DNA from: Sclerodactyla briareus
Lineage: Eukaryota > Echinodermata > Holothuroidea > Dendrochirotida > Sclerodactylidae
DNA length: 64,000 nucleotides
Assembly: GCA_026419785.1 (NCBI GenBank)
Contig: JAODTK010003765.1
Location: forward strand, 186,001 to 250,000
Reading direction: 5' to 3'
Part shown: positions 1 through 64,000 of the stretch, in pieces
How positions within the stretch are numbered: the first letter of the stretch is position 1
How the letters are laid out: each line of letters starts with the position of its first letter
Translations under genes and position numbers: made by a program
Notes under the pieces: model-generated
The model's input: only the letters and a program-made list of their open reading frames with translations
What the model was told of the DNA's origin: nothing
The model's database searches: none

Positions 1-76
1 AAAAAAAAAAAAAAAAAAAAAAAAACAAAAAAAAAAAAAAAAAAAAAAAAAAACCCAAAAACAAAAAAACAAAAAA

Positions 77-117
<41 letters not shown>

Positions 118-134
118 CCCCACCCCACTTTAAA

Positions 135-191
<57 letters not shown>

Positions 192-235
192 AAAAAAAAA
201 AAAACAAAAAACAAAAAAAAAAACAAACAAAAAAA
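1..235. repeat. A-rich homopolymer run with scattered C
   Basis: Almost pure A with isolated C and short C runs. A biological poly(A) tail would not usually carry C blocks like these. The same texture recurs at 2207-2240 and 36606-36812, which suggests a low-coverage consensus or gap-fill artefact. It could also be a true A-rich satellite edge that was sequenced badly. Confidence 0.8.
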
Positions 236-239
236 CCCT

Positions 240-1950
240 AAGCTCTAAGGAACATAAAATCTGGGGGATTCCAACAAATATTTGTAGTACGTCCCTATAG
301 AATTTCTTGATATTTTATGTGTTTCTCTCCTGAATTTACGATATCGTTCACAGCTGATTGTAGTATTTAATCTCCGGTGAGAGTTATAAGCACGGTGTTT
401 GCGGCCTGTGATGCGTTGATCCTGCTATCAAGCCATGGAGAGATATGGCGCTTGCTCACAATTTTGGAGGGGATGAATGAATCCATAGCATCCTGGATGG
501 TTAGCACAGAACTCGTTGTAGAGGGAGTTCACTGAGACCTCAGAAGTAGAGTTGGGAAGTCAAGAACCTCTCGGTTCAATCCCTATGTGCCGCTTTAAAC
601 ATCTCCAAATCTGCCCTACGGTACATGTATATTTTCGTGGTCTTTGTTTAGAGATTCCTTGGTGTAGTGCTAACAATGAGAACGGGAATGCCAATCATGG
701 TCACTGCTGCGGCGCACGACCCAGGAATCGCTCAACACACACCCGTGTCGACGGCTTCGTCGTAAAAACGAGGTCAAGAATGTTATTGCATCTAGTGGGT
801 GACCTGAGATGTTTCTCGACCAAAAAATCTTGCTGCGATGTTCGACAGCATTTGAGGGAAAGGTTGAATATGACCCGCCGCACGGACAGAAAGGGAAGCC
901 CAGACTATGCTAGGGAAGTTAAAATCCCCTCCTAAAATGATATGGCCGGTAGTCGAGTTACCAATCGTATCTAATGAGCAGCGCAATGATCCAGATACTC
1001 GCCAGACAGAGTTACCGAGGGTGGGAGATCTGTAAAAGGAGCCAATTGTAATATCCTGGCACCGTGTATTATGTGTATTTTGAAAGAGACCCAAACTATC
1101 TCGCAATTGGAGTCTAACTCGACCGATGGTGTTAAGCCACAGGTCGTGCGCAGGGCAACAAGAACTCCTCCCCTAGATATTCCCGTGTTACTGTCTTTAC
1201 GGACGACTGTAAAGCAGAGGGGAAAAGCTCACTACTAAGGATGTTTCATCAGTGGGTTTCTGTAACCTATTATCACATCAGGACTAGTAGTTTTCAAGTA
1301 CACACTGCCAGGTCAGCCACCTTGTTGTTGATACTACAAAAATTTATAAACCACACTTAAGGAATTCATATTCATGTTATGGAGGCCCTACTGTGCACAC
1401 AGGTCTCTTGAAGATGGTCTTAGAACCAGTTAGTACCGTCTATCAATATCAAGGGACTAGGTTTGGAGTGAAATCAGCAGTGTAAGGCGAGAGACCTACT
1501 GTTAACTGTACGGAGGAAGATGTAGCAGAGGTAAGCCATAAACATATGCCCATGGGATTCACCCAGACAGAAAAAAAGAAAAACGATACTGAGGCTAGCA
1601 TCAGATTTGCTAGCAAACAGCAGGAAAAGCATGATTAGGGTGGTCGCAGTTGACACATATCCACTTACGTTACTGTCTTTGCAACAATGCGTATGGGAAG
1701 ACATCATGCCCATTGAAATCCCACATGGTACCTTGTCAATTTGTCACAGCAGACCGCAGCTCGGCCCCATTTGCCGCCTTGCTTGCAAACACACAGGGAT
1801 ATTTCGCTTATAAGGACCGGGGCTCGGATGTAGGTCGCCAGCTTGGACAATAATACCATTGAGAGGCAGTACTGGCATGATGTCAACCGGATATGTTGTG
1901 AGAGGTTGATGAGTAATATGAGACCCCAACTAACATGAGGGAGGGTTAAC
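240..1950 (-). pseudogene. CR1/L2-like non-LTR retrotransposon, 5' half of ORF2 (endonuclease), decayed
   Basis: Read on the minus strand from about 1929 leftwards. The start (1744-1929) carries GDLHPSPGP near 1848-1812, the short motif typical of the N-terminus of CR1/L2-type ORF2 proteins. The apurinic-like endonuclease follows at 1106-700, with GSFYRSP, an ILGGDFNFP catalytic block and a PTR..NILDLVFT segment. From about 640 to 400 the linker between endonuclease and reverse transcriptase is visible in shifted frames, with a DAMDSFIP-like stretch that I read only by joining frames. No reverse transcriptase domain is visible before the A-rich end at 235, so the element is cut off there. Several frameshifts and stops make it non-functional as written. 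The clade call rests on motif style only; Jockey or another CR1-group clade is possible. Confidence 0.75.
1812..1848 (-). other. 2A-like motif relic at the LINE ORF2 N-terminus
   Basis: Translated on the minus strand, the segment reads QAGDLHPSPGPYK. Active 2A ribosome-skipping peptides end in D-x-E-x-N-P-G-P. This copy has His where the Glu would be and Ser in place of the Asn before PGP. It therefore resembles the motif but should not be expected to be active. Confidence 0.5.
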
Positions 1951-2206
1951 ACCTGTGTGAGGGATCACTCAAATATGATTCCGCTGCAAACAATATTTAT
2001 GCCCACCTGACGTCCCCCACCCCGTCCCGGAGCTGGGGGGACAACGAAAAGCTTGAGGCATACAGATAGATGCCCACGACCAAAGCACAACAAAAAATTG
2101 CACGCGAAGAAGCCCTAGCTGGACCGCGAGCAACCAACTAGGCACGGGTAAGCTAGAATAACTCTAGCCCCAAGTATAAAATAGGATAGATCAAACGGAT
2201 ATATAA

Positions 2207-2240
2207 ATTAAAAAAAAAAAATTTTAAAAAAACAAATAAT
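2207..2240. repeat. A/T homopolymer junction
   Basis: Alternating runs of A and T at the exact point where the LINE remnant on the left gives way to copy C on the right. The texture is the same as 36606-36812, so a joining artefact is a live possibility. Confidence 0.6.
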
Positions 2241-2244
2241 AAAT

Positions 2245-3115
2245 TCCTGGTATAGACCTTCCGGCATGATGACTGGACGATTCTAGGACAAAATGGCGAA
2301 CCTTCATTGCATCTGATATGCCGTCTATTTCAAGACAAACACGAATGATCATGGTCAAACAGAGGCCTGGAGGAGAAAACCATGAGCATATTATATGAGA
2401 GTTTTTCCGGGAAAGAACAAAGGTATCACCAAAGTAGAGGTTCTTTTATGGCACAGATGCCAACATCTCCGTAACTGCTGGTCTTCAATCTCTGGGAACA
2501 CATTGAGAACGACAAACTACCTTGTGAACATCCATCCGATTCCGGAATCGGGTCAACATTCTGCCACAGGAATTTCCACAAGTGACAAGTTCAATGTTCA
2601 GACGGCAACCTCCGATCAATCAACAACAAGTACACATGGATCAGCATAACGGATGAATGTGAACTGTTGCCAAATACGCCGCCTACGGGGAATTGAACCA
2701 ACATAAATCATACGATGCCCAGAAGCACCCATGGGGTACTACTATTCAACATTTGGCGACCCCAACCAACAAGGACAATGATTTTTTCGCAAAACGGCAG
2801 AGATGAAGGAACAGCCTGAGTTCATCGTTCCAGTTCTGATAAACGAAACGTTTCTGTGTTTCTTCGCCCCTTATATGGCTGTTATTTGCATTTGGAATTA
2901 CGTTTCTGGATCGTCAGACCGTACTGAAACTACGGAAGCGAAACTCCGGTACCAGATGAGACGCTGAAGAACGGCAGTGATAGTTCTCCACCTGATGAGA
3001 CTGTCATGCATTAAAACCTGCCTATATACCGAGCTCTGCAGAGGTCTCCGATAAATCTCCGAAGCGAGGAAGGAACTCAGCGTCGGAAGTCGGAGCGTAA
3101 TTTACCATGCGGAAA
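2245..3115 (+). CDS. Gamma-type receptor gene, 3' exons only (copy C)
   Basis: Partial type I membrane receptor. The second extracellular domain occupies about 2245-2655 and matches 26420-26800 and 52700-53050. A stalk follows to 2820. The transmembrane segment lies at 2821-2905, where the conserved F-I-x-P-V-L-I start is seen with frameshifts. The cytoplasmic tail runs to about 3110 and contains a PAYIPSSAEVSD stretch that aligns with NPVYVA in the alpha tail. The signal-peptide and first-domain exons are missing because the block is cut at 2240. The acidic end of the tail is shorter than in copy A. The frame is broken, so it may be a pseudogene or simply badly sequenced. Ligand and function are unknown. 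Confidence 0.5.
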
Positions 3116-3955
3116 CAAAAGGTTACGTTTGTTTCTCAATATTATATCCGATTTCAAGTCACATATGTCACTGAGTTAAATTCAAGTCATGCAGTTAATC
3201 AACTTACATGACATTACTTTAAAAATAGAAAGATGCGTGGGTTAGTTTAGAATTTTTAGACCCTGCAAACCTGGGATTATTCAGCCTCATCAGGGGATTT
3301 TATTTGCCCCGTGAGGTATTATTCAACTTGACGCATTATATTCAATGTGAAAGTCGACAATGTCATTATAACACTACAGCTGTGGTAAAGAAGATTAATT
3401 TCCAGATGGACTTCATGGGTCATATTATTATCCCCAGATCACATCAGGAGAGCAAACGGCCAGCCTAAAACTTACAATGGACACGACAGTATTCTAATGT
3501 CAGAAATGGCGCACCATCTACAATCAAGCCCAGTCAACCGCGTATATGTACCAAGTTACTTTAACTGATGTTTTGATTCAGTTTGCTTGAAACACGCCTG
3601 ACAGTCGCGGAATGTGATTCACTCCTTCACTCATTATCCGGATCCTACCCGGAGTCCTGACACTTGTGGATAACCAATGTGAGGAGTACCCCGTGTTCTA
3701 AACTGTTACGAGGTTGTTTTGCAATATCCATGTCGCTAGATCGGCAGAATCGCAGTCTTATCAGGGAATGAATTCTAGAAACGTAATCCTGCTATAAGAT
3801 TTTCAATGAGCAGACTGCTACTAGTGATATGCTCGGTGGTCAGCTAGGTCTTCATGTTTCTGCTTTTCTATTTCGAGCAAACGGTTGTACATTGCATTGT
3901 TTCTTTCCCGCATGCTACCATCACAAAAAGATGTTAATTTCTCTGGTGTAATTCA

Positions 3956-4029
3956 ATGTATGTATGTATGTATGTATGTATGTATGTATGTATGTATGTA
4001 TGTATGTATGTATGTATGTATGTATGTAT
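3956..4029 (+). repeat. (ATGT)n microsatellite
   Basis: About 18 uninterrupted copies of a 4-base unit. The counterpart in copy B (54293-54365) is shorter and interrupted. The site falls in the segment missing from copy A. Confidence 0.97.
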
Positions 4030-4249
4030 TAACAACTGCGAAAAGCAGGTGTGGTTTGTATATAGGCATTAGTATGTGACGAAATTCCACACTCCATAAC
4101 TGTCACATTATTTATACAATGAACTTGAAGTAATGTGAGCCTTCCCGATATAAACAGGATCCCAGGCGATCTATTCCTGATCATCGATCATGTTCCAGCA
4201 GGTTTTTGCTCGTTCAAAGGCCACAAAAGCATGAGGAAGTTAGCCGTTT

Positions 4250-4700
4250 ATATTGCACTCACTCATTGGTGCAGGTACATGGTATACTTCAGATAAAAAG
4301 TTTCAAGCACCACCGAGCTTGATGATCGGTCATCAAAATGTCAATGGTAATAGACACATCACAATTGTTAAGCGATATTTGTGGAGCGGGGAACAAACCT
4401 ATCTTTCAAAGGACGGTGTAGACCTCAATGCATCTTGCGGTTACCTAATGTGGAGCTGGGTATTAAACCCAACGCGGCTGATTGTCACTGGCCTACCACT
4501 CAGTTTGCATACGCCAGTCTCTCATTTCGAGCGCCCACCGTATGGAACGGATATACACTTCTGAGGTTTTGGATATGACGCATCCATCATCTGAGCCTCG
4601 ATCCCCTGGGCGAGAAGCCAACTCGTTGCCAACTAACCCAAAGACCATCTATTAATCTTGACCAAGTTTCTTGCCGACACATCAGTGATCTGATCACGTG
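4250..4700 (+). other. 3' flank conserved in all three copies, weak LINE C-terminus resemblance
   Basis: Conserved with 28310-28677 and 54560-55000. One frame reads SLSFRAPTVWN near 4520-4550, which resembles the phrase that often closes CR1/L2 reverse transcriptases. The rest is too broken to assign, and no reverse transcriptase core is present upstream. Confidence 0.25.
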
Positions 4701-5070
4701 TTCAATAACGAGTATGTAACAGTGAACGCGTCCTCTACCCGTTTTGGTGGGGGAAATGAAACTGAAAACCAGAAAAAAACCATGTGTAGAAATCGCGAGG
4801 ACGAGGTAAATAGACTAAGATTGAGATCAATCGGCCCACGAGAAGTGGGTTAAAAACGTTAGTTTAACCCGAACGCGTTGGAGGACTTCGGGGGACTATG
4901 GTTCTCGACATGCCGTTCTTGGGGTATCAAGTCTCGCTATGGGCATGTAATTGGAAAAAACGAATTGAGGGGAAACTGGGAAGTCAGGACACAACCATCC
5001 CACTACCCCGAGGTCGATTTACCCCCAGCCCTTTCCTTATTCCATCACGAGAAACTTTCATGAAACTGGC

Positions 5071-6221
5071 ATCTTCAATTCTAGGCGGGGTAAAATTATC
5101 GGGCTAAAACGTCATGCAAAAAATAAGGTACATAATCGTACGAGTCTCCAATTGCACTTATCAACGAGACATCAGAAAATACGTAAAATGCCCTACTCTT
5201 GGATCTATGAATGCATTCATTGTGTTTTATGAAGTCATACCAGTTTTGTGGGACAACGCCATCGAGTATCCCAAGGGGTAAAAACATTTTTGCCTCGCAA
5301 CTAGGATTCGGCATGGGAAAATTTTGAATCGAATAGACCGGTTAGCAGACGATTTGAAATCCTAACCCAAACCAATAAATTTTCCAAGGGTGTACCCTCC
5401 TTGAAGGGGAAAAGCCATACGGGCGTTTTTCGGCATTTTCGACTGACCATACCTCGATAAAGACAAACATTGCTATGAGGGGCGCGGCTATATTTGAATC
5501 AATCCTGCGATTTGATTTGATGACATTACTACAGATGTTTCAACCAGATTAATCAACTTATGTCCCTAGAAGGAATGAAAAATACGTTTTTGCCTTTCCG
5601 AGCCGCGACGGGCACGGTAACCTTTTCTTAGAGGACCCATAGGTGACGGGCTGGTTTTCTAGAGGATTGATTGCCGGTCAGCCAGGGGGTCAAATGTATC
5701 CAATAGTGATATATGGCGACTATAATGGGGTTTAGCAGTCATCTTGCTTCTGTCACAAAAAATAATTATTTAAAGATGTTATTTCGGCTAAGTCGACCTA
5801 CTTAATCGTGTGATATAACGCCTGAGGGGATAACTAGGGATACAGTCTCCTCCTAAACTTAAAACCAAGATGGCGTCGTATGCATATTTGGCGTCATAAA
5901 GAACGCCAGTTACGGTCTGTTCCTGTCGGTACTCAAATTTTTAAGACCAATCGTTTGCTCATGCCGCTTTGGTTTCGATGGCGCCACCGTAAATAAATAA
6001 TGTTTTCTACGATCTGTGTACGTCAATTTACCCTGATATTGGGATTTGGCACATACCGCTCGACCCCGCGTTTGGCTTGAGTATGCGATTTCTTCTTTGG
6101 GTGTGTGGAATTTCTTGTAATTTGGATAACGCTGACCTACAATAAATACTAGAATTCTCTATTAAACAAAACTAGAGGATCTTTCAATTTCTGTGACGAG
6201 ACATCTGGGCAAGTAGCAGCT
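5071..6221. other. No gene recognised
   Basis: This 1.15-kb stretch between copy C and copy A has no convincing exon, no match to other parts of the window by eye, and frequent stops in all frames. Confidence 0.6.
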
Positions 6222-7039
6222 CAGTCGGATGTTATTGCTTACAAGTTTATTAGCGAAAAAAAAGTTAATAGTTTTGAAAAATAGGACTAGGGTAAAACCC
6301 ATATACAGTACGCCCCACGCCAAATACAAAAAAAAAAACTGTTTGTAGTATTTCGCACCACCAGGTAACGGGGGTTTTGGCGGGTTGCGTTCTGGACGCT
6401 ATCAAATGTTGCCAACGGTTAGCCTAAGTGGAATATACGTGTTCAGTGTCGTTCGATTCACCTAACAATCAACATTGGAATTCCGAAATTCAGTACATTA
6501 TTTTAGCGCCAAACGGCCAACACCGCTGATGGTAACAAAGAAAAACAAAACAGAAGGTTAGTGTTGCATGGTTACTAGTCCTCTGTTGAACCTCATTGCG
6601 ACGTCATTGTCTTTTCACAGCCCCTTTGGTTTGAGGAAACAGGCAAGATAGCAGTATACCACGCCTGTCGTATCAGCGGGCCCATCAGAATTCACCATGT
6701 GGACCCCAGAATGCATGTGTTGCATTTGGGATGAAGCTCCAAAAGCCTATGACTTCCGTGAAGCCATGCACCGACTATTGCTTGTATAACCTTTGCGTGA
6801 TGTTGGTATAGCTTTCTATTTGCCACACGAATATGCTCGAACATTATCCTAGATAGTTCATTAAAAAAGCCATGAAGAGGAAACGAGTCTGGTACATGCA
6901 AAGTTGTTCGGTCGCGGACAAACAACAACGAAACGGCTGTCCTTGACGTCAGTTATATGATTATAGTGAGTAGCTTTAAAAACATTATATGATAATTACC
7001 CATACAGCACTATATGGCTCTCCTGTTAAATATTCGGCA

Positions 7040-8836
7040 TATAGTTGGATTTTTTAGGAATCCATATGGAGTACTTAGAATATGTCGATGTTCCTCTTTG
7101 TCAAAGTCAAAACATGAGGTTATTGAATCGTTGTGGCCCAGACGTTACCGACGTGAAGTGACGTTACGCTAAGTATAGTAAGGGTGGTCAGACAGGTAGT
7201 AGCGCGTTATCGGTGTATACTGAGGAGAGCCTCGAGGATATCATACCTAGTCACCTGCAGATCTCTTCTTAAGAGACCCGTGAAGTTCATTAACAATAGA
7301 ATCCGGCCTTCCATGTTAGCGTGGTGGGCGTTTCGTTGAGCAACACTTTTACTATATTAACCGTAGTGGGAAAATATTACTTGGCAGATATCTCAGAACG
7401 AAAAACACAAAAAAAATACACATGGAGATTGAATATTTCGGTGAGGGTAGTAGTAGTTAGTAGTAAGTAACAATGAAAATCTTTTCATACGTCATGGAAA
7501 ACCGAATCAATGTAAGGTTTTTGGACGGAAACGTACTATACGCATCGAGCGTGGGAAAATGGGATACGCCGGAGAGATGTGGAAGATATTCTGTGACGGG
7601 TTCCAACGGCGCGGGAGAGTAGCGTACATCGACACGACCGTGGCCGAAACACGCCAGTCTTCCAAAGGGTCACAATCACACCACTCAATAAGCAGCGAAA
7701 TATGCGGATGGTATACAGGAGTGACTATGGGGACCACATTCCTTAGAAGTAATGATATAGCGCATCCTATTACGACGATAGTTCAAAATCTCAAGTGACG
7801 ATGTTCCAACGAATTCACAAACAATTCTAATTTGACCTTCAAACTGTATAGTTCTTCCTCCACGAGGTTGTGGTCTGGACGATTAGGGGACAAAATGGTG
7901 TCCCGTTCGATACCGCCGGTTTCGGTCCCCAATTTAAGACGAACACAAACGTCCACAATCAAGCAAAGGGCCGGGGTGACCAGTATGACTATACTCGAGA
8001 GTTTTCCTGGAATTAACAGAATCACAAGAGTGGCATGTTCCACTCACGATACGAATACATTTAAAGTTGCCTTAGCGGATTTCTCAGAGAAAGCTATACG
8101 GTGGCGCGGAACATTACTGTGAAAATCCGCCTGTTCAGAAATCACTACTACAGTTGTACGCGAATATACCAGTGGTCAGTTCAAAATTTTCAAACGTACT
8201 CCCTGGAACCAATCAAGATTTGGATGCCGGGACTATCAATCCGTCTCCCCAGAACTAACCAAATTTCTGATTGCGACGAGAATCTACCAGGTGTCCAGTC
8301 AAATTTTCAAACGATTCCCTGGAACCAATTCACAGATTTGGCTGCCGGGGACTATCATCCGTATCCCCAGAAATGACAAATGTCGGATAGAGACTGTGAG
8401 GCGCGTGATAGAGCTTACGGCGAATTCTGACCATGGCACAACGATCAAGCTAATCCCGCGAACCCCATTCTACAGACGGCAATCTTAAGGAAGGCAGCCG
8501 CATTCACTTTCAGTTATAATAGCGACAACCCCTCTGTTCTCCTGTGATGCATAATTCTGCTTGCTGGCATCTGGATCGTCTGCTCTAGGCACGCTAGGTG
8601 CGAAAATCGACGGTAACCTGAAGCCCGTTCGAAGGGAACCTCAGAGTATACCCAGTGAGATCAGCGAGGATGATGGTAGTGATCATGTACCAGCAGGGAC
8701 AGGCATTGCATTACAACCCCGGTATAGTCCGCGAGCTAAGAGGCGACTGATGATTCGCAGAGCGTGAGGAGGATCACAGTGTATATCAGAATGATGAACC
8801 ATATCCCATGAGAATATGTAGGTCCATGCTGTGCTA
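7040..8836 (+). CDS. Alpha-type receptor gene (copy A)
   Basis: Predicted single-pass type I membrane protein, function unknown. The signal-peptide exon lies at about 7040-7230 (cleavage region near 7135). After a probable intron, the first extracellular domain sits at 7480-7795, with FLDGN early and ICGWYTG near 7700. The second domain is at 7800-8120, with two further stalk-like segments to 8500. The transmembrane segment is at 8501-8590 and the cytoplasmic tail at 8591-8836, ending around YQNDEPYP. Exon limits are approximate because single-base indels break the frame several times. The layout and most residues match alpha in copy B (37779-39373), which reads more cleanly. No start codon can be fixed. 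The tail implies phosphotyrosine signalling. Confidence 0.55.
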
Positions 8837-8840
8837 ACAG

Positions 8841-11800
8841 GTGCGAAGTTCCACATATTTTTATCAAATTCAACTGCAAAGGTGGGTTGGATATGTATAT
8901 TTCAACTAAATTCAGGTCGAGGCATTATTCAATCGCACGACTTTAAGTACAAATTACCTTATCAACTAGCATTTCTGTGTATATCTATGTAGGAAGAGGG
9001 AGAGGGGAATGAAAATAACTATTACTTGCTGTCCGATGTTTATTATAGGACAGATCGCCGTGAAGGATCGCCGAAAGGCATAGCTGGCCCAAACACAGAA
9101 GCAGGTCTTTTACGTTCCGACCTTGAAGAGAAGAAGGTGGTGTGAAAAGGTGAAAACTCGTTACGACAGTGGCACCAAACTGAGATTCTCTGGTGGGAAA
9201 GTTGCCGATCTACTGGCAGACCTTTACAGCTTCAGTAACGGGTTTGTGGACCAGACACACAACGCTTCATCCACTGTGACTTTGCTCTTAGCTATAGGCC
9301 TATGCTATTTACAACGCCAGCTTGGGTCGTTGTCGGATTTTTTTTTTCTTGTATCCATCGGAAGTTTCGTTTATTCTATGTAGTCCCGTCAGTACTTTCG
9401 CCAATATTTTTATCATCTTGAACATCTAATATTTTATTATATGATAGAGGGTGCCAAATGAGAGTTAAAAATTGGTAATAGTCGATACCCGAACACTTGG
9501 GTGGATGGAAACGTGTTCATTGAAGAAGTTAGGGCTTGTAACTCCAACTTGCCTGCTCTGGAGATCCTAATACGTTGAAAGGGAGATGGATTAAAGATAC
9601 TCATGTGAAATCAAGACTTTACTCTCAGCTTCAAAGATAACGTTTGTACACAAGTATAGGGATGAGACTAGGGGGCCTTGGAAATTGTTCTTTTATTTTG
9701 ACTCACAATACCTGCCAAGAAAATTTATAATGTATTTATTTTATTTTATTTTGCTGTATTAGTGCGAGAGTATCTAGGAGAAATAAGAATGTTTTAATCA
9801 ACTGAGTAACGTTTTCGGGCTTGGGGATGATGATTCACGATCCTAATGCAAATTATGATAATAGGTCTTGTGAATGATCAGTTTACTTAGAAAGAATGAT
9901 GATGTTGCGTAATATGATAGGACTTTTCAATGGGAGTGAGTTGTTCATCACTAAAGACTCTTTACACAAGATAATTAACTTCATCGTACTATCAACTTGT
10001 GGTTTAATTTCATTTAATTAACCAGATTTCCTGGAATTATATCAGCGTTCACCATGGAAATAAATTATCCTTATGCTGCTTCAATAAACTACATAAACCG
10101 TCATTCGAATCAACACTTCCCATTAGATTATTACCTACTAAGTCCCGAACCACCGATTGCGCTAGACATAAATCAAGATTGTGGAAGTCATATTTTCAAG
10201 ATACTCTTCAAAACCGTTCTAAAAGAAAGCTTTATATTTCTATTTGATCCTTCAATCGAATTCAGAATTAAAAGAAGCTCTTTTAACACACAGAATAGTC
10301 TTGTTCTTGTGATAATAAGTGGGATTGCGAGCAGAAAATGCAAATATACTTCGAATTTAATATCACATACTAAACAACTTCTATTTGGTAGACAATTATC
10401 ATTCCCGAGGAGATTTCGTCTTATACAACTAATAATTAAATTATCCCGTGAGTTCATTGTTTGCAATTGCCAATTTAACATCTTTGAACTTCGTATGAGA
10501 AAAGGAATTCCAGATTATTTATAACAGATAAAAAAGGCAGCACAAAGGAAAATCATAGTGAACGGGTAGATAATTGACTTCAATTTTTGTCCATTTTTCA
10601 CATAGAGTTTGATTAGTAATTTTCATATTAGCATCTGTAATTTGGATATATTTAAAACAAATGACTGCCAATGTAGTACTTTCTTTCTTTGTGTACAGTT
10701 GAGAAATAAACGAAAGGAAGCGAAAAAAAATACCCATCATTATAAGAAAGCCAATTTTGGCGCGTTTTCCGGAATTGTTTTTGGTTGTCAAGAACGGGAT
10801 GGAGAACTTTTAGGTGATGGTGGCATGCTCAGTGGCTCTGCTGTCGTTAATATTTAATGGGAGCCCTTCATTAACTTTTTTCAGAGTTGCTGCTCACTTA
10901 TTTACTTCACTTACTTGTGCAATAATTGTCTGATGTACTTCTCGTACCTTTTATACTTTTGGTTGTTCGTCTCCTTCCTCTCACTTTCTAACGTGAATAT
11001 CGGCACCTGCTGACCAAGCAGCAATCCTCACTCACAGAATAATAACAACATTGATGTGTGGACGTAAAGCAACCACAGCTATCTGCAGGGGTGATGCAAT
11101 GATGACAACATATATTCAGTATTGAATGATGGATTTTATGGGCGAGCCAATGTACAAACTGCTCCTCCGTAAAATATAAAATCTTACACACCTAACGATT
11201 TATAGGATCGTGGCGCGAGGAATGTACAATTACTTTCAGCGTGAAAACGATCATGACGCTGCTATTGTTACGCTAGGCGCAATACTCGTATTATGTTTTA
11301 AACAGTACGTGCTATTGCTGTTGTCTTCGTTGAATGATATTACCAACTCAGAAAATTAAGTTGGAAGATGTAGTCAACACAATGTGAAAACTGGATGTCA
11401 TTCAAAATCATCAGAAGTGCGAAAGGGAGAGATGACTAACATTGTGCTTCAAATGTTCACTCATACTTATTGCACCCAATACGTAGCAGAAATGTCAAGG
11501 TCTCGATATGCAAATAGAGCATCAATTTATTGAAAGGGCAACTCGATACACATGGTAAGTTCAACAAGAGTTACTGAGAGTCAACTAATGAAAAATAATT
11601 TGGTATTCTACATTGTATTCTCTCGCAGCAACCGTCCACAGACACGCAAGCCAAAACAGTTAAAAAAAAACATTCTTCGAAGACTCTCCGGAGAAACTAG
11701 CCTACTTTTGCACAAAACTTTACCAACATCGTTTTCCAACACTTTTGAGGCGATGAGAATTGGTTGTTCGATTTAGTCTAGCGAGTGGTGACAGAGTAGT

Positions 11801-13838
11801 CATATCGATTAATGTAAGGAATAATACTGTGAGCACCTATGTGAGCATTCCTGCTTTATTGTGACCATGAACTGGTCTCCATGTTAACTGTGTACTATGA
11901 TTATGGCAAAAGCACTCGACTGAATGGACGCTCGCTAACTAGTGTATCTAGGATGAACTATAGATTTTTTATTTTCCATAAAATTGCACTGTACCGGGGC
12001 GTGGCCAATAGCTAGAAGATGAGGGTCCAGCACAACGACGAGCAACGGTTTATGTGTGCAAAAGATATAGCTTGTGGAAGTCATAATACAACTTAGTGCG
12101 CTGGACCTCCTCCTCCTCCTGGTTGTGCCCTTCCACTAGTTTTACAACCAGCAATGTCCATGACGCCAGCCTGTATGCTCACGGATTTTAGCCAGCCCAT
12201 GAGGACCTCTCGTGGCTGCGAGATGGAAGCAATTCAATGGTCATTGTCCACTAAATCACCCGCAAGAAGCCATAAATCACAGTTAACGACTCAGACTGGC
12301 ATCGCTCTCGTTACTGCTAAGCATAAAGGGTCACACGTCACGTGCGACGCGTAGCACTGATAGCCACTATTCTATCCATACCATACATTCTGGCGGCATG
12401 TTATTGGTTGACGTAGCATTTCTTAGTGAGGAAAAAAATAAGGTTGTGAAGCACAACAGTCCAAGTTGCAATTTCCTGGGCTTCTAATTTCGTTCTGCAC
12501 AGCAATACTATAACTAATCTTCATATTAATTCATTATATGTAATTCAGATGCAAAGTCCTGGACGATTGATTTTGCCTACACAAGTCGCCAGGTTTTTGA
12601 TTTGACGCACTTGTACTCCGACATCAGTGACATCCTCATCTCGATGCCAACAACCAACACACATCCTCACTTCCCTCGATGGAACCCATCACAACAATCG
12701 GCTTCTCTTAGTCCAGGGACAAGAGAACGAACTTAAATGGCCTCACATGGGAAAGACTCAAAGCATTGTATAAAATATGAATGACGCGTAATTATGGGCG
12801 AACGCACTTTCTCGGGGCCTTTCGCTCCCTACCCTCTCCGCGCTTGGAACGACCACCAACCCTTAAACTAAAATGATTACAAGGAGACTACAGTGAATAC
12901 ATATCTTTCCCGTTTTTGCACTTGTAACGACGCAATTTCTATTTTCACCCTTGCCAATTATTACTATATCATCATTTTTTTATATTGCCCAATGCAAAAT
13001 CAAAACAATTGTGAATGACTAGTTTTCACATGGCCGAAAGGCTCATGGCTGGTAGAATTAACGTTCTAAACAAACCGAGCGCTCAAGTTCGTGTTGTACC
13101 AGTTTTCACTCAAATTGTCTGTACCCCCTTGAAAATGCGGCAAATCCGTTCATTATGGTGATGGTACGTTCATGGTTTCGATCGAGTAACGTTTGTGGAG
13201 AAGTCAGTCAGCAGGACAGTTTATCTGTTCTGGAACTCCTTTTGCATGCTCCTATCGTGGGTATTCGTGTCTGTACGCCAGTGACGTTCGACCTCAGTTA
13301 TTATATTTCACAGGACGTTCATCCGATTCCAGCTGTGAACGGGCTTGTTGTTATTAGAACCGTCCTTCTTGGGACGACCCCAAAATTTCTCCGCTCTTGC
13401 GTGATGGTGTTATAGCTGACTTCCTGTCCGTGAATCGGACACGCCATTTCCTGACATGATAATTGATGGAGATTCGTTACTCTTCTCCTCGAATCAGTCT
13501 CTCGCGGAATGACAGAGCGTATTTACACACAGGTTAGGGGCAAATCTCTGCCATTCCATTATCGAAGATAATTGCCGCATGCAATTGAATGTATCGGATT
13601 TCTTTCGCTCATCTTTTCATAGAGGAAATAATTGCTATTGTAATGAGTGAAAGAAGGAACTCGTACCAACAGCAGTTAGCGTTTGGTATCCACGAGTATG
13701 TTTACATTGGATAAGAAGAAGATCGTCCTGAATCTTGTTTTGGGAAGCTAATTACCAAAGTCATATAGAATAAATCCACTCATATACCAACGTCAATATA
13801 TAATCACTTATATATCACTGTATGAATTTTGATGGTAA
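8841..13838. other. Intergenic DNA between alpha and beta (copy A)
   Basis: AT-rich DNA, conserved with 39376-42370 apart from one insertion in A (10931-13068). A 156-codon open frame at 10054-10524 is not preserved in B, where the same bases carry stops and indels, so I do not call it. No other exon signal was seen. Confidence 0.6.
10931..13068. other. Insertion present in A, absent from B (unclassified)
   Basis: In B the flanks join directly near 41462: the left flank resembles TGTGC(C)AATAAT and the right flank CAAACCGAGCGCTC. No transposon domain, clear inverted ends or target duplication was found. It could equally be a deletion in B. Confidence 0.5.
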
Positions 13839-16800
13839 TTGATGGAATTCACTGAGGGGATGACATGGAATCCTCATCGATCGATCTTCTTTGTTCACCT
13901 CTGTTTTTCGTTGATAGGGAGCTCCGTCGCCCAGACTTGTTATCGACTTCGAAGGGGCTACAATATGGAAAGCTACCAAACAGGTGTAGAGAGTTACACG
14001 TTATATAGGAAACACTTACTATATTGCACGATTACTGTCGAGCTATGATGAGGAGCTCTATTTGATTTTCGTTGGCAATAGAACCACTTCCGCGAAACCG
14101 TCTACGGAGGAAACTAGACAGTATGCATATCGCTCAGCCTGAAGCAAGCATTACACTTGGATGGCTATATCGAACACGCGCAATACCGGAAGCCAAACCG
14201 TGACCCACTCATAAATGATAGTCCGACGGCCAGGGTTCATGGGAAGGAAATATATAAACCTTCTTAGGATCGGAACAATGCGCTGCCGATATGGAGTCAT
14301 TCAAAATAGACGCGCTCGCAAGTCAAGAAACGCATCTAGCAGGAAGCGGGGATTTTATCAACGACTACAATAGGAAAAAGTTTCATTTTTCCTATGGGCG
14401 AACAGGAGAAGATCAGACTGGGATCGGAGTTGGTATGATGGTAAGAGAGAGAGGGGATCAAAAGAAGAATGCAAGGAGGTAAGCGACAGAATTGTATGTT
14501 AAAAATGTACCCATTTCGACATCAAGTGATCAGGTAACGGCCTAGGCCTCCCAGCCAACATCAATCGATGTTAAACCGTAGGAGCGAGGAGGAAACCATT
14601 CTATTTTGCGCGCCTATGAACCCCAACGCTACCTGTTTGTGAACGGACTCCCCGACATCCGAAAACATGTTTTCCGGTTACACTGGAAGCATCATAAATC
14701 CGTATCAGCAAGAGGGATATACTCTTCATCGCAGGGGATTTCAACGCAAAGACAGGATATCGAGCTATTGAACCTACAAAGGTCCTTGGGAGATGGGTAC
14801 GGAGAGGAAGAGGATTAGTCAACTCAGAGGGAGAATGACGTCATCGGATAGCCAGCAGGCAGAGACTCTACTAGCCAATACTCCTTTTGATCACAGCAGG
14901 CCCATAGGACGACATGGGAGAGTCCTCACACAAATCACCACGTTAGAAACCAAATCGATAACTAATCATGAGGAGGAACACAGTTTCTATGAAACGATGG
15001 AGATCGTAGCCGGAATTCAAACTTTTTTCTGAAACACAGGCTGGAATGGCTGGTAACCTTAACTGGTACTGAAAACATACAGAGACTGAACAAAAAATCG
15101 GAACTCAGCGTTTTGCAACATTGACAAAATCAGAGGCGGACAAGAGTTTCGATATGACGACAGTGTGAGGAGAAATATCGACATAACGTATAGGCCTAAG
15201 CGGACGTACCGTACCAAGAAAAATGAAACACTATCAATTCTGCTGCATTAAGCATCGGAAGAAGTTTTGGGGTATAAGGGAAAAGCCACGGACACAAAGA
15301 GGGCGTTCCATAATCCACAGATACAAGTTCTGTCAAAAGAACAGAAGTGGCTGAGAGGAGAGATACAACTCTGCCAACAACGAGGACCGATGAGATTCTC
15401 GGAGAATTCAAAAGGAAACAAAAAAATGAGGGAACCGATCCAAACTTGAGGAGCTGGAAAAGGAGAAATTATTGGCGAATCGAAGAGATAGAAGCGTGCA
15501 GGGATGACTCAACCAAAATGTACAAGGCAATACGCAAATCCATAAGGAATAGGCCCAAGCAAGACATAGTTATAGACATTGGGAAATGAAATCACCGCCA
15601 AGGGAAGAGGAATCCATCTATCATAAGGGAATGGCTCGAGAAGCGCTTTTAACCGAAAACAACCAAAGTGTGTTCCCAAATGTTGCTCCAACAAAATGGA
15701 AATTCATTCTGGAAATGAGGTGAAATTCCTTTAAGAATGATAAAGTGCGAGGAAGGATGATATTATAAGCGGAACGCTGCATTTTAGCCCGAAAATATCG
15801 TCATTGTTGGTATAGCAGACTTTTTGACACCATAGAAGAACTGGAACCTATCCAGAGAGATCAACGGGGTTATTCTTATACCGCTACCTGACCAGGGAAG
15901 AAAAAAGGACCTCCCGGTAACCTACGGCCTTTTACATCCTCCCTGAGCTCCTTCGTAAAATACTTGCTATCTGCATGAAAAAGAAAAAATTTATTCCAGG
16001 CTGAACATCCCATTCCAATTACCCAAGCGCTTATAGTGGTTGACGCAGCACCACGGAGCTCTGTTCACGGTCAAACTCTAAGGCCGCAAAAAGCTGTTAC
16101 CTCCACTCCTATGAGATCACGTCCTCTGCTGGATATAGAGCAAAGCCCTTCGATAAGGTTGATCGCGGAAAACTCGTCGAAAAACTTTTGAAAGTCAGAC
16201 TGAATCCCGACGAACTCATCTACTCTCAGTGTTAGTAAAGGACGGAGTTACGAGCCATACTGGGCCATCTTGGGAAGATCGTTCACTACAATATTGGGTT
16301 TCCCCCAGGGAGACTGGTGTTAAGGTCCGTGCTGTTTTCGTCTTTATTTAAGCGGAGGCACTAAAGAATACATCGTTGGATCATAATACGCTCAAATGGA
16401 GACTCCGAAAAACAAACCATCCCCCAATCATGGTCAACATTTATAGTCAAACCTTTCTTATCATCAGCCTTTATGTCGACCAGCGTACGGACGACGGGGC
16501 GGATGACATAGGGGGGGGGGGGCCCTTGGTGAGCAACGGCAAACTAATAACAACAATGTAGTCAAAGACCAGTCCCGTTGAAACTGCAAGCAGAGGCCTG
16601 GAAATTAACAGCACTAAACTGAAGAATACACATAACAAGGGAGGGAACGCGAAGACTGGAACAGTGCAATAATTTGGAAGCCTAATCGTAAAAGAAGCCA
16701 ACGCGTCGGAAGAAACTCTCTATGTCACTTTCGCGCATATCATTCGATTCTCACGACCCGAGAATGATTTGAAGACCAGGGTTCCGCTATTTCGATGGCT

Positions 16801-18365
16801 AATTTCTCCAGTGATTCCGATACAACGAAGTTTGGAGTTTAACGACAACCATGGGAACGCTATCGATGCTTCCCAAAGGATTCTATTAAAAGTTATGCTG
16901 AGGATCAGTTCGGCCATACACTTTAAGCAGCGACGACTTGTACTACCGCACACAAGTGAAACCATGTAGTGAGAAGCATCACAAATAGAAGACTAGATGG
17001 GTGGGTCATCTGCTGAGGCTGCCAGCCGAACCAAAAACCCGGCCAGACAAGCTTTGGAAGAGGCGGAAGAGGAAGCCAATAACACCTGGTACAGCAGAGA
17101 GTTACCGCAAGACCTCAAAACTTAGACAAGACTTCCATATCTCGAATCGACGCTCTAGCAGCATTACAAGTGACAGAAATATGTTTAGAGCAAATCACCG
17201 TGGCAATGCGCCGTGCCGACAACGGCGGAATAGCGTGCCAGACGACGCGAACGACATAATGGACTAATGGACCGAAATACCTTCGCCAGCAACCCACAAG
17301 AAGGTATCCATCATTCATATTACGAAGCAACCATCAGCGAGCACGTGTAGGTGGTACATTGTAGAAGACGTACAATTATACCGGAAGGAACTCGTATATA
17401 TATTCTGGAAGATATACTGTAGATCAATCCTATTAGGCAAGTGCTCACAAAACCTTCAATTGACCCTGTTTCCTACATTTCACTGTCACTCTACCTACGT
17501 CACATGCCGTAAGTACACCTGCACGATATGTATTGGATGATTCAGGGGAGCAACTGTGTTCTTCTTGATGTCGCCGGAGTTAGCATCAATTTCCAGACCG
17601 ATACACAGTTAGAACTAAACCATTCCTCGGAAGAAACCACCGTGTCATATCTGAACTCCCCGCGGAGGAAAGGAATACTAATTGGCATGCTCCTCTACTT
17701 TAACACAGATGCCATGGTGGTAACCACTGCGAGTCTCTTTTCGGAAAGGAAAACGAGCACATCATGAGACGTGTGGCATGTGATCCGTAACCTATCTACC
17801 TCGATTGGAACTCACAAGTTCACCACCAACTCCTCAGCGAAACTGAGGAACAATTTCTTCGCCGAAGTGACCAATCTGTGATGTATTGTACAACAACCTA
17901 AACCCTCGGCGATCCGAGCCAGAGCGGAAATACCCTAACCCCCGCTATACCCAGACCAACAATGGAAACCACAGTACCACTGTAGGTCCCCATCAAATTT
18001 CGATGGAATTATCCGCTGACGGCAGTCATATAAAGAGGACTCCTTCACATATGAAGTTCAACCATTTCCAGTTCTGATTTCGACAATGATTCTGTTTTTC
18101 CTCGTCATAATTGGTTTTGCTCGCTGGTCCATATGGGAAATCTCCGTCTCACCAATGCTAGGTTGAGGACCCGTCCGATACTGAGCCCTGTACAGGCAAC
18201 CCCGCACCAATTCATAAAGAGTCCGATATTGGTCAAGTGATTGTGTACCAGCAGGATGTCAGGCATTCCCCGTGTATGTCGCGAGCTCAACAGAGCCGTC
18301 TGAGGATTCTCAGAGCGAGGAGGAAGATCACAGCGATATCAGAACGATGAGATGTGCGCCTCCAC
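13839..18365 (+). pseudogene. Beta-type receptor gene split by a LINE (copy A)
   Basis: The signal-peptide exon (13839-14048) reads in one frame through a hydrophobic stretch (IFFVHLCFSLIGSSVAQT) typical of secreted proteins, then a YTLY motif shared with alpha and gamma. A 3-kb LINE (14204-17255) then separates it from the first extracellular domain (about 17255-17460), the second domain (17460-17770), the stalk (17780-18060, with DGSHIK before the membrane), the transmembrane segment (18062-18140) and the tail (to 18365). The tail keeps VYVASSTEPSEDSQSEEE and RYQNDEMCA. The LINE sits where an intron would be, so the gene could still splice. It is marked as a pseudogene because of the insertion and frameshifts, but this is not certain. 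Confidence 0.55.
14204..17255 (+). mobile_element. RTE/L1-type non-LTR retrotransposon, decayed
   Basis: The endonuclease begins near 14291, with an ETHLAGSGDF block followed by GIGVGMMVRE. A second catalytic block, AGDFNAKTG, is at about 14730-14760. Reverse transcriptase pieces follow at 15800-16520: a PGNLRP block, a damaged first catalytic Asp block near 16130-16170, a VPQGD-like turn near 16300, and a scrambled ADDI near 16500. The C-terminal region (16700-17250) contains RRLDGWV..LLRLPAE, typical of this group. Many frameshifts are present. B has only about 130 bp at the same place (42771-42900), so the element entered after A and B separated. No target duplication or poly(A) tail could be fixed. 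Confidence 0.8.
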
Positions 18366-18529
18366 AAATGCTTAACTTAAATTGGCTGCTCATGAAATAT
18401 GCAAGCTAGGCTTTTGCAGACACAATAGGTCATCAGATTGTCTAAGGTAAGCATATTGATCACAATGAATATTGTGAGTATCATACGATCTGGAAACTTT
18501 GCCAGGTGGACCTCCAAATGTTCGTTCCT

Positions 18530-19110
18530 TTTACGGTATCGCGCATACTAGGACAATGGTTATTAGCCCATGGAACATTATGACTCTTTCCAGGTCAAAG
18601 CCAATAATAATGAAGGGCATATGGAACATTATGTGGAAAACTGCGAATGCTTTCCTTCTTCCACATTTAAGTTGGCTTACTTTTTACCCTGTCGCGACTA
18701 GTGGTACCGCGGGGTTTTTTTTTCAGGATTTAGGGTCATTAAAGAGACATAATGAACTTTATGTAAAGATATGCCCCAGAAAATCTGAGAGTATTTATCT
18801 ACAGAGGCCAGCTGGAGACCCATCATACTCCTACTCAGTCAATGTTATCATGGGTTATGGTACTCCCCGGAGTATCAAGGATTTCAGGTCGGAGGACAGT
18901 AAACGACATTACTGTGCGATTGTGAAAAAGAAAAAAAAATGCTAACTCTTCTCATCTACAAATAAGACTGAATTACTATTTACTCGGTCAGTGTCATTAT
19001 GGACAAGTAGTAAGGTCACTAAAGAGGCATTAGAGCCATTATGTGTAAATTGTATATAATACTTTCTCCCATAAAGGTTCTAAAAACATGCAAACTTGTT
19101 TGATGATTAA
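18530..19110 (+). repeat. Degenerate tandem repeat, about 125-155 bp period
   Basis: Four related units share a core of GGTCA-TAAAGAGGCAT followed by ATTATGTG and AAACTGC; cores begin near 18595, 18731, 18885 and 19010. A second shared phrase, GGTCA(A/G)TGTTATCATGG, recurs between them. Copy B has the same array at 44220-44760. A 148-codon open frame across it looks incidental. Confidence 0.6.
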
Positions 19111-19789
19111 GAACCAGCCATACTATGGATAATTTTTTCTGCCATTAAGGATTCTGTCAGTAGGAATTTTTGACAAGTGGCCGAAACAGGAAGGCCAATA
19201 GCGAATGAAGGGGTTGTACAAACTATTATAGAAGTATTGAGGTTGTCTTGTTATTACTTTTTTAAAGAACTTCTTCAGTCTATAATCTCATTGACACCAG
19301 CCACTTGGAACATTTGGGACCAACAATGTGACTGTGAACTGCCCAAGATTGATTTGTCAATTCGACCCTAGAAATAAAGTAAAGGAAGAATAGACGTGCC
19401 ATTAATTATAACACCATCGATACTAAAATCAATGACTTCTGAATGGATGAAATAAGACTGCAGAGATTTGCTCATTTGCAACCTCTTGAGTTAACCAATT
19501 TGTTACAGATATTATCATGCAATTCCCGTGCAGGGTACGGTTCCCATCATATATTAGTAGCGTATATACATTGTGAATGTAACTTCGAGCTGACAATAGG
19601 CAGATCATTTATATCCAACAAGAAAAGAGCCAATGGACCAATAATTAATGACCCTGGGGGACACCAGTTGGTGGATTCTGTCGAGTACTGGGGGTAATAT
19701 TTAAAAAAAAAAAAAAAATGTTCCGTATGGGGACGGTAATCTTGAACCATTTCGACGGAAGACTGCGAATCTCGTAATGACGTCATTTG

Positions 19790-20801
19790 CAGGGGCGCGC
19801 CACAGGGGGAGGGGGGCAGGGAGGGCGCCCCCCCCCTATGGTTGGGGCCGAAAAAATACTATGACAGAATGATGTTTAATACACACGTTTCGTCGGGGTG
19901 GGGGTGTGAAGGGTCAGGATACGTTATGCCAACTTAGGTTACTTCTATTCGTTCTCATAGGAGACTCAAATCGAGACTCAAACTGTTGCTGTATATAGCG
20001 TCGCAAATGTAGCGTATGTTTACCGTTTTGAGAACAACTGTCGTCATTATGAGCCACCGTTTGTTAATATTAAGGGAAAGGACTCAATGTTAACTTGCAA
20101 ATTCGCCAGCGCCTCGGCTATGGGAACACGTGGCTGCATGATCACTCCGACCCAAGCCGATTTACGCCATAGATAGATTCCAAAACTTGCTTTAGTTAGA
20201 CGACAAAAGCTACACGGTGGACTAGACAGGAGGTCCCTTCGCGTGAAACCGCCTACGATATGAAAGGGAAGACGAAGCATCAACAGATAATTTGCGGTGA
20301 CAAAGAGTAGCAGGGGAGGGTACCACGGCGAGGTGGGTGCGTGCCTTTTTATTTATTAAGTAAGAGGAATAAAAGCTATGTCGTTATATGAAAAAGAAGA
20401 ACTTTGTCACCGGAACGCTTTTTATTTCTACCGCACCAATCGTCTTTAAGTTATGAAAGTCTGCAAAACCCAAGGGTGCCGCATGAGGGAGTGCGAGGGT
20501 GACACCAGGCAGCGTAAAATCATATTTAAAAGGGGATTGAAACAAGAACGGGGCAAGAAGAGAGCCTAGGAAGGGACTATAGTTGTACTTGCATAGGCCC
20601 GAGCGTAAGTTATTTAGGTAGGTGTTGAAGTATGAATGCTCCCAATTTGTGGCATTGTCACTCTAAAACTGGTGTTTAAAGTTACGTCAAATGAGTGATT
20701 TGGGGGATCCCACCATTTCTTTTAGAGCTTACGGTTGAAGGGAGTCTCAAGACATTCTATGCCCATCTGCCCCCCAACGCACAAACCCAGCACCGCCCCT
20801 G
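19790..20801. mobile_element. Non-autonomous hAT-type element shared by A and B
   Basis: It begins CAGGGGCG and ends CGCCCCTG, an 8-base inverted terminus. Flanking octamers GTCATTTG (19782-19789) and GTTCATTG (20802-20809) look like a degraded 8-bp target duplication, the size hAT transposases make. No transposase coding is visible in 1012 bp. The orthologous copy is 47225-48708, so the insertion predates the A/B split. Confidence 0.7.
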
Positions 20802-20940
20802 GTTCATTGTACAGAAAAAAAGCTCAGTTATGGTTAAAGGTTTCAAAAGCCTTCGAAAAGTCGAATAAATTCCACTTTGAGTAAGTTTTTTATTTATTGG
20901 TTTTTATACACGAACCTGGTAGGAAGGAAGTTTAACAACA

Positions 20941-22479
20941 CGCTCTTAACCTTTTTGTTTATTATAGATCTTGGAAAATACAGGCAAGACAGAAAATTGA
21001 GTTCTATAGTACGTTTGTCAGTTTTCTGTCTTTTGCCTGGTATATATAGGAGACAACGCGGGCTCTTTAAGAATATTAGACATATCACTACTAACAAAAG
21101 AACAAATAAGATGTGACAGTGGTCGGGCAACTAAATGGCTAACCGTCTAACTTTCCACTATACGCCCCTTGACTTCTGATACAATCGACAATACGTCTCA
21201 TCATTGGAGTAAAAGTACATAGAATGATCATACAAAGTGAATTATTACTTTCCGAAGGAAGAACAAGGAAGATACTCGGCGTACCGTTGAAAGCTTGAGA
21301 ACCACAGTTAAAAGTTTTGGCGAACAAGTCCGGTTATAGTGAGTGACGCCATGATTACTTATCAGCTACAAAAATTATCTACAAAATAGACCGAGGGATG
21401 GAAGAGGTTATGCATGCGTGGAAAATAATGCCGATGATTTTTTCCAAGTCCTCCAATAGTTGGTTAAAAAGAAATCATAATTACAATGATGAACTTCGCA
21501 ATACGCATACAGAAGTCACCCCCCCCCCCCCCTAGTTTTGTTTTTTAACTTTACATAATTCAACTTATTCTGATGCGGAAGATGACAAAGCACAAAAACG
21601 TAGCGCTACAACAATGAATTTGATTTCAGGATGTTTAAATCAGAGGAAGAAGGGGCGTTACTTCAAACAGCAGAGCAGCTGTACAAAGAAAACAGACATA
21701 TAAATATATGATCTTTCAAAAATATCCTTTTTCTGACGGAACATTCCGCTTCGAGGTTTTCCCACCGCGGAGAGAAATTAGCCGGCAAAAACTTACCTAT
21801 GGGGTAAAAAAAACATTACATATAGGGTCTGCGCGTGCAGGTTTAAACGGATTGCGATTAGTACAGTGGGGCAAAAAGACACCAAACATTGGTCGTTACC
21901 CCTTCACAATTGTTTCAAATCTAACCTTCAATATACGCTTGCGCCGTTGCAGACCAGTAGGGAACAGGTTCAATTTGGGTCTACATCAACCAGTGAAGGT
22001 ATAATTTGTCAGCTGGTCTAATCAAATCGAGTATCGGAATCGACTACACATTTTGTTATAAGAGAGAAGTAAAAATTAGGGACACTATAAAAAATGGAAT
22101 GGAAAATGGGTTTACTTCAACTTTTTCTCTAGGTGGCCTTCGATATGACTCTAAAACGATAGGAAGCAGGCACCACTATGGGAAGGCGTGCATACAAATA
22201 TGAGCTGTTCAAATGTTGGGCTGTGTGTGAGCAATCTACATTTTTCGTGGCACAGTTTTATGCAATTAGTCAGTAGGAAATTACAAAAGAATTGTTGGAT
22301 CAAATTCCTGACAAAAACTGGTTTATTTCAATTACTCTTGTTGTGTTCCTATAACACATATCAATTTATTTACTCCCAACTACCGAAAATATTAAAGAGT
22401 CGAAATGCGAAAAATGGATCAATCGTCGCAAATGACTGTATGTGTACATATAACAATTATGGTATTTGAAAGGGTAGCG
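20941..22479. other. Insertion present in A, absent from B (unclassified)
   Basis: B runs directly from AAGGAAGTTAACAAC (48840) into TCATCGAATTTCTTCG, which in A are 1.5 kb apart. The extra DNA holds a hairpin (20981-21039), a run of C near 21520 and small open frames with no recognised domain. No clear termini were found. Confidence 0.5.
20981..21039. repeat. Inverted repeat (hairpin)
   Basis: The left arm (20981-21000, CAGGCAAGACAGAAAATTGA) pairs with the right arm (21018-21039) with small bulges; the loop is about 17 bases. It lies just inside the A-specific insertion, so it may be a terminal structure of an unknown element. Confidence 0.65.
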
Positions 22480-25400
22480 TGGGTTCATCGAATTCATCGA
22501 AATGGCAACGAAAACTCAACAAAAAATATGGGCACCTCAAACTTCGCATCATACCGGTATAAAATATAATGCTAAGTAGCAGCGGCCGTTCCGACGATCA
22601 GTCAATCGACCCTCATAACCCTCGCCTAACAGCACCCTGCAATAGACAGCCAGTTACTGCCAGCGGTAACCAAGAATGCTACGAAGGCTGAACCACCCGG
22701 AACGTAGTTCCTCTGCCCAGGACAACGCATGATCGGCAAAATGGCCAAGAACACCACAATGACCGAACGACTCCGTTTACCAGTTAAAGATTCTACTAAC
22801 TGCACGACTCAAGAATGAAAAGGTGTTCGAAATATCACCGGAGGCTAGATCAATACACCTTCAGTCCCAGTAGACCCAGGTGGCGCGTCTAGGACCTTGT
22901 GCACTCGACACTTCCCATTATCCCGTTCCAGGTGAACTTGGGTAGGGGAGCCAGTTTGAAAACGAGGCTCACCCCTGCGCCCCAACATTCAGTGTGATTT
23001 CAGTAGCAGAAAACAGAAATGATATCAGGGTAAACCAAGTGCTATGGACATGAAAGTCAAAAGCAGTGAGATAATCATATCGGCGAACTACAACTCATAC
23101 GCCCGCATTCGTTCAAACATCCCTCTAACCGAACCTATCGGTGATACTGCCGTGGTCGTTGGAGCGCCTGCGAAAGACATTACAATCACTCGATAGTAGG
23201 AGTTCTCAGGGAAAGGGTTTTTTTTTCCAAAAAAATCACGACAAAACTTTGGAGATATCTCGTAATGCATGGAAACCTTGCCAAAGTGAAGAGGAATTGT
23301 CACTCTCCTGAACTGAAGCTAGAAGAGACGATTCCTGCTACCAAATTTCTGAAAACCTCACGAGTCACAATTACATGCTAAAAACACTTTGCGAAGAGGA
23401 AGGATCAGCGACAGGACAAGGCTGAATCGTTCATCAGTCATGTTCGTCAGCTCCACTTTTCACTTCATGATGCCGTTCTTTATGAAACTGACGCCTCTAC
23501 AATCTCACAGGCAGGAAGTGCTGAAACCGTGGCCTCAAAAACACACACTCGAGGATTGCCCACCCGGGTGATTACAATTCACACATATTGCTCCATCCAT
23601 GATCTGCAAAATATTTTACATATACTTGACTGTCTTTCGCCGGGCCATAGCGCCCTCGGACATTGACTCGACCACCTTTTCGGTGTGACTTTACGGAGAA
23701 ATCTATCAGAGGCGCGGGAATAGTAGCTTAGCTTACATTCAAGCAGTAATTCGAATAGGTTTGTATTTGAACAATAAAGAGCTAGGGAAAGGGTCCTTGA
23801 AATTTATCCCCGAGTAGTGGAAAAAAGTGGTTAAATCATTCTTTCAATATTCGTCTAACTTAGAGACCATTAACAGTTGCTCAGTTTGGGGAGCGAAGGA
23901 ATGAACTTTTCTAGCTTCGGGATTTCGGGGTTCTTTTCGGGTATGGCCTTCCGTGAACATGAGGTCACCAAAAGTCAGAGTCTGAAAAGTTCGTGATAAT
24001 GAGATACCCCACAAAACAAACTCTGCAAATAGCTATTCGCAGTGCTCTGTTGGAACGGTTGATATATTTCATGAACCTAAAATTTTGAGGAGCGTGAAGC
24101 TTTGTGTATTGTTTACAGCAACGGTAGAATGAACGTAATGAAGTATTCGGCCGAAGTGGGCTAAATTCCATCATCTCTTACATTTTCACAAATGTGATCG
24201 TTGTTTCACAAAGTGCCAAACGTGGCTCGTTGGCTTTGGAGCTGATTTCCAAATAATTAGAATCATCTACACTACATGGCCCCCACACCACCGATATGAG
24301 CTCTCTACATAATTTCGTTGCACACTGTATTATAGACGAACTTTCAGACTTGGTGACCTTAGCCTTTCGTTACCCTCACACCTGATCCCAAACAACTTTT
24401 TTTTTTCTCCTCTAAAGCTGTAACCTACATTTTCATTTGAATTAATGAATGTTTGCCTTTCTTCATCTTGTGCCACAAGGTTGAGAGTCACATACGCATA
24501 CAGAACACACCTGCTGACTGCCTAATTCCTTGGACTTCGTCAAGGAATAAAAATCCATGTTTCATATGGCTATCCATTCTACATTCATTTATTTGTTTCT
24601 TTACTCTTCAAACTGTAGCATATATCTTCATTATGGCCATTACCTGAACTTCATCTCAGACTGCAACTGGTCTCTGAAGAAAGTAACCTGATAAGTGGGT
24701 CGAGAAAATCCAGTGGGTATCAAAAGGGCTGTTTCTCAGGGTACATAGAAATAATTAATAAGTACTGCATGCAAGGATCGGAACCAGAAATAGGTTTTTC
24801 ACACTGATCATCTCTTATCAGTTTCCTTCCTGTAATAGAATTTTCTCTACTACAAAAACGAAAAATAAAGAAAAGTGGAAATAGCGCGTCCTATCAAAAT
24901 AGTTATTTAAAACGTCGATTAAATAGTTCAGTTATGACGACCGTGGTTAATGAAAAAAAAGGGTTCTCGCTACAAGATGAGTCACTATTGGACGGTTGTC
25001 TTCATTTGGGGTGGGAGGGCATAATTGGGCAGGATCGTAATTTGGGAACAAGGCTTTTTATTTCCCCCAGCTACACTGATCAATAATGGCTAACCGCAGG
25101 AAGGGAATGCGTTCGTTCGCGCAGGCTTTTGTATCCTCTCGCGGGATCACACCATTCGTTCAACCTTCACCAAGATGTATCCGTTTTCATCACAGGCTAC
25201 TTTGGGCACCAAATGTCGTCAATGCTCGATCCCAGACAGTGATAGAAAATTCAATTTCACCGACCCATGGATTTATTAAGGGCGGAACGTCCCTATCCTC
25301 TATGGCCTGTATCTCTTGTTCACACTCGCTTTTTATCTACGATCATGCGACCCTAGAACCCCATTACACTTGTTGCGCGAGCTGTTGTACCTGAATGTGT

Positions 25401-25640
25401 ACTTATTCTAAACCTAATTAAAACCACATGCTAAGACGGTTGGCAATAATACAAGGAAGTCTAATCACAAACAATTTGATGCATTCCCCTGATGACTAAG
25501 CTTGGCATGTCATTAAAGTCTAGTTTCATTTGTCCTCAGAGTCCATACAGTTGAGAATATATTTACACGTCTCCAAAGTTATTCATTCCCAGTGCTCCGT
25601 CGAAGTAGTTCGTTTGGGCGTGTCACACACAACTCATTCT
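22480..25640. other. Conserved intergenic block upstream of gamma (copy A)
   Basis: Matches 48841-51580 in B along its length. Patches such as 23045-23200 (a short open frame from an ATG, containing PIGDTAVVVGAPAKD) and 25086-25394 (a 102-codon frame) are similar in both copies but frame-broken in B. They could be unrecognised exons. No family was recognised and I do not call a gene. Confidence 0.45.
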
Positions 25641-25649
25641 TGCATCTGT

Positions 25650-28195
25650 AGTCTTTTGCGGAGGATTCCGATTACATGGAATATCCGTAACGTATGATCA
25701 TCTGTGCCTCGTTTTGGACGCCATATTAATGTTGATGGGAGCTCGTGGCCCAGATGGTCAACTTCGAATGTGACTCAAATACTAGTTGGCGGTGAAGGTT
25801 AGTAAGACAGGTGTAAGAGAATACACATTATATCGTTTCAGTTACGTTAAAATACACGAATCACCTCCTGTTGTTTCTTATGAGCAGACCCTCCATGATT
25901 CTTAACAATAATCCCATTTAAACGCTCTCCGGCCAACACCGAGCGCATCTCACGTTATATCCACAGTGGAACATATGAGAAGGCGAAACAAACGAACTGA
26001 GAAATACAATTGTGAGTTGAAAGGCACGATGCAGGGGATTGCGAGGGGGCTGTGCATTTCTTACAAGACTGAAGGAGAATTATATGTTTAAGTTTTCCAC
26101 GGAAACTTACAATAACGCCGAGATTGGAGAAAACGGGTATGTGGAGCAAGTGTGGAAATATTTGTGGACGGCTATAATCAGACCAATGGAACGATATGAT
26201 CCGCCAACGCAGTAGAGAGAGTACCCATCAAAGGAACCAAAAGAAGTAGTTATTTTTACTAACCAATCAGCAGAAACATGCGGATGGATGAGGTAATTCG
26301 CGGTTTCGGCATAGATATACCGCCGTAAGTAGTACTGTAAATCATCCAATCAAGAAAGTCGGTTCCTAATTCAAATGGACTCTGCTTCCTTCGAATTTTA
26401 CCATTAATTCTACATTAAATTTAAACGTGTAATAGTACCCCTCCACGCATGATGCACGGGACGATTTTAGGACAAAATGTGAAACCTTCGATGCCATCTG
26501 ATCTTGCGAACTATTTCGAAACAAACACGACTGTCATGATCAACAGAGGCCTGGAGAAACCACCGGCAGCATATATGAGAGTTATCAGAAAGAAAACGGT
26601 ATCACAAAAGTGTAGTTCTCCTTATGGCACAGATTTAAGCATTCTCCGTAAACTGCTGGTCTTCAGTCTCTGGGAAGACAGAGAACGCAAACACCGTGTG
26701 AACAATCCATCCGATTCGGATCGGTTCAACTCTGCCACGGAATCCCACACAAGTGCAATTCACTGTTCAGACGGACAGCCCTCCGATCAACAAACGAGAT
26801 ACCTGCCATGAAAAACAGGACATAACAGTGATGTTTAGCGGACACGGATGTGGCCAGTATCCCATGCTGCTAATAATATTCCTCACATGAGGTGTTCCTG
26901 GATCTGCGGTGTGCTGTAGTGCATGGTTCTCCACTGTCCTTTGGATGGCTTGTCAGTCATGCCAGTGTGGGGGTGAGGACGTCAGAGTCTGCAACGATGA
27001 AAGAGAAAACCTACCGGAGACAACGTGAGCTTGGTAGAGATATACACAAATGCATGTTGTGGTTCAGGATAGCGTTGTCTAGATAAAGTTGTCTGTGGGT
27101 CACTGTCATTTGGGGGGCGTACGATGTTGAACGGTTGTGGCGATGCCGGCGTGTTACAGTTGTAGAGGTGTGAACGCGATAGTCACGGAGTGAAGGTTGA
27201 GTGATGCGAGCTTCCTGGAATGGCGTAGAATTGATCCTGTGAAGGCTGTGAAGTAACGGTGCGAATGTGAGTGCGGGACTGCTATAACGTGCCGAGTGGC
27301 AAGCAGGAGCGAGGAACGCGAGTGAGTTGTTACCCGAGCTGCAGGATGGATGCCAATTTGAGGTGAAAGCAGGGATGAATGGAAGCTAGAATAGAACGTG
27401 TTGACGAAGGATAAACGAGTTAAACAATGCGGGTGATAAATGCGACGTCGAAAGCAATGAGTTGATTCAGCTGAATAAAACGGACAATGACAGGACCCAC
27501 CTTAGAATGAATGGTAGAAAAGTTGGTAAGAATCGTTCGGAGTTGACGATCTTGAAGGCAGAAATGTTATCTTTTTCGTTGCTGTCGTTACGACGCGCGG
27601 GCGACTGGAAAAGCAGAATCATGGGGTGCCAGATCGCAATGAATTTCAACAGTTGGATTGCCTTACCAAATGTGACTGTATGCAAAATACGACACCTAAC
27701 GAGGAATTTATGCATTAAAGAATGATATCGTGCCCAGAGCAACCATGGATACCACAATTCAACAGATAGCGTCAACCAGAAGTACAATGGATTTCTTGGT
27801 AAACGGCAGTCACATGAAGGGACAATCTGAGTTCATCCTTCCAGTTCTGATTTCGACAATGATTCTGTGTCTCTCGTCATAGGTCTGGTATTGTCATTTG
27901 GATCATACGTTCTAGGCATCGTGAATGCGGAGGAACAGACGGTACCGAACCGACGAAGAAAGCGGAATTTCCGGTTGAACCGATGAGTCCGCTGAAGAAC
28001 GGCAGCGGTAGCTCTCTACCTGAAGGGGGACTACCATGCATTTATAACCCGGCATAACTACTGAGCTCCGCAGAGGTCTCCGACGATTCTCAGAGCGAGA
28101 GGGAACTCAGCGTCGATAAGAAGGAAGAGGGAATCACAACGTTTTCAGAATGAGGACTCGTGTACCTATGCGGAGTGTGTAGAGTTATTGTATCA
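25650..28195 (+). CDS. Gamma-type receptor gene (copy A)
   Basis: Same plan as alpha and beta. The signal-peptide exon is at about 25650-25860, with a hydrophobic stretch (LDAILMLMGARGPDG). The first extracellular domain is at 26070-26350; aligned to B it shows a GYVGEVWELFVDGYN-like phrase and a later TCGW. The second domain is at 26380-26815. About 845 bp absent from B (26825-27668) then intervenes before the stalk. The stalk and membrane region read cleanly in one frame (27740-27875), through NGSHMKGQSEFILPVLISTM. The tail (27916-28195) carries YNPA, SDDSQSERE and, near the end, FQNEDSCTYAEC. The first tail Tyr of the YQN motif is Phe here. The frame breaks again after the membrane segment. 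Confidence 0.55.
26825..27668. other. Insertion inside gamma of copy A (unclassified)
   Basis: Absent from B, where the flanks meet near 53085. It is G-rich on the + strand, unlike the surrounding AT-rich DNA, with no coding domain seen. It lies between the ectodomain and stalk exons and could be an intronic transposon. Confidence 0.5.
27740..28195 (+). other. Stalk, membrane and tail exons of gamma (best-reading gamma example)
   Basis: One frame is open from the stalk into the membrane: TTIQQIASTRSTMDF, then NGSHMKGQ, then the hydrophobic segment PVLISTMILCL. A frameshift follows. The tail, read in two frames, gives YNPA, SDDSQSERELS and FQNEDSC. Beta has DGSHIK at the position of NGSHMK, which ties the families together. 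Confidence 0.6.
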
Positions 28196-28677
28196 TGGTT
28201 TTCGATAATGTTATCATCCGAATGTTTAAGTCACATATTGTTCGCTGGCTAAAGCTCGAGTATGATCAGTCAAACTTAACGTGACATTACTTTAAAAAAA
28301 ATCATGTTCCAGCAGGTTATTGCTCGTTCAAAACTTTCGGACAGCGAATCAGGAAGTTAGCAGTTCATCTCTGCACTTACCTCTATTGTGCAGTACATGG
28401 TTTCTTCAAATAAAACATTTCCAGAGATCCACCAAGCTGGATGGACCCGCATAAAAAATGTCAATGTTAAGATTAACCTAATAATTAAGTTGAGCGATAT
28501 CTGTGGAGCAGAGGAGGAACCTGTTCATCAAGGGAGAGTGTAGACCGCGACACAGATACGCGGAAGAAGACCATGCCTCTTTGGCAGTACTTAATGTGTG
28601 CTGGGGATAATTACACACTAGCGGCTGCATGCATTGGCCTACCACTCAATTGCTACCGTCAGTCTCTTAATATGAGG

Positions 28678-28779
28678 TATATATATATTATATATATATA
28701 TAGTATATATATATATATAATATATAATAAATGATATATTAGATATATATATATATTATAGATATATATATATATTATA

Positions 28780-28826
<47 letters not shown>

Positions 28827-28827
28827 A
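28678..28827. repeat. (TA)n microsatellite
   Basis: Imperfect TA dinucleotide array that abruptly ends the homology of copy A with B and C. It is followed by a T run. Confidence 0.95.
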
Positions 28828-28830
28828 GGG

Positions 28831-30689
28831 GGTTTCTTTTTTTTTTTTATAAGATTAAAGGATATGGTTTGAAAGCTACAGCTTTACAGCAGCCAACATT
28901 TTGGCCTATATATTATTTCAGTGCGGGATTATGACCTTGGGTGAACAATTCGCGTGGGCAGTTTACTAACACATCCCTTGATGACATGAGGAGGAATCCA
29001 ATGGGATCAGAACAGGCTAACAGCATACACAATTCATCATGGACTGCTGCCCTGGATATGCACATGTGCTGCGACTTGATTGGGCCTACATTTGGGTCAC
29101 TTTACGATTTGTGGGGAAATGAGCTCTTCAAAAATGAAATCTCATTGTCTGAAAGGACCTGAATTAAAACTCCAATTTACATATATTTTATGTAGACCTG
29201 TATAGGAACTCCAGCTCTGATAATCATTTACTAAATCAAGTCTCAGACCATGAATAAATAATCTTGAGAGCAGCATTGCATAGGCTGTTGGGTGGGTCAC
29301 ATTCCTGACTGTGAAATACTTTTTTACAGTAGTATAAGGTCGGCAGTCACTAGTTGAATTAATAATGGGCCAGGTTTCTCGAACATGCCACAAATGTTGG
29401 TTGACAGAGGTTTACCTGTATGTATATCCACGTGTACGTGTACACGTGTACGTGTACCAACTGTTGAGATTCTCCCCAGTGCGAACCTGGGTTGTGCGTC
29501 TCTTCGATGTAGAGGTTGAGATCGCACAAGTTAAGGATATTCTACATCAGCTCATGGATGGAATAGAAATGAAGATTAATTACCAACTGACACTTATAGT
29601 GTACTCTCCAGTCGAGTCATACCAAAGGACTGAAATACTGTAGTGCTAACGTCACATTTTGATGGGCATCAGCACACGAGACTGTAGGAAACTGGCATGT
29701 TGCCGTGTGTGTGTGGTTGCATCAATTGTGCTCACCTCTACATTTGCGACAAACTGTCGAAGTATTTTTTTCGTTGCAGCTTCAGCCTTGCCTAAAACAA
29801 GAACTAGCTCCAATTTTGGTCAGGTTTTTGTAAATGCCTTTCTTTTCCCACTAGGCCTTCAAGTTAACTAGTTTGTTACTCCTACAAGACTACTCGGCTA
29901 GTCAGCTTCAAGCTCAAAAATTTGGGGGACCGCCTGCAGCCATAAGTGGTGATGGCATTACCTAATAGCTTTTGAAAATGCTACATGTATAGTATGAGTG
30001 TGGTTCTTATTCCAAAGCTGTAGAAACCACTTGGAATGGTCCATAGGGGATCAGTCCATTAAATGGTCATAACTCCTTGTTCATAAATATTGTCGTGTAA
30101 TGGTCCGCCACGTCGTAATACTGCTGTTGATAGAGTGACGTGCCGTTCATCAGTAAGGACAGCGGTCGTATACCCTTCCGTGTGCAATATACCGACCCCG
30201 CAAGCTCAAGATCGCACTTAACCGCCTGAGAGGATGTTCACCCATGTTTTTTCTGTATGCTACCTTGAGGTTTCGGACGGGTACGTATCCGTCGTAAACC
30301 ATTAGAAAGTATGAAGCAGTACCTTTTGGGCTAGAAATTCTCTCTGTATTATAGATGTATTCATTAGTGATTAGAAAGTAATCAATTAATTCTAGTGGTT
30401 TTTCTGCTGAGAATTCTGAATTGGCCTATTCTTAGCTTCAACTTTCGTGATTCGTATAATTTTTTAAGCAGGTCGATTAGAATTGTAATTGATTAAGTAT
30501 GATGCCCCTATTTTTCCCCTTCTGCCGAGATTTGCCATTGTCAGATTGCTCGTTAATCTTTTATTCGTATTTTTAGATCAATAATTAGAACTTATTTCTT
30601 AGTCGCTTCAGATGACACGATTGTGAAGTCTTTACTTTGTCCAATCAGGACCTTGAGGCTACGCCTGAAACGCTAAGTAGAAGGAATTC
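28831..30689. other. No gene recognised
   Basis: Contains short open frames without family resemblance and a small palindromic patch at 29429-29457. It may include the 5' LTR and leader of the Ty3-like element to the right, but I found no matching copy downstream of that element. Confidence 0.5.
29429..29457. repeat. Short palindromic CACGTGTAC repeat
   Basis: Three overlapping CGTGTAC units arranged around a GTACACGTGTAC palindrome. It is an alternating purine-pyrimidine tract. Confidence 0.7.
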
Positions 30690-30805
30690 AAACCGGTAAA
30701 TAAGGGTGGTCCTTCTCCCAAGACGCGCGAAAGCGTGATGGTAACACCAACTACAAGGGATAGACATTTTGATCGTCGTTATCAGGATTTCGACCTGATA
30801 TGATC

Positions 30806-30850
30806 TGCTATCAATGTGGTAATCCAGGTCACAATACGCTCTCAGTGTGC
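30806..30850 (+). pseudogene. Gag zinc knuckle of the Ty3-like element
   Basis: Reads CYQCGNPGHNTLSVC in one frame. The spacing is C-x2-C-x4-H-x5-C, one residue longer than the usual C-x2-C-x4-H-x4-C. That could be a codon gained by indel errors or a real variant. The downstream frame stays open to 31069 without further recognised domains. Confidence 0.65.
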
Positions 30851-31149
30851 CTTGAGGGCCTAGGCAGGGTCCCTGGCAGCCAAAATAGGCGGAACAATTA
30901 CGCTATCAACAGCCCAAATGTCAAAATTGACAACCCCCACAACCGCCTAATAATATGGCCTCCTCCTAGGTTGCTGAACCCAGATCCGGATTTCCGCAGG
31001 GAACCGCACAAAATGTCCAGGTGGTCGCACTCCCAAAAGCGTCGCAGCAATGCAAAGCGCAGTATTTAGGAAAGGATGAGCAGTAGAATTCAACTTGATG
31101 AAGAAACTTGGCGAGGGTTATTTGAAGGATGGTGGGGAGGGTATGTATA

Positions 31150-31260
31150 ATTATATTTATTAGTATTTGATAGTGGTGCAACGGTCCATTATTTCCCAGT
31201 CCTCTGTAAGGAATTCTCAGTATTTGAGTTATCTGACACCGGGTACGGTGAACCCTGTAT
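31150..31260 (+). pseudogene. Retroelement aspartic protease fragment
   Basis: VFDSGATVHYFP is readable from about 31162. DSGA is the catalytic signature, here with Ser where many gypsy proteases have Thr. Only the first part of the domain is recognisable. Confidence 0.55.
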
Positions 31261-32069
31261 CAATTCGTTAGGGAAGGTCGGACATTAATGCTGATAAGTT
31301 CATTGTTGTTCAATATCCACAATACAAGGCAGCGCTTCAAAGATTAATGCGCTGATTGCCGAAATCTTTACTGAAACGCGAAGGAACTTATTCGGCACTT
31401 TCGGACTGCTCCAAAAACTGCTTCCAAATTAAGTCTACCAGGTCTTACATGAGACCAGTTCACCAGGGCGACCGGGTACCCCTGGTCGAGCAAGTATGTT
31501 TATTGAAAGGTTCGGGTCCCTGCATTTGACGGAATTCGAGGCGTAATATACCCAACCCGATATGTTTGCTGGTATGTGTCCTCGGCATGTTAGTGAAATT
31601 GAATAAAGGTCGAACCCGAGCCTCCCTGACCTTTTGAAGCATGTACGTTCAGCCAATTACACGTCACTCCTTCAGGGCGGTTGCCCGTACTAATTTTGGC
31701 GAATTGTTGTAGAGCAGGTAGGCACATGGCGAGGAGAGTAGCCAATCATTTTCCACGAATAATAATGGGATTATGGAAATGATCTTGATAGGGCAACCCA
31801 GAGGGTAAAGAGGAAATCGGAGAGAATTAAGCGCTCTAATCTGGGAAAGGTTCCCCCACTTGGAAGAAACTGATCCTTTGGCCTCGTAAAGCTCAGGAAA
31901 TCATTGATAAAACAACATGAATCTCGAGAAAAGTCAGTTGTCAGATTGAAGAAAACAAAACGTGGTTAACTGATTCATGATCATCACCCAGGCGTTTTCG
32001 TTGTACGAGAGCTTCCGTTGTTCAGATTTGAAGCGGATATTACCTTGTCTGATGACGCTCCTTTCTTTT

Positions 32070-32930
32070 ACAGGCCTTACAGGTTATCTGAGGCTGATTA
32101 AAAATTAGTGTCTCGTGGAGTTGGATAAACTAGTAAAATTGGGTATCCTCGCAATAGGGTCATCCAATCATACACTTCTCCTGTTTTCCTTATTCCAAAG
32201 AAGGGAGCAGTGACCAAAAGAGTCATTTTGGGGATTTTGCGACGGATTTCGATACCTAAACGAGCTCGATAAAGCGGATAAATCATCCGTTTCCACTGCT
32301 TTCTGAGACCTTGGTACAAGGCAACTCGAATGAAAAATTCACAAGTGTTTTGGATATGAAGTCGGCTTTCTTTTGTTTGCTCTAGTGCCAAGGCACAGCC
32401 AGTACACTGGACCTTGCTTCCTACAACGGTGGCAACTATTATTATAAAGCGCTTGCCACCAGGGTTGACCCACAGCAATTCACCAGCTATTTTTCAAGCA
32501 AGCAAAAATGATAAGATGTTGCTAGCATTCCAAATGCTGTGAACGCTCTTGATAGCGCATCATGATGATATCATCTCTTCAGTCAAGCAAACAGCTCATA
32601 GAAACATCTCAGTTAATTTTTGAGGCTCTTATTCTCAGGGTTGAAGATGTCACCTAAGAAATGTGCTTGTTCAGTAATCAGTGTGTACATGGGTCATTTG
32701 ATATCATCAACCAGCAGTCATTGCTGGAGATACAGCCACTCCAGGATAGATGTAGAGCAATCAGGAATACCCCAATTCCTCAAATCTGAAGGCAGTGAGA
32801 AGATTCGTGGGAGCAGTGAATTATGTTGCAGGATTTCCCACATGTTCAGACATTGTGACAAACCTCTGCATCCCTTGATTAAGAAACGAAAGGGTTTTCA
32901 GTGGACTAATGAACATCCACCAAAATAAGT
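32070..32930 (+). pseudogene. Reverse transcriptase of the Ty3-like element
   Basis: The N-terminal block (PYRLSEAD, then KLVSRGV) begins at 32072. The first catalytic Asp lies in VLDMKSAFFCL near 32350. The substrate-binding region is near 32440. The second motif reads HHDDIISS near 32560, so the Tyr before the Asp pair is changed or shifted. After the palm come an SPKKCACS block and a VYMGHLIS block at 32650-32710, usual for this enzyme. At least five frameshifts are needed to connect the pieces. Confidence 0.7.
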
Positions 32931-33370
32931 TCGAAAAAGTAAAAGATCTTATGCCGTGAAAACCCCCAGTTCTTTCATGCCAAAGAAATTAGGACGCTTC
33001 GCAATTTACAGTGACACCGCACGAGTAGCCACAGGCTCATATGTTACTCACGAGTGATGGGAAGGAACAAATTTTGGGTTACTACGCTTTAAGATCCTGC
33101 CAAGAGGCATGCTTGCGTTCAGTGTGACGAGCTAGAGGTATTTGGATTGCTATTAATTGTCTGCGTTCAAACATTTGTTGAAAGGAGCTGAGTTTGATGC
33201 TTATGTTGCCTTCGGCTATTGTTGATATTTGAATCAAAGCATGAACCTGCCCATCAACTAGAAGTTGGAAGGGATGGTTCAGGTTATTCTGAGACCACTT
33301 TAGGGTTGCTACAGGGAAGGGACAGAGATGCGGTTTTGGTGATATCTGTCCAGAGCACCAAAAACTGGTG
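32930..33370 (+). pseudogene. RNase H of the Ty3-like element
   Basis: Follows the RT connection region, which ends in IKKRKGFQWTNEH at 32880-32920. An ESKHEPAHQ-like phrase lies near 33230, and the usual closing D-x-L-S-R motif appears as GDI..SRAP near 33350 in shifted frames. Confidence 0.55.
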
Positions 33371-33559
33371 ACTCTAAATTAAATAGTCCTCCCCTTGCCT
33401 TCTCAGCGATCTAGAGACAACTGCCAGCATGGGAAAGCAGAAGATACTTAATCCTGTCATGACACGTGCCGTGCTCAAATTGAAGCAGTAGTGTCCCAAA
33501 CATTTTTCCGCCGGAAAAATTGTACGATAGTTCTGAAAAATCTCAGAATCTTCAAGCAC

Positions 33560-35300
33560 CTAAGCCGGATATTACGGTCTCTCACCCTCGGTGGTCCCTC
33601 CTCAGAAATTGAAATTGGTTAAGGACTTAAGGTCTAGCGATTCTTTGCCATTCTGTAAGAACCAAACTTGGGAAATCCTAGCCAAGTCAACGGTGTAAGT
33701 TGACAATCGAGTAGAGTCAGTCCAAATTCCTAGTGTGACTAGGGAAACGAGAAACAAAGGAAATGAGCAGCAAAGTATGATCCTTTCCTGTGAGCCACGT
33801 TTGGTGTAAGACGTAGTAGCTATTTTAATTACGATAAGGAGAGATGTACCTTCTGAATTGTCTACCTCACCTGAACATTGCTAATGGGAATAAAGAAAAA
33901 AAAAATGGCCACGGGCCATGTACCTAAGCAAAAGGAATTAGGGCGGGTGATGCAAAAGAATCCAGAAAAAGGATTATTAGAGATTACAAATCTACCATTT
34001 GGAGCCGACCAATGAGTTACAGTACAGCAGGAAACATGCCCTTCATTCAAGAGTCTATGATACTTGGGTATGATATTTGCCCCTCGGATGCTAAAGCAGC
34101 TTTTTTTAGTGGGTTACCACAAGAGCCGAACAATTATATTTTGTGGATGGGCCTTGTTTCGATTTGCTCGTGCATGAGAAGACGAGTAAAGGGACTCATA
34201 CAGTGGGTAATTCCATGATACGATGGAGATAAAGTGATGTCCAAAGTATCACGATGATTTACTAGCAACCATCAGGGTGGAATGCGTAAGCGATATGACC
34301 ATAGACAGTAGTTTTCTTTATGAGCAACAGGTTTCGCGTATTAGCACTACTTCAGCGGTTTAGATGCCAGAATTTTAAGGCAAGCCAGATAAGTTGAGCG
34401 TTCCATTTGAGAATCCCGGACTCGTAACGTCCCTTTGACAGAATCAGTCTGGATTTTAAGGATATCCGACGTCAATAGCAGGGTACAGGGTTTCGTGTGA
34501 CGAAATGACAAAGTGTGTCATATGCGTCACCCTTAAGACATTGGATGCGGAGACAATTTGTGAGGCAATTCTTCAGAAAATGTAACTATTGTTGGGCCTC
34601 TCGCAATTGGTAACTGATGCTGGCTGCCCAGGCAAGGTAGTTGAAATGTTGTGTAAGACGTGGGAATCGATCAGAGAACTGTCAGTGTCTGTAATCCTGG
34701 GAGTCTGCAGGTGGCAGGAGCTACATTCAAACATTGTCAAACTTTCTGAGAGTTGTAATTTGAATCGTTTGGCCACAGATGGGTGCGATGACGTCTCCAA
34801 TAAGGGCCTTTGCGTATAACTCATTTGCGTCGTCATTTATTCGGAACTTCAGTCCGTTCGAACTTGCTTTTGGAAAAAAGCCAGCCAATCTGTAACAGAG
34901 TTTGATCCAAATGTCTGGGATGACACTTCCTATGGGGAGAATTATGCAGCCTAATTTGAAGAAAGAGGTTTGACCAATTGTCTATGGTCATGTTGCAGTT
35001 GCAGGGACGTAATAAAATAGCACAAGAAGTCAAGGTGACTAGTAAGCGTAAGGCTCCAATTTACTCTGTGGGAAGTTGTGTATTTGTACAAACCTACCGT
35101 CTTCTTCCCTGACAGATCACAGTAGTTTTCTTCAAAATCATGGCAGAGTGGGGTGGTCCCATTGGTCGTTCATCAGGTACTGGAGCGAACTCACTACATT
35201 CTAGCTACCATCAAAGGAGAGATTCTGAAATGAGATTCAATTTCAATCGCCTGAACCTTGTTTCGTTAGAACACTCTTCCCAAAGGTCGAAAACACAGGA
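33560..35300 (+). pseudogene. Integrase region of the Ty3-like element
   Basis: The C-terminal half of the catalytic core is the clearest part: NLNRLATDG near 34760, then SFASSFI and SPFELAFG in another frame at 34825-34870, a phrase found at the end of Ty3-type integrase cores. A GPY/F-like tail module follows at 35050-35260, with RKAPIYSVGSCVFVQT at its start. The zinc-binding and first two catalytic acids could not be placed securely. Confidence 0.5.
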
Positions 35301-36605
35301 CGTAGGACACTGAAGGAAAGTCTTACAAGATAGTATGAGAGTCAGAACCATTCACTGAATGGGCATGTTTGAGAAAGACACATTGTTCGAGTTCTGTGAC
35401 GAAAGTGGTGAGGTTCTACATAGTGTCACTTCAGCGTCGTTCTATGTGCAGCTTACAGATTGGTAGAAGGCCTCCCTATCTGAAAACAGGAGTAACATAA
35501 TAAGGGTCTGATTCTCTGAATCTGTAAGTCAGGAGTGTATTCACGGATATTCTTAGCAAGGCTCCTATGAAGGGATGATCGTGAAGCGGCTAAGAATAAG
35601 CTGGGAACCTCAAAGTATAATGGGCATTGGCAAAGTAGCAAGGACATGTTGAACCTTTTGGGGATGTGAATCAGTATGCTAATACAGAGGAATTTGAGAA
35701 TCCCTACGGAATAATGGTTGTGATCAGGGTAATCCAAAACGAATGCTCCTGGCATTGTTTACGTGAAATAGACAATTCATGTGAAGAATTTTGCTTATCG
35801 TGTTGGTTGTGGTGAGATATAGTAAAACAGGTATATGTTTTCCATGAAGTTATTGAATGCATTTGATGGTTTTGTTCCTAAGCATTGCATTGTAGAAGTT
35901 TTATAGTCACTATTCGACGGTTTTTATGAACCTGATTAACAGACCTGGGAGGACGGTTCTAAGATTGTTCGTCCGTCTAATAAAGATCCGATTTAGGACG
36001 AGCTGAAATATTATGGGAAATACTGTAGTCTTGGTATAAACATTTTATAGGTTAGTTGCAAATCTCTTGTTGATTAAGATAGAATTTAGGTGTGGAATTT
36101 GGAATCTTCATCTGAGGATATTGGTAATACTGAGTTCGGATATTGCTCTGGAGCGAAAGTTGTGGTTTAGGCCTTTAAACTGAGGGACGAAAGTTTATCA
36201 GCCAGGTTGAGGGAGTGAACCATTTACAGGACTATGTACATTCTGTTCAAGCAAATATTTATATATTGATTGAGTTGATTGACTGTTATGAGTGTCTATT
36301 AAATTTTGAACATTGAGTGGTCGAAATCTTTAGGGATGTGTATAAAGGTCCTGATTATGTTGCGATTTGACTGAGTAGAAAAGCGAAAAATATGCGGTTG
36401 CAAGTCCAAAGTTGTCAAACATCGTTCACCAATGATTGATTGAATTAGGGTGTGATCACAATTATTTGTGTGCCAACAAATTTAGCCGATTAATCGTTGC
36501 CAAAAAAACGAGTGAATGAAATTCGATAACAGTACCAGCTTTCGCATATATAAATTGGACAAAATGCCCTAAAATGGGTTCTATACTCACGTTGTGGGCC
36601 TGTTA
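35301..36605. other. No gene recognised downstream of the Ty3-like pol
   Basis: Contains no envelope-like or membrane protein pattern that I can support and no LTR match to 28831-30690. It ends at the A/T homopolymer region. Confidence 0.5.
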
Positions 36606-36682
36606 AAAAAAAAAAAAAAAAAATTTTTTTTTTTAAAACAAAAAAAAAAAAAAAAAAAAACAAAAAAAACAAAAAAAAAAAA

Positions 36683-36725
<43 letters not shown>

Positions 36726-36812
36726 TTTTTTTTAAAAAAAAAAAAAACCCCAAAAAAAAAAAAAATTTTAAATTTTTTTTTTTAAACAAAAAAAAAAAAA
36801 AGAAAAAAAAAT
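36606..36812. repeat. A/T homopolymer region, probable consensus artefact
   Basis: Blocks of A alternate with blocks of T, plus CCC. Real sequence rarely looks like this, and both strands of a poly(A) appear mixed. It lies just left of copy B, at a structurally important join. Confidence 0.75.
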
Positions 36813-37778
36813 CGGCACATTTGACATCATTTCCAACGCACAATCCCATATTACTGTAGTTTGGATATACGTGGCGTGGTTATCAACTAAATCCACACAG
36901 TCGGCATTCACAAAGGGCTGAGCAATCCAGGATCAAAGAATACAAGGTACCAGTCGGATGTTTGCTTACGAAGTTAATAGGGCAAAAAAGGTGATAATTG
37001 AAAAAATAGGACTAGGCTAAATACCCATATGCACGTACGGCCCACGCCAATACTTTTTTGTAGTATTTCGCACCACCATGTAAACGTGGCGGTTCGTTCT
37101 GGAAGTATCAAATGTGCCAACGGTTTAGCCGAGTGGAGTAGAACGTGTTAAGTGTCGTTCTTTTCACCTAACAATCAACATTGGAATTCCGAAATTCAGT
37201 ACATTATGTAGGCCAACGGCCAATACGCTGATGGTAACAAAGAGAGAAAAAAAACCAAAAAGGTTTTGTGATTTCCTGCCGTTACCTAGTCCTCTGTGAC
37301 CTCATTCGACGTTGATTGCCTTCTCACATGCCCTTGTACTGAGGGAACAGACATGCTTAGCGTATACCCCGCCTGTTCGTATCAGGGTTCCATCAGAATT
37401 CACTATGTAACACGCACGCATGCATTTGTTGCCATTGACATGAAGTTGAAACATAGCTCAAGGGCCTATAGACTTCCGTGAAGCCAATCACATAATATTG
37501 TTTGATACCTTTGCGTCGTGTGGGCATAGCTTCTTCTTATTTGCCATCACGGAATAGCTTAAGACAATACCCTAGATTAATTCATAACAAGAAAATGAAG
37601 GAGGGGGAAACGGACGGTATGGTACATGTGAAAGTTGTTCTGTCGCGGACAAACAACAAACGAAGACGGCGTGTTTGACGTTAGTTAGATGATTATAGTG
37701 GGTAGCTGAAAATTTATGATTCATTACCATACAAGCACTAATTGAGCTCGCCTGTTAAATATTCGGTCATATAGTTGG

Positions 37779-39373
37779 ATTTTTCTAGAATCCATATGCG
37801 AGTACTTTAGAATAGTCGATTGTCCTCTTTTGCAACGTTACATTATGTTATTTGAGATCGTTGTGGCCCAGACTGTTAACGACGTTGAAGTTCTGACGGA
37901 ACACTTATAGGACACCGTAAGGGTGGTCAAGCACAGGTATTAGAGAGTATACGTTGTATACTGAGGAGAAGCTTGCGAGGATATGATTACCTGGTACCTG
38001 CAGATCTCTTCTTAAGAGACCTGTTTAAGCTTCATTAACGATAGATCCGCTCTACATGTATAGCGTGAGGGGGGTGAGCAACACTTTTACTATATACCCG
38101 GAGTGGAAAATAGTACTGGCAATGTCTCAAACGAAAAAACCACCAAAAATACACGTGTAGATGAATATTTCTGGTGAAGGGTAGTAACAATGAAATTTTT
38201 TCATAAGTCATGGAAACCGAAATAAATGTAAGTTTTGGAGGAAACGTACATATACGCATCGAGCGTTGGAAACATGGGATACGGACGGAGAGACTGGGAG
38301 ATATTAATTGACGGATAAACGGCTCGAAGTACATTGGCACGACCGTGGCCAACACGCAGTCTCAAAGGGTCACAATCACAACCCCTCAATCATCAGAAAA
38401 TGCGGATTGTACCAAGTAGTTACAGGGGACATTATTCCTTAAGCAGTGGTGATATAACGCATCCTATTACGACGATAGTCAAAATCTCAAGTTGACTCTG
38501 TTTCCCACTTTCACAAACATTCCAAACTTGAATTCCACTTGTTATAGTTTCTCCTCCACGGTAGGCTGGTCTGGACATTATGGGACCACATGGTGTCCTT
38601 TTGATACCGCCGGTTTCGGTCCCCAATTTAAGACGGACACGAACGTCACAATCAGGCAAAAGGCCGGTGATACCCCTATGACATACTCGGAGTATTCCGG
38701 AATCAACAGAATCAAAGAGTGGCATGTTCCATTCCGATACGAATACATTGCAATTGCCTTCGCGGATTTTCTTTCAGATGAAAGCTACGGTGGCGGGAAC
38801 ATTACTTGTGAAAATCCACTTGTTCCGGAAATCCGCTACTACAGTCGCAGGAAATCTACCAGTGCCAATTCAAATTTTCAGACGACTTCCCTGGAACCAA
38901 TCCAGATTTGGACGCCGAGACTACCTGACCCCGTCCTTTCGCAGAACTAACCAAATTTCTGATTGCGACTGTGGGCGTGTATGAAGCATACGGTGAATTC
39001 GGACCACGCCATACCCGGTCAATCTTAGGAGGGCACCCCTCATTCATCTTCCCAGTTCTAATAGCGACAACCACCTCTGTTTTTTTCCTCGTGATAAATT
39101 CTGCTTGCTGGCATCTGGATCGTCTGCTCTAGGCATGCTATGTGCAAAGATCCGATGGTAACCTTAGCCCGTTCAGATGGAACCTCAATATACCAATGAG
39201 ATCGCGAGACTGATGGTATGATCGTGTACCATCAGGGACAAGTCATGCTTTCCAACCCGGTATATGTCGCGGCTCAACAGGCGTCTGATGATTCTCAAGC
39301 GAGGAGGAAGATCACACACAGCGTATATCAGAATGATGGAACCATATTCCTATGAGAATGTGTGTCCATGAGT
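37779..39373 (+). CDS. Alpha-type receptor gene (copy B), best-reading example
   Basis: The signal-peptide exon (37779-38000) reads LLFEIVVAQTVNDVEV in frame, with cleavage expected at VVAQ/T. The first extracellular domain is at 38190-38480. The second domain and start of the stalk are in one uninterrupted frame of 152 codons (38492-38950), with GWSGHYGTTWCPFD, FKTDTNVTIRQKAGD, YEYIAIAFADF and GGNITCENPLVP. A second stalk segment repeats a similar phrase. The membrane segment (39041-39135) begins FIFPVLIATTTSVFFLVI and then shifts frame by one base. The tail ends near 39371 after NPVYVAAQ, DSQ, YQND and YENV readings. No similarity to a named family was recognised; Ig-like folding is possible but unproven. 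Confidence 0.6.
39140..39373 (+). other. Cytoplasmic tail exon of alpha with NPVY, YQND and YENV
   Basis: Pieces in three frames give NPVYVAAQ (39257-39280 region), SDDSQ, VYQND (39325-39342 region) and YENV followed by CP and a stop. NPxY is a PTB-domain binding motif, and Y-x-N is the consensus for Grb2-type SH2 domains. The motifs are visible; their use in signalling is inference. Confidence 0.6.
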
Positions 39374-39375
39374 TT

Positions 39376-40364
39376 TTCTAGACGGATGGATTTCGAAGTC
39401 AACATAATTTTTCATCAAATTCAACTGCACATATTTAGGTTGGATGTGTACTGATTTCCAACTATTCCCGAGGCATTATTCAAATTCAATCGCATGACTT
39501 TATTACAAGATTACCTTATCACTAGCATTTCTGTGTATATCTATGTAGGAAGAGTGAGATGGACTGCAAATAACTATATTTGCTGGTCCGATGTTTATCG
39601 TATAAGGCAGATCGCTGTTTGCGAAAAGGCCTAGCTGCCCAACAGAGAAACAGATCTTTTATCGTTCCGACCTTGATGAAAGAAGAGATAGTTTTAGAAG
39701 GTGAAAGCTCTTTACGAACAGTGCAACCCAACTGAGGTTCTATGTGGAAAGTTTCTCTATTCCTCTGGGAGATCTTACAGTAACGACTTATGTGGACCAG
39801 AACACAACGATTCATCCACTGTGACTTTGCCTCCTCGAGCTATAGGCTTGTGCTATTTACAACGCCATTTTGGGACTTTTTGGATTTTTTTTATCTTGTA
39901 TCCATCGGAAGTTTCGTTATTACTATGTTAGTCACGTGAGTACTTTTTATTATCTTTGACATTCAATATTTTCATTATATGAATATATGATGGTCTAATT
40001 GAGTTAAAAATTGGTAGTTACGATACCCGAGGACTTTGGGTGATGGAACTGTTCATTGAAGAGGTTCAGGCTGTATATCCAACTTTGTCTGCTCTGGAAA
40101 TTCTAATACGGTTGAAAAGGAGATGGAATGAAAATTACTCATGTGAATTAAGACTTTAATCTCAGCTTCAAAGATCACGTGTGTACACAAGTACAGGGAT
40201 GAGACTAGGGGGTCTTGGAAATTGTTTCTTTGACTTTGACTTACAATGCTGTCGAGAAAAGTTTGTATTTTGCCGTAATTAGTGCGAGAGTGATCTAGGG
40301 GAAATAAGAAATGTTTTCATCAGTAACGTTTGTTAAGTTTGGGGATCGATGAAATTAAAGATCC

Positions 40365-40411
<47 letters not shown>

Positions 40412-42370
40412 AAATATGATAATTAGGTCTTGTGGAATGATCAATTATTAGAAAGAATGATGATGTTGCGTAATATGACAGGACTTTTCATAGGAGTGGA
40501 GTTGTTCATCCTAAAGACATCTTTACACAAGATAATTAACTTTCATCGTACTATCAATTGTGTTATAAGTTTCATTTAATTACCAGATTTTCTTTCAACC
40601 TTATACTTTTGCGACTTATATCTAGCGTTACCTGGAAATGAAATTTTCCTTGTGCTGTTTCAAATGGCCACATAACCGGTCAGTCGATAACTTCCCAATT
40701 AGATTATTATTCTACTAATCGTAAAGTCACTGAACCACCGAGGGCGCTAGACAAGTAATCAAGATTGGAGTAATATTCCAAGGATATAGAATAGATTTTA
40801 GAATTGAAAGAGCTTCTTTACACACAGAATAGTCTTGTCTTGTGATCGTGAAGTGATACGAGCAGAAAATGCAAATATTCTTCGAATTTAATATTACATA
40901 CTAAACAACTTCTATTTGGTAGATAATTATCATTCCCAAGGAAGATTTCCGTCTTATACAACTCATTATTAGATTATCCAGTGAGTGCAATTGTTTCGCA
41001 AATATTAAGTCTTTGACTGTCGTTATGAGAGAAGGAATTCCAGATTTTTATAACAAGATTGAAGTCTTTTCAAAGATAGAGGAATTCATCAGCAAAAAGG
41101 AAAATCATAGTTAACGGTTAGATGATTGATTTCAATTTGCCAGTTATCACATAGATTTGTATTAGATAATTTTCATATTAGCTCCCTGTAATTTGCGATA
41201 TATTAAAAGACAAATGACTGCATTTAGTACTTTCTTCGTGTTACAGTTTGAGAAATAAAGGAAAGAAGCGAAAAATACCTTCATTAATAAAGATAGCAAA
41301 TCTGCTGTGTTCCGGAAGTGTTTTTGTTGTCCAAGAACGAGGTGGAGAACTTTTAGGTGATGGTGCATTCTCAGTGGCTCGGCTGTCGTTATTTTTAATT
41401 GGGCACTCATTAACAGTTTTAAGAAGTTGCTTGCTCACTTATACTACTTGTGCCAATAATGGGCTGTTGTATGTAGCAAACCGAACGCTCATGTCGTGTT
41501 GTCTCAGTTTTTACTCAAAGTGTCTTTTCTCCTCGAAATGCGACCAATCAGTTTAATTGTTGATAACGGTTTGTTCATGGTTCCGAGTAACGTTTGTGAA
41601 GTAGTAAGTCAGCATGCAGGGCAGTTTATTCTGTTTTTGTGAACTCCTCCTTTTGCACTGCTCCCATCGTGGGTATTCGTGTCTGTACGCCAGTGACATT
41701 CGATCTCTGTCATTATAATTTCATCATGACGTCATAAATTCCAACTGTGAACGGGCTTGTTGTTATTAGAACTGTCCCTTCTTGGGACGACCCCCGAACT
41801 TTCTCAGCTGCTTATGGATGGGTTGTGTAATAGCTGACTCCTTTCCTTGTACGTGGATCGATAGAAAATCCACCAACGCTGTTCCTGGCAATGAAATTAA
41901 TTGAAGGAAATCACATTCCGTTCCGTAAAATCAGTCTCTCGCGGAATGTCAAAGCGTATTTACACTCAATGAATTCATACCACGAGGTTAGAGGCAAATC
42001 ATCTGCCTATATTTTCGGAGAATCAATTTGCCCGCATGCAACGGAATGTATCAATTTTCGCCTAATCGGCCAGCGTTTTCTTCCTTATAGGGAAATGATT
42101 TGTTCTCCAGGAAAAAGGATCTTAAAGTTCTATTGTCATGGGTGAAATAAGCAACTCGTACCAAAAGCAGATCATTTTTTCGCTGAATGACAAAGCTACC
42201 GTTTGGTATCCACGAGTAATGTTTTACTTGGATCAAAGAAGATCGTCCTGAATCTTGTTTTGGGAAAGCTCTCCCCAAAGCAATATAAAACATCCACTTT
42301 ATATAGCCATACGCCAATGATACACATCCACTTATAATCAACCCTGAGGAACATTTAGGTAACTTTATGG
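39376..42370. other. Intergenic DNA between alpha and beta (copy B)
   Basis: Aligns with 8841-13838 of A without the A insertion. It has no exon that is open in both copies. It contains a 42-base run of C (40366-40407) at a point where A has an ordinary short sequence. Confidence 0.6.
40366..40407. repeat. Poly(C) run of 42 bases
   Basis: A reads GATCCTAATG at the matching place (9840-9850), with no C run. It is most likely a homopolymer consensus error, though a real unstable poly(C) cannot be excluded. Confidence 0.85.
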
Positions 42371-42379
42371 GAATTCTGA

Positions 42380-44069
42380 GGAATTGATATGGAATACTAC
42401 ATTAGAATATATCTACATCGATCTTCTTTGTCACCTTTGTTCTTTTGTAGGAAACTCTCCGCGCCCAGACCTGTTATCGCCTTCGACGTGACTATGATAA
42501 TGTGAAAATCATCCCCCAAAAAAACAAGTGTAAGAAGGTACACTTTTTCATATGATTACCGTATCATATGGTTACGATTATTACTATGATTATACGATTA
42601 CTTGTCGAGTTATGATGAGAGGACTCGTTCAATGTTTCGTTGACAATGGATCCCCTCCATGACCATTACAAGGACACGAGAACAGACGTATTTCCATCAG
42701 CTGACGCCTAATCATACACCAAGCCGGTATATCAAATCAACGAGCAGCACCAGAAGCCACATGTAGGCTAAATGTTTCGGTGCAGAGTCATTACAACATT
42801 TTTCTCCTACATCACGAAGAACGAAATACTCGTTAAATTTCGAGAGGCACTACATTCCGCCTTCGAGTGAGGATATTACGTACATTGGTGAGAGCGGAAA
42901 ACTTTTGATGGGCTATAAAAATGGACTAATGAATGGAAAGACCTTCGGCCACACAAGCGCCAACGATAAGCTCCAATCATCTATTACCAATAACCAGTCC
43001 GCGAGAACATGTAGATGGTACAGTCATATTATTCTTTCTCGAATCTCGCCGGAGTTTGGGAATATAAGTCCTAGAAAATATTAATGTAGATCATCCTATT
43101 AGGAAAGTGCTTACAACCTTCAATTGACCTGTTTCCTACAAATTTCAATTTCCACGTTAATTCTACACTTACTTCACTGCCGTAGTACACTGCACGGATT
43201 AATTATTGGATATTCTGGGGAGCAACGGTACCTTTTTGATGTCGTGGAGTTTAGCTCAATTTCCATACGATACGACAGTTATAATTAAACAAATTCTCTC
43301 GGAGAAACCACCTGGCCAATCTGAACTCCCCATTGAGGAAACGGAATCACCTAAATTGGCATGTTCTACTTATAGCACAGATGCTGGTGGTAGTCACTGC
43401 GAGTCTTCTTTCGGAGAGGGAATACGAGCACGTTCAAACTGAGACTTGTGGGCATGTAGATCCCGTAACCTATACTACCTCCGGGTTGGAACTCACAAGT
43501 TGACCACCAACCTCCTCAGCCGAATGAGGAACAATTTCTTCGCTACAAGTGATCCGATATGTGAATGTGGTGTAATACAACCTAAACCCCCGGCGAATCC
43601 AGAGCCATAGCGAAATACCCCGCTATAAATACCCAGACCAACAATGGAAACCACGATACCGCTGTAGGTCCCACCTCAACTGTTTTCGATGGATTATCCG
43701 CGACGGCAGTCATAGGGAGAGGAATCCTCGCACATATAAGTTACCTTTCCAGTTCTGATTTCGACAACGATTCTGTTTTTCGTCGTCATAATGGTTTTGC
43801 TCGTTGTCATATGGAATCTCCGCTCTCTCACCATGCTAGGTGTGAGGACCCGGCGATACCTGAGCCTGTACGAGGCGAACCCCCCGGACCAATTCATATG
43901 AGAGTCCCGATATTGACCGAATGTTGTGTTAACGCATCAGGGACGTTCCATGCATTTCAACCCGGTGTTGTCGCCGAGCTCACCAGAGCCCCGTCTGATG
44001 ATTCTCAGATCGCGAGGAAGATCCAGCGTAATATCAGAACGTGAGATGTGCGCCTACACAAACGTTTAA
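42380..44069 (+). CDS. Beta-type receptor gene (copy B), uninterrupted by LINE
   Basis: The signal-peptide exon is at about 42380-42560 (CTTCTTTGTCACCT... then GCGCCCAGACC, matching VAQT of copy A, frame-shifted). The first extracellular domain (42880-43110) includes MGYKNGLMNGKTFGHTSAND and TCRWYSH. The second domain (43110-43450) includes LGSNGTF and a KLACSTYSTDAGG phrase. A stalk follows to 43740, then the membrane segment (43743-43815, PVLISTT..LFFVVI with one shift). The tail ends at TAA 44067-44069 directly after AYTNV, so the C-terminus is well defined. The intron between the first two exons is about 300 bp, against 3.2 kb in copy A. Frameshifts remain. Confidence 0.6.
44000..44069 (+). 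other. C-terminus of the beta tail: YQN...AYTNV-stop
   Basis: TATCAGAACG is followed, after a one-base gap, by GAGATGTGCGCCTACACAAA and then GTTTAA. This gives YQN-x-EMCAYTNV and a stop. It is the C-terminus with the clearest stop in the family, and it matches the YQND...YENV arrangement of alpha. Confidence 0.6.
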
Positions 44070-44219
44070 CTAGTTTGGCTGCTCATGAAATATGCTAGCT
44101 AGGCTTTCGCAGCCCCAATAGGCTCATCAGATTGCTCTAAAGGTAAGCAAATAGATCACAAATTGATCTTGGCTTAATTCAATCTATCCGATCTGGAAAC
44201 TTTTGCCATGTGACTCCTC

Positions 44220-44760
44220 AATGTTCGTTCCTTTAACGGATTTCGAGCAAACTAGACCATGGTATTGGCCATGGAACATCTATGACCCTCTTCAAGGTCA
44301 AAGCCATAATAAATGAGGGGCATGATGGCGACATAATGTGGAAAAAACTGCGAAATGCTTCTCCTTCTTCTACAATTAGTTGACTTACTCTTTTACTCTG
44401 GTCCCGCGACTATTGGTACCCACCCGCTGGGTGTTTCGGGATTTAGGGTCATTGAAGAGACTAATTAACTATTATGTATAAAAGTATGCGAAAATCTGGA
44501 GTATTCCTCTCCTACCAGATTCAGTTGGATACCCCATCATACTCCCTACTCGGTCAATGTTATCATGGGTTTATGTACCCACGAGAATATTCAAGATTTC
44601 AGGTCGAGGACATTAAACGAACATAATGTGGCGAATTGTGTAAAAAGAAAAAAACTGCTAAATCCTCTCTCCCTACAAAATAAGACTGAATTACTATAAG
44701 ACTCGTCAGTGCATGATGGTCATAGTAAGGTTCACTAAAGATGGCATTAGAGCCATTTAA
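44220..44760 (+). repeat. Degenerate tandem repeat (copy B counterpart)
   Basis: Same units as 18530-19110 in A. It ends at the hAT insertion point. Confidence 0.55.
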
Positions 44761-44769
44761 TGTTAAATT

Positions 44770-46522
44770 CAGGGGCGGCGGCGGCCACAGGGGGGGGGGG
44801 GCAGGGGGGCGGCTTCCCCCCCCCCTCTGTGTTTTTGGGCCGAAACAATATTAAATCGACAGAATGATTTTAAGCCCACGTTTTCGTCGAGGGTGGTGTG
44901 AAGTGTCCCAAAATACTTATCCAACCTCAGGTATTTTCTATTCGTTTCTCATCGAGACTCAAATCGAGACTCAAACTGTGTGTTGTAATATAGCGTTCGC
45001 AAATGTAGCGTATGTTTTTACCAGGCGCCCCGTACGGCCATAATTTCATGGCCGTCGGCAAATTTTTGTTCTTCGGCAAAAGGAAAGAGGGAGGGAAAGA
45101 AGAGAAAAGAGGAGAGGAGGAAATAAGGAAGAGGGGAAGGGAAAGGAAGAGGGAATTAAGGGAGTGAAGGGAAGGCAGGGAATGGTAAGTGGAATAGAAA
45201 GAAAAACAACGGAAGCCAGACTTTATTATCGGGATATTTCGAACTTTCGCTCTTCATCTAATTGGCCATACAGCGTCGGCGAGAGAAATGGCACGTCGGC
45301 AAAATTAGACTCATGTGAGGCCCGTCGCCGCAGTGTAATTGGACGGGTGGCCGAGTCTGTCGGCATTTCGGCAAAAGAGGAAATGAAGGCGTACGTTAGC
45401 GTTTTACATTCTATTTTTCATGATTTTGTCAGTTTTTGACATTTTGTGTTTCCTATTTGGTCCCTATAGTCCAAGATACATTATTTCGTGCCCTTTTGGC
45501 TGAAAACAATTAAGAATTTTCCCATAACTTAACATGAAATGTCGGTTTTAGCGGGAAATCATGCGAGTGGCAAAGTGGCAAGAGTGGAAAGATTTGTCTG
45601 GAATTTGTACTAAATGGCTGAAAATTGAATCAGGGCCCCATTGAAGTGTCCAATTTTGCTCAGTGGTATCGATGGTCCGCTTCCATTAACCCCGAGCTGA
45701 ATAAAAATCGGGCATTTTTTAGGATCGGGCAGAAATTTTCCGGCTTCCAAATTAAGGTCCCCGCCGTACGTGGTGAGCTGGGTCGAGTCAGTAACGCCCA
45801 ATTTTCCAAACAAAAATTTGCACCAGATTGCATCTGAAGGACGTTTTCATATTCCAAAATTTTCCAATGGAGGGGGACACCCCTCCCCTTAAACCCCTCC
45901 CCCATATCAGTCAAACACCATTGCGGATCCGACGGCAAACCATCATCTCTACACACCCCTCCCCCCTAATAATAAACCCTTCGCTACGCCCCTGATCTTA
46001 ACGGTTTTTGAGAACAATGTGGGTATTAAATGGCGCCCCGGTTTATATTAGGTGAAAGGACTCTCAAGTTAACTTGCAAACTTCGCAGGGCCTTCCGCTT
46101 ATGTTTGACCACGTGGCATGCGTGATCGCTCCGGCCCATGCCGATTTACGCCATTAGAGACTTCGAATTTGCATGAGTAACAAGTTTTTGCAAAAGTAGG
46201 CCTGCCTACCTATACAGAACGTCGATACAGTTCTCGGTTTTACTTTTTTGTCAGGTGTATCGAATGACATATGACCTCCTGTAAAAATTGTCATGCATTT
46301 TAATTTTTTTCCAAAATTATGGATTTTTGGTCAAACTCGTTGACGTAGATACACTTACAAAGTGTATCAATGTGGCAACCATTTTGCATCTAAGCAGTAT
46401 TAATGACTTATCGCAAAGGGGAGGGGGGCCACCCCCTCCTCTTAGACCCCGCTCCCCCAAGTCAGACATCCATGGCCACAATCTGGCCCCCCCCCCCTAT
46501 CGTAAACCCTGGCGCGCCCCTG
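44770..46522. mobile_element. hAT-type non-autonomous element with 8-bp target duplication
   Basis: Left end CAGGGGCGGCGG, right end GGCGCGCCCCTG. It is flanked by TGTTAAATT (44761-44769) and TGTAAATT (46523-46530), an 8-bp duplication with one extra T on the left. Copy A has the unoccupied site, a single TGTAAATT at 19044-19051. The 1753 bp includes a nested element (45022-45994). Internal sequence resembles 19790-20801 and 47225-48708, so these form one family. No transposase is seen. Confidence 0.8.
45022..45994. mobile_element. Second hAT-type element nested in the first
   Basis: The host element resumes on the right where it stopped on the left, compared with A (20010-20030). The nested unit starts CAGGCGCCCCGTACGG and ends TTCGCTACGCCCCTG, flanked by GTTTTTAC and ATCTTAAC, a degraded octamer duplication of ATGTTTAC in A. 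It contains several GTCGGCAAAAT-type phrases and a 91-codon open frame (45164-45439) without recognised domain. Confidence 0.6.
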
Positions 46523-46530
46523 TGTAAATT

Positions 46531-47224
46531 GTATATAATACTTTCTCCCATAAAGAGTTCTAAAACAATTGCAAATTGTTCTGATGCTTCATAACCAGCA
46601 ATACTATGGGAATAATTTTTTCTGCATAACCGGATTCTGTCAGTATGAATTCTTGCAACGTGGCCCGAACAGGAGGTTGTCTTGGTTTTACTTTTTTTTA
46701 AGACCATTCTTCAGTCTATAACTCTCTGCACCACCACTTACGAAATTTTGGTACCAACAATGTACTGTGAGCTGCCCCAAGATTGATTCTGTCAATTTGA
46801 CCCCTAAACTAAATACAGAAAGGATAGACGTGGCCAGTAATTATACACCCATCGTACTACATCAATTGACTTCTAAAAGGTGAATAAACTGCAGACGCTG
46901 TGCCTCATTTGCAACCTATTTGAGTTGAACCAATTTGTTACAGATCTTTATCTATCACTTCCCAGCCAGGTACCTGTTTCCATATATATTTTAGTAGCGT
47001 ATATACCTTGTAAATTTTAACTGGAGCTGGACAATAGGCAGATCATTATTGAACAAGAAAAGAGCAATGGACCGTATTACTGACCCTGGGGAGACACCAG
47101 TTGTGAATGTCGAGTATGGAGTTAATATTAGAAAAAAAAACACAAACTGTTCCGTATTGAAAAGGGTATAATCTTGAAACCATTTCGACGGAAAAGCCTG
47201 CGAATTTCGTAATGGACGTCTTTG
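46531..47224. other. Intergenic DNA between two hAT elements (copy B)
   Basis: Matches 19052-19789 of copy A. No gene recognised. Confidence 0.6.
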
Positions 47225-48708
47225 CAGGGGCGGCGCACAGGGGAGGGGGGGCAGGGAGAGGAGACCCCCCCTATGGTTGGGGCCGAAAAAATATTATCGA
47301 CCGAATGAGGGGTTTTAATGACACACGTTTTCGCGGGGTGGGGGTGAAGTGTAGGATACGTTATCCAACTTAGGTACTTTCTATTCGTTCTCATCGAGAC
47401 TCTCAAATCGGACTCAAAACGTGCTGTAATATAGCGTGAGCAAAGTAGCGTATGGTTCCGTTTTGAGAACAATGTGGTCATTATGAGCACCGTTTGTTAA
47501 GATAGGTGACAAAGGACTCAATGTTAACTTGCAAAACTTCGCAGCGCCTTCCAGGCCTTAGGTGTGACCACGTGGGCAGGCGTGATACTCCCGACCCAAG
47601 CGATTTACGCCATAGAATCTTCCAATGTGCTTTATGTTTAGAGACCAACAGCTACACGGTGGACTAGACAGGAGGTCCCTTCGCGTGAAACGCTACGATA
47701 TGAAATGAAAGGACGCAAGGATCCAACATATAATTGAGGTGACAAGAGGGGCCAGGGCGAGGGGACACGATAGGTGGGTGGCGTGCCCTTTATAATATTA
47801 AGTAATCTGTAATAAAAGCTATGTCTTTATATGAAAGAAGAACTTTGTCAACGGAACGCGTTTTTCACTTTTTTTTATTCACGCAATCGTCTTTAAGTTT
47901 TATGAAGTATGCACAAAAACCAAGGGTGCCGCTTGTGGGGATGTGCGAGTGTGACACCATGCAGTCTGTAAACTCTATTTAAAAGGGGATTGAAACAAGA
48001 AAGAGGCAGAGAGAGCCCTAGAAAGGACTATAGTTGTACTTGACATAGGCCGAGCGTCGGTATTTATGTCGGGGTTGAAGTATGAATTGCTCAATTGTTG
48101 CATTGTAGACTCTATAAATTGTGTTTAAGTTACTTCAAAATGAGTGATGTGGGGGGGCATTACTATGGTGATGACTCATTTGGAGTAATTTTACCCACCA
48201 TTTCGAAGTTTGGTAGAGTGTACGGCCTGGAGGAGTAAAATATCAGTTTTTTCGCCAGCCTTATATGAGGGATATTATGATGAGACTCTAATGCTTTTCC
48301 ATGAGAGTGATTCTATTTGTAATTACAGAGAAACTGGTCCATTTGGCTTTATTTATTTTAAAAAAACCACATCTTAGAATAAAATAAATGCGAGTCTTTT
48401 TTCTAAAAAAGTACGCCTGCCTATCTGTACAGAACTCGGTACAGTGTCATCGGGTTTATTTTTGTCAGGTGATCGAATGAAATAGACCTACCTGGAAAAA
48501 TTTGGTCATATTTAATTTTTCCAGAAATTTAGGATGTCGTCAACACTCGTTGACGTAGATACACTTACATGTGTATCAAAATGTGGCCACCATTTTGCAT
48601 CTAAGCAGTATGAATGACTCACAAAATCGCAAAGGGGAGGGGGATACCTCCCCCATGTCAGACCTCTATGCCATCTGCCCCCCCTAACGAAAACCTGGCA
48701 CCGCCATG
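47225..48708. mobile_element. hAT-type element, orthologous to 19790-20801
   Basis: Same insertion point as in A: left flank GTCTTTG, right flank GTCATTG. It starts CAGGGGCGGCGC; the end reads CACCGCCATG where A has CACCGCCCCTG. It is about 470 bp longer than the A copy because it keeps a section (about 48140-48660) that A lacks. That section is also present in 46180-46490, so A is probably the deleted version. Confidence 0.7.
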
Positions 48709-48715
48709 GTCATTG

Positions 48716-51580
48716 TACAGAAAAAGCTCAGTATGGTTAAAAGTTTCAAAAGCCTTCGAAAAAGTCAATAAAACTCCACATGAGTAAGTTTGTTTTTTTT
48801 AATTGTGATCCATGAACCATGGTAGAAAGGAAGTTAACAACGGGGGTCATCGAATTTCTTCGAAATGGCAACGAAACTCAACAAAACAATATGAGACACC
48901 TCAAAACTGCCTCATACCTGTAAACATATAATGCTCAAGGAGTAGCAGCGCTGTTGACGATCATTCAATCGCCCCCTCATCACCCCTCGCCTCCCGAGCA
49001 CCCTGCCATCGACAGCCAGTACTGCCAGCGGTAACAAGATGCCCCGGAGGCGAACACCCGGAACGTAGTGCCCTTGCCCAGACAACGTGATCGGCAAATG
49101 CCAGAACCAATGACCCGAACAAGACTCGTTTACAGCTAAAGATTATACAACTGGCAAGGACTCGTGAATGAAAAGGTGTTCGAAATATCACCGGAGGCCT
49201 AGTCATACACCTTCAGTCCCAGTAGACCAAGGTGGCGCTTCTAGACCTCTGTGCACTCGACACTTCCCATTATCAGTTCACACAGGTGTCAACTTGTGTA
49301 GGAGCCAGTTTGAAACGCAGGCTCACCCCTGCAGCACATTTCATAGTGATTTCAGTAGCAGAAAACAGAAATGATATAAGGGTAACCCCACGTGCTCATG
49401 GATACATTAAAAGTCAAACGGCATTGCGATAATCAATATCGACGACCACTTACAACATCATAGCCAGCATTCGTTCTAGACATCCCTCTAACTGACCCAT
49501 CTGTCGTGTGATACTGCCGTGGTGTTGGAGGCCGCCTGCGAAGAACATTACAATCACGGCGATCAGTAGTAGAGGTTTCATTCAGGAGAATTCCACGACA
49601 AAACTTTTGGATGATATTATCGATATGCATGGAACCTGCCAAGTGAAGAGAAATTGTCACTCTCTGAACCGAAAGCTTAGAAGAAATCGATCATGCTACC
49701 ACATTCTGAAACCTCACGAAGCACAAATCCAATGCTAAACCCTTGCCGAGAGGAAGGATCATCGACAGGAAAGGTGTGAATCGATTTCATCAGTCCATGT
49801 TGTCAGCTCACTTTCACTCATGATGCCGTTCTGTCTTTGAAATGACGCCTCTGCAATTCTCACAGGCAGGAATGAGCTGAACCGTGGCCTTCAACAACTC
49901 CACTCGAGGATATTGCCCACCCGGGGGGATTACAATTCACACATATTGCTCCAGTCCATGATCTGAATATTTTCACTACTTGACTTGTCTTCGCTGGGCC
50001 ATGCGGCCCTATGAATTGCTCGCCCCCCTTCGGTGTGGACTTACAGGGAGAATCTAATAGGAGGCGAGTGTCTGAAGCTTGCTTACCCATTCAAAGCAGT
50101 ACTCGAATCGGTTTGTATTTGAACAATAAAGAGCTGGGAAGGGTCCTTGCAAATTTATCCCGAGTAGTGGAAAAAAGTGGTTAAATTATTCTTTCAATAT
50201 ATTCTTCTAACTCTAGAGACCATTAGACAGTTGCTCAGTTGGGGGCGACAGGATGAACTTTTCTAGCTTTGGGATTTCGTTTTTCGGGTCCCACACAAAC
50301 AAACCTCTCAAAATTACTATTTGCAGTGCTCATTGTGTGGAAAGTTGATATAATTCACGGAACCTAAACTTTTGAGAAGCGTGGAAGTTTTGTTGTATTG
50401 TTCACATCAACGGTAGAAACGGAACGAATGAAGTATTCGGCCGCGAAGTGGGCCTAAATTCAATCCGCTCTCACAAAGTCAACCACACCACGCGGTATGA
50501 GCTCTCTCCATATTGTCAAAGATTAATTGACAACTTTTAAGCTTTGGCGACCCATTAGGGCCGTTCGGTGACTAATACCTGATCTCCAAAACAATATGTC
50601 TTTCTCTTCCGTCTAAGGCTGTAACCTGGCTGTTCAATTTGAAATCAACAGGAATGTTCGCCTTCTTTAGATATTTGCTCCACACGGTTTAAGAGCACCG
50701 ACGCAGAATAAACACACCTGCATGACTGCAAGATTCCTTTGACTTCGTCTAGGAATCAAAAAATCATATTTTCAATGGATATTTTCTACCAACAAAACAA
50801 AAAAAGTGGAAAGAGAGCGTAATAATCAAATAGTTCTTTGAAACGCGATTTTTAAAAATAATTCAAGTCACACAGACATTGGGTATGAGGGGTTCTCGCT
50901 ACAAGATGAGTCACTATTGGATTTATTGGGGGAGGCAGCAGCAGACAGAATGGGGCAGGCTAGTAATTTGGGAACGGCGTCGTTATTATAGTTCCCAGCG
51001 TAACGGAAGCCATGATGGCTAACGCAGGAGGGAATGCGTTGTTCGCGCAGGGTTTTGTTTCATCTCGCGGATCGCAACGATTCGTCAAACTTCATCAGAT
51101 GATCCGTTGGCATGCGTAACTGGCGCAACCAATGTCGCCAATGCTCCACAGACAGTGATAGAAAGTTCTATTGTACCGATTCCCATGGAATTTTATTAAG
51201 GGCGGAAACATTCACATCTCTATGCTTGTATTATTGTTATCACATAGTATTTTTATATACAGACATGCGACCCTAGAATCAATCACACTTTCGTGGAGGC
51301 TGTTTTACCTGGAATGTGTACTTATTCCAAACCTAATGAAAACAACATGCGAGGACGTTTTTGGCAACTCATACAAGGAAGTCTACCACACACAATTTGA
51401 TTCATTCCCCGGATTGAATTAAAGCTTGGCAGTTAATTCAAAGTATAGTTCATTTGCAGCAGAGTCAATACCAGATTGAGAATATATTTACATGGATCAA
51501 AGCTATTCATTTCCAGGCTCCGTGAAGGAGTCCGTTTTGGCGTTTCACACAAAACTCCATTCAGTGCATCTGTGTGTCTC
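48716..51580. other. Conserved intergenic block upstream of gamma (copy B)
   Basis: Collinear with 20810-20940 and 22480-25640 of A. The conserved but unassigned patches are at 49380-49640 and 51010-51420, frame-broken relative to A. Confidence 0.45.
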
Positions 51581-51584
51581 TTGC

Positions 51585-53560
51585 GGAGGATTTGCCGAAT
51601 TACTCTGGCTCGTAAATTTATATCATTCTGTTCCTCGTTTTGGACGCCCATATTAATGTGATGGGCTGCTCTGTGGCCAAGACTGTATCACTTCGAAGTG
51701 ACTCAAATACTAGTGGGTGAAGGTTATTAGACAGGTGAAAAGAGAGAATAACCATGATATCGATTTACAGTTACGTAATAAACGATCAACCTGTTGGTCT
51801 CTATTGAGCAGACCTCCAATGAGCTTCTTAACAATTAATCCACATTTAACGCTCATCCGGCCAACACCGAGTCGCATCTCCACTTCATTCATCAGAGTAG
51901 ACCATGTGGAGCGAAACAAACGACCTGGAAATACACTTGTTAAGGGAGGCTTAGAGGCAGGGTTCGCGGGGGGCATGTCAATTTCTTACATCATGAAGGA
52001 CAAATATATGTTAAGTTTGCACGGAAACTTACATATACGCAATCGAGCGTGAGACACTGGGTATGTTGGAGAAGTGTGGGAACTATTATGTGACGGATAT
52101 AATCAGGACCAATGACGTATTATCCGGCAACGCAGGACCCATCAAAGGAACCAACAAGAAGTAGTTATTTTACTACCATCGCAGAACATGCGGATGGATG
52201 AGGGTATTCGTGGTTCGGCATAGATAACTCCGTAAGTAGTCTGAAATAATACAATCAAGGAAAGTGGTCCTAATTCCAGTGACTCTGCTTCCTTCGGATT
52301 ACCATAATTCGACAATTAAATTGAACGTTTATGTACCCTCACGCGATGATGCACTGGGACGATTTAGGACAAAAATGGCTTGACCTCAGATGCATCTGAT
52401 TCTGGCGAACTATTCGAAACAAACACGGACTTTTTGTTGTCATGATCGAACAGAGGCCTGGAGAAACACCTTCAGCATATATGAGAGTTATCCAGAAAGA
52501 AACGGTATAACCAAAGTAGTGTGTTCTTATGGCACAGATGTAATCATCTCCGTAACTGCTGTTCGGCGGTTTTGGTATGGATATACCCTAGAGGAGTAGT
52601 ACTGTAAATCATTCTATTCAGGCAAAGTATTTTCTCATCTCCGTGACTCGCTTCCTTCGGAATTTACCGTTAATTCAACATTAATCTTCACTGCGATAGT
52701 ACCCCTCCGCATGGATCATTGGACGATTCTAGGACAAATGGCGAACTTCAGATGCTATGGTCTTTGCCGACTATTTCGAAACAAACACGACTGTCATGAT
52801 CAAAAAGGGCCTGGAGAAACAACCTGAGCAGGGTACTAGATGAGAGTTATCCGGGAAGAAACGTATCACCAAAGTAGTCTGTTCTTCTAGGGCACAGATG
52901 CTTATCTCCGCAACTGCTGGTCTTCAGTCTCTGGGAACAATGAAGACGCAGTTACCCTTGTGAACATCCATTCGATTCCGGAATCGGTTCAACTTCTGCA
53001 CAGGAACCCACAGTTCAAGTTCCATCTTAAGACGACAACCCTCCGAATTAACAACAAGATACCCGCCATGAAACAGAATAACGGATGAATTGACTGTGTG
53101 CAAAATACGGACGACTCGGGGAATTTGAACCAAATAAACCATCTCGTGGCCCAGAGCACTCATGGGTACTACTATTCAACATTATTGGCGCCAACAGAAG
53201 TACAATGACTTTTTCGCAAAAAGCACAGTCATATGAAGGAACGCCTGAGTATCCTTCCAGTTCTGATAACGACAACGTTTCTGGGGTCTTGTCATTATAT
53301 GTTGTTGATTGTCATTGGATCATATGTTTGTCTTATCTAGGCATCGTGATGAATGCGGAAGACCAGACGGTACTGAACATACGAGAAGGGGAATTCCGGT
53401 GAACCAGATGAGACGCTGAAGAAAGGCCAGCGGTAGCTCTCTACTGAAGGATCTGAGGGACCTGTGATGCAGTATAACCACGGTTTATACCGAGCTCCGC
53501 CAGGATGCTCCGATGATTATCAGGCGGAACAACGGCGTTGTTGTAGTGATATTATCATCC
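51585..53560 (+). CDS. Gamma-type receptor gene with duplicated domain exon (copy B)
   Basis: The signal-peptide exon is at about 51585-51800 (hydrophobic SVPRFGRPY-region frame-shifted, then GGCCAAGACTG, matching the VAQT site). The first extracellular domain (52010-52250) ends in an AEHADG or CGWM reading, depending on frame. The second domain occurs twice in a row (about 52330-52600 and 52690-53070). The stalk runs 53070-53235, the membrane segment begins LPVLI at 53243, and the tail runs to about 53560 with YNHGLYRAPP at the place of YNPAY. The exon repeat is absent from A and, as far as visible, from C. Frame breaks are frequent. Confidence 0.5.
52256..52965 (+). repeat. Tandem duplication of the gamma second-domain exon, about 355 bp per copy
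   Basis: Both halves contain the same ordered phrases: GACTC(T/G)CTTCCTTCGG, TTCGAAACAAACACG, GGCCTGGAGAAAC, ATATGAGAGTTATCC (damaged in the second copy) and GGCACAGATG. The two are diverged, so this is unlikely to be a simple read-stitching copy. Confidence 0.7.
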
Positions 53561-55067
53561 GAATTTTCGGTCACATATCGTCATTGGCTAATTCAAGTCA
53601 TGCATCAGTCAACTACCATGACCTTCCTTTAAAAAAGAAAAAGCTGAGGGTCTAGTTTGAGAATTTTAGACCCTGCAAAAGCCGGGATTATTCGGCTCAT
53701 CAGTGGTTTTTATTTCTGTGAGGTATGGATCAAATTGGCGCGCGTTATATTCATGAACGTTCAATGGATTTTTATTATGAATTATACATCTGTGAGAAGA
53801 AAGGTAAATTCCAGGTGGACTTCCGGTGTCATAATTATTCTCCCAGATTACATCAAGGAGAGCCAACAACGGCCAGCTAAACTCAAATGGATCCACGATT
53901 GATTTCTTGTGTCAGAAATGCGCAACCATCTACAATCCAGCCCGTCACCGCGTCAATATCGACGTTGCTTTGAAACACGCCTGAGTTGCTGGATGAATGT
54001 GATTACTCCTTCATACCTCATTTTCCGAACTTGTTTGATACCCAATGTGAATAGAATTACACCGTGTTCTAAAACCGTTACGAGGTGTATTGCATATTAT
54101 ATTAACATCGCAGAAAACGACAGAATCGGTTTTTTTTTTAATCTTTCAGGGAATGGAATCATAGAACGTAATCCTGCTCGTAAGATTTCAAGAAAACAGA
54201 CTGCTACTAGTGATATGCTCGGTGGTCAGCTAGGTCTTCATGTTCTGTCTCCTATTTCTTCAAATGTTGTACATTGCTACTCTCACCTGTCTATGTATGT
54301 ATGTATGAGTATTAATTATGTATGTATGTATGTATGTATGATGTTATGTATGTATGGTATGTAGGTATGGAGAAGAACTGCGAAAATCAGCTTGTGGTTT
54401 GTATATAGAGAATTAGTCTGTGACGTTAATCATAGAAAGGGAGGTTCACACTTCAAAAACTGTTCATTACTAAACATGAACTGAGTGAATATGAGCCTTC
54501 CCGATATAAAACACGGATAACGAACGATTCTATTTCCCGATCATCGATATGTCCCAGCAGGTTTTTGCTCGTTCAAATGTCGGCAGCGAATGAGGAAGTG
54601 CAGTTTCATCTCTGCACTCACCTCCAATGTGCAGGGTACATGGTCTTCCTTCAGATAACAGAGATCCACCAAGCTGATACCCGTCATCAAATTTGCCAAT
54701 TTAATAGACACCTACAAACTTATTGTTGGAGCGATATCTGTGGAGCGAGGGGCAAACCTTGTCTATTCAAAGGAGGGGTACGATTATTTAATGTTGAGCG
54801 GGGGATGGTAATTAACACCCACGCGGCTGCATGTCATTGGCCTACCACTCAGTTTGATACACCAGTGTCTTATCCGAAGCGCCCACCGTATGGAACGAGC
54901 TGCAACTATTTAAGGGTTTGGATATGCAGCAACATCATCCGAGTCTCGATCCCTGGGCGAAAAGCCAACTCCTTAATCTAACAAATAGTCATGTATTAGA
55001 GCTCGACCAAAGTATCTTGCCGAAAAATCAGTTGTCAGATTCACTTAGTCACCCAAGGACGCAGAAG
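53561..55067. other. 3' flank of gamma (copy B)
   Basis: Matches copy C 3116-4700. It includes the segment missing from A and a decayed ATGT microsatellite. No independent gene was recognised; a 138-codon frame at 54565-54981 corresponds to the broken 4250-4600 region in C. Confidence 0.5.
54293..54365 (+). repeat. Interrupted (ATGT)n microsatellite
   Basis: Orthologous to 3956-4029 of copy C, with several interruptions. Confidence 0.9.
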
Positions 55068-55396
55068 TGTAACGCACCCGTCCGCGGATTCTTTCGGCAG
55101 CCCACGTGAAACAGAACCTTTGTGATTGCACAGATCTCTCGACTGTTTAGACGCAGGAGAGATAGAGGACAAACGAAGGTATATCGGGTGTCTTTCCCTT
55201 TTAATGCGTGTTTAAATAATAACAAGTATATGAAACTGGAATACGAAAATGGAAACGACGGCACATATAACACAATGTCCAATACTCGAAGGATCACATT
55301 CAGTCAATACTCAATTAACATGCAATCGATGCGCGAGTTCTCAATTATCCAAGGGCAATATTCGGCGGTAAATCCAGTTCAGGGTTCATCCACGGT

Positions 55397-56040
55397 ATGC
55401 GCTCCCACGCGAGATAGATGCCTTCACTGCATGCGCTCCGTCACTCGACAGGTACCTTCACTGCAAGCGCTCCGACACTCGACAGGTACCTTCACTGCAG
55501 GCTCTCCGTCACTCGTCAGGTACTTTCACTGCAAGCGCTCCGTCTCTCGACAGGTATTCCCGCTGCAGGCCCTCCGTCACTCGACAGGTACCTTCACTGC
55601 AAGCGCTCCGTCTCTCGACAGGTACCTTCACTGCATGCGCTACGACACTCGACAGGTACCTTCACTGCATGCGCTCCGTCCACTCGACAGGTACCTCACT
55701 GCATGCGCTCCGTCACTCGACAGGTACGGTCACTGCAATGCGCTCCGTTCACTCGACCGGTACCTTTACTGCATGCGCTCCGTCCACTCGACAGGTACCT
55801 TCACTGCAATGCGCTCCGTCACTCGACAGGTACCTTCACTGCATGCGCTCCGTCACTCGACAGGTACCTTCACTGCAAGCGCTCCGACACTCGACAGGTA
55901 CCTTCACTGCATGCGCTCCGTCACTCGACAGGTACCTTCACTGCATGCGCTCCGTTACTCGACGGGTACCTTCACTGCAGGCTCTCCGTCACTCGACAGG
56001 TAACCTCACTGCATGCGCTCCGTCACTCGACGGGTACCTT
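55397..56040. repeat. 34-bp minisatellite in the 3' LTR, about 19 copies
   Basis: Unit GCGCTCCGTCACTCGACAGG followed by TACCTTCACTGCAT. Each unit has a GGTACC and usually a GCATGC palindrome. Because 34 is not a multiple of three and the unit has no stop in any frame, all three + frames are open across most of the array. This gives frames of 293, 213 and 126 codons that are by-products, not genes. Confidence 0.95.
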
Positions 56041-56188
56041 CGCTGTTGACTTACGCTAACATAATAGCCGAAAAGGCTTAACACATAACCTAATTTAAGG
56101 GACGATTACGCTTACACAAACACATACGAAGAATAACTGTGAATGTCAGGGCGCGTTACCACTGTATCTCCCTCCCTCACAACTTAGC

Positions 56189-56398
56189 ACTGTTTTCCAT
56201 ACGAATCAATTAGCGCCTTCACTAAAGCCCTATGCCAGGCTCAACAGATAACTGCCATAAAAGGTAACCTGCGCTAACACTAAATCCCTCGCTTGGTCTT
56301 AAACAGTGCTTCCCATATGTATCAATGAGCGCTTTCACTAGAGCAGAGCACCTGCCTTACCCGTTACTGCCATAGAAGTCAACGAGCGCTAACGACTA
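56189..56398. repeat. Two-copy direct repeat, about 115-bp period, in the LTR
   Basis: The first unit has CACTGTTTTCCATACG and ACTGCCATAAAAGGTAACC; the second has CAGTGCTTCCCATATG and ACTGCCATAGAAGTCAACG, each followed by GCGCTAAC. The 5' LTR has the same pair near 63365-63575. Confidence 0.75.
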
Positions 56399-56521
56399 AC
56401 CTTGAATTCCACTCACAGACTAAGTCCCGTCTTCTGTCAAACTCCGCCCTCCAAGATCGTGAAGTCTGGGTTGTAATCGGAAAACAGCCAAACAAACTGC
56501 GCCGGGCCGCCGATGCAACCC

Positions 56522-56867
56522 GGTTTTATTCCTCGCTACTAGGCTCTGATTGGCGGACAACCGGTCTAGTCACCCCCACTAGCCTTCTGCCTTCTGGGAG
56601 GTCCAACCACAATGCTCCATAAATGTTTTCCGGCTCAAACAATGTCTAAGGCTTGTCCCGATTGGCTGCAAAGGTCCCCAGACATCGTGGAGCCATGCAG
56701 CACGCCGTCTGACCTCCGATTGGCTAGCCCGATTCATCTCATTACCGGCAGGCCTTAACTCCCTTGACTTAACACGGGCACGTGTCTGCTGCCGCATCCA
56801 CGTGACCCGTGGCTCTACACTTCCCACAGTCAGACGTAAGGGCTAAGCCACTGCCGTCCTCCATTGG
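56522..56867 (-). promoter_or_regulatory. LTR U3 promoter region: four CCAAT boxes and an AATAAAA motif
   Basis: ATTGG on the + strand (CCAAT on the coding minus strand) occurs at 56549-56553, 56661-56665, 56719-56723 and 56863-56867. Downstream on the minus strand, GGAATAAAACC (56532-56522) could act as a TATA-like element or a poly(A) signal. The partner LTR keeps the motif (63711-63726) and ATTGG at 63743, 63857 and 63913. This spacing fits a U3 promoter, with the minisatellite lying downstream in R/U5 or leader. Confidence 0.5.
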
Positions 56868-57030
56868 CCCAACGACAACGGAATCACGCCCCCCGCAACG
56901 GTGTCTACTGCTCTCGCATTCTCGGAAACTCTCCACGGGTTTTTCGTCTGCTCAAGGCCGGAGGAACGCGTTCCGGGGTTTTTTTTTATATTCTGATCAA
57001 GTCCGGAGTTTTGAATTCGCTATCGTTACA

Positions 57031-57055
57031 ACACAAACCACCCCCACCTCATCTT
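57031..57055 (-). promoter_or_regulatory. Candidate polypurine tract
   Basis: On the minus strand GATGAGGTGGGGGTGG lies a few bases before the TGTAACG start of the 3' LTR. A second purine-rich stretch at 57167-57141 is a less well placed alternative. Confidence 0.5.
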
Positions 57056-57471
57056 ATGCGCCCGCATAAACATAAGAACAATGAGAGGTGATATTGTCAA
57101 CCATCCACCACCAGCCATACCGATCAGGCGGCTTTTTGCGCCTTCTTCTCTCCCTCTACCTTTCTCCGGCTCCAACGGTGTATCCAGCTGAACAGCACCC
57201 TCTGAACCGCTGTACGCGTTCATCTGTACTCTTTGCCGGGCTGGTTTTTTGCGTCGCGTCATGCAGGGCCCCTTCAACCCATTCAGGTTGTTTCCAGCTC
57301 GGTTTTTCGTTTTCCTTCGAGCATCACCCTATATAACAGTGTCGTTATCTTTTTCACTTTTTCATCAATGACTCCAGGCCCGACCCTGGTCGACTCACTT
57401 TCGATTTTGTCCCTTCTTCCGGCAGGGCTGATACACCAGACAACGTCGCCTCTGTTGTAGGTGTCTCCCTG

Positions 57472-58480
57472 CTATACGGTCAATTCTGGAGCCTTTGTCC
57501 GTTGGTAATGGTGCTGATGTGTTTTCCCTGGCTTCCTTGTAACAAGTTCTATTTTTCTCTTCCAAGCCTTTGTCGATTTCGTTGACTGCGTTGTTAACGC
57601 ACTGCAACTAACGGCACCACGTGTTCCCAATCCCGTTTGGTTTGGATTCACTACTGACGACAACATCCCCTCTAGCGTCCGATTGAATCTCCTATCATGC
57701 TGTCCGCCCTCGGATGATTGCAGTAGTTCCGTCCTTCTAATTTGAAGTGCACTCACCCATTTTCTGGAAGACTTCCGACCAAACTGCCCGCCTGAATCTG
57801 AATGCTTTCGTCTGGAATTCCGAGCCGGCATACGAATTGATCCCCAACCTCTTGCCACCGTGGTCGCTTCCTGGTTCGCAACGGCGTACGCTTCAGTCCA
57901 CTTAGTAAATCGTCTCCGATGACCCAAGATGTACTTATTACCATTTGGCGTCACGGGCATGGTCCAAGGATATCTAGAGCGGGATTCGCGGTAGGGGTTC
58001 TCCAGAAGATACTTTTTCATCTTTGCCCCGACCGTGAATCGGCCGCACCTCGCTTCGTGACGCAAACCTCTTCACGCGCTTGCACTTCTCACTCTCTCCA
58101 CGTCCCGCCTCATACCACTCGCAGTACGCTGTCTCTTTTATTCTTCCTCAAAGGTCTTCCTAGCCATCATGTGTCAGGTCAGTGTATGGGCGTGAGCCAC
58201 CTCACATATCTCCTTCTTCATGGATCAGGCACTATGAACGTAATGTATTCTTGTCGCCAGCTGGTGATTCGAACGCCTGTACAGGCCATCCTCTTTCAGC
58301 ACGAGACTGTCCCATGCGACCAGAATTCTGGAGACGTCAGCTTCCCCCTGAAACCCTTCCAAACCCTTACTTCCCATTCTGGTCGGTGGTTCTGCTCTTT
58401 CGCCTCGATAATTGGTCGGATGTTGTCATCCGCCATGGCAAACGCTGAGCTCTCTGTTGTCCGGCTCCACTGCCAAAGGT
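57472..58480 (-). pseudogene. Integrase of the gypsy element
   Basis: Minus strand. The catalytic core reads well in one frame from about 57970: TPNGNKYI, RRFTKWTEAYAVANQ and, in another frame, FVCRLGIPDESIQ followed by a shifted second catalytic Asp near 57790. RFNRTLEGMLSSVVNPNQT near 57690-57650 contains the third catalytic Glu. The N-terminal zinc-binding region (58300-58100) is present but heavily shifted; an HxxxH-type pattern is only partly visible. The enzyme would insert the cDNA copy into the genome. At least four frameshifts prevent function as written. Confidence 0.85.
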
Positions 58481-58495
58481 CTCGACGCTGTCTTC

Positions 58496-58990
58496 TTAGG
58501 TGTTCCTTTTACTGCCAGTTTGCGGGTTGCAGCACCCCACCATCGTATCAATGGGGTTCACATTCTCTCGCCATCCTTGGCTTAGCTCCTCTGGTCGTCT
58601 TCGCGCTGCTCCTCCGATCGCAGTTACGACATATTTCACAAGGCCTCTGCGGACGGCTGTTCCGCGTTTATTGTGAACTCTTCCAGCTCGGTGTTCTATG
58701 TCGAAATCGTAGGTCCCCAGTTCCTCCAACCATCTGCAGTTTGTCCTCTGGTATGCCGGAAGTTCATTACCCAGCGAAGAGCCCATGATCCCGTTCTTAT
58801 TGGAACTTCTCCTCCTACAGATAGTGATGAACCATTGACCAGCTGCAACGATTGCAAGTACTCCTTTCTGGTTACACAGTATTGGCGCTTCCGCTTTGTT
58901 GAGTGTCCTGCTGTAATAAGCCAATCACTCTCTCCTCTCCGGCCTCCGCTTCGAACAACGGGCCACCTCCCCTTGACCACTAGCTCAGTG
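58496..58990 (-). pseudogene. RNase H of the gypsy element
   Basis: Minus strand. MAYYSRTLNKAEA near 58920, YCVTRKEYL in an adjacent frame, a LRWVMNFRHTRGQTA phrase near 58770, then LEELGTYDFDIEHRAGR and VHN near 58700-58650. These are standard RNase H and connection motifs of Ty3-type pol. The frame changes at least three times. Confidence 0.85.
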
Positions 58991-60100
58991 TCAAGTACAA
59001 CTGATCGTCTCTCGTAGGGTTAACTCAAGATCGGTGAGGCTTTTTACGACTCTTTAGTCCCGGAGGCTTGTTCGCACTCTGCCTGTCCAACAAACTCCCT
59101 TCCGGCCTCGGTCATTCGGTGCAAGGTGTTCGGCCACTGTGCTGAATCCTCTAATCACCGGTCGTAGTAGCTGCACAGTCCCCAAGCTCTCACTTCACGA
59201 ACATTTTGGGGGCATGGGTGGCCCTCTGCAACGGTCCGAATTTCTCAGGGTCGGTCCTTTACCCCCATCGACGAAACCACTGCCCCAGGAAATTCCCTTG
59301 CCGCTGGAACAGATTGCATTTCTTTGGAGACAGTTTTCAAGCCTGGCATCGCGCCCGGCTTGAAGAACTTCTCCGAGTCTCCGGGCGTGTTCTTCGAAGG
59401 TCTTTCGCTATACAATAAACGTCGCTAGATACACCAGTCAGCTCTCCCACTCAATCCTCCAGCCCTCGGTCCATTACATCTCAAAGGGTCGGGGCGTTGC
59501 ATAGGCCACGGCATCACCGGAACTGGAACCCCCCTCGTGCGTGTCAATGCAGTCCTTACTTTTAGTCAGCTGGCTCCCTCTCGATTTGCCAGTACCCGCT
59601 CGCCAAGTCTAAAGTGGAGAACCAGTGGCACCGTCCAGTCTGTCCAAGGTATCGTCTATCGTGGGAGAGGGTAGGAGTCCCTAACAGTCACTGCATCAAC
59701 TTTCTCTATATTCTACAACAACAGCGCAAACTGCCGTCCATCTTCTCACCTACGACAATAGAGAGACCACGGCTGTGTGAGGGTTCGATCCCTCGTTTGC
59801 CAACATGCCTTGACTCGCCCCGATGCTGGCATTTTGCTTGTTCAAAGGTAACCTCCTCGCCGCCTGGTTGCTTGGTGAATGCGTTCCCCCGTATTCAATC
59901 TTGTGTCCTGTCTATAGCTGTTCGCCCAGATCTGTTGGCGTCTAGCGAACCTCTGCCATGGACACAACATTTCCTCTCACCACTCCTCCCTTCTTGTGTG
60001 ATGTCCAAATCCTCAGTGCACTTCTCGAACAAAGCCTTATGTGCTCGGGAACCTCTCCAGTCGCCAGTCGGAGCTCGTTCTTCGCTTACACGTCGAACTC
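58991..60100 (-). pseudogene. Reverse transcriptase of the gypsy element
   Basis: Minus strand. The N-terminal fingers are near 59760-59690 (GEKMDGSLR). DDTLDRLDGAT is near 59655, followed one shift later by TLDLASGYWQIE (59612-59581) with the first catalytic Asp. The second motif, normally Tyr-x-Asp-Asp, is damaged at 59430-59415, where bases read TATCTAGCGACG, consistent with one lost base. A LSPKKCNLFQR block is near 59330. The polymerase copies the element RNA into DNA. Confidence 0.85.
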
Positions 60101-60559
60101 GGTAAGCTCAAAACCTCTTCCACTCCTTCACAAACACCGACCGTTGTATCCTTGTACACTGTAATTGGGGCATAATCACCAGGTGATCATTCGACTGGCA
60201 CTTCCCCCGGGCTGTACCTCCGACCAGACACCCGCGCCCCCAGCCGCCCATTCTTTCTTTTGCAAGAGTTTTCCGGCTGGCTGGCACCATCGCCCTCCCC
60301 GTTTGGTCTTTCGGGGATTGTTCCTTAATTCTTCCAGCGAGTATGGATTCAGACTGAGCTGGCAGAAAACCAACCACCGTTTCACCAGAGAACAACTCTA
60401 CTCTGTAACGGTATCATCACGTTCCGTTGTCGTATCTGGCTGGCATTCCTCTCTCTCCTATGACAATGACCCTGCTCGCCCTGAATTGTGCAGTTTGTGC
60501 CGTTTCAGGAAATCCAGGCCCAAAATGCTCTCCGGACCAATATCTGCTACCCAGAATTT

Positions 60560-60775
60560 GTGCATTAGGCGTTCACTGCCGATGTTGTTGCCTATCTTAG
60601 CCCCCGCCAAGGACCGGGACTTCCTTTACCGTCACCAGTACCATATATCAACCTTCTGGTTCAGTATGTCGTTTCCCCAACTGTAATTTGGGGAGTAAAC
60701 AACTGCTCTTAACAGCGAAATATTTGCACCGGTATCAAACTAAGCAGGATACACTGTTTTCGCCAACGTCTCCCT
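60560..60775 (-). pseudogene. Aspartic protease of the gypsy element
   Basis: Minus strand. SVSCLV is followed, after one extra T, by the catalytic DTGA (60736-60725) and NIS. The extra base shifts the frame exactly before the active-site Asp. The rest of the domain (to about 60560) has no further clear motif. Confidence 0.65.
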
Positions 60776-60943
60776 GCAGAGACCGTCCTTCTCCAGCTCT
60801 GGAAATGCCACCAGCACTGCTAACAATGTGAGTCCCAGGTCTGAGTTTCGAGTTGTGACTCGCCAGCTCGACACCGGCTAGTTTTTCCCATCCTATTACA
60901 GTGCGCTTGTAGTATTCACGGTCTGAGTCTTGTCCTCGTCTGG

Positions 60944-62198
60944 ACAATCCTTTCTCATGTGTCCAGGTTTTCCTCATTTAAGTCATATAAGGCTTGGCCA
61001 TCCTCCGGTATAACGCGGTTCGAATTCCCCCCCCCCCCCCTAGTCTGATTCGCCTCCGGTCTCCCTGCCAGTTGCTGCATCATGTCTCGCATCGAAGTGG
61101 TCAGACTCTCTTGGACCTCAGCAAGTACGCCCTGGGCTCTGCTTGATATTATCTGCCGTTAGCTTCGCCACCTCCTCGGCTATGACGTTGGTGTTTTTGT
61201 ATTCCCCCTTCGGTTTTCACGCCCTCACTCCCCGTACCCGTCGGCATGGAAACTCCGCTGGCTTCTCCACGCGTGAATGCCTCGATCTCCAAGCCACTCG
61301 TAAGCCTCCTCCCCCAACGTACCTGGTCTCATTTGGTATACTCCAACCTGATGTCTGGATCGTCCAAAGCGTCTAAGAAATGATCTTTTGACAGTACCCT
61401 AGTAACTGTGACGGTGCCATCGATACCCTGTCTCGTCAGCCTCTTGGATCGCATGCGCCAATTCGGGTAGAGACTCGTCACGCCTACGGATTCGGTTTTT
61501 TTTAGCTTGGATTTTGAAAGATCTCTGTTTGATGCGCTGGACTGAAACGACGACCCCAACCCAGCCCCAGGGAAGGGAATGTGTCCGCCGTGCACCGATG
61601 TCCCAAGTCTGCTAAAACCGACTTAGCGTCCCCCTTCAGACTTGCTGCAGAGGCACATCGCACACACGTCTGGGCTCCACGCTGTCATATCGGCAATGAC
61701 TTTCGATTGCACACCAGTTGTTCGTCCCAGGTAGTAGTGCCGTCGTACACGCCTGGTTTTATAAACCCGATGTACCAACCCAAGGAAAGGGCATTAGCCC
61801 CCGGTACATACTTAGGATCATCATACGCCCCCTCTTCCATTCGTGGGGTACCCCTTGGGCCTGGGTTCCTTTCCGCAATCGCCAATGGTTATATCTGTTC
61901 CCCTGTATCCTAACGGCACATCTCCTCCCGGATAAGTTCTCCACGAACGGATTCCCATTACGCTGATGGCTGGTACCGGTCCTCGTTATCGTACTCGCCC
62001 AGGGGTTTTCGGTATCGGCCTCCTCCGATATGCCCTCTCTCAACGGTGATGATCCTCCAATTATGCCGAAGACCTTCTATTGTCCCCGAACAGCGTGCTA
62101 GTGTCGCCCCGAATACCTCGTCGACCACCGCCATTCTGCGTCGCTCCCCTGGATTCTCTGCATTCACTCCGATATCGTTCGCGTTCTTGCGTAGACAT
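60944..62198 (-). pseudogene. Gag of the gypsy element
   Basis: Minus strand. The likely start is the ATG at 62198-62196 (MSTQERERYRSE), 33 bases after the primer site. A capsid-type segment at 61430-61330 includes KDHFLDALDDPDIRL, a phrase typical of this gag family. A zinc knuckle closes the protein at 60988-60944, as GKPGHMRKDC. The two upstream Cys positions both read TGA, so the knuckle is destroyed or mis-sequenced. Gag would form the particle and bind element RNA. Confidence 0.75.
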
Positions 62199-62230
62199 GC
62201 TCAGTTTCTGTGTTTCATCACTTATGGTCT

Positions 62231-62248
62231 ATCCACCGCTTGCCACCA
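62231..62248 (-). promoter_or_regulatory. Primer-binding site, tRNA-Leu type
   Basis: The minus strand reads TGGTGGCAAGCGGTGGAT. This complements the 3' end of animal leucine tRNAs (…CCACCGCTGCCACCA) apart from one inserted A. It lies 3 bases from the LTR edge, as expected. Confidence 0.75.
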
Positions 62249-62251
62249 AAT

Positions 62252-64000
62252 TGGTAACGCAACCAACGCACACCCCGTCCCGCTTGTGATTCTGTTAGGA
62301 TAGCCACGTGAACAGAACCTTTGTGACGCCACAGATCCCTCGACTGATTCGACGCGGAGAGTAGATGACTCAACGAAGGTATATCGGTTGGCTTTCCCCC
62401 TATATTGCGTGTTTAAATAATAACAAAGTTAGAAAACTGGAATACGAAAATGGAACCGACGGCACATATAACACAATGTCCAATACTCGAAGGATCACAT
62501 TCAGTCAATTACTCATTAACAATGCATCGATGCGAACTTTCTCAATATCCAAGGGCAATCTTCGGCGGTCAAATCCAGTTCAGGGTTCATCCACGGTATG
62601 CGCTCCCACGCGAGAATAGGTTCCCTCAACAGCATGCGCTCCGTCTCCTCGCAGGTAACCAGTTCACTGCAGCGCTCCGACACTCGACAGTTACCTTCAC
62701 GTGCATGCTCTCCGTCACTCGACGTTACTTTCAACTGCAAGCGGCGCCGTCTCTCGACAGGTATTCCGCTGTCCGGAGGCCCTCCGTCCTCGACAGACAC
62801 TTCACTGCAGCACCTCCGTCGGTCCTCGACGGTACCTTCACTGCCCTGCGCCTTCGACACACTCGACAGGTACCTTCACTGCAACGCTCGACAACTCGAC
62901 GGTACTTCACTGCAGCTCTCGTCCCTCGACAGGTACTTCATCACTGCAGCGCTCCCTTCTCCTCGACAGGTAATTTCCGCTGCAGTCCCTCCGGCACTCG
63001 ACAACACTTCCCGCTCACTGCAAGCACTCCGTCGGTCTCGATAGGTCCTTCACTGCATGCGCTGCGACCCTCGACAGTACCTTCACTGCAATGCCGCTCC
63101 GTCACTACTCGACAGGTACCTTCATGCATTCGCTCCGTCACTTGACAGGTACCTCACAGCATGCGCTCCGTCTCCGTCGACTGGTACCTTCACTGCATGC
63201 GCTCCGCAACCTCGCTGTTGACTCTACCTAAACCTAATAGCCGAAAACACGCTAACACATAACGCTAATTTAATGGGACGGTTCGACGCGTAACAAAAAC
63301 ATTATACTGGAGAATAACTGTGAATGTCCGGGCGCGTTATCACTGTATCTCCCTCCTCACAACTTAAGCCCTGTGTTTTCCAAACATCCTTAGCGCCTTC
63401 ACTAAAGCTCTATGCCAGGCTCAACAGATAACTGCCATTAAAGGTAACCTGCGCTAACACTAAATCCCTCGCTGGGGTCTTCAACAGTTCTTCCCATAGG
63501 TATCATTAGCGCTTCAACTAGAAGCAGAACAACCTCCTTACCGTTTCTCTTGCCATATAAGCAACGAGCGCTACAACGACTAACCTTGAATTCCACTCAA
63601 TCCATACTAATCCCGTCTTCTGTCAAACAACTCCGCTCCAAGATCGTGAAAGTCTGGGTTTTGTAATCGGAAATCAGCCAAACAAACTGCGCTGCGCCGT
63701 GCCGCCGATGCACCCGGTTTTTATTCCTCGCTACTAGTCTCTATTGGCGGACAACCGGCCTAGTCAACCCCCCCTAGCCTTCTGCCTCTGGAGGGTCCCA
63801 ACCACAATGCTCCATAAATGTTTTCCGGCTCAAATAATTCCTGAGGCTTGTCCCGATTGGCGGCAAAGGTCCACAAACATCGTGGAGCCATGCAGCACGC
63901 GTCTGACCTCCGATTGGATAGCCCGATCATCTCATTAACGGCACAGCACTTAACACCCCTTGACATAACACGGGCACGTACGTGTCTGCTGTCGCATCCA
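62252..64000 (-). repeat. 5' LTR of the gypsy element (truncated by the window)
   Basis: Begins TGGTAACG, one base different from the TGTAACG of its partner, and follows it to the end of the window. Near its left edge it has about 16 bases more than the partner, and it carries many more indels in the minisatellite. Confidence 0.9.
62596..63210. repeat. 34-bp minisatellite in the 5' LTR, degraded
   Basis: Same unit as at 55397-56040, and a similar total length. Nearly every unit has small gaps or changes, whereas the 3' LTR array is nearly regular. Confidence 0.9.

Follow-up and report, generated by a model that had tools for sequence, protein, structure and literature searches.

Gene copies and repeated blocks in the window

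The window, by which we mean the whole stretch of 64,000 bases analysed here, contains no N and carries an array unit of ~20 kb that DNA alignment places twice in tandem. Block A (6222..28546, plus strand) gave collinear DNA matches of 70-82% to 36951-55040, the extent of block B on the same strand, and a partial block C (2264..4694, plus strand; 70.8% to 52709-55040) corresponds to the end of a third unit. Some stretches of block A have no counterpart in block B and vice versa, so the blocks probably represent separate copies in the genome, a reading we favour over that of two haplotypes set in line by the assembler.

Seven related gene copies, all on the plus strand, occupy the blocks: alpha, beta and gamma in A and again in B, plus a gamma C truncated at its 5' end. 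Alpha A (7082..8830) comprises D1 (7082-7424), a mid segment (7450-7790), D2 (7800-8150), a stalk containing a 0.12 kb tandem repeat and a membrane/tail segment (8490-8815), and alpha B (37822..39370) repeats this order with D1 at 37822-38159, mid at 38170-38480, D2 at 38480-38836, within the open frame 38453-38947, and membrane/tail at 39040-39362. In beta A (13876..18370), a ~3 kb insert separates D1 (13876-14198) from mid and D2, which run from 17256 and are followed by the membrane/tail at 18060-18370; beta B (42400..44065; D1 42400-42760, mid and D2 to ~43480, membrane/tail 43740-44065) is free of a long insert. Gamma A (25660..28160) has an 858-base insert (26815-27672) before the stalk and its membrane/tail at 27835-28160, gamma B (51600..53560) has two D2 copies (52282-52569 and 52645-52925) and its membrane/tail at 53245-53560, and gamma C (2264-3130) starts within D2. 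The sequence-only reading had described seven clusters built on one plan; seven homologous copies with collinear segments were indeed found, but gamma C lies outside the interval 6222..55067 to which they had been assigned, and the beta A insert, the gamma A insert and the second D2 of gamma B had gone unmentioned.

That reading had also divided each copy into separate exons, which the alignments did not bear out: no long gap interrupts the ~1.2 kb over which alpha B aligns with beta B. The genes may thus be almost free of introns, and alpha, at ~1.55-1.75 kb, could be one such gene with 515-585 codons or so. The beta A and gamma A inserts could be either introns or insertions, and they suggest that some copies are broken. 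Frameshifts are present in every copy as read.

Differences between the blocks look like read error. Across eight long alignments, seven between A and B and one between C and B, all together mostly non-coding, mismatches amounted to 8.5-12.8% and gap columns to 10.2-17.4%, the transition/transversion ratio was 0.34-0.78, and 694 of the 992 gaps were of a single base. On the strength of the last two figures the window is error-rich DNA, and the presence of retrotransposon pieces marks it as eukaryotic. Between blocks A and B, A/C and G/T exchanges form the largest substitution class (597/1426, vs 512 transitions), an odd spectrum for either error or mutation. At 55421-56045 and 62632-63206, arrays of a similar repeat of 34-36 bases differ in regularity (88% matching and 2% indels in the first, 68% and 15% in the second), a hint of uneven read quality across the window. 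Positions 40366-40407 are 42 consecutive C. Stop-to-stop frames of at least 100 codons on both strands number 43 in 6222-55067, vs 12-28 in 20 dinucleotide shuffles. Scans of the DNA with Rfam (gathering threshold) and for tRNAs were both empty.

Mobile-element content was gauged from eight hand-picked frames of the window put to Pfam, four of which had weak matches to retrotransposon-type families, each under the curated cut-off: an endonuclease/reverse transcriptase piece (792-1172, minus strand; E 4e-5), an integrase core (57472-58071, minus strand; E 6.4e-4), an RNase H piece (E 0.053) and a zinc knuckle (E 0.034). The integrase core and RNase H, in separate frames, make up Gypsy-like retrotransposon pieces at 57472-58924 (minus strand). 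The zinc knuckle belongs to a second retroelement between blocks A and B (30773-32269, plus strand), which also holds putative protease- or reverse-transcriptase-like strings that had no Pfam match. A further string, presumably resembling reverse transcriptase and likewise without a Pfam match, is found at 19550-19858 and 46994-47293 (both minus strand); as it occurs in blocks A and B alike, it was probably inserted before the block duplication. Transposon pieces adjoin the receptor-like genes, and none of the segment models of these genes matched the pieces at E 1; in these comparisons nothing emerged for the counter-case raised with the original description, that the patches might belong to a known transposon.

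Homology among the three gene types

Homology among the three paralog types covers most of the gene. At the 3' end all have in common a segment that reads as a membrane span (hydropathy marks it in five of the seven copies) and, after it, a tail of ~85 residues. When DNA models of D1, mid, D2 and membrane/tail from one type were searched against the other types, a match at E 1e-3 or better was obtained in 11 of 12 cases (three type pairs, four segments), on the plus strand and in collinear order, the sole exception being the alpha-beta mid (E 0.045). The best cross-type E values were 8.1e-9 for D1, 4.9e-16 for mid, 1.6e-16 for D2 and 1e-5 for the stalk, the last between beta and gamma only. 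Four membrane/tail models, from each of which one type or more had been withheld, detected the remaining types with E values from 5e-32 to 1e-4, with the best match in the window outside the seven membrane/tail segments at E 2.2. The alpha-plus-beta model found the gamma copies at E 1.2e-26, 9.7e-14 and 2.2e-11; the gamma model found all four alpha and beta copies; the beta-only model found both alpha and all three gamma copies; and the alpha-only model found both beta and two of the three gamma copies, missing gamma C.

A frame-aware protein comparison written for this analysis pointed the same way. For the ectodomain without D1, all 12 cross-type pairs, which share sequences and are not independent, exceeded all 60 shuffles (z 5.9-18.1), and the plus strand outscored the minus strand in 12/12, the sign expected of coding on the plus strand; most minus-strand scores were above the shuffles too, a consequence of homology at the DNA level. 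Homology by this test was weaker in D1, where 6/12 pairs lay above 100 shuffles and the plus strand was ahead in 7/12, with a beta A piece that lacked most of its D1. Upstream parts of 1.2 kb each exceeded 20 shuffles in six of the 12 cross-type pairs, all of them alpha-gamma or alpha-beta B, and in none of the beta-gamma pairs; the beta A-beta B pair failed as well, owing to the beta A insert. Together with the Pfam searches described below, the cross-type DNA models and frame-aware scores give good support to the earlier proposal of tandemly arranged relatives that are laid out like type I membrane proteins and whose ectodomain is of no recognised kind.

The short motifs by which that family had been described proved more uneven. 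The DNA models make the membrane segment near the C end homologous in all seven copies (FPVLISTTILFFVVI as read in beta B, FPVLISTMILFFLVII in beta A), and a hydropathy scan (19 residues, mean at least 2.0) marked five of them, together with 12 other places. The PVLI said to open this segment was present, as an exact match in forward frames, in six copies but not in alpha A, with five further occurrences elsewhere on either strand. The AQT head was confined to both alpha and both beta copies (4/7) and absent from every gamma, with six further occurrences elsewhere on the plus strand, and the signal peptides supposed to end there were not confirmed by hydropathy, no 19-residue stretch at the AQT heads reaching a mean hydropathy of 2.0. 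The stalk motif (N/D)GSHxK was retained in gamma A (27802) and beta A (18018) but in none of the other five, beta B having DGSH without the K. In the tails, YQN codons, read in whichever frame is open at each site, were found on the plus strand in 4/4 alpha and beta copies (alpha A 8784..8792, alpha B 39326, beta A 18337, beta B 44032) and in 0/3 gamma copies. A second motif follows YQN in alpha B (YENV) and beta B (YTNV) and is absent from alpha A and beta A as read, and YTEL is present in the tails of gamma B and gamma C, two of the three gamma copies.

Divergence of tails and ectodomains

The original description set tails alike across all types against divergent ectodomains. This held for the alpha-beta pair, whose mean identity was 0.598 in the tail, 0.501 in D2, 0.495 in mid and 0.484 in D1, but not for alpha-gamma (tail 0.520, D2 0.543, mid 0.540, D1 0.510) or beta-gamma (0.520, 0.551, 0.483 and 0.455, respectively), in which D2 is slightly above the tail; the mid values exclude beta A. 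Within types, identity was 0.64-0.78; for shuffled pairs, compared two by two in another test, it was 0.42-0.49. In bootstraps, alpha and beta came out as each other's nearest in 299/300 for the tail, 2/300 for D2, 32/300 for mid and 49/300 for D1. The likeness of the alpha and beta tails may reflect either an exchange of the tail or a faster-evolving gamma tail, between which three types cannot decide, and the bootstraps are no proof of module exchange because unequal rates, with gamma evolving fast in its tail, would produce an identical picture. A bolder version treats ectodomains and signalling tails as separately evolving modules, with ectodomains exchanged on a shared tail and the locus generating new specificities, for example in allorecognition. 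Its basis is that alpha and beta have a tail in common, alpha D1 and mid are nearest to gamma, and the D2 segments of alpha and beta are the farthest apart; we regard it as quite improbable.

Block differences were similar inside and outside the genes (mismatch 0.116 vs 0.113; gap columns 0.113 vs 0.121), so selection, including dN/dS, is not readable from the comparison of A with B. Over all genes, differences at codon positions 1 to 3 were 0.118, 0.132 and 0.180 with the phases of block B and 0.134, 0.124 and 0.118 with those of block A, a codon-position signal that is weak in the first case and absent in the second. The open alpha B frame is a local exception, with 6/111, 12/114 and 21/112 differences at positions 1, 2 and 3; its length of 165 residues is within chance, the longest frames of 20 shuffles being 129-226. 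With the tail/ectodomain contrast also confined to one type pair of three, the data lend no support to the original description's step to recognition receptors under diversifying pressure, which stays a hypothesis.

Search for relatives, proposed function and alternative origins

To place the family, readings of the alpha, beta and gamma copies were compared with known proteins, bearing in mind that noisy readings limit the Pfam, PDB and protein searches alike and that the protein search needs exact shared words of five residues, which read errors destroy. No Pfam family scored above its curated cut-off. Three Pfam hits were set aside as chance: DUF7086 (E 0.21, 11.9 bits vs a cut-off of 27), whose query opened with 23 mistyped residues and which was gone from a beta reading free of them; VD10_N (E 0.12, 12.6 bits vs 25); and the integrase-domain family Phage_int_SAM_3 (E 0.0023, 18.6 bits vs 22.6), seen with beta B only, one of six readings. 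Neither an alignment profile nor a D1 reading found a PDB relative at E 5, and Fc receptor-like protein 5, a lone weak match (E 0.29), was at chance level. In the word-based search of 5.8 billion proteins, an alpha reading retained 0/472 candidates at E 10 and a six-sequence alignment of readings, from which gamma C was left out, 0/7275 at E 1. The integrase piece, run as a control, matched 25 proteins among 397 candidates (best E 5.7e-12, 37% identity), including one EukProt entry and one protein named for Patiria miniata, so the database does hold eukaryotes, although probably not the source species. AlphaFold on D2 of alpha B alone, the longest open D2, yielded a mean pLDDT of 31.9 and no usable fold, alpha D2 had no match in viral contigs, and a literature search in general words for this plan returned nothing related, which is no proof of absence from print.

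We lean towards reading the locus as a tandem array of undescribed, perhaps lineage-restricted single-pass type I membrane proteins that are receptor-like, with a role in recognition or adhesion; from their layout, the copies are most likely surface receptors or adhesion proteins. D1, mid and D2 would then face outward and bind ligands, held off the membrane by the stalk. YxN motifs dock Grb2-type SH2 domains, and the tail tyrosines of alpha and beta (YQN, then YENV in alpha B, YTNV in beta B) may be phosphorylated and recruit SH2-domain adaptors; the gamma tails differ in motif, two of the three having YTEL. The family as a whole might serve recognition or adhesion at the cell surface, differences between ectodomains conferring different specificities on related signalling tails.

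Of the other origins considered, the one that survives best, although we judge it unlikely, is a decayed tandem family in which most of the one-time membrane-protein genes have become pseudogenes, their frameshifts a mixture of true mutations and read errors. The inserts of beta A and gamma A, the truncated gamma C and the frameshifts in all copies agree with decay, as does the frequency of 3-base gaps, which are not in excess within genes (15 of 272 gaps, vs 37 of 632 outside). However, the low transition/transversion ratios and the predominance of one-base gaps over mostly non-coding alignments are more like read error, and ectodomain similarity between types is higher on the coding strand. 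Very improbable, in our view, is a captured and amplified family of mobile-element or viral descent that encodes an envelope-like protein or surface glycoprotein, with signal peptide, ectodomain, membrane anchor, short tail and few or no introns. The possible near-absence of introns and the retrotransposon-like pieces within and beside the blocks would suit it, but the eight hand-picked frames tested did not reveal a polymerase or integrase piece next to every copy, and the ectodomain found neither a viral contig (alpha D2) nor a Pfam envelope family. Least probable is a cnidarian Alr or other Ig-type allorecognition family too divergent and noisy for recognition, since, although the Hydractinia proteins Alr1, Alr2 and their relatives have the same overall plan in excerpts of PMC11067881 (clustered single-pass membrane proteins of low overall identity, with pseudogene-like members), our readings met no Pfam Ig family, no PDB relative at E 5 and no relative in the protein search.

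In general plan the receptor-like family that we favour resembles Alr and the Botryllus fuhc locus. According to the same excerpts, domain layout and AlphaFold put the Alr proteins in the Ig superfamily (PMC11067881), whereas the present family, in noisy readings, had no Pfam Ig match, no PDB match at E 1e-3 and no usable fold. In Botryllus, as excerpted from PMC3691228, the fuhc locus consists of two linked genes, fuhc-sec and fuhc-tm, the latter membrane-bound with three Ig domains. Linked genes, one of them membrane-bound with extracellular domains, are a likeness to our locus; the two genes described there differ from the repeated block found here, and the protein search found no sequence kinship. 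The kinship with Alr or tunicate histocompatibility proteins to which the sequence-only reading had pointed is without sequence support among the 472 and 7275 candidates, none of which scored, in a database that may or may not hold Alr proteins.

In several animal lineages, self is told from non-self by tandemly repeated surface receptors that vary in the outer part and resemble each other in the tail, and these families arose from different parts. An ectodomain that matches nothing known would add another independent case of such receptor families, and, given accurate sequence, a tail and an ectodomain that tell different histories would offer a direct test of module exchange.
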